From NCBI GenBank assembly GCA_017548125.1, contig JAFYNK010000033.1, positions 1-44,902 on the forward strand: 44,902 nt of DNA. The letters are read 5' to 3'. This DNA is from Bacteroidales bacterium. GTDB taxonomy: Bacteria > Bacteroidota > Bacteroidia > Bacteroidales > F082. A program made the position numbers and the translations under genes. Of this stretch, positions 1-44,902 are shown piece after piece. Position 1 is the first letter of the stretch. Each line of letters begins with the position of its first letter. The notes under the pieces are model-generated. The model saw only the letters and a program-made list of their open reading frames with translations. It did no database searches and was not told the origin of the DNA.

Positions 1-1
1 A

Positions 2-415
2 GAAGAGGAAAATGAAAATTTCGAGAGTTCTAAAGTTCTAGAATTTGAAAGTTCTCCTCAAGAGGAACATGATTCTGGTATAAGGGCTTATAAAAGAGTT
101 TATACTGTTGAGTCTAAGACTCTTGGTGATAAGCTTGAGTCTGTTGAGGATAGAAGTCTCGCTGCTCGTCTGCAAAGAAAGCCTGTCACTGACTTGATGA
201 ATGCTATTGGAATAAATGATAAGTTTTTGTTGCTCAATGAGTTGTTTGCTGGAAGCATGGAAAAATATAATAAATCAATAAGAGCATTGAATAGCTTCTC
301 GACATTACTTGGCGCTAAGACTTATATGAGCGAGTTGCAGATTGAATTTCAATGGGATTGTGAGTCAGACGCATACAAGAAACTTGACAGTTTAGTTGAA
401 AGAAGATTTATGTAA
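2..415 (+). CDS. Conserved hypothetical protein, C-terminal part (5' end outside window)
   Basis: The frame is open from base 2 to the stop at 413-415, so the gene begins upstream of the window. The visible part starts with an acidic, Ser-rich low-complexity stretch, then a basic linker ending in LQRKPVTDL, then a compact helical tail (roughly the last 75 residues) that includes AIGINDKFLLLNELF and FQWDCESDAYKKL. A tail of this type is familiar to me from Bacteroidetes hypothetical proteins whose N-terminal half is low complexity, but I know of no assigned function. The short heptamer array after the stop separates it from rsmI. The function is unknown. Confidence 0.75.
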   Translation, partial: EEENENFESSKVLEFESSPQEEHDSGIRAYKRVYTVESKTLGDKLESVEDRSLAARLQRKPVTDLMNAIGINDKFLLLNELFAGSMEKYNKSIRALNSFSTLLGAKTYMSELQIEFQWDCESDAYKKLDSLVERRFM

Positions 416-436
416 TTCATAATTCATAATTAAAAT
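416..436. repeat. Heptamer array (AATTCAT words) between hypothetical gene and rsmI
   Basis: Two AATTCAT units are followed by a degenerate AATTAAA. The array fills the whole gap between the two genes and belongs to the period-7/8 repeat family seen across the window. AATTCAT words contain TAA when read through, so this array could not lie in an open frame. Confidence 0.6.
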
Positions 437-440
437 AGCT

Positions 441-1142
441 ATGAAATTATATTTAGTTCCTACACCGATAGGTAATTTGGAGGACATAACAATGAGAGCG
501 TTGCGTGTCTTGCGCGAGGAAGTGGATGTCATCTTGGCTGAAGACACTCGCACAAGTGGCAATTTGCTGCGTCATTATAGCATAAGCAAACCGATGTCGG
601 CTTTTCATATCAACAATGAACATAAGGTTGTGAGAAGTTTTGCCGAGCGTATTTTGGCAGGGGAGAAGATGGCCTTGGTCACTGATGCAGGCACTCCTGC
701 TATCTCCGATCCGGGATTTCTCTTGGTTCGTGAGTGTCTCCGACTTGGCGTGGAGGTGGAGTGTCTCCCAGGCGCTACTGCTTTCGTGCCGGCTCTCGTC
801 AACTCAGGTCTCTCGGCCGACCATTTTATTTTCGAAGGCTTCCTGCCTCATAAAAAAGGTCGTCAGACAAAGCTTGAAGAAATAGCTAATAATCGCTATA
901 CTACAATATTATACGAGTCTCCTTTCCGCCTCGTCAAGACGTTACAGCAACTTATCGAGGTGTGCGGACAAGAACGCCGCGTTTCTGTGGCTCGCGAACT
1001 GACTAAAATATACGAAGAAAACGTAAGAGGAACGCTGTCTGAAGTGGTGGATTATTTTAGCAAAAAAGAAGTGAAAGGTGAAATAGTTATTGTGCTTGAA
1101 GGAAACGCCGATGAGAAATTGAAAATTGAAACTGAAAATTGA
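441..1142 (+). CDS. rsmI: 16S rRNA (cytidine(1402)-2'-O)-methyltransferase RsmI
   Basis: SAM-dependent tetrapyrrole-methylase-fold enzyme that 2'-O-methylates C1402 of 16S rRNA in the ribosomal P-site region. The N-terminus LYLVPTPIGNLEDIT, the following ILAEDTRTSGNLLRHY, ALVTDAGTPAISDPG, and the LPGATAFVPALVNSGL and FEGFLPHKKGR blocks are the standard RsmI landmarks in the right order. The length (233 residues) is slightly short for the family because the extra C-terminal domain of longer homologues is absent. The ATG at 441 puts the conserved N-terminus at residue 1. The last eight residues and the stop codon are encoded by an ATTGAAA-type heptamer array, so the C-terminus appears to have been redrawn by a repeat. 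Confidence 0.96.
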   Translation: MKLYLVPTPIGNLEDITMRALRVLREEVDVILAEDTRTSGNLLRHYSISKPMSAFHINNEHKVVRSFAERILAGEKMALVTDAGTPAISDPGFLLVRECLRLGVEVECLPGATAFVPALVNSGLSADHFIFEGFLPHKKGRQTKLEEIANNRYTTILYESPFRLVKTLQQLIEVCGQERRVSVARELTKIYEENVRGTLSEVVDYFSKKEVKGEIVIVLEGNADEKLKIETEN

Positions 1143-1147
1143 AAGCT
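1113..1147. repeat. Heptamer array overlapping the rsmI stop codon
   Basis: About four AAATTGA-type units, one shortened, encode the last residues of RsmI (KLKIETEN) and provide its TGA stop. It is part of the period-7/8 family. Confidence 0.6.
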
Positions 1148-1164
1148 AATAATTAAACCAAACT

Positions 1165-4100
1165 ATGAGAATTAAATCGTTACTGATAACTCTAATGCTG
1201 CTATGTGTCACTACGGCCTTCGCTGCTCCTTTTAAAAACGTTGAAAAAATATTGACACAGCCTGATGGAACTAAATTGTATTGCTTCGCATCGGGCGACG
1301 AGTTCTATAACCGCCTCCACGACGCTGACGGCTTCACTATCGTTCAGGCTGAAAACGGTTACTTCGTATATGCCACCGCCGATAGCAAAGGCGAAATGTT
1401 GGCGACGAATTACATCGCTGGAAAAACTGACCCTAAAGCCTTGGGCCTTAAGCCTAACATCGTGATTTCTCAAGAAGAATATCAGAAAAGAAGAAAAATG
1501 ATGGAAGTGCCTGAGTCTAAAACTGTTAAAGACCTTAACCACGGCGTTTATAACAATATCGTCATCTTCATCAAGTTTAAAGGTGACGGCGAATTTAAGA
1601 CTACTCAGACTGAAATCGACTCTATGTTTAATTATGATGGTTATTACGATATTTCGATGAATAACTATTTCAAGAAGGCTACTTATAACCAATTGTCGAT
1701 GAAGTCTTATTGTTATCCTTTGGCCGATGGCGATAGAGTTCTCGCTTATGAAGATATTTATCCTAAAAATTATTATCAGCCATATAACCCAACGACAAAT
1801 CCTGACGGATATACCAATCAGGCTGAACGTGAGTTCCCTCTCTTGAAAAGAGCAGTGGAATATGTAGCCGACCAGGTCCCGGCTGACTTGGACATAGACC
1901 GCGATAACGACGGTTATATCGATAACGTGATATTTGTGGTGAAGGGTAATGTGGGTGACTGGAGCGACTTGCTCTGGCCTCACATGTGGTCGATGTATGG
2001 CGAAGAGGCTTATATCAACGGCAAAAAAGTAGGAACATTCAACTTCCAACTTGAGACTTCGACATATTTCTCTGTATCAACATTGTGTCATGAGATGTCT
2101 CACTCATTGGGTTTCCCTGACTTGTACCATTACGGCGAAGGCTCACAGCTCTCTCCTGCAGGTCCTTGGGATCTTATGTGCGGCAACTCTCAGCCTCCTC
2201 AACACTCTGGAACTTACATGAAATATAAATACGGAACATGGATTGATGAAATACCTGAGATAGGCTATGGAACTTATACTATCGAAGCTAACTCTTGGGA
2301 AGGCGGAAGAAGAAACTGTTATAAGATTCCATCAAAACATCCTGACCAATATTATCTCATTGAATATAGGAACAGAGAAAATATGTTCGAGAAAGGCCTT
2401 CCTTCTGGCGGTCTTCTGATTTACAGAATAGATACTCGTTTCCATGGCTGCGCTGGTTACAACGGCAGCGATCAGCTCGATGAGGTGTATGTCTTCCGGC
2501 CAGGCGGAACTTACAACAGAAATGGTAACATCAATGCCGCAACTTTCTCTAAAGAATATGACAGAGTGTTATTTAACTGTGAGACTGACCCTTATCCTTT
2601 CCTTAATAAAAATACGATGGATATGGAATTTAATATCTGCAATATCTCTGAGATGGGTAACAGAATGACTTTCACATATTGTCCTATAGGCGTTGAGATG
2701 ATTCCTCAGAATCTGGAAGTCAATGTGAATCATAATGATAATCTCGTTGAAATGGAATGGGACGCTGTAGAGTCGGCTGATTCTTATAATGTTTATCGTA
2801 ATGGTGTCTTTGTGGTTAATGTGACTGAAAATCATTTCGATGATGCTTATGATGCATTCGATTTGGGTTATCATAAATATCAAGTTACAGCGCTGTTTGG
2901 TTCGGAAGAATCATTCTTCTCTGATGAAAAACATGTGGTTACAGGCGGCTATTCTGAATATGTCTTTGATTTGCAATGTGCTGGTGACTATGGATGGCAA
3001 GGCGGAGAAATAAAGCTGAGTTTTGATAACGAGATGGAAGACATTTACATCACGATGTATTCTAAAGATGAAATGGAAAGAAGAGTGCTTGTTCCAGAAG
3101 GCGTTAAAATGACTTTGTCGTGGCTTGAAGGATGGGACGATACTGAATGTTCTTTTGTTGTGAAAAATGGCGACGAAGTGGTGTATGTTTCTTCTGAGTT
3201 ACAAGAAGGCGTGCTGACAGAAATCGTTGCGACAGACAGCAATTCTTGCGTCGTTCCTGATAATTTAAAAGCTGCTGTGAACGATTTCGCCGTTGAGTTG
3301 TCATGGAAGGTTATGGTTGAGACTGATAATTTCATGGTCTTACGCAACAACGAAGTGATAGCGCAAAATATAAATGCATATAGTTATATCGATAATGAAA
3401 TACCAGAGTCTGGCGTTTATGAATATGTCGTTCAAAGCATGAATGAAGACTGCGTTTCTTTGCCTTCAGAAGTATGTAGTGTTGTGGTGATGAAAAATTG
3501 TTACAATGCAGTTCAGGCTAATGCTTCTTTGGTTGAAAACACTGTTGTGTTAAATTGGAACGCTCCACTGTCAAATGGCGTCTTTAAATATGATGACGGA
3601 GAATATGTTACAAGCGTAGGAACAAACACATATAACTGGGGTATCAGAGTTTCTGCTGATGCGATGAAAAACTATGATGGTTCAAAATTGTCGTATATAG
3701 AAATATTTGATGCATCTGATGCAAAATATACATTTAAGATATATAATGGCGAAAAAATAAGTGATAACACCTTGATTCATGCCGTTGAATGTGAAACATA
3801 TAATACCCATGAGTTTGTGAAGATTGCGATAGGAGAAGTTCCATTCAACGCTAACGAGGACTTGTGGATTACAGCAAAGTCAACGGGCGCTTCTTCAGCT
3901 CCAATACCATGTTCGAAATATAATGGATGTGATGATGGTAGCCTGGTGAAAGCTGGTAGCAGCTGGGTGCCGGCACACAGCTATAACATGCCTTACACAT
4001 GGATGCTCAGAGCTTATACTTCTGACGAAATGGTTCAGGATGTTAAATACAATATCTACAGAAATGATGAGCTGTTGGCTTCCGACTTGACAAAATTGAC

Positions 4101-4434
4101 TTATACAGACAGCAGCGCCGAAGGAAACGTATGCTATAAAGTTGAAGCATTGTTGGATGATAAAATCGTTTCTCAATCAGACACTGTCTGCGTTGAAGTT
4201 GAATCATTTAGCAAGATGAAAGTGTATCCTAATCCTGTGAGAAATATTCTTACTGTAAAAGCTAAGGATATTGTCAATGTGAAGATAGTAAGCATCACAG
4301 GTGCAGTCGTCTTCGATGAAGATACCAACGACGTCTCATGTGAAATTGACATGAATAAATTTGAAAGCGGACTTTATATCGTTTTGATAACGACAAAAAC
4401 TGAAATGATGACAGAAAAGATCGTTAAGTATTGA
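1165..4434 (+). CDS. Secreted M6-family metalloprotease with fibronectin-type domains and T9SS sorting domain
   Basis: A 1089-residue predicted secreted zinc protease. Residues 1-20 form a Sec signal peptide (hydrophobic core ending in TTAFA). The zinc site HEMSHSLGFPD has H309, E310, H313 and D319, matching the HExxHxxGxxD pattern of M6 (immune inhibitor A-like) peptidases. C-terminal to it are beta-sandwich modules of fibronectin type III character (around residues 510-600 and 690-780), a further beta domain, and a last 75-residue T9SS type A-like sorting domain containing VYPNPVRN and the terminal KIVKY. The protein is expected to be exported by Sec, passed through the T9SS and released or attached at the surface. 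Its stop lies 2 bp from the stop of the convergent helicase gene. Confidence 0.92.
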   Translation: MRIKSLLITLMLLCVTTAFAAPFKNVEKILTQPDGTKLYCFASGDEFYNRLHDADGFTIVQAENGYFVYATADSKGEMLATNYIAGKTDPKALGLKPNIVISQEEYQKRRKMMEVPESKTVKDLNHGVYNNIVIFIKFKGDGEFKTTQTEIDSMFNYDGYYDISMNNYFKKATYNQLSMKSYCYPLADGDRVLAYEDIYPKNYYQPYNPTTNPDGYTNQAEREFPLLKRAVEYVADQVPADLDIDRDNDGYIDNVIFVVKGNVGDWSDLLWPHMWSMYGEEAYINGKKVGTFNFQLETSTYFSVSTLCHEMSHSLGFPDLYHYGEGSQLSPAGPWDLMCGNSQPPQHSGTYMKYKYGTWIDEIPEIGYGTYTIEANSWEGGRRNCYKIPSKHPDQYYLIEYRNRENMFEKGLPSGGLLIYRIDTRFHGCAGYNGSDQLDEVYVFRPGGTYNRNGNINAATFSKEYDRVLFNCETDPYPFLNKNTMDMEFNICNISEMGNRMTFTYCPIGVEMIPQNLEVNVNHNDNLVEMEWDAVESADSYNVYRNGVFVVNVTENHFDDAYDAFDLGYHKYQVTALFGSEESFFSDEKHVVTGGYSEYVFDLQCAGDYGWQGGEIKLSFDNEMEDIYITMYSKDEMERRVLVPEGVKMTLSWLEGWDDTECSFVVKNGDEVVYVSSELQEGVLTEIVATDSNSCVVPDNLKAAVNDFAVELSWKVMVETDNFMVLRNNEVIAQNINAYSYIDNEIPESGVYEYVVQSMNEDCVSLPSEVCSVVVMKNCYNAVQANASLVENTVVLNWNAPLSNGVFKYDDGEYVTSVGTNTYNWGIRVSADAMKNYDGSKLSYIEIFDASDAKYTFKIYNGEKISDNTLIHAVECETYNTHEFVKIAIGEVPFNANEDLWITAKSTGASSAPIPCSKYNGCDDGSLVKAGSSWVPAHSYNMPYTWMLRAYTSDEMVQDVKYNIYRNDELLASDLTKLTYTDSSAEGNVCYKVEALLDDKIVSQSDTVCVEVESFSKMKVYPNPVRNILTVKAKDIVNVKIVSITGAVVFDEDTNDVSCEIDMNKFESGLYIVLITTKTEMMTEKIVKY

Positions 4435-4436
4435 TT

Positions 4437-6902
4437 TTAATCATCGGATGAACGAAATTCGTTAGCGATCAGTCGTAGTTCGAAATAAGTGAAATCATCG
4501 CCTAAGACCTCTCTTGCAGCTGACAATGAGAGGTCTTTTGTTTCTTCAAAGTACTCTCTTATTATCTCGATATGTTCTTTGCTTACAAAGTCATGCACTT
4601 CATAGATGCCGTTTTTTATTATTTCTGCGATGTGGCCTTCTATGGTGCTTCTCGATAAACCTCTCTCTTTCATGATGTCGTCGATGGTATAGTCTTCGTC
4701 GAGAAGTACTAAAGTCTTTGAAGCGCTGCTTGAAAGATTCATCTCTCTGTTCGATTCAGCGTCGTCGAAACTGCATTTTTTAAAACCCAATGATTCCAGC
4801 ACTATGTTGATGATGTCGGCGCCGAAACTCTTGATACGCGTGGTTCCAAGCTTAGAGATGCTTTTAAGTTCTTTGATGGACGTCGGCTTTTGCTCGGCGA
4901 TTTTGTTGATGACAGTCGTAGGTATAATATGAGACGCCTCTTTGTTCAATTCATCGGCTTTGTTCTTGCGCCATTTCAACAAATCTTTTAATAAAGGCTT
5001 GTCTTTGTCATCTACGCTTTTTGACTTCAGTTTCACCGATTTAAGATTCTCCGATTCGACGGTTTTCTTGTTTTTCATCTCCAGATATTTGTCTAAGATG
5101 AAACCGTCTTTTGCTAAATGGAGACACGCTGTCTTCACATAAAGAATCTCTCTTATCGTATCAAGTACAGCCTTTATGGCGGTGTTGACGGCCTTGTTGT
5201 CGGTCTCGGCTATTAAGTCACCGATGCTTTCTAAGTCGTTGAGTTTGTTGAAGAAATAAACGGAGGCTTTTCTTATTCTCTCGTCTAAAAAAGAACTTGT
5301 TGTCTTGTTGTCTTGTTGTCTTGTTGTCTTTATTATCGACTCTACCTGTCTCGCGAATCTCATAGCTACGTCTATTACCTCTTCTCTGAAGAGATTGCGT
5401 TTTTCTGTTATTTTATCGGCTGTTTCTTTTCCTAAGATGTTGTCGTTTTCTCTTACTATCTTAGCAAGTTTGTTGATATGTATTTCTAATTCGTCGAAGG
5501 TAAAAAGTTCGAGTATTGTCTGATGATGGTATTTTGTTTCTTCGAAATGAAGCTTGTCTTTGTCTGGTTCTAGTGATGGTATTTTATCGACGAAAGAATT
5601 GATGGTTCTGTCGTTGTATAATACGTTGTTAGATATTTTTGCGTTGAGGACGAGGCCGTTAAGAGACGTGCATCGGCTCAGCGCCACATAGACCTGTCCG
5701 TGGGCGAAAGCCATCTCAGCGTTGAGCACCACCTTGTCGAAAGTGAGGCCTTGGCTTTTGTGAATCGTGATGGCCCAAGCTGTCTTGAGTGGTATCTGAG
5801 TGAAGCTGCCTATCTCTTTTTCTTCAATCTCGTTAGTCTTTTCGTTGAGGTTATATTCGAAGTTCTGCCATGTCACAGGCGTCACGTTGATGATTTCGTC
5901 GCTGCATTTGACTTTAACGCCTTCGTCTTTGTCGTAGTCTATTATCTTTCCTATTTTGCCGTTGTAGTAAAGCTTTTCAGGCGACGGGTCATTTTTCACG
6001 AACATGACCTGCGCCCCGACTTTAAGCTCGAGAATTTCTTTGGTAGGGTAAGCGTTCTCTGGAAATATTCCTTTTATCTCAGCGTTGAATGTCAGCGTTT
6101 TTGATTTGATTGCGTCAAGTTTCTCATCATTTATCTCATCAGCCTGATGGTTGTGAGTGGTCAGTGTGATATATCCGTCGTTGTCGTCAGCCTTGAAGTC
6201 GGGTATATGCCGTGAGTTGAGTATTTGCAGATTCTTGTTGTCTAACCTATTGTTTCTCACCTGATTGAGGATGTCGATGAAGTCGGTGTCGTTTTGTCTG
6301 TAAATATGATCCAGCTCGATGCATATATAATGTGTTTTCTGTAGTACGAGGCTGTCGAAGAAATATACGGATTTATAATAGTCCTGAAGCAGTTCCCATT
6401 CGTTTTGACGAGCTACTGGCGCCAGCTGTTGTATGTCGCCTATCATGAGCAGCTGCACTCCGCCGAAAGCCTTGTCGCTGCGTCGCACCTTTCTCAGGAC
6501 GGCGTCGATGGCGTCGAGGAGGTCGGCGCGCACCATGCTGATCTCATCGATGACGAGCAGGTCGAGGCTGCGCATGATTTTAAGTTTTGTCTTGCTTAGT
6601 TTGATGCTCGCCAGAGGCGATAGCATCTGTTGCTCGTTGTCTTTATGTCTTTGTCCTTCAGGGATGATAGGTCCGAAAGGAAGCTGGAAAAACGAATGTA
6701 TTGTCACTCCGCCAGCATTGATGGCAGCCACGCCGGTAGGAGCGACGATGACCATTCTCTTATAGCTGTTGGCGGCCAGGTTTCTGAGGAAGGTGGTCTT
6801 GCCAGTGCCAGCCTTTCCTGTGAGAAAGATATGAACATCAGTGTTTTGCACAAACCTATTCAACATATCAATCTTATCATTCTTAAACACCTCTGCTTTC
6901 AT
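4437..6902 (-). CDS. PIF1-like superfamily 1 helicase with HRDC-like and helix-turn-helix C-terminal domains
   Basis: An 821-residue ATPase/helicase. Walker A is GKAGTGKTT (residues 29-37, K35); Walker B is LLVIDEIS (D119, E120). VAPTGVAAINAGGVTIHSFF follows motif I and is typical of PIF1/RRM3. The helicase ends with TAWAITIHKSQGLTFDKVVL and VYVALSRC, the UvrD/Pif1 C-terminal motifs. Residues about 645-710 resemble an HRDC domain (WRKNKADELNKEASHIIP, then ELKSISKLGTTRIKSFG). The last about 90 residues look like a DNA-binding HTH module (YTIDDIMKERGLSRSTIEGHI). PIF1 enzymes unwind 5'-3' and clear G-quadruplexes and R-loops. Residues near 525-536 are encoded by an in-frame CAAGACAA octamer array, a likely disordered insertion. 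Confidence 0.9.
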   Translation of the reverse strand: MKAEVFKNDKIDMLNRFVQNTDVHIFLTGKAGTGKTTFLRNLAANSYKRMVIVAPTGVAAINAGGVTIHSFFQLPFGPIIPEGQRHKDNEQQMLSPLASIKLSKTKLKIMRSLDLLVIDEISMVRADLLDAIDAVLRKVRRSDKAFGGVQLLMIGDIQQLAPVARQNEWELLQDYYKSVYFFDSLVLQKTHYICIELDHIYRQNDTDFIDILNQVRNNRLDNKNLQILNSRHIPDFKADDNDGYITLTTHNHQADEINDEKLDAIKSKTLTFNAEIKGIFPENAYPTKEILELKVGAQVMFVKNDPSPEKLYYNGKIGKIIDYDKDEGVKVKCSDEIINVTPVTWQNFEYNLNEKTNEIEEKEIGSFTQIPLKTAWAITIHKSQGLTFDKVVLNAEMAFAHGQVYVALSRCTSLNGLVLNAKISNNVLYNDRTINSFVDKIPSLEPDKDKLHFEETKYHHQTILELFTFDELEIHINKLAKIVRENDNILGKETADKITEKRNLFREEVIDVAMRFARQVESIIKTTRQQDNKTTSSFLDERIRKASVYFFNKLNDLESIGDLIAETDNKAVNTAIKAVLDTIREILYVKTACLHLAKDGFILDKYLEMKNKKTVESENLKSVKLKSKSVDDKDKPLLKDLLKWRKNKADELNKEASHIIPTTVINKIAEQKPTSIKELKSISKLGTTRIKSFGADIINIVLESLGFKKCSFDDAESNREMNLSSSASKTLVLLDEDYTIDDIMKERGLSRSTIEGHIAEIIKNGIYEVHDFVSKEHIEIIREYFEETKDLSLSAAREVLGDDFTYFELRLIANEFRSSDD
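5296..5330. repeat. In-frame octamer array inside the helicase gene
   Basis: Four tandem CTTGTTGT units (coding strand ACAACAAG) plus a partial unit. On the minus strand it is translated as TTRQQDNKTTS. The same peptide, with small changes, occurs in the acyltransferase (twice) and the alpha-2-macroglobulin-like protein. Confidence 0.85.
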
Positions 6903-6904
6903 AA

Positions 6905-7040
6905 TTTTGGAGTGATTTAGTGATGAAGTAATGGAGTTTTGAGTAATGTAGTTTATTTGTTATTACTTGTAGTCTTGTAGTCTTATTGACTTGTAGTCTT
7001 GTAGTCTTGTAGTCTTGTTGACTTGTAGTCTTGTAGTCTT
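6905..7040. repeat. Intergenic octamer array between helicase and histidine kinase
   Basis: The gap is filled by two period-8 sub-arrays. Near the helicase start the units are degenerate TNGAGTNA-like words. From about 6964 they are CTTGTAGT words with CTTGTTGA and CTTATTGA variants. The TAA stop of the histidine kinase lies inside the last degenerate octamer. No -7 box for the helicase could be made out inside the array. Confidence 0.75.
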
Positions 7041-8574
7041 ATATACTGTCAGACTTTCTCAGCGCTATTCTGAAGGTTGTTCCTTGTCCTACGACGGAGT
7101 TTTTGACAAAGATTTTGCCTTTATGATAATCTTCTATTATTCGTCGTGCGAGTGAGAGTCCGAGGCCCCAGCCTCTTTTCTTGCTGGTGTATCCTGGCTG
7201 GAAGATTTGTTTGTACGCTGAGCGTTGCATGCCTTTGCCTGTATCGCTGATGTCGATGTAGATGTTTTCAGCGTCTTCGGTCATCTCTACGGTCAGTTTG
7301 CCGTGGTCTTCCATGGCGTCGAGGGCGTTTTTGGTGAGGTTTTCGAGCACCCAGCTGAAAAGCGCCGCGTCGAGAGGAACGCTAATCTCTCTATCTGGGA
7401 CTTTGATGTCAAACTCGAATTTGTTGTTTGAGAATCTGCGTTTTAGATAACTCATCGTGTCGTTGACGGCAACCGTCACGTCATGGGCTTCCAGCGTAGG
7501 GATGGAGCCTATCTTAGAGAAACGCTCGGTTATCGTCTTCATCCTCTCGATGTCCTTCTCCATTTCAGTCGTGCCGATGAAAGGCGTGTCTTGCATCTTC
7601 AGCAGCTCTATCCATCCCATGAGCGATGTGAGTGGAGTGCCAATCTGATGGGCTGTCTCTTTGGCCATGCCAGCCCAGACCTGGTTCTGCTCTGAACGAC
7701 GTGCATAACTGAATAACAAATATGCAACTATGATGAAGAAAATGAAAACTAGAATCTGAATGATTGGAAAGTAGCGGACTATACGAAGCAAGTCGGAACT
7801 GCGATAATAAATGTAAGCCTTCTCGCCGTCTAAGTAATTCACCTCTATCGGCATGTTTTCCGACTTCATGATGTCAATCTGCTCTTGTACATAATCGCTG
7901 TTGTTCATGTTGTCTTTGTTGAGATTGCCGTAGCTAAGTATGTGATTGCCTGCCTGGTTTAGAATTATGACAGGAACGCCGGCAGCATTGTCAGCCACAT
8001 CGTTGATGAAGAAAGTGAACATGTCGTCAAGAACGTTGCGAAGCTCGGTGTAGATGAGCGACTCGTTGTAGTATAACGACGACTCTTTCCCGTAAATGTC
8101 AATTTTTATCGGAGGATAAATGCTGAAGTCGTTTTGCATTTCTATGTCGAAAATCTCCTTGTCTTGATGTTTCTTCGGAAGATTTATCGAAAGAGTGATG
8201 TTGTTGTCAGAATCGGTGATGACGACAGGAATGCTGATGTTGCTTTGGATGATGTCGAGATAAACGCCGATGTTTTCGTTCGACGTGGCAGCAAGAAAAC
8301 GCCGGTATGCCATCGCAAGAAGCTCTACGCGCTTGCTTTCCTGCATACTTACTTCATTGAAAAACACTTCGGTATAATTCATCAGCTCGGCGTGAGTCTG
8401 AACGGCTTCAGCCCACATCGCCATCTGTCTTTGCTCTTGTGAGGCAAATCTTTTGACAAGATTATTAGTGTAATACATGGAAAGAGTAACTATCACAACG
8501 GCAATGATAGATAACGCAACTTTCCATCTTTTTTTCTTCGCATATAGGTCCGCACTAAGCTTGTTATTCAACAT
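7039..8574 (-). CDS. Membrane sensor histidine kinase (orphan)
   Basis: A 511-residue two-component sensor kinase. TM1 is at about residues 19-38 and TM2 at about 270-290, framing a roughly 230-residue periplasmic sensor region. No HAMP domain is obvious. The phosphoacceptor H-box KETAHQIGTPLTSLMG carries H309. The HATPase domain shows an N-box (ENLTKNALDAM), a G1 box (DISDTGKGM) and a GWGLGLSLARRI G2 segment. No response regulator gene is next to it, so the partner must lie elsewhere; the signal cannot be read from the sequence. It is transcribed in the same direction as the helicase downstream but separated from it by the octamer array. A TACTTTTG -7 box on the minus strand lies upstream. 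Confidence 0.93.
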   Translation of the reverse strand: MLNNKLSADLYAKKKRWKVALSIIAVVIVTLSMYYTNNLVKRFASQEQRQMAMWAEAVQTHAELMNYTEVFFNEVSMQESKRVELLAMAYRRFLAATSNENIGVYLDIIQSNISIPVVITDSDNNITLSINLPKKHQDKEIFDIEMQNDFSIYPPIKIDIYGKESSLYYNESLIYTELRNVLDDMFTFFINDVADNAAGVPVIILNQAGNHILSYGNLNKDNMNNSDYVQEQIDIMKSENMPIEVNYLDGEKAYIYYRSSDLLRIVRYFPIIQILVFIFFIIVAYLLFSYARRSEQNQVWAGMAKETAHQIGTPLTSLMGWIELLKMQDTPFIGTTEMEKDIERMKTITERFSKIGSIPTLEAHDVTVAVNDTMSYLKRRFSNNKFEFDIKVPDREISVPLDAALFSWVLENLTKNALDAMEDHGKLTVEMTEDAENIYIDISDTGKGMQRSAYKQIFQPGYTSKKRGWGLGLSLARRIIEDYHKGKIFVKNSVVGQGTTFRIALRKSDSI

Positions 8575-8620
8575 AATTTTTATGATTTATGTTTTAAACA
8601 ATAAAAAAATCGATTTAGTA

Positions 8621-8628
8621 CAAAAGTA
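8621..8628 (-). promoter_or_regulatory. Candidate -7 box for the histidine kinase gene
   Basis: On the minus strand this reads TACTTTTG, matching the Bacteroidetes TAnnTTTG box, 47 bp before the ATG. No good -33 TTTG is seen at the usual spacing. Confidence 0.5.
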
Positions 8629-8752
8629 TAAATTATTTCCTGATTTTCATTAAGAAATATTGATTTTTATATAAAGAAAAATGAGTTTTTTCTATGTCAA
8701 AGCATTACATAATTTTTAAAAAATAATATATAAAATATATATAAAAAATATA

Positions 8753-8760
8753 TAACTTTG
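8753..8760 (+). promoter_or_regulatory. Candidate -7 box for the giant subtilisin-like gene
   Basis: TAACTTTG matches TAnnTTTG, 47 bp before the ATG at 8807. The region just upstream (about 8710-8752) is an almost pure A/T tract that may act as an UP-like or bent element. The -33 element is not clear. Confidence 0.55.
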
Positions 8761-8806
8761 CAGATTATTTTTTTGAGCTCAAATTTTTAAATTTAAAGTT
8801 TTATTT

Positions 8807-11800
8807 ATGAAAAAAATCCTATGGTGTTTATTAACCCTGGTGTTGTTCTGTAATAACGGATTTTCCCAGAATCTTAATGTTATAGAAAAAGAATTACAAG
8901 AGGTTTTAAACCAGAAAAACGATGAATTAGTAAGTGTTAGCATCGTTTTCAAATCACAGATTAATTCTGCTAAATTGAAAGCTAAAGCAGAAAAGAAACT
9001 CGACAAATCAACAAGAAAAGAATTTGTTATCGACGAACTTAAAGAATTTTCGTCAAAAAGCCAGGCTGATGTCTTGTCTTTCCTTAAAGCAGAAGAGAAA
9101 GGCGGCAAAGTAAGCGACATTAACAGTTTATGGATTGTTAACATGATATCATGTGATGCATCTAGAGATGTTATCTATAAACTTTCGTCACATCCTGACA
9201 TTAAAATGCTTAGCTATAATAAAGAAGTTCAACTTCTTGAAAGAGAAGCTGAAATGGCTGAAGTTGACGACGTGCAGGAAACGAGAGGTGGAATGGCTGC
9301 TCCACATGTGCTGCAAGTCAATGCCGATGACGTATGGAACCAAGGCTACACTGGAAGAAATGTGGTAGTTGCTGTTTTAGACTCAGGAAGTAATATAAAT
9401 CACTATGACCTTAAAGACCATCTTTGGATTGGCTATGCCGATACTGATGACGATGGCGTGGATGATGTTATAAACGGTTGGAACTTCGTTGATAAAAGCT
9501 CTGATGTTAGAGATAACTATGCTGGTGTAGGTCATGGTACGCATTGTGCTGGTATTGTCTGTGGTGACGGAACGGTGGGAAATACTGTTGGTATTGCACC
9601 AGACGCACTTCTCATGACTGTCAAAATTGTTAACAGAGCTGGCGGTGGTACTGTTGACCAGATGCTCAGCGGCGTTCAGTTTGCAGTTAAAAACGGAGCT
9701 GATGTCTTAAGCATGTCACTTGGCTTTAAAGGCAAAGATCTTTCATCAACACAGAAGGAAACAATACGTACGACTTTCGAACAGGTGTTGAATGCAGGTG
9801 TTGTCGTCTGTGCAGCGGCAGGTAACGATGGAACAACTATAGGCGTGCCATACAATGTTGACTATCCTGCAGCATGTCCTGCTCCTTGGCTTCATCCAGA
9901 TCAAAAGAAAATTAACGAAGGCGGCTTGTCAAGCGTTATCTGTGTTGGCTCTGTAAATAGTAACAATAATCATGTGAGTTCATCGTCAGAAGGACCATCA
10001 ACATGGGAGGATTATCCATACGATGGTACATCTAAATTCGGTCTTATCCGACCTGACATTAGCGCTCCAGGCGATTTGGTCTATTCCCTTAAATATAATG
10101 AAAATGACAAGTATAAATATTTGTCAGGAACGTCACAAGCTACTCCTTGTGTGGCTGGCGTGATAGCTCTTATGTTGGAAAAAAATCCAAACTTGACTCC
10201 TGCCGAAATATGTGAGATTATAGAGACAACAGCGTCTAACAAGCCTGTAGAAAAAAACAATCAGATTGGTTCTGGCGTTGTTGACGCCTTGAATGCAGTT
10301 AACGCTGTTAATGCATCATCAGGCAGCCCATTCGTTAAACTTACACATTTCTCTCCTAAGTCAATAGTAAGTGGTAATAACACTTTGAATGTTACCATCA
10401 CCAATGAAGGTAACGGCGTCAGTGAAAATACTAATGCTACTTTAACTACAAGTGATGAATATGTTACTATAACAAACGCTAATGTGTCGTTGGGAAATAT
10501 TGGTGCAAAGTCTTCTGTTAATGCAGAATTTACTATCAACGTATCTTCAAATGTTCCTAATGGACATACGGCAAGTTTGTTGTTGACAACAACAGATGGT
10601 TCGTTCACATGGAGAGATGCATTCTCAATAAAGATTAACTCAAGCCCTATTATTGTATATCAGTCTAGTTCAACAGGTGTGATTAATGCTGGAGAAGAAA
10701 CACAGATTAATGTCGTTATGAAGAATAAAGGTACTGCTGCCACTGTTCAAAATACTGATGTTAGCTTGTCTTCAAATTCTCAGTATGTAGATGTCAGAAG
10801 TGGTAATGTTACATTGGGACCAATGAATATAAATGAAGAAAAGAACGCCTTTTTCAGTGTTTATGTTAATCCGGATATACTTGATAAAGAATCTATTATG
10901 TTTACTTTGCAGGCTAATCCAGATAATAATCTTGTAGCAAGAAACATCACATACGAGTTTGAGCAAGAAATTGATGAATATGGATTCCCTACTGACGGTT
11001 TCAATGGCTGGACAACATTTGATAATTCCCCTGATGGTAGAAATCATCCTTGGCTGCATACTTCAGAATATGCCACACATAACATTGAGTTTGTAGGTGG
11101 TTCTCAGTCTGGTATGGGACACATGGCTAGTGAAACTTATTGTAATGGCTCGATGTCGGCTTATACCATGCCGATAGACAACTTCTTGGTTTCTCCAAAA
11201 ATAAAAGCTACTGCAAACAGTAAAATAACTTTCTTTGCTCGTGCTCATGATGGTTTCGTAGGCGAACGTTTTTATGTGTCTATATCAGAAGCAAGCAATA
11301 ATGTGGCAGAAGATTTTAAAGACATTGAAAGATATCAACTCACTAATATCATAATTTCTTCTGTATGGAAGGAATATACATTGGATTTGAAAGATTATGC
11401 AGGTAAAGAAATATATGTAGCTTTTAGACATCATTTCACAGAACAAGAATGGGCTAATTGCAGCAATGGTATGGATACATATATGTTGCATATTGATGAT
11501 GTTACATTCTATGATGTTATAGATCTTTCAGAAGAATGCAAAAACAATAACAAAAGTTATTTTAATGTATTGGTAAATTCAAATCCATTGTCAGCTCCTG
11601 GAAATCTGAAAGCTGTAGCAAATGGAATATCGTCCATCACTCTATCGTGGGATGCTGTAGCCAAAGCTAAGAGCTACAATATTTATCGTGATGGCGTATA
11701 TATCAAAAACGTAGGTAAGGAAACAACATCATATACTGACGCTAATTTGGCTCATAATACAGAATATTGCTACGAAGTGGCAGCCGTTGGAAACATAGAA

Positions 11801-14800
11801 TATGAACATTCTGAACAAGTTTGCGCTACAACAGATAAAAAAGATTATAGTGCAAATGTCAGATTCTCTCCTCAAACAATTGAAGTCGATGGTGAAACTA
11901 CTGTAGCTATGAATCTGACAATCGTCAATGATGGAAAAAAAGAGTTTAAAGCTAGATCTACCTACACATTGACATGTGACGACAATACCTACGTTACTAT
12001 CTCAAACAATACAGGTAATGTCAAATTATTACAACCGGACGAAGAGATCAGCGTAACTGTAACTGTTAAAGTTGATGAAAACATACCTGACAATTATGTT
12101 CTCAATTTCAACTTGAATCTGCTTTCTATGGTTACAAACCCTAGCCAACCAGAATATTTCACTTTCGATATTCCGTTTGAAGTTCCTGTCAGCAATCCGC
12201 TGAGAGTTCCTGAAAACGTGAGAGCCAAGAATATAGGTGCTAATTCTATTACTTTAGGTTGGGATGCATCTTCAAAAGCAACAAGTTATAACATTTACCG
12301 TGATGGTGAATTGGTAAGCAATACAACTTCAACAATCTTCTTCGACAATAATCTTGAAAAAGAAACAATGTATTGCTATAAAGTTACAAGCGTAGCTGCA
12401 TCCGAAGAGTCTGATTTCTCTCAAGAAGTATGCGTGACAACACTCGCAGAAGATAATGGTATCTTGGTTCAGTCATACGAATTGATAGATCAAGGTACAA
12501 CAACAATAATAAGAGCTACATTAATTAATAGAAGCAATGCGGTTACATCAGAAACTGCAACAGCCACTTTGACCTGCGAAGATGAATATGTTACTATTGT
12601 TGACGGTGTGGCAGATTTGGCTTCTTTGGCTGTAGGTGAAGCAGCAACAGTTGAATTTTCTATAAAAATAAGCAATAATGTTCCAGCAGAACACAATGTT
12701 GCTTTTAATATCGTTGTTGAAACTGAAGGTGAAGATATAGGCGATTTAGAATATACTTTCGACTCTGGCTTTGAAGGCTGGACAAATTATATCAGGGCCT
12801 CTAACCCCACATGGCAATGGGAATACGAACCAAACAAACAATGTATAACTAGTTATTCATATAAAGGAGGTATTAGAACACCTGATAACTTGATATGTTC
12901 TCCTATTAAAATTAAAGTGTCCGAAAATACTCAGGTAATTTGGGATGTAGCTTCTTCTTCTTCTGTAAGTTCGTATTATGCTGAACATTATGCAGTTTAT
13001 CTCATAAGTGTTGATCCTGTTTCTACCTATGGTTGGGAATCATTGCCAGATCCAATTTTTGAAAAGACATTGACATCGGAATATGCTGGTTATAAATTCA
13101 AAACAGAAACAGCTAGCGCATCATCTGAAGCAGGCAACGAGATGTGGGTCGTATTCCGCCATTTTGACTGTAAGAATCAAAATAGTATTCTTGTAGATAA
13201 TATCAAGATAACAAATGTTTTGGTTCCAGCTCCAGTTTATTATTACAACATGATCAATATCACTGCAAATCCTCCTTCACCAGTGGAATTGACAGCTACA
13301 GCAGATGGCGCCAATACGGTCAATTTGTTATGGAATGAGGTTGACAAAGCTGAGTATTACAACATATACCGCGATGGCGAATATATTGCAAATACAGCAG
13401 CTACATCATATTCAGATAATAATTTAACACATAACACAACATATTGCTATGAAGTTACAGCAGTTAATGAAGGCTCTGAATATGCTCATTCTGGAGATGT
13501 ATGTGTAACGACAACTAAAAAGGACTATAATGTAATAGTCGAGTTTGCTACTCAAACAATTGATGTCGAAGGCGAGACAACAGCTGCTATCAGCTTTACT
13601 GTCCTCAATGACGGTAGATATGACTTCGAAGCTTCTTATACCTTGACATGCGAAGATAATGCTTACGTTTCAATAGCAAATAATACAGATTATATCAGCG
13701 TGTCGCCAGAAGAGGAGGTCGCTAAGACAATATATGTCACAATAAGTGAAAATGTGCCAGACGATTACGTCTTTGATTTTAACTTGAATCTCCTTTCTTT
13801 AGTTACAGATTCTTCTCAACCTGGATATTTCACTTTCGACTTCCCATTTGAAGTCGTTGCAAATAATCCTTTGAGAATCCCTGAAAACTTAACAGTAACA
13901 GATATAGGCCTATATTTTGTTGCATTAGAGTGGGACGCTGCCATAGGTGCAGTAAGCTATAATGTTTACCGCAATGGTGAATTTGTTGCTAACACAAATG
14001 AAACAAATTACTTGGATGAAAACTTGAATCCTGAAACAAGATATTGTTACAAGGTTACAAATGTTACAAGCTATGCTGAGTCGGATTTCTCAGAAGAAGT
14101 TTGCGCAACAACACTCGAAGAAGAAAAGGGAATATTGGTTCAATCGTATGACTTAAGCGCAGGCGTCGGTCAGGCAACTTTGACGGTTACATTAATTAAT
14201 AGAAGCGAAGCTGCAACAACGGCAACAACAACAGCGTCTATATCATGTGAAGACCAATATGTAACAATCGTCAGCGCAACTGATATGATAGGTTCTTTTG
14301 CTATAGGTGAAACTGCAACGGCAGAGTTTTCTGTGATTTTGGATGAAAATATTCCTTCAGGCTATAACATCGACTTTGGCATCGCAGTGGAATATGAAAG
14401 CGATGGAGGTGGTTATACAAATGTGAATTGTGCTTTTGGCAGCGATTTGAGTGGCTGTACAACATTGACAAAAGATGACCACAACTGGTATCATTCAAAT
14501 GAACAAAGCGCACATGATTATGACAAAAAATATACTACAACGCCATCAGGAATGGGATTTGTGTTTAGCGAATCTTATTGTAATACATCTGGAGACGGCT
14601 TTGATCCAGAACATTTGATTATATTGCCAGAACAAGTTGTTCCATCAGCTACGACAAAAATTGAATTCTATGCTTGTTCAATGTCATATAGTACTAAATA
14701 TGCAGGTGAAACATTCGGAGTATTTGTTTCAACCACAAATAACACTAGCATAGATTCTTTTGAAGTAGTTTATAAATGGACTCTTGCTAATAGTAGTAGT

Positions 14801-16453
14801 TCTTTAGAAATGGCTAAAAAAACTGCAGATTTATCAAAATATGAAGGCAAAAAAGTTTGGGTTGCTATCAAACATTGTGATTCTGGCGACAACGCTGCGT
14901 TGGCAATTGACGATATTACTGTTTATAATGTTAAAGTAAGTTCAACAGTAACTTATGAAAAAACATTCACTGTCACGGTAAATAAGTCAAATGCAGTTAA
15001 TATGTTTAGTGGCACAGGATTATGGACAGATGCAAGTAAATGGAGCTATGGTTCTATTCCAACAGCCAGCGATGATGTCGTTATCGATGGCGACGTGACA
15101 ATAGAAAGCGGTGATGTCGTAGTGGTTAAGTCGTTGACAATAAACAATGAAAAAACACTGACAGTTAAGGGTGATGCTACCCTGACAGTTAACGGTAAAT
15201 TTGTTAGTGCAGAACCTTCATCACTTCTTATCTACGACGGAGCTCAGATCTATCAGTCAAATGAAAATGTTGCAGCTACATATTATATGAATATTGAAAA
15301 TCTTACAACATGGCTTTCAGCTAACAAGACTGGATGGCAATTCATTTCCTCACCACTTAAAAACGCTGCCTTCACAGACTACGTCCCTGGAGCAGATGAG
15401 GGTGAGTATGACTTGTATATGTTCGATGGCTCACGAGAAAATGAATGGGTTAATTATAAGTCGAGCGCTACTATGTTCGGGGCAGCGTTTAAGCAAGGCC
15501 GCGCTTATATGGCGTCTTATGAAACAAAGGAAATCGCAGTGTTTACTGGTTATCTCAACCATGAAAATTCTTTCACATTTGATATACCTTATCAATATGA
15601 AGGCGGCGAGTTCAAAGACTTCTTCTTGTTGGGAAATCCTTTCACATTCGACATCTCATTGTCCGATTTCGATATAAAAGGCATGCTTAACGATTATGCT
15701 TACATAACAAGCGACGGTAGTTATAAATACTCAACACCTAACTCAACAATAAAAGTCGGTGATGGCTTCTTTATGAAAGCTTCTGCTAGTTTAGGAACAA
15801 ACTTGCCATCCGTCAAAGTTGTAAAGAATGCTAAAGGTAGAAGTGAAAAAATAAGATTCATCAATGTGGTGGCTCACAACAATCAAGGCTCCGACAATGT
15901 CGTTGTCAAATTTGACGGCTCTGAAAACGAAGGCTTCCCTAAATTGGAAAACATCAACACGTCAATTGCCAATGTCTATGTCGTTGACAACAACAATCGT
16001 TATGGCGCAATCAGCTTTGATGATGACGTGACAGAAATACCACTCTGCTTTGAAGCTAAACAAATGGGAAATTATACCATTAGCATTGAAAATAACGCTG
16101 ATTTTGAAGATGTTGTGTTGGTCGATAGACTTACAGGCATCGAGACAAATATGTCGCTCGAAGACAAATATAGCTTTACAGCATCCAATAATGATAATTT
16201 TAATAGATTTATTATAAAAATTGTAAAACGTATTGAAAAAAGTGATATATTTGCACACCAAAATGGAAGTGAACTTATTGTTGATGCTGAAGGCTTGATT
16301 CAAATCATAGATATTATGGGTAGAATGGTCTATAGCAATGATGTTGAAAGCACCAATAATAGAATTGACGTAAGCAATTTGAAAGGTTCAACTTACATTA
16401 TACGTAATGTGTCAGATAACGGAATTAGAATACAAAAAATAGTCATATTATGA
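8807..16453 (+). CDS. Giant secreted subtilisin-like (S8) protease with repeated Fn3 and jelly-roll modules and T9SS-type C-terminus
   Basis: A 2548-residue multidomain protein. Signal peptide at residues 1-21 (ends NGFSQ). Residues about 22-165 are a propeptide shared with the second protease (start of mature part NVIEKELQEVLNQKNDE). The S8 domain has D192 in VVVAVLDSG, H243 in GHGTHCAG and S443 in LSGTSQATP, with the oxyanion Asn in AAGNDG. It is followed by CARDB-like Ig domains, three jelly-roll modules (about 745-910, 1315-1475, 1872-2045) that resemble cleaved-adhesin domains, and four Fn3 domains (about 928-1008, 1132-1213, 1488-1570, 1690-1771) with recurring SYNIYRDG strands. A G8-like beta stretch (GTGLWTDASKWSYGSIP) comes near 2065. 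The last 70 residues look like a T9SS sorting domain. Its stop overlaps the next gene by 4 bp (ATGA). Confidence 0.93.
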   Translation: MKKILWCLLTLVLFCNNGFSQNLNVIEKELQEVLNQKNDELVSVSIVFKSQINSAKLKAKAEKKLDKSTRKEFVIDELKEFSSKSQADVLSFLKAEEKGGKVSDINSLWIVNMISCDASRDVIYKLSSHPDIKMLSYNKEVQLLEREAEMAEVDDVQETRGGMAAPHVLQVNADDVWNQGYTGRNVVVAVLDSGSNINHYDLKDHLWIGYADTDDDGVDDVINGWNFVDKSSDVRDNYAGVGHGTHCAGIVCGDGTVGNTVGIAPDALLMTVKIVNRAGGGTVDQMLSGVQFAVKNGADVLSMSLGFKGKDLSSTQKETIRTTFEQVLNAGVVVCAAAGNDGTTIGVPYNVDYPAACPAPWLHPDQKKINEGGLSSVICVGSVNSNNNHVSSSSEGPSTWEDYPYDGTSKFGLIRPDISAPGDLVYSLKYNENDKYKYLSGTSQATPCVAGVIALMLEKNPNLTPAEICEIIETTASNKPVEKNNQIGSGVVDALNAVNAVNASSGSPFVKLTHFSPKSIVSGNNTLNVTITNEGNGVSENTNATLTTSDEYVTITNANVSLGNIGAKSSVNAEFTINVSSNVPNGHTASLLLTTTDGSFTWRDAFSIKINSSPIIVYQSSSTGVINAGEETQINVVMKNKGTAATVQNTDVSLSSNSQYVDVRSGNVTLGPMNINEEKNAFFSVYVNPDILDKESIMFTLQANPDNNLVARNITYEFEQEIDEYGFPTDGFNGWTTFDNSPDGRNHPWLHTSEYATHNIEFVGGSQSGMGHMASETYCNGSMSAYTMPIDNFLVSPKIKATANSKITFFARAHDGFVGERFYVSISEASNNVAEDFKDIERYQLTNIIISSVWKEYTLDLKDYAGKEIYVAFRHHFTEQEWANCSNGMDTYMLHIDDVTFYDVIDLSEECKNNNKSYFNVLVNSNPLSAPGNLKAVANGISSITLSWDAVAKAKSYNIYRDGVYIKNVGKETTSYTDANLAHNTEYCYEVAAVGNIEYEHSEQVCATTDKKDYSANVRFSPQTIEVDGETTVAMNLTIVNDGKKEFKARSTYTLTCDDNTYVTISNNTGNVKLLQPDEEISVTVTVKVDENIPDNYVLNFNLNLLSMVTNPSQPEYFTFDIPFEVPVSNPLRVPENVRAKNIGANSITLGWDASSKATSYNIYRDGELVSNTTSTIFFDNNLEKETMYCYKVTSVAASEESDFSQEVCVTTLAEDNGILVQSYELIDQGTTTIIRATLINRSNAVTSETATATLTCEDEYVTIVDGVADLASLAVGEAATVEFSIKISNNVPAEHNVAFNIVVETEGEDIGDLEYTFDSGFEGWTNYIRASNPTWQWEYEPNKQCITSYSYKGGIRTPDNLICSPIKIKVSENTQVIWDVASSSSVSSYYAEHYAVYLISVDPVSTYGWESLPDPIFEKTLTSEYAGYKFKTETASASSEAGNEMWVVFRHFDCKNQNSILVDNIKITNVLVPAPVYYYNMINITANPPSPVELTATADGANTVNLLWNEVDKAEYYNIYRDGEYIANTAATSYSDNNLTHNTTYCYEVTAVNEGSEYAHSGDVCVTTTKKDYNVIVEFATQTIDVEGETTAAISFTVLNDGRYDFEASYTLTCEDNAYVSIANNTDYISVSPEEEVAKTIYVTISENVPDDYVFDFNLNLLSLVTDSSQPGYFTFDFPFEVVANNPLRIPENLTVTDIGLYFVALEWDAAIGAVSYNVYRNGEFVANTNETNYLDENLNPETRYCYKVTNVTSYAESDFSEEVCATTLEEEKGILVQSYDLSAGVGQATLTVTLINRSEAATTATTTASISCEDQYVTIVSATDMIGSFAIGETATAEFSVILDENIPSGYNIDFGIAVEYESDGGGYTNVNCAFGSDLSGCTTLTKDDHNWYHSNEQSAHDYDKKYTTTPSGMGFVFSESYCNTSGDGFDPEHLIILPEQVVPSATTKIEFYACSMSYSTKYAGETFGVFVSTTNNTSIDSFEVVYKWTLANSSSSLEMAKKTADLSKYEGKKVWVAIKHCDSGDNAALAIDDITVYNVKVSSTVTYEKTFTVTVNKSNAVNMFSGTGLWTDASKWSYGSIPTASDDVVIDGDVTIESGDVVVVKSLTINNEKTLTVKGDATLTVNGKFVSAEPSSLLIYDGAQIYQSNENVAATYYMNIENLTTWLSANKTGWQFISSPLKNAAFTDYVPGADEGEYDLYMFDGSRENEWVNYKSSATMFGAAFKQGRAYMASYETKEIAVFTGYLNHENSFTFDIPYQYEGGEFKDFFLLGNPFTFDISLSDFDIKGMLNDYAYITSDGSYKYSTPNSTIKVGDGFFMKASASLGTNLPSVKVVKNAKGRSEKIRFINVVAHNNQGSDNVVVKFDGSENEGFPKLENINTSIANVYVVDNNNRYGAISFDDDVTEIPLCFEAKQMGNYTISIENNADFEDVVLVDRLTGIETNMSLEDKYSFTASNNDNFNRFIIKIVKRIEKSDIFAHQNGSELIVDAEGLIQIIDIMGRMVYSNDVESTNNRIDVSNLKGSTYIIRNVSDNGIRIQKIVIL

Positions 16454-16824
16454 GAAAATTAGCATTGACTTTAGCAGTAATATTTTTAAGTTTTAATCTC
16501 GCTTACAGTCAGATTGATTATCTGCAAATGCAAAATCAACAACAAATGGAGATTTCTCAACAAATGGAAATCATCCAACAACAAGTTGATATTTATCAGC
16601 AAGTAGAAAGTCAATACCAACTGACAACAGATGGTTTCTTCACAACAAACTATCAAGAATATCGTGAGATGGACCAATGGGGCAATTTGCCAGTGTTGCC
16701 AAGTTCACACGGTTACGGATACGATGTTGCAGCTGAGGAGGCTCCACTCGGTTCAGGTTTGTTGATGTTGTTAGGAATGGGTCTTGGATATATGACTATC
16801 TCTAACAAAAGAAAAGAAGATTGA
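16450..16824 (+). CDS. Small secreted Gln-rich protein with C-terminal membrane/sorting tail
   Basis: A 124-residue protein translationally coupled to the giant protease (ATGA overlap). Residues 1-20 are a signal peptide ending in NLAYS. Residues 21-60 are strongly Gln-rich and probably coiled coil (QNQQQMEISQQMEIIQQQ). The C-terminus has APLGSGLL (98-105), then a glycine-rich hydrophobic stretch, then the basic end NKRKED. This tripartite layout (short motif, hydrophobic segment, basic end) recalls sorting or anchoring tails such as PEP-CTERM, but no family was recognised. It could be a partner, anchor or chaperone for the protease; that is inference from coupling only. A strong hairpin terminator follows. 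Confidence 0.8.
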   Translation: MRKLALTLAVIFLSFNLAYSQIDYLQMQNQQQMEISQQMEIIQQQVDIYQQVESQYQLTTDGFFTTNYQEYREMDQWGNLPVLPSSHGYGYDVAAEEAPLGSGLLMLLGMGLGYMTISNKRKED

Positions 16825-16862
16825 TAAGCTGAAATCTTTGAAAATAATTCAATCTATATAAA

Positions 16863-16887
16863 AGGCTGTATTTACAGCCTTTTTTTG
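16863..16887 (+). terminator. Rho-independent terminator after the protease/small protein pair
   Basis: A perfect 8-bp stem (AGGCTGTA / TACAGCCT) with a 2-nt central spacer is followed by a run of seven T. It separates the first two-gene unit from the second subtilisin-like gene. Confidence 0.85.
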
Positions 16888-16921
16888 TTTTGTTATGTGA
16901 TGTTTAATGGCAAGTTTTTAT

Positions 16922-16929
16922 TACTTTTG
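16922..16929 (+). promoter_or_regulatory. Candidate -7 box for the second subtilisin-like gene
   Basis: TACTTTTG fits TAnnTTTG, 22 bp before the ATG at 16951. With the terminator upstream it supports independent transcription of this gene. Confidence 0.55.
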
Positions 16930-16950
16930 CTGACTAAATAAATTTAAACT

Positions 16951-19221
16951 ATGAAAAAAGGTATCTTATTTTTACTCGTATCATTATTCTCATTAAATCT
17001 CATTCATGCTCAAAATGTCAATGCCATTGAGCCTGAACTTCAAGAAGTCTTAAATCAAAAGAACGATGAAATGATAAGTATTAATATCATTTTAAAATCG
17101 CAGATCCAAGAACAAGAGTTGAAACAGTTAGCCTCAAAAGCTAACGATAGAAAAACCAAAAGAGAAATCGTTGTCGCAAGATTGAAATCTTTTTCTAAAA
17201 ATTCACAATCTGATATTATGTCAATACTTGGCGCTGAAGAGAAAAACGGAGGCGTCAGTGATATAAGATGTCATTGGTTGGTAAATGCCGTCAGCTGTAA
17301 TGCGAGCCGCGAAGTGATATATTATTTGTCAAATCATAACGATGTTGCTGTCATCGCATATAATAAGATGAGCTATTTGTTGTGGGACGAAGAAATGAGA
17401 CCTGTTGAGTCGCCAAGAGGAATGACGCAGAACATCACACATGTCAAGGCCAACCAGGTATGGAATATGGGCTATACAGGCAAGGGCGTTTTGGTGGCAG
17501 TCATAGACACAGGCGTCAATTTTAACCATATAGATTTAGCTGACCATTTGTGGGATGGTGGAGAAGAATATCCAAATCACGGATATAATACAATAGAAAA
17601 CAGCCATGATGTGTCGGACGGTTTTGGTCATGGCACACACTGCGCAGGTACGATCTGTGGCGATGGAACTTCAGGAACGCAGACTGGCATTGCGCCTGAT
17701 GCGACATTGATGTGCGTTAAGGTCATCGACAATACTGGTTATGGAAGTGCGACAAGTATCAGCGCAGGTATGGAGTTTGCCATAGAACATGGCGCTGATG
17801 TCTTGAATATGTCGTTGGGAATACCATTTGCTTCGGCGGCGGTGCGAGAGATGCTTCGCAGCGCTTGTGAGAATGCATTGCAATGTGGAATTGCAGCGCC
17901 TACCTCTGTCGGTAACGACGGACAGCTGCAGATTTCTTTCCCTGTTCCTAACAACGTGCGTGTTCCAGGAGGCTGCCCTCCACCATGGATACACCCTGAC
18001 CAGGAAAGCAATGCTGGCGGTCTCTCTTGCTGCATCGCTACAGGAGCTGTTGACTATAACAATGTGAGAGCGTCATTCTCTTCATACGGACCGTTCACAT
18101 GGCAGGAGACAGCTTACGCCGATTATCCTTATAACCCAGGCATGGGTCTTATTCGTCCTGATATTAGCGCTCCTGGCGTCGGTGTCATCTCCGCTGACCC
18201 TAATAACCCTAATGGCCATGTCAGCATGGACGGCACTTCACAGGCAGCGCCTTGCGTGACAGGCGTGATAGCGCTTATGCTGGAAAAGAATCCAGAACTT
18301 ACACCAGCAGAGATAAGTATGACATTAGAGACTACAGCCGTAAAACTTGCTGACAACAAAAACAACTACACAGGCTCTGGATGCGTTGACGCGTTGGCGG
18401 CAATACAAAGCATAGAAGGCGGCGAGGTGGTTGAGCCTTGCGACGCTCCGACAAACATCAACGCTGCTGTTGAACAAGACGCGGAAGGCTTCGGTTATAT
18501 CTTCAAGACAACAGTGACATGGGACGAAGTCGTTAATGCTGTTTCTTACAATGTATATATCAATGGTGATTTGTATGAGACAGTGGCCGCAACATCGTGC
18601 GTTTACGGAACAGACGAAGAAGGAACATTGAATATTGCTGTTTCTACTAAATGTCAAGATGGCGAATCAGAATTGTCAGAAAGCATAAGCGTAGTGCTTG
18701 AAGAAGAAATTTTACCTTGTAACCCTCCTACCAATCTCAACGCTGCAATAGAGCAAGACGCTGCCGGCTTCAGCTATAACTTCAAAGTGACAATGAGCTG
18801 GGATGCTGTCAACAATGCAAGTCAATATGTCGTTTATCTCGATGGAAATATTTTAGATGTTACACCGTCCACTTCATATATCAAAGGATTTGACGAAGAA
18901 GGCACACATTCATTTGCCGTCGTCTCCATCTGTGTTGAAGGAGAGTTTGAGATGTCTGAAGCATTTGAATTTGAACTCATCGGCGAATCGATAGGAGAAT
19001 ATGAAAACAACTTTGAAATATACCCTAATCCAGTCGATGATGTCTTGTACATAAAATCAAACAAGAACATCGAAGAGATTAACATTTATAATATTGTTGG
19101 AATTAAAATGTCAACAGTCAACGGACAACAGACAACAGTTAATATTGACATGAGCGGATTCAACTCAGGAGTTTACTTTGTTGAAGTCGATGGAAAAACT
19201 TATAGAATAGTTAGGAATTGA
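16951..19221 (+). CDS. Secreted subtilisin-like (S8) protease with two Fn3-like domains and T9SS sorting domain
   Basis: A 756-residue paralogue of the upstream giant protease; the two share the same propeptide opening (residues about 21-150 here, VNAIEPELQEVLNQKNDE). Signal peptide ends near IHAQ (residue 21). The catalytic triad is D186 (VAVIDTG), H227 (GHGTHCAG) and S430 (DGTSQAAP); the oxyanion Asn is in SVGNDG. Both paralogues carry a CPxPWxHPDQ insertion in the S8 domain. Two tandem Fn3-like domains follow (about 490-585 and 590-685). The last about 75 residues are a T9SS type A-like domain (EIYPNPVDDVLYIKS, ending YRIVRN). The sorting domain contains a heptamer array encoding TVNGQQTTVN. 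Likely role: extracellular protein digestion, after autoprocessing of the propeptide. Confidence 0.94.
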   Translation: MKKGILFLLVSLFSLNLIHAQNVNAIEPELQEVLNQKNDEMISINIILKSQIQEQELKQLASKANDRKTKREIVVARLKSFSKNSQSDIMSILGAEEKNGGVSDIRCHWLVNAVSCNASREVIYYLSNHNDVAVIAYNKMSYLLWDEEMRPVESPRGMTQNITHVKANQVWNMGYTGKGVLVAVIDTGVNFNHIDLADHLWDGGEEYPNHGYNTIENSHDVSDGFGHGTHCAGTICGDGTSGTQTGIAPDATLMCVKVIDNTGYGSATSISAGMEFAIEHGADVLNMSLGIPFASAAVREMLRSACENALQCGIAAPTSVGNDGQLQISFPVPNNVRVPGGCPPPWIHPDQESNAGGLSCCIATGAVDYNNVRASFSSYGPFTWQETAYADYPYNPGMGLIRPDISAPGVGVISADPNNPNGHVSMDGTSQAAPCVTGVIALMLEKNPELTPAEISMTLETTAVKLADNKNNYTGSGCVDALAAIQSIEGGEVVEPCDAPTNINAAVEQDAEGFGYIFKTTVTWDEVVNAVSYNVYINGDLYETVAATSCVYGTDEEGTLNIAVSTKCQDGESELSESISVVLEEEILPCNPPTNLNAAIEQDAAGFSYNFKVTMSWDAVNNASQYVVYLDGNILDVTPSTSYIKGFDEEGTHSFAVVSICVEGEFEMSEAFEFELIGESIGEYENNFEIYPNPVDDVLYIKSNKNIEEINIYNIVGIKMSTVNGQQTTVNIDMSGFNSGVYFVEVDGKTYRIVRN
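19111..19140. repeat. In-frame heptamer array inside the T9SS sorting domain
   Basis: Four TCAACAG/ACAACAG-type heptamers, stop-free on the coding strand, encode STVNGQQTTV in the sorting domain of the subtilisin-like protease. Confidence 0.65.
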
Positions 19222-19225
19222 CTAA

Positions 19226-19330
19226 AGTCAACAAGTCAACAAGACTACAAGACTACAAGGCAAATGACTAATGGCTAATGACTAAAGTTTAAAGTTTAAG
19301 GTTCAGAGTTCAAAAGTTCAAAGCTCAATG
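19226..19330. repeat. Intergenic compound array that changes from period 8 to period 7
   Basis: It begins as octamers (AGTCAACA, AGACTACA, AGGCAAAT) and continues as heptamers (GACTAAT, GGCTAAT, GTTTAAA, GTTCAAA, GCTCAAT). The heptamers GACTAAT and GGCTAAT are reverse complements of the ATTAGTC/ATTAGCC word type used at 28561 and 34902. It fills most of the gap before leuS. Confidence 0.75.
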
Positions 19331-19426
19331 GTTTTCCCTCTGTTCTCTCTAAATTTTTTAAAACTTTGGGTTTCCGAGTTTCAAAAAAAAATTTTATTTT
19401 TGTAACTTTATCTAAACAATGTAGTT

Positions 19427-22400
19427 ATGGATTACAATTTTAATGAAGTAGAAAAGAAATGGCAAGAATATTGGCGCGACAATAATATCTATAAAGTTGA
19501 TATTGACAAGAATAAGCCAAAGTTTTATATCTTAGACATGTTTCCATATCCATCAGGAGCAGGTCTTCATGTGGGTCATCCTCTCGGATATATAGCATCC
19601 GACATATATGCTCGTTACAAACGTCTCAAAGGATTCAACGTCCTTCACCCAATGGGATATGACGCTTACGGTCTCCCAGCAGAGCAATATGCTATCCAGA
19701 CTGGCACTCACCCAGCAATAACAACAGAAAAGAACATCAATCGTTATCGTGAACAAATGGATAAGATTGGTTTCTGCTACGACTGGGACCGCGAGGTACG
19801 CACTAGCGACCCTAACTATTACAAATGGACTCAGTGGACTTTCATCCAGCTTTTCAATTCATATTATTGTAACCAAGCCAAGAAGGCTCTTCCTATAGCT
19901 GAACTCGTCAAGGTTTTCGAGCAGCAAGGCACAGAAGGCTTGAACGCAGCATGCAGCAAACCGCTCTCTTTCACCTCAGACGAATGGAAAGCTATGAGCG
20001 AGAAAGAACAACAGGAAATCTTGATGAACTACCGACTCGCTTATTTGGCAGACACAATGGTCAACTGGTGTCCTGAACTCGGAACAGTTCTCGCTAACGA
20101 CGAAGTGGCTGACGGTCTCTCAGTCCGCGGCGGCCATCCTGTCGTGCGCAAGACCATGAAACAATGGCTGCTCCGTATCACTGCTTACGCGGAACGTCTC
20201 CTCGAAGGCCTCGAGACAATAGACTGGAGCGAGTCAATAAAAGAAGTACAACGTAATTGGATCGGCAAGTCGATGGGCGCTTCATTGTTCTTCGACATCG
20301 CTGATAAAGACATCAATATAGAAGTGTTCACCACACGCGCCGACACTCTCTTCGGAGCTAGTTTCATGGTGTTGGCTCCTGAACACGAGATGATTAGCAG
20401 CCTCGTCACAGAAGAACAACGCGCTGCTGTCGAGGAATACGTCACATGGGCTAAGAACCGCTCAGAACGTGAACGTATGGCAGAAGTGAAGAAGGTTTCT
20501 GGCGTGTTCACAGGCGCTTACGGCATCAACCCATTCACAGGCGCTAAGATTCCTATCTGGGTAGCTGACTATGTACTCATGGGATACGGAACTGGTGCTA
20601 TCATGGCAGTTCCTGCTCACGACAGCCGCGACTTTGCATTCGCACGTCACTTCGAGCTTCCTATAATTCAAGTCGTTGCTAAACCTGGCGAAGAACCTTC
20701 AGACGCTTCTCAATGGACAGAGTCGTTCGACGCTAAAGAAGGCGTGATGGTCAACTCTGACTTCCTCAACGGTCTCTCAGTGAAAGAAGCTATCGCAACG
20801 ATGATTCAAAAGGTGGAAGAAAAAGGCATCGGTAAAGGCAAGACCAACTATCGTCTCCGCGACGCTATCTTCAGCCGTCAACGTTATTGGGGCGAGCCGT
20901 TCCCAATCTATTATAAAGACGGAATGCCTTACGCTATAGACGAAAGCAGACTCCCTCTCGAGCTGCCTCCAATCGATGCTTATAAGCCAACAGAGACAGG
21001 CGAGCCTCCATTGGCACGCGCTAAGAACTGGACAACAGAAGACGGTTGCCCTCTCGAAACTAACACAATGCCTGGCTTCGCTGGCTCAAGCGGTTATTAC
21101 CTCCGCTATATGGACCCTCAAAACAATAACGAATTTATCAGCAAAGAAGCTAACGACTATTGGCAACAAGTTGACTTATATATCGGCGGCGCTGAACATG
21201 GAACAGGTCACCTCATCTACAGCCGCTTCTGGAATAAATTCTTGTTCGACATCGGCGTGACTTGCAAAGACGAGCCATTCAAGAAGATGATAAACCAAGG
21301 TATGATACAAGGTCGTACAAGCTTCGTATATCGCGTCAACTTCGAGAAAATGGCTGAATATAAAGCTTGGGAAGTCATCAAAGATAACAAACTCGGCGTT
21401 AAGTTCGTGAAAGACTTTAAAGTAGGTCACCGTAAATTCGACTTCTTCTGCCAAGAAAAGAATATAATAATAGAAATAAAGAAAGTGTCATCACTCGAAA
21501 AGATAGCTGACGCTTACGAAAATATAGCAAGAGATTTAGGATGTAAGTTGTTGCTTATTCCTATCCGCCAAGTGCTTGTTGACGAAGACTTCGCTGTCGT
21601 TAAACAAAAGATTCAAGACCTCATCGATGGTAAAGACGTTCCAGCATTTGAAGATGTTGAGATGCTCGAAGCTCCACGTCTCTACGTCTCTAAGAACATC
21701 CCTGGAAGAGAGTTCTATGGCGACCCAATCCGCGTTGACATCAGCATGGTACATAACGACATCCTTGATACTGAAGAGTTCAAGCAATGGCGCGACGACC
21801 TTAAAGACTCTAAGTTTATCTACGAATATGATAAAGACGGCAATCCTATCTACGTCTGCGGCTGGGAAGTTGAAAAGATGTCTAAGTCAAAATTCAACGT
21901 TCAAAATCCTGACGATCTCGTGGCTAAATACGGCGCCGATACATTGAGACTTTATGAAATGTTCCTCGGACCTCTCGAACAATCAAAACCTTGGGACACT
22001 CAAGGCATCGAAGGCGTATATCGTTTCATCCGTAAGTTCTGGAGATTATACACCGACGAAAACAACGAGTTCTCTTTCAGCGACGAACCAGCAACAAAAG
22101 AAGAGTTGAAGTCATTGCATAAACTTATCAAGAAAGAAGAAGATGATATTGAACGTATCTCTTTCAACACCGTCGTTTCTGCTTTCATGATCTGCGTCAA
22201 TGAACTGACTGACCTCAAGTGCAACAAACGCGAAATTCTTGAACCTCTTGCTATCATGGTTTCTCCTTACGCACCTCACCTCGCTGAAGAGTTATGGCAT
22301 CAATTGGGTCATGACGATAGTGTAGTAATGCAGAAATTCCCTGAATTCGTCGAGAGCTACGTCGTTGAAAACAACTTCACTTATCCTGTTTCTGTCAACG

Positions 22401-22561
22401 GTAAAAAACGTTTCGACTTGGAATTGCCTATCACATTAAGTCCAGCAGAAATTGAAAAAATCGTTGTCGAAACTCCAGAAGCAGCTAAATGGATCGGCGA
22501 CAAGAGCATCAAGAAAGTCGTTGTCGTTCCTAAGAAAATTATCAATATCGTTATAGGATAA
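19427..22561 (+). CDS. leuS: Leucyl-tRNA synthetase with an inserted DUF559/PD-(D/E)XK-like domain
   Basis: Class I synthetase that charges tRNA-Leu. The HIGH motif is HVGH (residues 48-51) in [16 protein letters not shown], and KMSKS is at 817-821. The editing domain includes [22 protein letters not shown] and [19 protein letters not shown]. The length, 1044 residues, is about 100 more than I expect for Bacteroidetes LeuRS. The excess falls between [13 protein letters not shown] (end 636) and LYVSKN (about 748), where the leucine-specific insertion usually sits. The insert contains [17 protein letters not shown] then DFF (D672) and IIIEIKK (E683, K685), a D-x10-ExK arrangement like DUF559 and Vsr-type nuclease folds. 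Frame and codon use run through smoothly, so this is one polypeptide. A possible but weak -7 box (TAACTTTA, 19403) lies upstream. Confidence 0.95.
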
Positions 22562-22625
22562 CGCTCATAATAAATGAAAAATTGGTCTCATATTTGATAT
22601 TTTTTTTAAATAAAATTTATCAGAT

Positions 22626-25600
22626 ATGAAGGCCAATTTTTTATTGATATTATTGTCGTTGTCATTTTTCTTTAATCTTAACGCTCAATCTTATAACGAC
22701 TTATGGAATGATGTTAATGAAAATTTAGAAAACCGACTTCCTGAATCAGCGGAAACATTTCTTAATAAAATTGAACAAAAAGCCATAAGCGAGAACAACC
22801 AAAAAGAACTTCTGAAATCATATCTATATCGTTTTAAGATTTTTAATCAAAAAGACGAAAATCCGATAAAGACCTCAATACAATTCGCAGAGAAAAATAT
22901 CGACAGACTCCAAGAACCAGAAAAATCGATTTTTAACCTTGCAATAGCTTCTCTTTATGAGAATTACCTTAACGATAATTTCTTTAGAATAGACAGAATA
23001 CAGACAACTGACAACAGCAATGAGTTGGACATTGAATTCTGGGATAAAGCGACTTTTGAAAATGTCATCGAATCTTATCTTAATAAATCTTTAGAAAATG
23101 CAGAGTCATTGAAGAAAACTTCTGCGGAATCGTGTCAGGAAATACTTTCCATCAATGATTATAATGATGAAAAAATAGATTATATATACGAGCCAACTCT
23201 TTATGACTACGTCTCGCATTTTGTTATAAATTATTACAAATCATACGACAACATAAAAGAAAAAGCATTAAATATTTATCAGGAACTTATCAATTTCGAC
23301 AAGGAGAATAATTATACTGACGCTGCCTTATATAATAAGATTAATAAAATTGAATTGGAATATAATATTTCTGAAAATCTTAATGAATATTTAGAAAGTT
23401 TAGAAAATCTTAAAAACAATAACATCAATAATCCTTTGACCGCATTGGTGATGGCATTACAAGCAGAAGCAATGTATAATCGTCAAAAGTCAACGGACAA
23501 CGGACAACAGACGTTGGATGATGTGCTTGATATTTGCGATGAAGCAATGAGATTATTCCCAAACAGCATCGGCGCGAAACAATGTAATTCAATACGTTCT
23601 GAGATTTTAGAGAAAGAATTGTCCATCTCGATGCAGAATGTTAATGTGCCAAACAAAGCGATTCCATTAGCTCTTACATATAGAAATATCACAAATCCTC
23701 ATTATCGTATTTACAAAGTATATCAAAAAGAGTTGGAAGAACTTAAAGGCGATAGCGATGTGGAAATTGTCATGAGTCTGCTCGAAAAAAATTATATAAT
23801 TGAAAATCATATCGATATTCCTGAAGAGAAAGATTATAAAGAACATTCGTCACTCATCGCTTTGCCCGAATTGGAATCTGGATATTATTTCATATTATTT
23901 TCAAAAGATGATGTTTTCAACGCTAAAAAATATCCTGCGGTACATGCTTTTCAAGTCAGCGATTTAAGTTATGTAGTGACAAACCACAACGGCAATTCTG
24001 TTATACAAGTCCTTGATAGAGAAAACGGCAACCCGATTAAAGATGTTATGGTTGAAGCCTATGATAGTAAATATGATTATAAAGAAATGACATATATTAA
24101 CAATCATGTTTTCAGCAAGATAACTGATAAAAACGGTAGAATATCTATTCCTAACGACATCAATAAATCTATAAATATTAATCTGTATTACAAAAACGAC
24201 ACCTTGCTTTCTGAATCATATTCGATATTCCATTTTCCTCAAAAAAATGAAGACGAAAAAATGATAGAAAAGACATCCTTCTTTACCGACAGATTGATTT
24301 ATCGTCCAAGGCAAACTGTTTTCTTTAAAGGCATTATGACAAATGAAAATTCAAAAAAGAAAGAACTGCTCTTAGGTAAGGAGACGGAAGTCAGTTTTAT
24401 AGACAGCAATAGGGAAGTGATTGAAACAAAGACTTTTGTAACCAATGAATTTGGCTCTTTCGATGGAAGTTTTGTAATTCCTGATAATTTGTCTAACGGA
24501 AGTTTTATTATCAAGAACGAAAGTGGTTGCATATATATTAAAATTGAAGAATACAAACGTCCTACTTTTGAAATAACGTTTAATTCACCAGATAAGTTAT
24601 TCAAACTCAACGATAAAATAAATCTTACCGGTTCAGTAAAAGCATACGCAGGTTTCGGTCTCGATAACATCAATTATGATTATACTGTCGTAAGACGCGC
24701 TTCTTTCCCTTATCGTTTTTTGTGGTTCGACAACCAAAAACAGATTGCTTTCGGAGAAGGAACAACCGACGCAAATGGCAACTTCAATATCGAGTTCGAA
24801 TTGATTCCTGATAAAAAATTAAAAGACAGACTTCCTGTTTATGAATATCTTATAACAGTAAACGCCACCAACGCACAAGGCGAAACCCAGACCAAGACTT
24901 ACACCATAAACGCATCAGAAAATGATTTGATTCTCGATTTCGACAACGAATCCTCAAATATTGCTTATGATAATTTAGAATCAATAACGTTTTCCGTTAA
25001 AAATATTGAGAACATTCCAGTAAAGGCTAAAGTCATAAGAAAGATTTATCAGCTGAACAACAACAATCGTTTTATTGATAATGAATACAACTTCGACCGT
25101 AAGCTTTTATCCGATAATGAGTTAAAAGAATTATTCCCACATTTCGACTATTATTCATCCAACAGTCAACAGTCAAATATAAATGGCAATTTGATATATG
25201 AAGATGAGATTTTAGTCGATGGCAAGGCGAAGGTTTTTCCTGATGTTAAAAAACTTATAAAAGAAGGCAGATTTTATGTTGAGATAATTTCATTTGAAAA
25301 CGAGAATGAGAAAATCACAAAAGAAATTAACATAATAGATTTTAATAGCAAAAAGATACCATATAAAGAAATGTGTTTGTCATATACTGACAAGAATACG
25401 GCAAAAATAGGTGACAATGTTAATTTTTATTTAGGAAGTTCTGCCAATGATGTCAGTGTTTATGTCAATGTTTTGCATAATGATAAAGTTCGCTATTCTA
25501 AATGTGTAAAATTAAATGACGAGATTTTGAAGTTCCCTTATAAAATTAAAAAGGAAGACAGAGGCAGAATCACATTTGAAGCGTATTTTGTTAAATATAA

Positions 25601-28448
25601 CACTATCAATGTTGTAAGGCAAAATGTTTCTGTTCCTTACGACAATCTTGATTTGGATATAAAATTAGATGTGGAAAGAGACGAATTACAGCCAGGAGCC
25701 AATGAGAAATGGAGTCTTACCATAAAGGATTATAAAGACAAAGGCGTTTTAGCCAATCTGATGGTTGGTATGTATGATGCCTCATTAGACGTTTTCGCCA
25801 AAAACAAATGGAGTTTAAACAACAAGCCTTATATTAGATATTTGCCAAACAATCCTTTGTTTGATTATGGTTTCTCACACTTTTACACTTACGCCAGAAA
25901 AGAAAGTTTCCCGCAATATAATTCATTAGATTTCAATATTTTGTCTAATTATACCTTGGTGGGAAACAATTATGACGGCAGAATGTATTCGTTTAGAAAT
26001 ATGAGTTTTTCCAATGATAATGTCAGGGCTGGAGGCTCGTTGACAAAAAGTTCTAATGTTACATTTGTCGGTGAGATAGATATAGTTGAAGAGGATACAG
26101 ACTTAGTAGAACACGAGGATCAAGATGTTACATCTTCATTAAGAGAAAACTTCAACGAGACGGCGTTCTTCTATCCTAATTTAATTACTAACGAAGATGG
26201 AAGTCTGACCTTCTCTTTCACCATGCCCGACGCCTTGACTCGCTGGAACCTGATGATGCTCGCTTATACCAAAGACTTGAAAGTCGGCACTTTGAACAAG
26301 ACTTTCACCACATCGAAGCCTCTTATGATTATGAGCGATATGCCTCGTTTCGTTTATGAAAACGACACTCTCTGGGTGGTGGCGAATGTTATCAAGACAA
26401 CGAATGAAAGGCAAAAGGCAAAAGACAAAAGGCAAAAAGCAACTGCGAAATTAGAGATTTTCGATGCTTTGACGATGGAACCTTTGGATTTGATTCTCTC
26501 TGAACAGGAGATTGCAATGAACGAAATATCTGTAGGAAACAGTGAGTCAGTAAGATGGAAAGTGGCAATTAACAACAGTACAAATTTATTGGCGATGCGT
26601 TTCAGCGTTTCGTCGGAGGGTTTCTCTGATGCAGAGCAGCGTCTTCTTCCTGTCTTAAGCGATGAAGTCTTTATGGCAGAGACATATCCTTTGTTAGTGA
26701 GAGAATATTCCGAAAAGACTTTAGACTTCGATTTCCAAAACGAGAATGAAAGAAATTACGGATTGACATTGAACATCTGCGCAAATCCAGTCTGGTATGC
26801 GATACAGTCGCTGCCTTATCTCTCTCAAGAGACAGGACAATATGCCGACGCAGCATTTAACATTTTCTATGCTAACAGTCTTGCCTCATATATCGCGAAT
26901 AACATTCCTAACTTATTGGATTATATCAAGAAATGGGAATTAGAAACGCCTAACGCCTTGATGTCGGCGCTTCAGAGAGACGAGAATCTTAAAGCAATCA
27001 TGTTGCAAGAAACGCCATGGGTGATGGAAGCGAAATCGGAGGCAGAACAAAAAGCGATGCTCGCCAACTTGTTCGACGTTAATGTATTACGTGATAAGAC
27101 TGACGAGACATTAAACCTCATTAAAGAGAAACAAAGCGTCAACGGTGGATGGTCATGGTTTCCTAATATGCCGGAAAGTCCGTTCATCACTCAATATATA
27201 TTAGGTGGCTTCGGTCGTCTTTATAAAATGGACGTCATAAAATCATTGACAGCAAGTCAGCAGGAATATTCCGACATCATAACTCAAAAGGCAATCAAAT
27301 ATTTATGCAACGACATAATAAAAGATTATGACTTGTATAAGGATTATAAAAATATCTCAAGTTATTTAAATATCAACGAATTATATGTATTGAGTTTCTT
27401 CGACTTCAATGAAGACTATAAATACAAAAACGCCAAAGACTTCTTTATCAAACATTTGAAAGAAGACTGGCAAAATTTCAACTTCGGCACGCAAGCAAAA
27501 ATCGCCTTGATATTATATCGCAATGGCGACAAAGACATCGCTCAGCTGATAATAAAATCGCTAAAAGAAAGAGCCAAGAAGAACGAAAATCTTGGCATGT
27601 ATTGGACTTCTAACGTCAGCGAACATGTCGTTATCATGGAAGCGTTCAAGGAAATAAGTCCCGATGAGAAGTATCTTAATGAAATGAAAATGTGGTTGTT
27701 GAATAACAAACGTACCAATATGTGGGAGAATGCACAGATGACCGTCGATGCAGTTTATGCTTTGGTTTTTGATGAGACAACAAGACTACAGGACAACAAG
27801 ACAACAAGTATTGAAGATAATACAGGATTGCTTGTTGTGATTAAGAACGACAATGATTCTTCTGATTTTATGAACCAATATTTTTGGAATTCAGAAGAGA
27901 TGAAGGATTTTAAAGATATTAAAATCAATAACGAGACTGATAATCTTATATGGGGCGGTTTGTTCCGTCAGTATTTCGTCTCTCTCGATGAAGTGAGAAA
28001 ACACGAGACGCCATTGAAAGTGGAGAGAAATATTTATATTGAGAGAGTCAACGAAGAAGGAACATATCTCGTTCCTATTGAGAATGATGATATTAAAGTT
28101 GGAGACAAGATTGTCGTAAATCTTAATATCGAAAGTTCTCAAGACATGGAGTTTGTCTTTTTGAAAGATATGAGAGCCGCTTGTCTCGAACCAGTCGAGC
28201 AGATGTCGAGATATAGATACCAAGACGGAATGCTATATTATCAAAGTAACAGCGATACTTTCATGGGATTTTATTTTGATAAAATGCCGAAGGGAAAACA
28301 TCAGGTCAGTTATTCGATGTTTGTGACAAAGGCTGGCGATTTCAGCAATGGCTACGCCTTGATACAATGCATGTACGCACCAGAGTTTTCAGGATATTCA
28401 GAAGGAAATAGAATTAAAGTAATAAGACTTGAGGAACTGAGGAACTGA
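22626..28448 (+). CDS. Alpha-2-macroglobulin-like protein without a thioester
   Basis: A 1940-residue secreted protein of the bacterial alpha-2-macroglobulin/MG2 family, which trap or blunt proteases in the periplasm or at the surface. Signal peptide at residues 1-21 (FFFNLNAQ), without a lipobox. An MG2 domain starts near 556 (TDRLIYRPRQTVFFKGIM). The A2M domain is near 1180-1210 (FFYPNLITNEDGSLTFSF and MPDALTRWNLMMLAY). The thioester-containing alpha-helical domain spans about 1390-1680 with GGWSWFPNMPESPF. At the place of the CxEQ thioester, the sequence reads YADA (1406-1409) inside ETGQYADAAFNIFYANSLA, so Cys and Gln are both missing. Five heptamer/octamer arrays lie in frame within it, and its stop codon lies in a sixth. 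It starts 64 bp after leuS. Confidence 0.9.
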   Translation: MKANFLLILLSLSFFFNLNAQSYNDLWNDVNENLENRLPESAETFLNKIEQKAISENNQKELLKSYLYRFKIFNQKDENPIKTSIQFAEKNIDRLQEPEKSIFNLAIASLYENYLNDNFFRIDRIQTTDNSNELDIEFWDKATFENVIESYLNKSLENAESLKKTSAESCQEILSINDYNDEKIDYIYEPTLYDYVSHFVINYYKSYDNIKEKALNIYQELINFDKENNYTDAALYNKINKIELEYNISENLNEYLESLENLKNNNINNPLTALVMALQAEAMYNRQKSTDNGQQTLDDVLDICDEAMRLFPNSIGAKQCNSIRSEILEKELSISMQNVNVPNKAIPLALTYRNITNPHYRIYKVYQKELEELKGDSDVEIVMSLLEKNYIIENHIDIPEEKDYKEHSSLIALPELESGYYFILFSKDDVFNAKKYPAVHAFQVSDLSYVVTNHNGNSVIQVLDRENGNPIKDVMVEAYDSKYDYKEMTYINNHVFSKITDKNGRISIPNDINKSININLYYKNDTLLSESYSIFHFPQKNEDEKMIEKTSFFTDRLIYRPRQTVFFKGIMTNENSKKKELLLGKETEVSFIDSNREVIETKTFVTNEFGSFDGSFVIPDNLSNGSFIIKNESGCIYIKIEEYKRPTFEITFNSPDKLFKLNDKINLTGSVKAYAGFGLDNINYDYTVVRRASFPYRFLWFDNQKQIAFGEGTTDANGNFNIEFELIPDKKLKDRLPVYEYLITVNATNAQGETQTKTYTINASENDLILDFDNESSNIAYDNLESITFSVKNIENIPVKAKVIRKIYQLNNNNRFIDNEYNFDRKLLSDNELKELFPHFDYYSSNSQQSNINGNLIYEDEILVDGKAKVFPDVKKLIKEGRFYVEIISFENENEKITKEINIIDFNSKKIPYKEMCLSYTDKNTAKIGDNVNFYLGSSANDVSVYVNVLHNDKVRYSKCVKLNDEILKFPYKIKKEDRGRITFEAYFVKYNTINVVRQNVSVPYDNLDLDIKLDVERDELQPGANEKWSLTIKDYKDKGVLANLMVGMYDASLDVFAKNKWSLNNKPYIRYLPNNPLFDYGFSHFYTYARKESFPQYNSLDFNILSNYTLVGNNYDGRMYSFRNMSFSNDNVRAGGSLTKSSNVTFVGEIDIVEEDTDLVEHEDQDVTSSLRENFNETAFFYPNLITNEDGSLTFSFTMPDALTRWNLMMLAYTKDLKVGTLNKTFTTSKPLMIMSDMPRFVYENDTLWVVANVIKTTNERQKAKDKRQKATAKLEIFDALTMEPLDLILSEQEIAMNEISVGNSESVRWKVAINNSTNLLAMRFSVSSEGFSDAEQRLLPVLSDEVFMAETYPLLVREYSEKTLDFDFQNENERNYGLTLNICANPVWYAIQSLPYLSQETGQYADAAFNIFYANSLASYIANNIPNLLDYIKKWELETPNALMSALQRDENLKAIMLQETPWVMEAKSEAEQKAMLANLFDVNVLRDKTDETLNLIKEKQSVNGGWSWFPNMPESPFITQYILGGFGRLYKMDVIKSLTASQQEYSDIITQKAIKYLCNDIIKDYDLYKDYKNISSYLNINELYVLSFFDFNEDYKYKNAKDFFIKHLKEDWQNFNFGTQAKIALILYRNGDKDIAQLIIKSLKERAKKNENLGMYWTSNVSEHVVIMEAFKEISPDEKYLNEMKMWLLNNKRTNMWENAQMTVDAVYALVFDETTRLQDNKTTSIEDNTGLLVVIKNDNDSSDFMNQYFWNSEEMKDFKDIKINNETDNLIWGGLFRQYFVSLDEVRKHETPLKVERNIYIERVNEEGTYLVPIENDDIKVGDKIVVNLNIESSQDMEFVFLKDMRAACLEPVEQMSRYRYQDGMLYYQSNSDTFMGFYFDKMPKGKHQVSYSMFVTKAGDFSNGYALIQCMYAPEFSGYSEGNRIKVIRLEELRN
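23001..23020. repeat. Short in-frame heptamer tract in the alpha-2-macroglobulin-like gene
   Basis: About two and a half units (AGACAAC, TGACAAC) encode QTTDNSN. It is too short to be certain on its own, but uses the same words as the longer arrays. Confidence 0.35.
23482..23516. repeat. In-frame heptamer array (GTCAACG/GACAACG words)
   Basis: Five period-7 units encode RQKSTDNGQQT between two helical segments of the alpha-2-macroglobulin-like protein. Stop-free on the coding strand. Confidence 0.65.
25160..25176. repeat. Short in-frame heptamer tract (CAGTCAA words)
   Basis: Two CAGTCAA units encode NSQQSN in the alpha-2-macroglobulin-like protein. Same word family as the intergenic AGTCAACA arrays. 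Confidence 0.4.
26402..26442. repeat. In-frame heptamer array (AAAAGGC words)
   Basis: About five period-7 units (GGCAAAA, GACAAAA) encode ERQKAKDKRQKATA, a highly charged stretch just after the A2M domain strand LWVVANVIKTT. The words are the reverse complement of TTTTGCC/TTTTGTC types, close to the ATTTGCC and TTTAGCC words found between genes. Confidence 0.7.
27777..27808. repeat. In-frame octamer array (ACAACAAG words)
   Basis: Four period-8 units (ACAACAAG, ACTACAGG) encode TTRLQDNKTTS near residue 1720 of the alpha-2-macroglobulin-like protein, nearly identical to the peptide inserted in the helicase and the acyltransferase. Confidence 0.8.
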
Positions 28449-28526
28449 GGATTTGAGGAACTGAGGAACTGAGGAACTGAGGATTTGAGGATCTGAGGAT
28501 CTGAGGAACTGAGGATTTGAGGATTA
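28431..28526. repeat. Array of 12 GAGGAACT/GAGGATTT octamers at the 3' end of the alpha-2-macroglobulin-like gene
   Basis: Twelve uninterrupted period-8 units were counted. The last residues of the upstream protein (EELRN) and its TGA stop lie in the first two units. The octamer contains TGA, and because 8 is not a multiple of 3 every plus-strand frame meets a stop within 24 bases. Confidence 0.9.
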
Positions 28527-28560
28527 CAAGTCAACGAGTATTAAACTAGTGGCAAATAAC

Positions 28561-28588
28561 TTTAGTCTTTAGTCATTTGCCTTTAGCC
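28561..28588. repeat. Heptamer array overlapping the acyltransferase stop codon
   Basis: Four heptamers TTTAGTC, TTTAGTC, ATTTGCC, TTTAGCC. On the minus strand they encode the last residues (LKAND) and the TAA stop of the acyltransferase. The words are the same as at 34902-34950. Confidence 0.75.
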
Positions 28589-29777
28589 ATCTTCTAACCG
28601 GTTCATCATAAAGCTTAAGACAGGCGTATGCTAAAGCGACGTTAGTTATAATTACGAGAGTCACGATTTGCCAAGTCTCGCCGAGAGTGTATAACTTATT
28701 GTCGATGAGCCATGAGTAGAAGAGATACATCACTGGATAGTGGACCATATATAATGGATAAGAGATGTCGCCTAGGAACTTGCATATTTTAGTTGAAAAA
28801 CTGTTAGTTATGTTTCCTGAAGCGCCGAACCATACTATCAAAGGAAAGACTAAAATGATGCACGCCAACTCATAAACACCATTGACGCTGATGTCGCCAG
28901 ATTTTGAAATATAAGGCATAGAGAAAAGAACAAACATCACGACAATAGAAATCCAGAAAACATTCTTTCCAACGAAAGATTTAAAACATGGACAAACACT
29001 TGTTGTCTTGTCGTCTTGTTGTCTTGTTGACTTCATGAAATTACGTGAAAGAAGCATTCCTAAAGAGAAAGGAAACATCATTCTGAGCAGACCGCCGAAG
29101 AAGTTGACGGCGTCTAAAGTCCATCCGATGCCTATCATATCGTAACCAGAGACATCGAAGACGACGAAACCGATCCACAGAAGACCTGTTGACGCGACCA
29201 AGACGGCGAGTTTCTTATTAGATAATTTTCTGATGAAGAGAGCGTATAAGATGTTGCCGATATATTCGAAGAAGAGCGACCAGCTAGGTCCGTTGAGAGG
29301 ATACATCTCACCATTGCCGCGCACGTCGTAAGCGGCGCCAGGATAAGCAGGTATGAGAAACATAGCAAGTAAAAACGCTAACATAGTCCAATGGAGCGGC
29401 ATGTGAGTTCCGTCCCATCTCACGCCGCCTTGGATGAGGTAAGTTATCAGTCCGATGAGAGCGCCCATCATCACCATAGGCTGCAATCTTATGAGACGCC
29501 GCTTGAAGAAAGCGCCGACTGTAAGACCATTACTTGTTGTCTTGTTGTCTTGTTGTCTTGTAGTCTTCCATCTGTCATCATAAGCGTAACTTATCACAAA
29601 ACCCGACAGCATGAAGAAGAAATCGACGCCGAGATGACCGTGGTTAAAGGTATCTATAGCTGTTCCGCCAGCGAAAGCGAAGCCCTCAAAGACATGATAC
29701 CACAGCACCATAAGAGCTGCAGCGCCACGAAGACCATCGAGAAGGAGATAGTGAGGTTTGGTGGTGATGTTGTTCAT
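28569..29777 (-). CDS. Acyltransferase family 3 membrane protein (OafA/YrhL type)
   Basis: A 402-residue integral membrane O-acyltransferase, a family that acetylates or otherwise acylates cell-surface glycans. The N-terminus YLLLDGLRGAAALMVLWYHV carries the conserved R and H of the family; GHLGVDFFFMLSGFVISYAY follows. About ten hydrophobic segments can be traced, including the final TLVIITNVALAYACLKLYDEPVRRW. Two octamer arrays are inserted in frame: one in the first cytoplasmic/periplasmic loop after YDDRWK (TTRQQDNKTTS), one in a later loop after SRNFMK (STRQQDDKTTS). The acceptor sugar is not predictable, and no surface-polysaccharide genes are nearby. A TACATTTG -7 box on the minus strand is 28 bp before the ATG. 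Confidence 0.93.
   Translation of the reverse strand: MNNITTKPHYLLLDGLRGAAALMVLWYHVFEGFAFAGGTAIDTFNHGHLGVDFFFMLSGFVISYAYDDRWKTTRQQDNKTTSNGLTVGAFFKRRLIRLQPMVMMGALIGLITYLIQGGVRWDGTHMPLHWTMLAFLLAMFLIPAYPGAAYDVRGNGEMYPLNGPSWSLFFEYIGNILYALFIRKLSNKKLAVLVASTGLLWIGFVVFDVSGYDMIGIGWTLDAVNFFGGLLRMMFPFSLGMLLSRNFMKSTRQQDDKTTSVCPCFKSFVGKNVFWISIVVMFVLFSMPYISKSGDISVNGVYELACIILVFPLIVWFGASGNITNSFSTKICKFLGDISYPLYMVHYPVMYLFYSWLIDNKLYTLGETWQIVTLVIITNVALAYACLKLYDEPVRRWLKAND
28999..29033. repeat. In-frame octamer array (second loop) in the acyltransferase gene
   Basis: Four CTTGTTGT-type units, two with one changed base (CTTGTCGT, CTTGTTGA). Translated on the minus strand as STRQQDDKTTS. Confidence 0.8.
29533..29568. 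repeat. In-frame octamer array (first loop) in the acyltransferase gene
   Basis: Three CTTGTTGT units and one CTTGTAGT unit. Translated on the minus strand as TTRQQDNKTTS, identical to the peptide in the helicase. Confidence 0.85.
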
Positions 29778-29804
29778 TTATTGTATTTCTTGATACTAAT
29801 GTTG

Positions 29805-29812
29805 CAAATGTA
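29805..29812 (-). promoter_or_regulatory. Candidate -7 box for the acyltransferase gene
   Basis: Minus strand TACATTTG fits TAnnTTTG, 28 bp upstream of the start codon. Confidence 0.5.
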
Positions 29813-29898
29813 CAAAAAATGCGAAACACTCTTGTCGTGTCTTAAAAATAAAGACGATAATTTATATGAAGTGTGAGAAAAGTTTTTGGATATTTTTG

Positions 29899-29906
29899 TA
29901 CTTTTG
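29899..29906 (+). promoter_or_regulatory. Candidate -7 box for the adenine methylase gene
   Basis: TACTTTTG, directly preceded by a second match (TATTTTTG, 29891-29898), 26 bp before the ATG. The acyltransferase and methylase genes are therefore divergently transcribed from the same gap. Confidence 0.5.
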
Positions 29907-29932
29907 CGATATAATGACATTATGATATAAAA

Positions 29933-30823
29933 ATGGCAAAAGCAAAACCCTTCATCAAGTGGGTTGGTGGAAAAAGCCAGCTCATCGAACAACTAGAAGC
30001 CTTGCTTCCAGCTGACTTTGCAGAAAGGGAAAATGTCACATACATAGAGCCTTTTGTTGGCGGAGGAGCGATGCTCTTCTATATGTTGAAGACGTATCCA
30101 AACATCAAGTCGGCAATTATAAATGACATAAATCCTGATTTGACAACGTGCTATCAGGTGGTTAGAGATAATCCTGATGAATTGATAAAATCTCTTAACG
30201 AAATACAATCTGAATATTATGCTTTGAGAACTGATGAAGAACGTAAGACGTTTTTTCTTCAGCAGCGCGATAATTTTAATGCTAAGCATTTGAACGCAAT
30301 AGAGAACTCTACGTTGTTTTTTTTCCTTAACAAAACATGCTTTAATGGACTTTATCGTGTAAACAAGGCCGGTAAATTCAATGTCCCATTTGGAAAATAC
30401 GTCTCACCAACAATTTGTGATCCTGCAACAATTTATGCAGATAGTAAGATGTTGCAAAAAGTCGAGATAATGACAGGAGATTTTGAGCAGACCTTTGCCA
30501 AAATCAAAGGTAATACTTTCTTCTATTTTGACCCTCCTTATCGTCCTTTAAGTAATACGTCAAGTTTTAATGATTATGCAAAAGAGGAATTCAATGATGA
30601 TGCCCAGATTCGCCTGAAGTTGTTTTGTGACCGATTGAATGATATTGGTGTGAATTTTATGCTTAGCAATTCCGATTGTTTAGGTAAAGATGGGACAGAC
30701 CGTTTCTTTGATGACTTGTTTGTTGATTATAGAATAGAAAGGGTATGGGCATCAAGAAATGTGAATGCAATAGCTTCGAAAAGAGGAAAACTGACAGAAA
30801 TAGTAGTTAATAATTATCAATGA
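29933..30823 (+). CDS. DNA adenine N6-methyltransferase, D12 class (Dam/DpnM-like)
   Basis: A 296-residue enzyme that methylates adenine in a short DNA site using SAM. Opening FIKWVGGKSQLI; motif I IEPFVGGGAMLFY (FVGGG 41-45); catalytic DPPY at residues 200-203; FNGLYRVNKAGKFNVPFGKY segment upstream, all standard for the Dam/DpnM group, most members of which act on GATC. The target site is not proven by sequence. It is followed after 3 bp by an open fragment of a restriction enzyme without a start, so this was probably half of a type II restriction-modification system. The surrounding DNA lacks the usual period-7/8 arrays, which would suit a more recent arrival. Confidence 0.94.
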   Translation: MAKAKPFIKWVGGKSQLIEQLEALLPADFAERENVTYIEPFVGGGAMLFYMLKTYPNIKSAIINDINPDLTTCYQVVRDNPDELIKSLNEIQSEYYALRTDEERKTFFLQQRDNFNAKHLNAIENSTLFFFLNKTCFNGLYRVNKAGKFNVPFGKYVSPTICDPATIYADSKMLQKVEIMTGDFEQTFAKIKGNTFFYFDPPYRPLSNTSSFNDYAKEEFNDDAQIRLKLFCDRLNDIGVNFMLSNSDCLGKDGTDRFFDDLFVDYRIERVWASRNVNAIASKRGKLTEIVVNNYQ

Positions 30824-30826
30824 TAA

Positions 30827-31039
30827 AACAAAATTTATGAGTACCCACACAAAGGATTAGCCCCTAAAGTAAATGATGTTAATGGTTATACATTCGTTTG
30901 GATTACAGATGGAATAGGTTGGAAAAAGGCAAAATCGATGATAACAGCTGCTTATATGACAATTCCAGATGTATATAACCTAACGGATATTAAAAATTTT
31001 ATACGTCAAGTAAAGGAAGAAGGACAAGAGAATGATTGA
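30827..31039 (+). pseudogene. C-terminal remnant of a DpnII/MboI-like restriction endonuclease
   Basis: From 30836 the frame reads YEYPHKGLAPKVNDVNG, then YTFVWITDGIGWKKAKSMI, then IPDVYNLTDIKNFIRQVKEE, ending in TGA at 31037-31039. The WITDGxGW core and the closing I..VYNLTDI match the C-terminal part of DpnII/MboI-like type II enzymes as I know them. The frame is closed by a TAA at 30824-30826 and has no start codon before an internal Met, so the N-terminal two thirds or more are gone. It lies immediately behind the methylase, as expected for a restriction-modification pair that has lost its nuclease. Family assignment rests on about 65 residues. Confidence 0.7.
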
Positions 31040-31049
31040 ACCTTACTAT

Positions 31050-31089
31050 AAATCTCAGAAACCGTGATTTTTTCAAGTTTCTGAGATTT
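31050..31089. terminator. Bidirectional terminator between methylase remnant and thpR
   Basis: A perfect 13-bp inverted repeat (AAATCTCAGAAAC / GTTTCTGAGATTT) with a 14-nt loop lies between two convergent units. It overlaps no known conserved thpR residues; the stem reaches to 6 bp before the thpR stop. Confidence 0.7.
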
Positions 31090-31094
31090 CTTCT

Positions 31095-31658
31095 TTATAT
31101 CTTAAACTTCTTTAGCTCTTTGTAGAAAGCTCCTTCGGGACGTAAGATGCTTTGGAATAATATTATCTCGTTGACATCTTGTCTTATGTATGACTTCTGT
31201 TCTATGCCTGCGACGATTTTCTGGAAATACTGCTTCTCGCATAACTCCTTGATGCGTCCTAAGGTGATGTGAGGAACGAAGTTCTGTCGGTCGCGTAGAA
31301 ATCCTAACTCGTCGAATGTGCTGAGTGTGTCTTCTTCTAAGTCGAGGAGCTCTTGCGGTGTGTTCTGCATTCCAAGCCATAAGACTCGCGGAGCATAACG
31401 GCTGCCGAAGATGCCTGTTCTGTTAAAGTCCATTGTGAAACTCTTGTGCTTTCTTAACATCATCTCCACGCCTTCTATGATCTTAGGCACGTCTTCATTA
31501 TGAGTGTCACCAATAAATTTCAATGTCAGATGAATGTGATTTGGCTTCACCCAGTTGATTCTTTTCTCGTGAGCAAGCTGACGCTTCAACCCATCGAGAA
31601 GCGGAATGAAATCATTGTCGGTTGTCTTTATCGGTATAGCTAGAAATAGTCTTTTCAT
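31095..31658 (-). CDS. thpR: RNA 2',3'-cyclic phosphodiesterase ThpR
   Basis: A 187-residue 2H-phosphoesterase (LigT/ThpR) that opens 2',3'-cyclic phosphates on RNA ends. Both HxTx motifs are present: HLTL (H43) in NHIHLTLKFIGD and HITL (H130) in FVPHITLGR. N-terminus RLFLAIPI, typical of the family. Length is normal. It lies downstream of sdaA in the same direction, but a 70-bp octamer array separates the two, so co-transcription is uncertain. Confidence 0.93.
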   Translation of the reverse strand: MKRLFLAIPIKTTDNDFIPLLDGLKRQLAHEKRINWVKPNHIHLTLKFIGDTHNEDVPKIIEGVEMMLRKHKSFTMDFNRTGIFGSRYAPRVLWLGMQNTPQELLDLEEDTLSTFDELGFLRDRQNFVPHITLGRIKELCEKQYFQKIVAGIEQKSYIRQDVNEIILFQSILRPEGAFYKELKKFKI

Positions 31659-31666
31659 TTTTTAAA

Positions 31667-31735
31667 GTCTATGAGTCTATGAGTCTATAAGTCTATGAGT
31701 TTATGTTATTTGCTTATAGACTCATTGACTTTTTA
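31667..31735. repeat. Octamer array (GTCTATGA words) between thpR and the sdaA stop
   Basis: Four GTCTATGA-type units, then degenerate octamers that reach the sdaA stop codon. The word contains TGA on the plus strand and TAG on the minus strand. Confidence 0.75.
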
Positions 31736-32944
31736 ATAATCCATTTGTTCGTAGTTGTAAGCTAATCCGCCTATAGATGTCTCTCTGTAGAGATGAGGCA
31801 TGTCGTGTCCGGTCTTTTTCATTGTCTCTACTACTTTGTCGTATGACACTCTGTGTGTTCCGTCGGTATATGTAGCGAAGATGTTGGCGTCCATTGCGCG
31901 TGCTGCTGCGAAAGCGTTACGTTCTATACAAGGTATCTGTACGAGGCCGCACACTGGGTCGCATGTCATTCCGAGGTGATGTTCCAGAGCCATCTCTGCT
32001 GAGTATTCTATCTGTGCGCAGCTGCCTCCGAAGAGTTGGCATACCGCTGCTGCTGCCATGGCGCAAGCGACGCCAATCTCACCTTGGCATCCTACCTCTG
32101 CTCCTGAGATAGAAGCGTTGGCCTTGGCAATATTGCCAAAGAGACCAGCAGTGGCAATGGCTTTGAGGATACGTGGCTTGGCAATCTCGTAGGCCTTGGC
32201 TGAGTGATAAAGAACAGCTGGTAATACTCCCGATGATCCGCAAGTAGGAGCGGTGACGATAAGACCGCCAGAAGCGTTCTCTTCACTGACTGCAAGAGCG
32301 TATGAGAACACAGCGCCGCGACTTTTCAAGGTGCGCTGGTAACCCATCGACTTGATGTAATAGTTGGCAGCCTTACGTGGCAAGTTGAGCGGTCCTGGCA
32401 AACGTCCTTCTGACTGAAGCCCGCGTTCTATCGCATTCTGCATGGTTATCCAGACTTCTTCAAGATAATCCATGAGATATGGGTCGTCTTCAATGTCGTT
32501 GACATATTCCCAGAAACCTTTTCCGGTGTCTTCACACCAGTTTAAAATTTCTGTCATTTTTGTGATAGGGTAGATGTCGGGTGAGGTGTTTTTCTTGCCT
32601 TCTTCTTCTAATGCGCCGCCGCCGACGCTATAGACTGTCCATTCTTCCATTAAGACATCTTCGTTGGTGAAAGATTTGAATGTCATTCCGTTAGGATGAT
32701 ATTCAAGGAATGTCTCGTTTTCCCAGATGATGGTCACTGGAGCTTTTTTCTCAAGGACGTCCAAAATAGCGACGTCAGTCAAGTGACCTTTGCCTGTTGC
32801 GGCTAGACTGCCATATAAAGTTACTTCAAAGCGTGCTGCCTCTTGGTTACGTTCAAGAAACAGCTCGGATGCGCGGCGTGGAGCCATTGTGTGACTGCTT
32901 GATGGTCCATGACCGATACGATATATTTCTTTTATTGTCTTCAT
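31733..32944 (-). CDS. sdaA: L-serine ammonia-lyase, iron-sulfur dependent, single chain
   Basis: Converts L-serine to pyruvate and ammonia. The 403-residue protein has both domains in one chain: the N-terminal beta domain begins [16 protein letters not shown], and the alpha domain has [14 protein letters not shown]. Three cysteines expected to bind the [4Fe-4S] cluster are C286 (EVGCQGE), C328 (MTCDPV) and C339 (IPCIERN); their spacing (42 and 11 residues) equals that recalled for the Legionella enzyme. Supports serine fermentation to pyruvate in an anaerobe that digests proteins. A divergent promoter is shared with the GH110-like gene. Confidence 0.96.
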
Positions 32945-32990
32945 TGTAAGTTATAATTATTTCAAAAAATAAACGATATTTTTCGATGCA

Positions 32991-32998
32991 CAAAGTTA
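32991..32998 (-). promoter_or_regulatory. Candidate -7 box for sdaA
   Basis: Minus strand TAACTTTG fits TAnnTTTG, 47 bp before the sdaA ATG. Confidence 0.55.
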
Positions 32999-33018
32999 CG
33001 AATTTATCGAAGAATATT

Positions 33019-33026
33019 TATCTTTG
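33019..33026 (+). promoter_or_regulatory. Candidate -7 box for the GH110-like gene
   Basis: TATCTTTG fits TAnnTTTG and lies 21 bp from the sdaA box on the other strand, making a compact divergent promoter region. Confidence 0.55.
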
Positions 33027-33100
33027 CAAAAAATAAATATGAATAATGCGCTCGCATGTTCATCTGTTTCCTCTTATCGTGATTGACTCTTCAAAAACAA

Positions 33101-34885
33101 ATGACAATGAACAAATACATAAAAACATTAATATTGATAATAGCATTGATGTTTTCTTCAACAATAGATGCTAAAAAAGTAGTCGTTGACATCTCAGAAA
33201 CCCCATATTTTTTTCTTCCTGATGAAAATAAGAAAGATAACGCATCTCGTCTTAACGACATCCTTTGCGCTATAAAGTCAAAGGTCGGCGATGACGATAA
33301 TGTAGTGATAAAGTTTAAGAAAGCTCGCTATAATTTCTATCCTGATGATGCCCAGCAGAGAGAGTATTATGTCTCTAATCATGACCAGAATCAGCCTAAG
33401 GTTGTCGGCATCTGTATAGAAGAATGGGATAATCTTACTCTGGACGGCAATGGTTCTGAGTTCGTTTTTCACGGACAGATGCTGCCTCTTGCTGTTGTCA
33501 ACTCAAATGATATAACTTTAAAAAACTTTTCCATAGATTTTGAAAATCCTCATATTGCTCAGGTTGAGGTTCTGAATAATGATGATAATGATGGAATTAC
33601 GTTTCGTGTCGAGCCTTGGGTTAATTATCGTATCAACGAAAACGGAGTCTTTGAGACTTACGGTGAAGGATGGAAATATCAGCAATATACAGGCATTGCC
33701 TTTGAGAAAGAAACGCGGCACATCGTGTATCAAACCAGCGATTTATGGATTGATACCAAGGGCGTTGAGGAAAAAGGCGAACGTCAGCTTCATGCTCCGA
33801 ACTGGAAAGACAAGAGGTTGAGACCAGGGACGATAGTAGCGATGAGGACATGGCAGCGTCCTGCGCCTGGAATTTTCCTCGATCATAGTAATGACACATA
33901 TATCGTTGATGTGACTGTACATTATGCAGAAGGTATGGGACTCTTGGCTCAGCGCTGCTGCGACATCAGATTGAATCGTTTTAATGTGTGTTTGAAAGAA
34001 AATGATGCACGTTATTTCACGACGCAGGCCGACGCCACTCATTTCTCGCAATGCAAAGGCATGATACGTTCTGAACATGGCTTGTATGAAGGAATGATGG
34101 ATGACGCTATCAATGTTCATGGCATTTATCTCAAGGTGAAAGAGCGCCTCGATGATAATAGCTTGATTTGCAGCTATGAACATAATCAGGCATGGGGATT
34201 TGCCTGGGGCGATAAGGGCGACAGTGTCAGCTTCGTGAAGTCTAAGACGATGGAAATGTTAAGTCATATTAACATTATTAAGGAAATAAAACCTTACGAT
34301 AAAGAAACAATAAAAGGAACGAAAGCGTTTCTTGTAACTTTTGAAGAAAAATTGCCAGATGAGATTGAGATGGATTCGTCAATAGGAGTTGAAAACCTCA
34401 GCTGGACGCCGCAAATCATTTTTAGTCATAATGTTGTGAGAAACAATAGAGCAAGAGGCGCTTTGTTCAGCTCGCCGTTAAGAACAGTTTGTGAAGACAA
34501 TATTTTCGACCATACGTCAGGAACCGCCATTCTGTTATGCGGAGATTGTAATGGCTGGTACGAATCTGGAGCAGTGCGTGATTTGTTGATAAAAAATAAC
34601 ACGTTCATCAATGCTCTTACTAATATGTTTCAATTCACTAATGCTGTGATTTCTATCTATCCTGAGATTCCTGATTTGGAAAATCAGAAGCTATATTTTC
34701 ATGGCGGAAAAGAAAATGCTATCGTGATAGAGAAAAATCACTTCATCACATTCGACAAACCTTTGTTGTATGCTAAGTCAGTAGATGGACTCATCTTCCG
34801 TAAAAACAAAGTGACGAGAAACAACGATTACAAAGCCTTCCACTGGAATCAAGAAGAACTGCTTTTTGAAAAAGTCAATAAATAA
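33101..34885 (+). CDS. Secreted GH110-like alpha-1,3-galactosidase
   Basis: A right-handed beta-helix protein resembling Bacteroides alpha-1,3-galactosidases of family GH110, which remove terminal alpha-1,3-galactose from blood group B or linear alpha-Gal glycans. Signals: opening VVVDISETPYFFLPDENKKD, GICIEEWDNLTLDGNGSEF, WQRPAPGIFLDHSNDTYIVD, ADATHFSQCKG, and GMMDDAINVHGIYLKV. The Asp in ADATHF and the DD pair in MMDDAIN are the likely catalytic acids. An N-terminal signal peptide (KYIKTLILIIALMFSSTIDA) is clear. I prefer the ATG at 33101 (or 33107) to the upstream TTG at 33083, which only adds six residues before it. No T9SS domain was found, so it is probably periplasmic or outer-membrane associated. 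Confidence 0.85.
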   Translation: MTMNKYIKTLILIIALMFSSTIDAKKVVVDISETPYFFLPDENKKDNASRLNDILCAIKSKVGDDDNVVIKFKKARYNFYPDDAQQREYYVSNHDQNQPKVVGICIEEWDNLTLDGNGSEFVFHGQMLPLAVVNSNDITLKNFSIDFENPHIAQVEVLNNDDNDGITFRVEPWVNYRINENGVFETYGEGWKYQQYTGIAFEKETRHIVYQTSDLWIDTKGVEEKGERQLHAPNWKDKRLRPGTIVAMRTWQRPAPGIFLDHSNDTYIVDVTVHYAEGMGLLAQRCCDIRLNRFNVCLKENDARYFTTQADATHFSQCKGMIRSEHGLYEGMMDDAINVHGIYLKVKERLDDNSLICSYEHNQAWGFAWGDKGDSVSFVKSKTMEMLSHINIIKEIKPYDKETIKGTKAFLVTFEEKLPDEIEMDSSIGVENLSWTPQIIFSHNVVRNNRARGALFSSPLRTVCEDNIFDHTSGTAILLCGDCNGWYESGAVRDLLIKNNTFINALTNMFQFTNAVISIYPEIPDLENQKLYFHGGKENAIVIEKNHFITFDKPLLYAKSVDGLIFRKNKVTRNNDYKAFHWNQEELLFEKVNK

Positions 34886-34901
34886 AGGCTAAAACCTAAA
34901 C

Positions 34902-34950
34902 TTTAGTCATTAGCCTTTAGCCTTTAGCCTTTAGCCATTAGCCATTAGCC
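34902..34950. repeat. Heptamer array (TTTAGCC/ATTAGCC words) abutting the M1 peptidase stop
   Basis: Seven exact period-7 units: TTTAGTC, ATTAGCC, three TTTAGCC, two ATTAGCC. The array ends at 34950; the stop codon of the M1 peptidase (minus strand) starts at the next base. The words contain stop codons on both strands. Confidence 0.85.
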
Positions 34951-37251
34951 TCACAATACCACTACTTTTTTAAGGCTTTGGTTTTCTGTCTCTCCGAGTT
35001 TTAAGCTATAGATTCCAGAGGCAAGATTGTCTGTTTCTATTGTTATTTCTTTTCCGTTGATGACGATGTCCTTCACTATTTGTCCGGCTTGGTTCATCAT
35101 TATTATTCTGCCTTCTGTTTCGTTTTGCAATTTGATGTTTATCTTGTCTTTCGCAGGATTGGGAAAAACTTCAAAGCCATTCTCTTTGTTTAATTCTTTG
35201 ATGGCAGCATGTTCTTCGTCCCACATTCCCAAGGTGTAATCGCCCGATTTGATGTCGGCAACGGTCATTCTTCCGTAGCTGTTGTAACCTTGGTGTTCGT
35301 AACTGATGGATTGCCAAGGTTCTGAACCGTTAGCGCGATATAACAATACTATGGAATCGTTTTCGGAGACCATAAGATTACCGTCGTAATTAGCATTGTT
35401 TTGGTATTGGAACTCGCCTTTTATCATTGACTCGCCTTTGTCTAAGCGATAGATAGACCAGTAACGGTCTGGAGAAATGGTCAATCCTTCTGGTATTTCG
35501 CTTTCTGACTTAGGTCCTGTCCAGTGATGCTCGACTCTCAATAATGTGGAGTCGCTGATTTCTTCTACTATGGCTTTGAACTTGGCGCTTCCAAAGTTAT
35601 GGCTGCCGGTTTTGTCTATAACCAATGTCATTTCATTACTTGCGTCTGCGAATTTGTTGTTATAATCGCAGAAAACAGCCACTGGTTCAAAGTCTAATGT
35701 TACAGAGCAGACGCCTGTAGCTCCGTCCCAGCTAATCATTTCGCTGTGAGTGTTCCAGTCTTTGTCAACGAAAGTTATCTCGTATCTTACGCTGTTGCCT
35801 ATAAAATCGTAGCCTCTGTGTCCTTGATTCATCGTTACTTCCACATCGAATTTGTTGCCGTTGGCTTGGACTGTGAAATTTTGCACTGTATAGACAGGGC
35901 TTCCTGGAGTGAAGACCCAAGTGTTGAAGAAATCGCTCATGTCGATGCCGGACGACTCGCTGACGGCGTCTCTTAAATCTTCTGATGATGCTGCTTTAGA
36001 ATCAAATTTGTTGAGATAATATTTTATAGCTTCGTCGAAAGTCTCTCTGCCAAGATAATTCATCATAGTATAAACAACGATGGCGCCTTTGTCATAAACT
36101 GTTGTTCCGTACGTTAAGTCTAAAGGCATGTTGTTCAATGGAATCCATCCTTCTGAGTTGTGACATGAGATGATGATGTCGTTGATGAGGCTTTGCATGG
36201 AGTTTACGAAATCTTCTTCGCTGTAAAGTCCAGAGAGATAGTAGTTGTTGCAGAATGTAGCGAAGCCTTCGTTGAGCCACATGTCGCCTGCTGTGGCGCA
36301 TGTCACCTTGTTGCCGAACCATGTGTGAGCCATTTCATGAGCGATGAAATATTCGCTGTCTAAGTTGGTGGTTCCAGTGATGAGTGAGCTGGCAAAAGCA
36401 ATGTTGTCAACATGTTCCATACAGCCGAGGCTTGTGCTGACATAAGCTATTCTGTTATGAGGAAAAGGTCCGAATTTTGATTCATAGAAAGCTGCTATTT
36501 CTTTTGTGTTGGCGAATGTAGCTGCCACTTTTTCTATCTGGTTTGGCTTTGCATATACGTTAATAGGAATATCTCTTTCGATACCTTGATAAGTGTCTTC
36601 CCATAATATGAAGTTGCCGATGGCGAAAGACATCAGATAAGTAGAAATCTCTTGACTCATAACCCAGTGGTCAGTCTGTGTTCCGTCGTCGTTATGTGTG
36701 GTTTCAGCCAGTATGCCGCCGCATGAAGAAACCATATCTTCGCTGTGGGTGATGTATAAGTCGTAGGAAGCTTTGTCGCTGAAGTTGTCAACGCATGGGA
36801 ACCATGTCTTTCCTAGATTATGAGGCTGGCTGTCGAAGCCGACACCTAAGTTATAGACATAATCGTTGCTCCAATGTATTCCTCCCCAGTTCTCGTTGAA
36901 GGTGTTGCCGCTGTAATTGACGGTGACAGAAAACTCTGAGCCGGATGCTATCGCTGAAACGAAATTGATGTTCAAAATATCGTCGTTCTGTGAGAAATTA
37001 TTGACATCGCTGAAATTGCAGCTGACGGATGTCACTGTCAGTGATTTGAGTTCCAACATCAGAGAGTTGATTTCTTCTTTTGCTGTTAATGTTATTGTTG
37101 TTGTCGCATCAAGTGTTCTGTTTGAAAAATCGATGTTGTTGAGATGAATCTCATAATGTTTTACATCCACATTATCACCAGTTTCATTTGATTTTGCCAT
37201 TGATGAAAAAGCCAAACAACAGGCTAAAAATAAAGACAATACGTATTTCAT
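34951..37251 (-). CDS. Secreted M1-family aminopeptidase-like protein with T9SS sorting domain
   Basis: A 766-residue predicted zinc metallopeptidase. Signal peptide residues 1-19 (LSLFLACCLAFSSMA). The zinc site is HEMAHTWFGNKVTCATAGDM with H305, E306, H309 and E328 (HExxH-x18-E). The exopeptidase motif, usually GxMEN, reads GCMEH here, so the Asn that contacts the free amino end is a His. The catalytic Tyr region is GTTVYDKGAIVVYTMM. The C-terminal 70 residues are a T9SS type A-like domain (FEVFPNPAKDKINIKL, GIYSLKL, KKVVVL). Likely role: trimming peptides released by the secreted endopeptidases. Confidence 0.92.
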   Translation of the reverse strand: MKYVLSLFLACCLAFSSMAKSNETGDNVDVKHYEIHLNNIDFSNRTLDATTTITLTAKEEINSLMLELKSLTVTSVSCNFSDVNNFSQNDDILNINFVSAIASGSEFSVTVNYSGNTFNENWGGIHWSNDYVYNLGVGFDSQPHNLGKTWFPCVDNFSDKASYDLYITHSEDMVSSCGGILAETTHNDDGTQTDHWVMSQEISTYLMSFAIGNFILWEDTYQGIERDIPINVYAKPNQIEKVAATFANTKEIAAFYESKFGPFPHNRIAYVSTSLGCMEHVDNIAFASSLITGTTNLDSEYFIAHEMAHTWFGNKVTCATAGDMWLNEGFATFCNNYYLSGLYSEEDFVNSMQSLINDIIISCHNSEGWIPLNNMPLDLTYGTTVYDKGAIVVYTMMNYLGRETFDEAIKYYLNKFDSKAASSEDLRDAVSESSGIDMSDFFNTWVFTPGSPVYTVQNFTVQANGNKFDVEVTMNQGHRGYDFIGNSVRYEITFVDKDWNTHSEMISWDGATGVCSVTLDFEPVAVFCDYNNKFADASNEMTLVIDKTGSHNFGSAKFKAIVEEISDSTLLRVEHHWTGPKSESEIPEGLTISPDRYWSIYRLDKGESMIKGEFQYQNNANYDGNLMVSENDSIVLLYRANGSEPWQSISYEHQGYNSYGRMTVADIKSGDYTLGMWDEEHAAIKELNKENGFEVFPNPAKDKINIKLQNETEGRIIMMNQAGQIVKDIVINGKEITIETDNLASGIYSLKLGETENQSLKKVVVL

Positions 37252-37362
37252 AGTTTGATATTTTATAAATCGTAAATGAGGCTATAAAATTACATCAATT
37301 TTTCTTTGACTTTGATTTTATTATGAAGATAATTTTTTTTAGCAAAAAAAGATTTTTGAGTT

Positions 37363-37391
37363 TTTGAGTTTCAAAAAAAGATTTATATTTG
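37363..37391 (+). promoter_or_regulatory. Promoter of the methylmalonyl-CoA decarboxylase operon
   Basis: A -33-like TTTG (37363-37366), 17 bp, then TATATTTG (37384-37391), which fits TAnnTTTG. It ends 39 bp before the mce ATG. This is one of the best two-part Bacteroidetes promoters in the window. Confidence 0.65.
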
Positions 37392-37430
37392 TGGCAAAAT
37401 TGGAATTTTTAAAATTAAAATAATGTTATT

Positions 37431-37847
37431 ATGAATCCAACTCATATTGAACACATTGGAATAGCAGTTACAAGCTTAGAAGAATCTATTCCATTCTTTG
37501 AAACACTCCTTGGAACAAAATGTTACAACATTGAAGAAGTTGTTGATCAAAAAGTAAAGACAGCGTTCTTCAAGGTAGGTCAAACCAAGATAGAATTATT
37601 AGAGCCAACATCACCAGAAAGCACAATAGCTTCATTCATTGAAAAGAACGGTGGCAAAGGTGGCATGCACCACATCGCTTTCGCTGTTGAAAACATTGAA
37701 GGACAGCTTGCAGAAGCAGAAGCAGCTGGTATCCGTCTCATCGACAAGGCTCCACGTGGCGGCGCTGAAGGTTTGAGCATCGCTTTCTTACACCCAAAAT
37801 CAACATGTGGTGTTTTGACAGAACTTTGTGAAGATAAAAATAAATAA
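37431..37847 (+). CDS. mce: Methylmalonyl-CoA epimerase
   Basis: A 138-residue VOC-fold enzyme that interconverts (R)- and (S)-methylmalonyl-CoA. It opens with PTHIEHIGIAVTSLEESIPF, then KTAFFKVGQTKIELLEPTSP, GGMHHIAFAVENIE, and ends near GVLTELCE; the His and Glu residues in these blocks are the metal ligands of the family. It is the first gene of the operon and supplies the isomer used by the decarboxylase encoded next. Confidence 0.96.
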   Translation: MNPTHIEHIGIAVTSLEESIPFFETLLGTKCYNIEEVVDQKVKTAFFKVGQTKIELLEPTSPESTIASFIEKNGGKGGMHHIAFAVENIEGQLAEAEAAGIRLIDKAPRGGAEGLSIAFLHPKSTCGVLTELCEDKNK

Positions 37848-37879
37848 TACATATTAGTAATCAATTAAATCCTAATATT

Positions 37880-39439
37880 ATGGTAATTGAACAAAAAATT
37901 CAAGAATTGTTAGACAAACGCGCACAGGCTCGTCTCGGTGGAGGTGAGAAGCGTATTGAATCACAACATGCCAAAGGAAAATACACAGCTCGTGAACGTA
38001 TCAATATGTTGCTCGACGAAGGTAGCTTCGAAGAATTTGACATGTTCTTAACTCATCGTACAACTGACTTCGGTCTTGAAAAACAACAATATCTCGGCGA
38101 CGGCGTTGTAACAGGTTACGGTACAATTGAAGGCCGCGTTGTTTATGTTTACGCACAAGACTTCACTGTTTTCGGTGGTTCATTGTCAGAAACAATGTCA
38201 AAGAAAATATGCAAGGTCATGGACCAAGCTATGAAAGTAGGTGCTCCTGTTATCGGTATCTGCGACTCAGGTGGCGCTCGTATCCAAGAAGGTTCAAGAA
38301 GTTTGGCAGGTTATGCTGAAATCTTCCAACGCAATATCGACGCTTCTGGCGTTATCCCACAAATCTCAGCTATCTTCGGTCCTTGCGCCGGTGGTGCAGT
38401 ATATTCACCAGCTTTGACCGACTTCATCTTGATGACAGAACAAAACAGCTACATGTTCCTCACAGGTCCTAAAGTTGTTAAGACTGTTACAGGTGAAGAC
38501 GTAAGCACAGAAGACTTAGGTGGTGCTCTCGTTCATAACCAAAAATCAGGCGTCAGCCAATTCATGGCTCCAACAGAAGAAGAAGCTCTCCAATTAATTA
38601 GAGACCTCGTTTCTTATCTCCCACAAAACAATTTGGAAGAACCTCCATACAAACCAACAGACGACCCAATCGATCGTAAGGACGACTCATTGAACGAGAT
38701 TATCCCTGATAATCCTAACAAACCTTACGATATGCAACATATCATCCATTCTATCGTTGACGATAACAAGTTCTTGGAAGTACACAAAGACTTTGCAAGA
38801 AACTTAATCGTTGGTTTCGCACACTTCGATGGAATGCCAGTTGGTATCGTCGCTAACAACCCAGCATATTTCGCAGGCGTTCTCGACATCAACGCATCAC
38901 GTAAAGGCGCTCGTTTCGTTCGTTTCTGCGACGCTTTCAACATTCCAATCATCACTTTAGTTGACGTTCCTGGATTCTTGCCTGGTACAGTTCAAGAATA
39001 CGGCGGTATCATCTCTCACGGTGCTAAGATGTTGTTCGCTTACGGCGAAGCTACAGTTCCAAAGATTACTGTTACAGTACGTAAATCATACGGTGGTTCT
39101 CACTTGGTTATGGGTTGTAAACAACTTAGAGCTGACATCAACTACGCATGGCCATCAGCAGAAATCGCTGTTATGGGTCCTTCAGGCGCTGTTGAAGTTC
39201 TCGACGGTAAAGAAATCGCAGCTATCAGCGATCCAGCAGAACGCGCAGAACTCGTCGCTAAGAAAGAACAAGACTACCGCGATAAATTCGCTAACCCATA
39301 CGACGCTGCTAAATTCGGTTATATCGACGATGTTATTGAACCACGCAACACTCGTTTCCGCGTCATCAGAGCTTTACATGCTTTAGAAACTAAGAAAGAT
39401 ACTAATCCTCCTAAGAAACATTGTAATATCCCACTCTAA
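37880..39439 (+). CDS. mmdA: Methylmalonyl-CoA decarboxylase alpha subunit (carboxyltransferase)
   Basis: A 519-residue biotin-dependent carboxyltransferase of the propionyl-CoA carboxylase beta/MmdA family. It moves the carboxyl group of methylmalonyl-CoA to the biotin carrier, giving propionyl-CoA. Two crotonase-fold halves are seen: CDSGGARIQEG and FGPCAGGAVYSPALTDF in the first, VDVPGFLPGTVQEYGGIISH and GGSHLVMGCK in the second. The presence of membrane-subunit genes downstream supports decarboxylase over carboxylase. It starts 32 bp after mce. Confidence 0.94.
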   Translation: MVIEQKIQELLDKRAQARLGGGEKRIESQHAKGKYTARERINMLLDEGSFEEFDMFLTHRTTDFGLEKQQYLGDGVVTGYGTIEGRVVYVYAQDFTVFGGSLSETMSKKICKVMDQAMKVGAPVIGICDSGGARIQEGSRSLAGYAEIFQRNIDASGVIPQISAIFGPCAGGAVYSPALTDFILMTEQNSYMFLTGPKVVKTVTGEDVSTEDLGGALVHNQKSGVSQFMAPTEEEALQLIRDLVSYLPQNNLEEPPYKPTDDPIDRKDDSLNEIIPDNPNKPYDMQHIIHSIVDDNKFLEVHKDFARNLIVGFAHFDGMPVGIVANNPAYFAGVLDINASRKGARFVRFCDAFNIPIITLVDVPGFLPGTVQEYGGIISHGAKMLFAYGEATVPKITVTVRKSYGGSHLVMGCKQLRADINYAWPSAEIAVMGPSGAVEVLDGKEIAAISDPAERAELVAKKEQDYRDKFANPYDAAKFGYIDDVIEPRNTRFRVIRALHALETKKDTNPPKKHCNIPL

Positions 39440-39451
39440 AAAATTAACACA

Positions 39452-39838
39452 ATGAATACTTTATATTTATCCTTGTTAGCAATACAAGATGGTCTTCAGT
39501 TGAAAGGTTGGATCGTGACAATAAGCGGTTTCATGATAGTTGTTATCGCCTTGATAATATTGTTTCTTATCTTCGCCGGTATATCTAAACTCATCAACTT
39601 GGATTGGAATAAACTTATCAATAAGAATAAGGATAAGAAGCAAGATAAAGTAGAAGTTAAAGAGGTGAAAAATATAAATCCAGATAACGATGATGTCATG
39701 GTTGCAATAGGCCTGGCATTGTCGTTGTCGATGGACAGCGTCCACGATGTTGAGTCTGATATTCTTACTATCAAAAGAGTGGAACGTCACACATCGCCAT
39801 GGAACGCCAGGATTTATGGGATGAATAATGTAAAATGA
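39452..39838 (+). CDS. mmdD: Methylmalonyl-CoA decarboxylase delta subunit (OadG/MmdD-like)
   Basis: A 128-residue small membrane subunit that assembles the complex. One transmembrane helix (about residues 20-45, GFMIVVIALIILFLIFAGIS) is followed by a Lys-rich linker and a conserved C-terminal motif with VMVAIGLALSLSMD and KRVERHTSPWNARIYGMNN. Starts 12 bp after mmdA. The C-terminal part is repeated as a free protein in the next gene. Confidence 0.88.
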   Translation: MNTLYLSLLAIQDGLQLKGWIVTISGFMIVVIALIILFLIFAGISKLINLDWNKLINKNKDKKQDKVEVKEVKNINPDNDDVMVAIGLALSLSMDSVHDVESDILTIKRVERHTSPWNARIYGMNNVK

Positions 39839-39863
39839 TTATTAATAAGAAAAATAAAAGAGG

Positions 39864-40046
39864 ATGAAAACTTCTAAAGATAATGTTTTAAAAGATGATG
39901 TCATTGCTGCAATAGGCTTGGCTTTGTCAATGTCAATGGAAGTTCATGATGAAGAATCAGGCAAATTGACTATCAAGAGAGTGCAATGCCGCTATTCTCC
40001 ATGGAGTTCTAAAGTTTTTGGAATGAATAATTTAAATAGATATTAA
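39864..40046 (+). CDS. mmdE: Methylmalonyl-CoA decarboxylase epsilon-like subunit
   Basis: A 60-residue protein that is a stand-alone copy of the MmdD C-terminus: VIAAIGLALSMSMEVHDEES, LTIKRVQCRYSPWSSKVFGM. In Veillonella, the small epsilon subunit MmdE is also homologous to the end of MmdD and stabilises the complex; the arrangement here matches. No membrane helix. Easily missed because of its size. mmdC starts directly after its stop. Confidence 0.85.
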   Translation: MKTSKDNVLKDDVIAAIGLALSMSMEVHDEESGKLTIKRVQCRYSPWSSKVFGMNNLNRY

Positions 40047-40047
40047 T

Positions 40048-40476
40048 ATGAAAAAATTTAAGTTCACAATAAGTGGAAATCAATATGAAGTAGAAGTTCA
40101 AAGCTTCGAAAACGACAAAGCTCAAGTTGTCGTCAATGGTACACAATATGAAGTTGATGTTGAGCGCGAAAAAGAAGAGGCTAAGCCTATCATCGCTCCA
40201 CGTCCTGCAGCAGCAAAAGCATCTGCTCCAGCAGCAGCTCCAGCAGCAGGCGGTAACGTCGATGGCGTTAAAGCTGTTGCTCCACTTCCAGGTACAATCA
40301 TGCAAATCTATGTCAACGTCGGCGATCAAGTAAAACGCGGCGACAAGATTTTAATGTACGAAGCAATGAAAATGGAAAACAACTTCTTGGCTGAAGTTGA
40401 TGGTGTAATAAAAGATATTAAAGTTAGAGTAGGCGATAACGTTCTTCAAGGTGCTGTTTTAGTTGTTATTGGTTAA
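40048..40476 (+). CDS. mmdC: Biotin carrier subunit of methylmalonyl-CoA decarboxylase
   Basis: A 142-residue biotin carrier. The C-terminal biotinyl domain contains EAMKMEN with the biotinylated Lys at residue 108. An Ala/Pro-rich flexible linker (about 50-68) joins it to an N-terminal beta domain (FKFTISGNQYEVEV). It shuttles carboxyl groups from MmdA to MmdB. Confidence 0.95.
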   Translation: MKKFKFTISGNQYEVEVQSFENDKAQVVVNGTQYEVDVEREKEEAKPIIAPRPAAAKASAPAAAPAAGGNVDGVKAVAPLPGTIMQIYVNVGDQVKRGDKILMYEAMKMENNFLAEVDGVIKDIKVRVGDNVLQGAVLVVIG

Positions 40477-40487
40477 TTTTTGAAGCC

Positions 40488-42071
40488 ATGAACCCTAAAC
40501 AAAATACTATTAAAAGAAAAGCCCTCGTCATTTTTGCATTAGTAGCTGTGATGTTCGTGCTTCATGCTTTTGTGACTTCAAATGCCACAATGGCTGAGCG
40601 CGTCTTCACAGGTACTGTGACAGAAAATGTCGTGATAGAAATAACAACTGCAGATGTAAATGCAGAGACATCGATAGGAGAGGAGATAGGTGCTGGATTG
40701 AGCAACTTCTTCGCTTTTACCGGTTTTAAGAACGCAACAAGAGGTAACTTGGTTATGATTCTTGTTGCTTTCTTTTTTATATTTCTGGCTATTAAATATG
40801 ATTTTGAACCGATGTTGCTTATACCTATCGGTGTAGGTATAATTGTCGGTAATATCCCATTCCTACAGACCTACACATTCAACCTCAGCGATGTCTTGTC
40901 TCATCTGCAAGAACTCGCCGACCAGAATGTGCTGCAGTCTGACATCCAAAATGCACAGGCTCTTATGGTTAGCCTCTTCGGTGGCGAGAATGTCAAGCTG
41001 GAACTCAACACTGCTTTGGCTCGTTTCAATGAGATGTATGCTAACGGCTCTATCGTTCTTCCTCAAGGAATGGACGAAGCTACAGCCCTCGCAGCTATCA
41101 ACGAGGCTTTCGGCTTGAATATTCAAACTGGTATCTATCAAGAAGGTTCAGTGTTGAACTACCTCTACTTCGGAGTTCGTCAAGGTATTTATCCTCCGCT
41201 TATCTTCTTAGGAATCGGCGCTATGACTGACTTCTCATCGCTCATTTCACAGCCTCGTCTCATGATATTAGGCGCTGCTGCTCAGTTGGGCGTGTTTCTT
41301 ACTTTCATAGGCGCTCTGTATCTCGGTTTCGACCTTAAAGAAGCTGGTGCTATCGGTATCATCGGCGGCGCTGACGGTCCAACAGCTATCTTCTTGTCAT
41401 CAAAGATGGCTCCTCATCTCCTCGGACCTATCGCTATCGCTGCTTATTCTTACATGGCCCTCGTGCCTCTCATCCAGCCTCCTATCATGCGTTTGCTCAC
41501 TACACCGAAAGAACGCGTTATTCACATGAAGGCTCCTCGCGCTGTAAGCAAAACAGAAAAAGTATGCTTCCCAATAGTAGGTCTCCTTTTAACAACATTC
41601 ATCAGCCCTTCGGCATTGCCATTGCTCGGTATGTTGTTCTTCGGTAACCTCCTCAAGGAAAGCGGCGTGACAAAACGTCTCGCTAACACCGCAAGCAACG
41701 CTCTCATCGACATAGTGACAATATTGTTAGGTCTCACCGTCGGCGCTTCAACACAGGCTGACGTGTTCCTCACAAAAGATTCATTGTTGATATTCGGATT
41801 AGGCGCTCTGTCATTCATGATAGCTACAGCAGCAGGTGTTCTCGGCGCTAAAATTATGAATCTCTTCTTGAAAGAAGGCGATAAGATAAATCCTCTCATC
41901 GGTAATGCTGGCGTTTCTGCTGTGCCTGACAGCGCTCGCGTTTCTCAGGTAGAAGGACAGAAATACGATCCTTCAAATCACCTCCTCATGCACGCTATGG
42001 CTCCTAACGTATCAGGCGTTATCGGCTCGGCAGTGGCAGCAGGTGTCCTGATGAGTTTCTTGATGTTGTAA
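40488..42071 (+). CDS. mmdB: Na+-pumping decarboxylase beta subunit (OadB/MmdB/GcdB family)
   Basis: A 527-residue integral membrane protein that decarboxylates carboxybiotin and exports Na+. Landmarks: FLGIGAMTDFSSLISQPRLM, GIIGGADGPTAIFLSSKMAP, PSALPLLGMLFFGNLLKESG, NALIDIVTILLGLTVG, and NAGVSAVPDSARV. It is about 100 residues longer than most family members. The extra part is a polar stretch at about residues 128-220 (SHLQELADQNVLQSDIQNAQ onwards) between two early membrane segments. A terminator follows, so this is the last gene of the operon. Confidence 0.94.
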   Translation: MNPKQNTIKRKALVIFALVAVMFVLHAFVTSNATMAERVFTGTVTENVVIEITTADVNAETSIGEEIGAGLSNFFAFTGFKNATRGNLVMILVAFFFIFLAIKYDFEPMLLIPIGVGIIVGNIPFLQTYTFNLSDVLSHLQELADQNVLQSDIQNAQALMVSLFGGENVKLELNTALARFNEMYANGSIVLPQGMDEATALAAINEAFGLNIQTGIYQEGSVLNYLYFGVRQGIYPPLIFLGIGAMTDFSSLISQPRLMILGAAAQLGVFLTFIGALYLGFDLKEAGAIGIIGGADGPTAIFLSSKMAPHLLGPIAIAAYSYMALVPLIQPPIMRLLTTPKERVIHMKAPRAVSKTEKVCFPIVGLLLTTFISPSALPLLGMLFFGNLLKESGVTKRLANTASNALIDIVTILLGLTVGASTQADVFLTKDSLLIFGLGALSFMIATAAGVLGAKIMNLFLKEGDKINPLIGNAGVSAVPDSARVSQVEGQKYDPSNHLLMHAMAPNVSGVIGSAVAAGVLMSFLML

Positions 42072-42096
42072 AATATCAATGATCAGATAAAAAAAA

Positions 42097-42126
42097 GATG
42101 GAGACATTTCTGTTTCCATCTTTTTT
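42097..42126 (+). terminator. Terminator of the methylmalonyl-CoA decarboxylase operon
   Basis: A 10-bp stem (GATGGAGACA / TGTTTCCATC, one G-U pair) with a TTTC loop and six T follows mmdB by 26 bp. Confidence 0.85.
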
Positions 42127-42155
42127 GTTTATAATAATATTTAAAAAATATATGT

Positions 42156-42665
42156 CTATTCTATATCTGTCTTATATTCTTTTTTTAAAATTCCATTTTC
42201 GTTAATCCATTCTGGCAGACAATAAGCGTAACCACGACCGCCATATTTTACCTTGACAAGGTCGCTGCGACGATTGGCTAACTTGACAAGACATTGATTG
42301 ATTTTTGCTTTGCTTTTAATGTCGTCAATGAAAATACCAACTTCTTTAGCCTTTTTAAACGCCTTGTCGTAAATGTCTTTGCTTAACGTGGCTTTCTCAT
42401 TTTCGGATATAATATCTAAGATAATCTTGTCCCAACTTGAAAGTGGATATGGCTTGCGAGGATTGGTTTCTTTTTTTCTATATCTTGGAAATTGCGCTGC
42501 AATGCTAATGAAATTTTCAGAATTAGAATTTGTTCTTAGAATGTTTTCCAATTCAAAAATTCTGTTCTCGCAAAATGAGATTTTTGCGGAAAGTTTTCTT
42601 ATTTCTGATTTATAATCTGAAATAAGATCCATAATGTCAGATGTAGTCAGAGAATTGTTTGTCAT
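42156..42665 (-). CDS. Hypothetical protein with N-terminal coiled coil and predicted winged-helix region
   Basis: A 169-residue cytoplasmic protein. Residues about 10-45 are a heptad-rich helix (YKSEIRKLSAKISFCENRIFELENIL). A linker with YRKKETNPRKPYPLSSWDK leads to a segment (about 78-160) that could be a winged helix: WDKIILDIISENEKATLSKD, then helix-rich turns, then VKYGGRGYAYCLPEWI as a beta-wing. No family was recognised. A minus-strand TATTTTTG -7 box lies upstream. It is isolated between two metabolic units, with separate promoters on each side. DNA binding is only a guess from the fold pattern. Confidence 0.7.
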   Translation of the reverse strand: MTNNSLTTSDIMDLISDYKSEIRKLSAKISFCENRIFELENILRTNSNSENFISIAAQFPRYRKKETNPRKPYPLSSWDKIILDIISENEKATLSKDIYDKAFKKAKEVGIFIDDIKSKAKINQCLVKLANRRSDLVKVKYGGRGYAYCLPEWINENGILKKEYKTDIE

Positions 42666-42694
42666 TATACTTAATAATTTATTTTTTAAAACTG

Positions 42695-42702
42695 CAAAAA
42701 TA
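42695..42702 (-). promoter_or_regulatory. Candidate -7 box for the hypothetical coiled-coil gene
   Basis: Minus strand TATTTTTG fits TAnnTTTG; a -33-like TTTG on the same strand lies 21 bp further upstream. Confidence 0.5.
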
Positions 42703-42753
42703 CAATAATATTGCTCAAAACCGCAAATTTTACTACATATTTCAGCATTTTTG

Positions 42754-42783
42754 TTGAAATTAAATATAAAACTATTATTTTTG
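42754..42783 (+). promoter_or_regulatory. Candidate promoter of the YfcC-like permease gene
   Basis: A TTG (42754-42756), 19 bp, then TATTTTTG (42776-42783), which is the usual Bacteroidetes -33/-7 spacing. It ends 16 bp before the ATG. Confidence 0.6.
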
Positions 42784-42799
42784 CAAAAAAGATAATATT

Positions 42800-44422
42800 A
42801 TGGCACAGAAAAAAGTACCGCACACTTTTGTTATTGTATTCTTTATCATAGTGATAGCAGCTGTTATGACTTGGTTTGTCGAGCCTGGCTATTATGTTAA
42901 AGAAAACTTTATAGAAAATGGAATTGAAAAAACAGAATTGAATTTCTATTATCAAGATGAGATTCCCGAACAATTAAAGGCTGATTATCACTCCGAACCT
43001 CAGACTTGGCAAGTGTTTTCGGCACTTTTCAAGGGTTTTGAGAAACAAAGCTCAATCATCGTTTTCATCCTTATTATAGGCGGAGCATTCTGGATAATGA
43101 ATAAAAGCCACGCCATCGATATGGGAATATTCTCATTCCTGCGATTTACCCGAAAACTGGAAAATATAAAGCTATTTAAGACACTTGGCGTCGATAATAT
43201 TATCATCACTTTGATAATGCTTTTGTTTAGTCTGTTCGGTGCGGTCTTCGGTATGAGCGAAGAATGTATTGCATTTATCATAATTATTATTCCTCTCGCT
43301 ATTTCTATGGGCTACGATTCGATTGTTGGTGTCTGTATGGTTTATGTGGCGGCTCATGTCGGTTTCGCAGGTGCGATATTGAATCCTTTTACTATAGGCA
43401 TCGCTCAGGGAATCGCAGAAGTGCCTCTTTTCTCAGGAATAGGTTACAGAGTGTTCTGCTGGGTGGTGATAAATATCATCACGATTGCTTTTGTGCTGTT
43501 ATATGCTAAAAAAGTAAAGAAGAATCCAATGTCGTCGATAATGTATGACGAAGACGCTTATTGGCGCACACATAGCGTGGAAGGACAGCAAGAACATGAG
43601 GCAATCAAGACGAGACAGTCGTGGTATGTTTATGCAGCGCTTCTCATCGCAATGACGATTTTCTCTTTCTGTTATCCAACCACCACGTTAAATGTCGGCA
43701 ACTCGTCGATGACAGCGCCTTTCATCCCAATCTTGACAGCGTTTTTCGCGCTATTGGGACCATTGTCGTTGAGAAAGACAGTGCATAACTTCATACTTTT
43801 GATTTTGCTTTATACGATAATATATCTCATTGTCGGTGTTATGGGATATGGATGGTATGTGATGGAAATCGCTACGTTGTTCCTCGTCATGGGTATTGCG
43901 AGCGGTCTGGCGATAGGAAAGACTGCCAGCGACATAGCACGACTTTTCATTGAAGGTATGAGCGACATCTTGTCGGCAGCTGTCGTCGTCGGTCTTGCGG
44001 GCGGCATCGTGATAATACTTCAAGAAGGCGGTATCATCGACACTATCTTGTACGGACTTTCAAAATCGATGACGGATTTGGGCAAGATCGCTTCTGTGGA
44101 GATTATGTATGCGATACAGACCATAGTCAATGTCGTTATTCCTTCAGGTTCGGCAAAGGCAGCGATTACGATGCCTATCATGGCGCCGTTCAGCGATCTG
44201 ATAGGAGTGTGCCGTCAGGCAACGGTGATGGCGTTCCAGTTTGGCGACGGATTCACCAATATGATAACACCGACATCTGGAGTCCTCATAGCAGCACTCG
44301 GCGTGGCAAGAGTGCCATATCAGAAATGGTTCAAATGGGCATGGAAGTTCATATTATTGATGATAATATTAGGAGGATTGCTCTTGATACCGACAGTGAC
44401 GATGAGTCTTGAGGGATTTTAA
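42800..44422 (+). CDS. YfcC family (DcuC superfamily) permease
   Basis: A 540-residue polytopic inner-membrane transporter. The opening KKVPHTFVIVFFIIVIAAVMTWFVEPG is typical of YfcC proteins, followed by a variable extracytoplasmic loop and TWQVFSALFKGFEKQSSIIV. Conserved half-repeats are FGMSEECIAFIIIIIPLAI with LNPFTIGIAQGIAEVPLFSG and VVIPSGSAKAAITMPIMAPF with QFGDGFTNMITPTSGVLIA. Family members are predicted to carry amino acids, peptides or organic acids; some are annotated with arginine/ornithine exchange. The substrate here is unknown. It would fit amino acid or peptide uptake after extracellular proteolysis. Confidence 0.9.
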   Translation: MAQKKVPHTFVIVFFIIVIAAVMTWFVEPGYYVKENFIENGIEKTELNFYYQDEIPEQLKADYHSEPQTWQVFSALFKGFEKQSSIIVFILIIGGAFWIMNKSHAIDMGIFSFLRFTRKLENIKLFKTLGVDNIIITLIMLLFSLFGAVFGMSEECIAFIIIIIPLAISMGYDSIVGVCMVYVAAHVGFAGAILNPFTIGIAQGIAEVPLFSGIGYRVFCWVVINIITIAFVLLYAKKVKKNPMSSIMYDEDAYWRTHSVEGQQEHEAIKTRQSWYVYAALLIAMTIFSFCYPTTTLNVGNSSMTAPFIPILTAFFALLGPLSLRKTVHNFILLILLYTIIYLIVGVMGYGWYVMEIATLFLVMGIASGLAIGKTASDIARLFIEGMSDILSAAVVVGLAGGIVIILQEGGIIDTILYGLSKSMTDLGKIASVEIMYAIQTIVNVVIPSGSAKAAITMPIMAPFSDLIGVCRQATVMAFQFGDGFTNMITPTSGVLIAALGVARVPYQKWFKWAWKFILLMIILGGLLLIPTVTMSLEGF

Positions 44423-44423
44423 T

Positions 44424-44698
44424 TAGTTTGGAAATTAGGAATTAGGAATTGAGGAATTGAGGAATTGAGGAACTGAGGAACTGAGGAATTGAGGAACTGA
44501 GGAATTGAGGAATTGAGGAACTGAGGAATTGAGGAACTGAGGAATTGAGGAATTGAGGAACTGAGGAACTGAGGAATTGAGGAACTGAGGAATTGAGGAA
44601 TTGAGGAATTGAGGAATTGAGGAATTGAGGAGCTGAGGAACTGAGGAATTGAGGAATTGAGGAATTGAGGAATTGAGGAATTGAGGAGCTGAGGAGTT
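44424..44698. repeat. Long octamer array (about 31 GAGGAATT/GAGGAACT units) after the permease gene
   Basis: From 44451 to 44698 there are 31 units of 8 bp without a phase break, nearly all GAGGAATT or GAGGAACT, ending in GAGGAGCT and GAGGAGTT. It begins (44430-44450) with shorter GGAATTA words. Same word family as 28431-28526. No open frame can cross it on the plus strand because each unit adds a TGA in one of the frames. Confidence 0.95.
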
Positions 44699-44727
44699 CA
44701 GGGTTTGAATTTTAGAGTTTTGAAATA

Positions 44728-44870
44728 GTCCCGTTAGGGACGGAAGATTATAGGCAGGTATGGAGAGCGAAGCTCGGAATGCCTGCTATAAAGACTGGAT
44801 ATTCATCAGAGTGCCGAAGGTACGACAGAAAAAATCATCCATATTCTGTCGCGCTTTCGGCGCTTTTTTT
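44728..44870 (+). other. Three-hairpin structured element (candidate RNA or REP-like repeat)
   Basis: Hairpin 1: GTCCC-GTTA-GGGAC (44728-44741). Hairpin 2: outer 6-bp stem (44753-44758 with 44782-44787) enclosing GAGC-GAA-GCTC (44765-44775). Hairpin 3: 20 nt (44811-44830) pair with 44844-44863, with three G-U pairs and one mismatch, followed by seven T. The wobble pairs hold only if the plus strand is the RNA. No coding frame of note crosses it. The GTCCCGTTAGGGAC word and the CCGAAGGTACGACAGA word look familiar as repeats in Bacteroidetes chromosomes, but I cannot verify that here. Confidence 0.6.
44811..44870 (+). terminator. Strong terminator-like hairpin at the end of the structured element
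   Basis: A 20-bp imperfect stem (left 44811-44830, right 44844-44863) and a seven-T tail. It may end transcription from the permease unit or be part of a dispersed repeat. Confidence 0.65.
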
Positions 44871-44902
44871 ATTGAAAACTGAAAGTTGAAATGGAATAGT
44901 TG

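Follow-up and report, generated by a model that had tools for sequence, protein, structure and literature searches.

Short tandem heptamers between genes, termed STRR, are known from heterocystous cyanobacteria; the arrays analyzed here resemble them by description. Arrays of the heptamers GGGAATC and GGGGA(C/T)T, dispersed, mostly intergenic and with four units preferred, were described by Rehm et al. (2015, PMC4692102) in Xanthomonas and Nostoc. According to the portions of that paper cited here, they form facing pairs, differ in length between relatives, have the same polarity as that reported below, and are linked to G-quadruplexes; Calothrix heptanucleotides are mentioned as well. TAACTGA heptamers of Beggiatoaceae, Cyanobacteria, and five Bacteroidetes are mostly intergenic, with no mechanism evident in the parts of the report drawn on (MacGregor 2015, PMC4679880). 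Rickettsia palindromic elements (RPEs) are described as placing the same DNA, in frame, within numerous unrelated proteins (PMC10969869).

We analyzed a stretch of 44,902 nucleotides of genome G000 (the window) together with ten other stretches of the same genome, 243 kb in all (the G000 set); the host is a gut bacterium. The window contained 21 places that differed from two octamers by no more than two mismatches; the mean over 100 dinucleotide shuffles was 0.03. In the whole genome, exact overlapping 16-mers of the octamer word numbered 70 and those of the reversed word 0. Within the 243 kb, 28 period-7 and 34 period-8 arrays were found (shuffle averages, n = 10, of 0.0 and 0.0), and many different 7- or 8-bp words occurred side by side in this single genome. 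The arrays are members of a family of dispersed tandem arrays of short words: as in the systems of Rehm and MacGregor, one short word is tandemly repeated at many dispersed places. The main array typically consisted of AAG and often four octamers, about 35 bp (Table 1).

Table 1. Tandem arrays in the window and their position relative to genes.
Feature	Position	Strand	Context
Octamer array AAG(ACAACAAG)4	5296..5330	-	Inside PIF1-like helicase gene 4437-6902 (-); encodes KTTRQQDNKTTS
Nine-unit octamer array, mostly variant ACTACAAG	6966..7040	-	Leading AAG overlaps TAA stop of histidine kinase gene 7039-8574 (-)
Four-unit octamer array	19228..19259	+	6 nt past stop of S8 peptidase gene 16951-19221 (+); other short arrays follow to ~19323
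Heptamer array AAAGGCA	26407..26442	+	Inside alpha-2-macroglobulin (A2M) gene
Four-unit octamer array	27777..27808 (also mapped as 27775-27808)	+	In A2M gene 22626-28448 (+); encodes TTRLQDNKTTS
TGAGGAAC octamer array, ~12 units	28430..28523	+	Overlaps A2M stop codon; encodes last A2M residues
Octamer array, acyltransferase site 2	28999..29033	-	In gene 28569-29777 (-); encodes STRQQDDKTTS
Octamer array, acyltransferase site 1	29533..29567	-	In gene 28569-29777 (-); encodes TTRQQDNKTTS
AGTCTATG octamer array	31666..31705	+	Inverted partner ~7 nt further on
Heptamer array, GGCTAAT on - strand	34901..34950	-	Begins directly past stop of gene 34951-37251 (-)
33-copy AATTGAGG octamer array	44433..44695	+	10 nt past stop of gene 42800-44422 (+)

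The length of the main-octamer arrays peaked at 34–35 bp (46 of 97 pooled rows) and that of heptamer arrays at 32–33 bp; octamer arrays of other words had no sharp length peak. Four units were preferred in the ten further stretches of G000 (strict runs: two 3, three 2, four 9, five 1), and the result was mixed in the close relatives G068 (two 15, three 5, four 7) and G070 (two 11, three 8, four 11, five 2). In their dispersal, gene-end polarity, four-unit preference, facing pairs, and length variation among relatives, the octamer arrays are like the GGGAATC arrays as characterized in the passages cited. However, the G-tracts present in each unit of those heptamers are missing: the unit ACAACAAG has neither GG nor G-tracts, GG arising only through rare variants. 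The proposed G-quadruplex is thus impossible here and was ruled out as the cause of the four units, so its link to array architecture cannot be general. With the octamer arrays there is now a second case, of different chemistry, of arrays that are polar relative to gene ends and prefer four units, which separates this architecture from the G-quadruplex explanation.

Further differences from the GGGAATC arrays, as far as the cited passages describe them, are the few-nucleotide resolution of the anchoring to stop codons and -7 boxes, the many words per genome, the in-frame copies within core genes and a signal peptide, and the occupation of the same loop by different words in relatives. The TAACTGA arrays, in the cited parts of their description (PMC4679880), are likewise dispersed, with some in ORFs and some overlapping stop codons; unlike the octamer arrays, they consist of one 7-bp word, lie for the most part just upstream of start codons in that genome, and have stops in all frames of the forward repeat. 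Among the literature matches listed (open-licence; titles and beginnings of abstracts), there was no report of octamer arrays of this clade or of array-encoded signal peptides.

The first-pass annotation of the window did not mention the polar placement relative to stop codons and -7 boxes. That annotation did place the same words between genes, which is correct, the 6966-7040 array being mostly of the variant word. In the G000 set, 19/22 intergenic octamer arrays had their AAG end no more than 10 nt past a stop codon (1.8 expected; mirror arrangement 0/19), and 10/13 had it close to a -7 promoter box (mirror 0/16). The corresponding values were 6/8 (mirror 0/6) and 4/6 (mirror 0/8) in G070, and 0/1 (mirror 0/2) and 3/3 (mirror 0/2) in G068. 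Distances were one-way, 7–12 nt to the -7 box and mostly 1–10 nt past stop codons; such sharp anchoring makes the origin of these arrays testable.

The purine-richer strand of the main octamer was directed outward from both stop codons and -7 boxes: in three species pooled, with orthologues counted repeatedly, all 48 gene-abutting main-octamer arrays had this orientation, and gene-abutting arrays of other words were purine-outward in 38 cases, even in 14, and pyrimidine-outward in 8. The 5' side of the purine-rich strand hugged an ORF in 30/35 arrays of G000 (median gap 6 vs 119 nt), 9/14 of G070, and 3/4 of G068. The AATTATG heptamer family breaks the rule, with the other strand outward in 5/7 gene-abutting cases. 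By nearest-ORF distance, a coarser test, heptamers showed no polarity (34 to 34), and octamers outside the main group were divided 45 to 21. A purine rule for all period-7/8 words was rejected on the basis of these counts.

We consider it about an even chance (roughly 0.5) that a DNA-repair-like event transfers copies of arrays to new positions, with slippage following. The most likely form of this copying would be template switching, primed by microhomology, on an array already present. Its main starting points would lie just past stop codons and on the outward side of promoters, where transcription proceeds with no ribosome following and where purine-rich RNA may remain paired with the template as R-loops. 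Slippage would afterwards tune the copy number, and copies within genes would persist only if stop-free, in frame, and in tolerated places such as loops, termini, or a signal-peptide core in which the other strand (CLVVLLSCC) is read. We are doubtful of the wider proposition that a general bacterial process writes ~35-bp arrays that start at the ends of units of translation or transcription and run outward, the purine-rich strand being the sense of untranslated outward transcription and the word being set by lineage and not by function. Such a process would underlie the Xanthomonas, Nostoc, and Limimorpha-clade arrays and would supply raw peptide to loops and a signal peptide to LptE.

An RNA-level function could yield the same polarity. 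In one alternative explanation, the arrays would be functional signals: CTTGTTGT (gene strand) upstream of the -7 box would form the -33 part of a promoter, ACAACAAG past a stop would act on the mRNA end, for example through an RNA-binding protein, and the in-gene copies would be accidental. The tight one-way placement and the main-octamer length peak near four units are consistent with this explanation, but the words vary among related species and are many per genome, which is unexpected for a binding site, and ORFs contain 13 of the 61 arrays of the G000 sample, which is enriched for arrays. The similar GGGAATC repeats also have no gene-regulation role identified in the sections of Rehm et al. 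(PMC4692102) cited here, and we regard this explanation as rather unlikely.

All arrays reported by the first-pass annotation were found within a few bases of the coordinates given there, those inside genes being in frame, and Pfam assigned the hosts to the unrelated families PIF1 helicase, Acyl_transf_3 acyltransferase, and bacterial alpha-2-macroglobulin. The peptide, taken in that annotation to be one and the same in the three proteins, was near-identical and not identical: TTRQQDNKTTS in PIF1 and at acyltransferase site 1, STRQQDDKTTS at site 2, and TTRLQDNKTTS in A2M. Its sharing is partly automatic: as 8 and 3 are coprime, all three frames of a given strand yield an identical cyclic octapeptide. 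All four in-gene octamer arrays of the window had one common frame. The in-ORF octamer arrays of the G000 set comprised 12 forward and one reverse (the LptE signal peptide), the leading-AAG frames 0/2/1 being split 6/5/1 among the forward ones, which rules out a cassette with a locked reading frame. Judged from alignment gaps, the in-gene arrays probably sit in loops.

Comparison of orthologues shows that the in-gene arrays are lineage-specific, with close relatives differing in unit mix or copy number and distant ones having another word or none. At the PIF1 site, the yak relative L120 had another unit mix; the array was decayed in L121 and absent in L132. Its peptide, by which the comparison was judged, was absent from 24 aligned genus orthologues, including that of G042. 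The gap orthologous to 6966-7040 was without such an array in L120, L121, and L132, the last having other octamer words. The acyltransferase and A2M loops of relatives, whose words were read by eye, carried differing words at acyltransferase sites 1 and 2 and at A2M sites 288, 1260, and 1717. Acyltransferase site 1 had a single unit in G068 (24 bp less than in G000), none in G070 and G042, and other words in G054, G058, G049, and G048; at site 2, G068 and G070 carried octamers of a different unit composition, G048, G049, and G054 had other words, and G042 had neither. For the A2M octamer array 27777..27808, octamers occurred at the same site in G068 and G070 and other words in G042, G050, and G049. 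The A2M heptamer array was shorter by 21 bp (three units) in G068, and its site had other words in G042, G050, G049, and G058; unrelated sequence took the place of the A2M stop-codon array in G068. These cases, with loop word swaps and three-unit changes, show non-coding repeats becoming protein sequence.

Growth of every array in place from a chance seed by local slippage, without any movement, is already disfavoured and appears improbable. Whole-unit changes in copy number do occur, and a single AAGACAAC is present in G042 at A2M site 1260, a site occupied there by another word. Nevertheless, the same octamer recurs at dozens of sites, unrelated to one another, within a single small clade: 8 of the 99 genus genomes contained it, and none of the 394 other Bacteroidota genomes searched did (the reversed control word was found once in 5 of the 394).

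Length changes were counted as gaps of at least 6 bp with at least 22/30 matches on either side in three non-independent genome pairs. Multiples of three made up 22/24 gaps flagged coding vs 6/17 others; one of the two coding exceptions was a 7-bp gap just past an array (L166). Repeat-like gaps comprised whole units (three of 8 bp between genes, two of 24 bp in genes) as well as others of 7, 7, 9, 15, and 46 bp, and the heptamer array 34901..34950 was 46 bp shorter in G070. The 31666-31705 stretch was 74 nt in G000 and 2 nt in G068. This near-clean absence (word AGTCTATG) may be a loss because G070 has a variant array there. Comparisons between close relatives yielded unit-step changes, other indels, and whole-region replacement; they established neither a clean gain nor junction microhomology, and the relatives compared showed no clean octamer-free site at high identity. 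Clean insertions, as expected in the first-pass annotation, were not supported. The 35-bp PIF1 array adds a net of only 4–5 codons vs G042 and SIG107, and no target duplication was seen. Of the active seeding also proposed, copy-number change, unit exchange, and word replacement were seen, from which we infer the activity itself.

A miniature element driven by a transposase or reverse transcriptase (RT), like RPEs or REP/RAYT, also seems a poor candidate. In-frame arrival in unrelated genes does resemble RPEs as presented in the cited account (PMC10969869), single matches to a Y1 transposase and to an RT are present in G000, and facing array pairs make inverted repeats in some gaps. However, RPEs are described there as palindromes of about 150 bp, and octamer arrays are direct repeats of about 35 bp; a single array has no palindrome or terminal inverted repeats, such as each RPE or MITE copy carries, and no target duplication was seen. 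Y1 was found in 7/9 array-rich vs 3/6 array-poor genus genomes and RT in 6/9 vs 3/6, no clear relation, with array density taken from samples of no more than 20 kb in 12 of the 15 genomes and from the data on G000, G068, and G070 besides. The octamer 24-mer had 0 matches in viral contigs.

An ancient origin of the peptides within each protein is very improbable and is refuted for PIF1, acyltransferase, and A2M. Close species do have arrays in common (acyltransferase site 2 and A2M site 1717 in G000, G068, and G070; LptE clearly in six species), but the more distant orthologues aligned lacked the peptide or had other words at the position. The result that would have refuted the first-pass reading, the same peptide at the same position in distant orthologues, was not found among those aligned, and the earlier claim that the peptides arrived as DNA is supported, as is the lineage specificity of the arrays. 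Some arrays are older, as exemplified by LptE, in which the octamer word read on the other strand encodes the signal-peptide core CLVVLLSCC; this array was clear in six species, one array being kept across species as a signal-peptide core.

All four in-gene arrays and the intergenic array of the main octamer reported in the first-pass annotation were found at the stated positions, and its claim that the host proteins are unrelated held, since their Pfam families differ (PIF1, Acyl_transf_3, and bacterial alpha-2-macroglobulin-like, A2M). Two-octamer matches with at most two mismatches occurred at 21 places in the window; 100 shuffled versions had 0.03 on average. The array peptides of the window proteins were KTTRQQDNKTTS, KTTRQQDNKTTS, KSTRQQDDKTTS, and ETTRLQDNKTTS. 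As 8 and 3 have no common factor, any frame of one strand yields one cyclic peptide; the peptides are alike because the DNA word is the same.

One word occupied many sites in a small clade. In the genome of the window (G000; 2.73 Mb in 97 contigs), the two-octamer word was counted 70 times (overlapping counts) and the reversed control word 0 times. The word was found in 8 of 99 genus genomes, with one match in G042, two in G048, and five, representing one site, in G058. It was absent from the 394 other Bacteroidota genomes searched, a set including no other genus member, and the reversed control was found once in 5 of them. Relatives of the PIF1 gene (13 named loci) were all MAG contigs of Bacteroidales/Bacteroidia, mostly from ruminant or horse gut, with identities of 57% for Candidatus Limimorpha caballi and 74% for Lentimicrobiaceae bacterium SIG107; the other genomes are possibly MAGs too, and some arrays lie near contig ends.

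The G000 sequence set comprised the window, 30 loci chosen for exact matches, and ten more stretches taken from fixed positions of match-bearing contigs, away from the matches listed. Tandem Repeats Finder detected 28 period-7 and 34 period-8 arrays in the window and the ten stretches (243 kb), the average in ten shuffles being 0.0 for each; many different words stood side by side in this one genome. Period-7 and period-8 arrays reached 13.6 and 7.8 per 100 kb in 20 genus stretches vs. 1.1 and 0.7 in 19 stretches from outside the genus (in each set one stretch was masked; such arrays were absent from five of the remaining genus stretches, and a single repeated element of the G050 stretch accounts for eight period-8 rows), while period 10–13 arrays were alike in both (5.1 and 6.0, respectively). 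Array length showed a peak: in pooled G000, G068, and G070 (the latter two also of the genus), 46 of 97 main-octamer rows fell in the 34–35 bp bin and 32 of 107 heptamer rows in the 32–33 bp bin; lengths of other-word octamers were spread out. Strict octamer runs of two, three, four, and five units numbered 3, 2, 9, and 1 in the ten G000 stretches and 11, 8, 11, and 2 in G070; those of two, three, and four units numbered 15, 5, and 7 in G068. In G068 and G070, two-unit runs equal or outnumber four-unit runs.

Placement of the arrays was polar. AAG preceded strict arrays of three or more units in 11/12 cases in the ten G000 stretches, 5/5 in the window, 9/12 in G068, and 19/21 in G070. Gene calls were uncurated ORFs of 100 codons or more. 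Intergenic arrays of the G000 set flanked by two called genes had the 5' end closer to an ORF in 30 of 35 cases, with median gaps of 6 nt at this end vs. 119 nt; the same was true for 9/14 arrays in G070 and 3/4 in G068. In the G000 set, 22 arrays had a 5' neighbour ending there on their own strand, and 19 of these began at most 10 nt from its stop codon, vs. 0/19 mirror cases; with uniform placement in the gap, 1.8 would be expected, and 5000 draws yielded at most 7. The −7 box of Bacteroidetes is TAnnTTTG, its complement being CAAAnnTA; where the 5' neighbour started there on the other strand, this complement was found within 28 nt, at a spacing of 7–12 nt, in 10 of 13 cases (mirror 0/16). 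The respective stop-codon and −7-box counts were 6/8 (mirror 0/6) and 4/6 (0/8) in G070, and 0/1 (0/2) and 3/3 (0/2) in G068. In the pool of three species, which counts orthologous arrays more than once, the purine-richer strand ran outward in 48/48 gene-abutting arrays of the main-octamer group; other-word arrays were purine outward in 38 cases, even in 14, and pyrimidine outward in 8, 5 of them from one family. Generality is called into question by a coarser nearest-ORF test, in which heptamers split 34 vs. 34 and octamers not in the main group 45 vs. 21.

The main rival explanation is that the arrays are functional at −33 or at mRNA ends. We favour copying of the arrays, for which template switching or a comparable repair process may be responsible. 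Their origin could be tied to untranslated outward transcription and R-loops; such a link would account for the starts just past stop codons, the outward runs from promoters, and the purine-rich RNA sense. In-gene copies that disrupt the frame would probably be purged by selection.

Merged period-7/8/14/16 arrays of the ten stretches lay fully within ORFs in 8 of 60 cases, the ORF share of the sequence being 90%. A Pfam family was matched by 10/10 array-bearing ORFs analyzed. Octamer arrays were within ORFs in 13/61 cases in the G000 set (ACAACAAG strand read in 12, other strand in one), 8/21 in G068 (6 and 2), and 6/26 in G070 (5 and 1). All four other-strand arrays, including two in LptE, were located within the first fifth of their ORFs. 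The signal-peptide core of G000 LptE, CLVVLLSCC, is an octamer array read from the opposite strand. Among 24 LptE orthologues examined by eye (of 30 fetched, of 96 matched genomes), 6 had a clear CTTGTTGT array (G000, G068, G070, G054, G048, and G049), 4 a degenerate array, and 14 an ordinary signal peptide; one of the two exact word matches genome-wide in G048 was in LptE.

Arrays and array-bearing genes (L numbers, stretches of G000 or relatives' DNA with local positions)
Feature	Location	Remarks
AATTGAGG octamer array, 33 copies	window 44433-44695	10 nt 3' of a stop codon; longest array of the window by far
TGAGGAAC array	window 28430-28523	overlaps A2M stop codon, encodes last A2M residues; unrelated sequence at this place in G068
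Octamer-bearing ORFs, G000		tricorn-like protease, glycosyltransferase, U32 peptidase (two arrays), DUF819, LptE, CN hydrolase (Pfam)
Octamer-bearing ORF, G068		DNA polymerase III alpha (Pfam)
Octamer-bearing ORF, G070		DUF5074 protein (Pfam)
Heptamer-bearing ORFs, G000		BatA-like protein, PrmC-like protein (Pfam)
Two consecutive arrays opening DUF5074 protein	L178 4137-4225 (G070)	heptamer array, encoding a basic stretch; octamer array, encoding a hydrophobic, lipoprotein-like signal core
Heptamer arrays, protein family ending WQSGTYVWKL...GKWVK	L048 7787-7819; L155 6764-6796; L162 345-382; L163 105-142, 1925-1962; L181 3899-3927	in last stretch before C-terminus; another word in G070
Dispersed repeat AAAGATATAGCGGAAAGCCCGACGGCG..CCGTAACGCCCA	L030 ~4450-4510; L040 15400-15700 (-); L017 ~1380-1420; L033	adjoins several octamer arrays
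Facing octamer arrays sharing one gap	L030 2985-3058; L040 18778-18851; L047 6883-6946	

Copy number changed in unit steps, and relatives carried other words at the same loop. That the octamer peptide is an old part of PIF1 is contradicted by its absence from all 24 genus orthologues aligned. At the PIF1 site, the yak relative had four units in a different mix and the buffalo relative a decayed array; the loop was shorter by 5 residues in SIG107 and by 4 in G042. Acyltransferase site 1 carried four units in G000 and a single one in G068, where it was 24 bp shorter; G070 and G042 had none, and G054, G058, G049, and G048 had other words (read by eye). At site 2, G000, G068, and G070 all had octamers, though with differing units, and G054 combined one octamer with a 27-bp repeat and heptamers. 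Heptamers were also present at this site in G048 and G049, while G058 lacked a clear array and G042 had none (by eye). The 27-bp repeat of G054 was GACGTCACCCCTGTGGCGTCTCAAAAT, in frame (L149/L150). At A2M site 1260, the G000 word was AAAGGCA, and the stretch was 21 bp shorter in G068; G070 had no array, G042 and G050 carried ACAACAG heptamers, and G058 had an other-word octamer (by eye). From these comparisons of PIF1, acyltransferase, and A2M orthologues, the loops appear to persist while the array words in them are replaced. Among the repeat-like gaps in the G000/G068/G070 alignments, three intergenic ones measured 8 bp and two within genes 24 bp; the others were intergenic gaps of 7, 9, 15, and 46 bp and a 7-bp gap, flagged coding, directly after an array. 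Gaps of at least 6 bp were multiples of three in 22/24 cases flagged coding and 6/17 others.

We assigned the octamer arrays to dispersed short-word arrays, as a distinct variant. According to passages of Rehm et al. 2015 (PMC4692102), GGGAATC heptamers of Xanthomonas and Nostoc prefer four units, which are linked to G-quadruplexes, form facing pairs, vary in length, and in xanthomonads lie on average 28 nt from the 5' ORF vs. 160 nt downstream. The present octamer shares with them, as described there, the four-unit preference, 5'-ORF proximity, facing pairs, and length variation, but has no G-tracts. The relevant parts of MacGregor 2015 (PMC4679880) describe TAACTGA heptamers, some within ORFs, and give no mechanism. 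Rickettsia palindromic elements, as outlined in part of PMC10969869, are the closest parallel, as they too invade unrelated genes in frame; however, unlike the octamer arrays, they are palindromes of ~150 bp.

Facing octamer arrays are candidates for hairpin pairing and might be terminators. The A2M gene of G068, the closest relative, contained a TAG stop codon inside (L133), and A2M of G058 (L136) had a short palindrome-like stretch around GTAGAGACGTACG in two loops.
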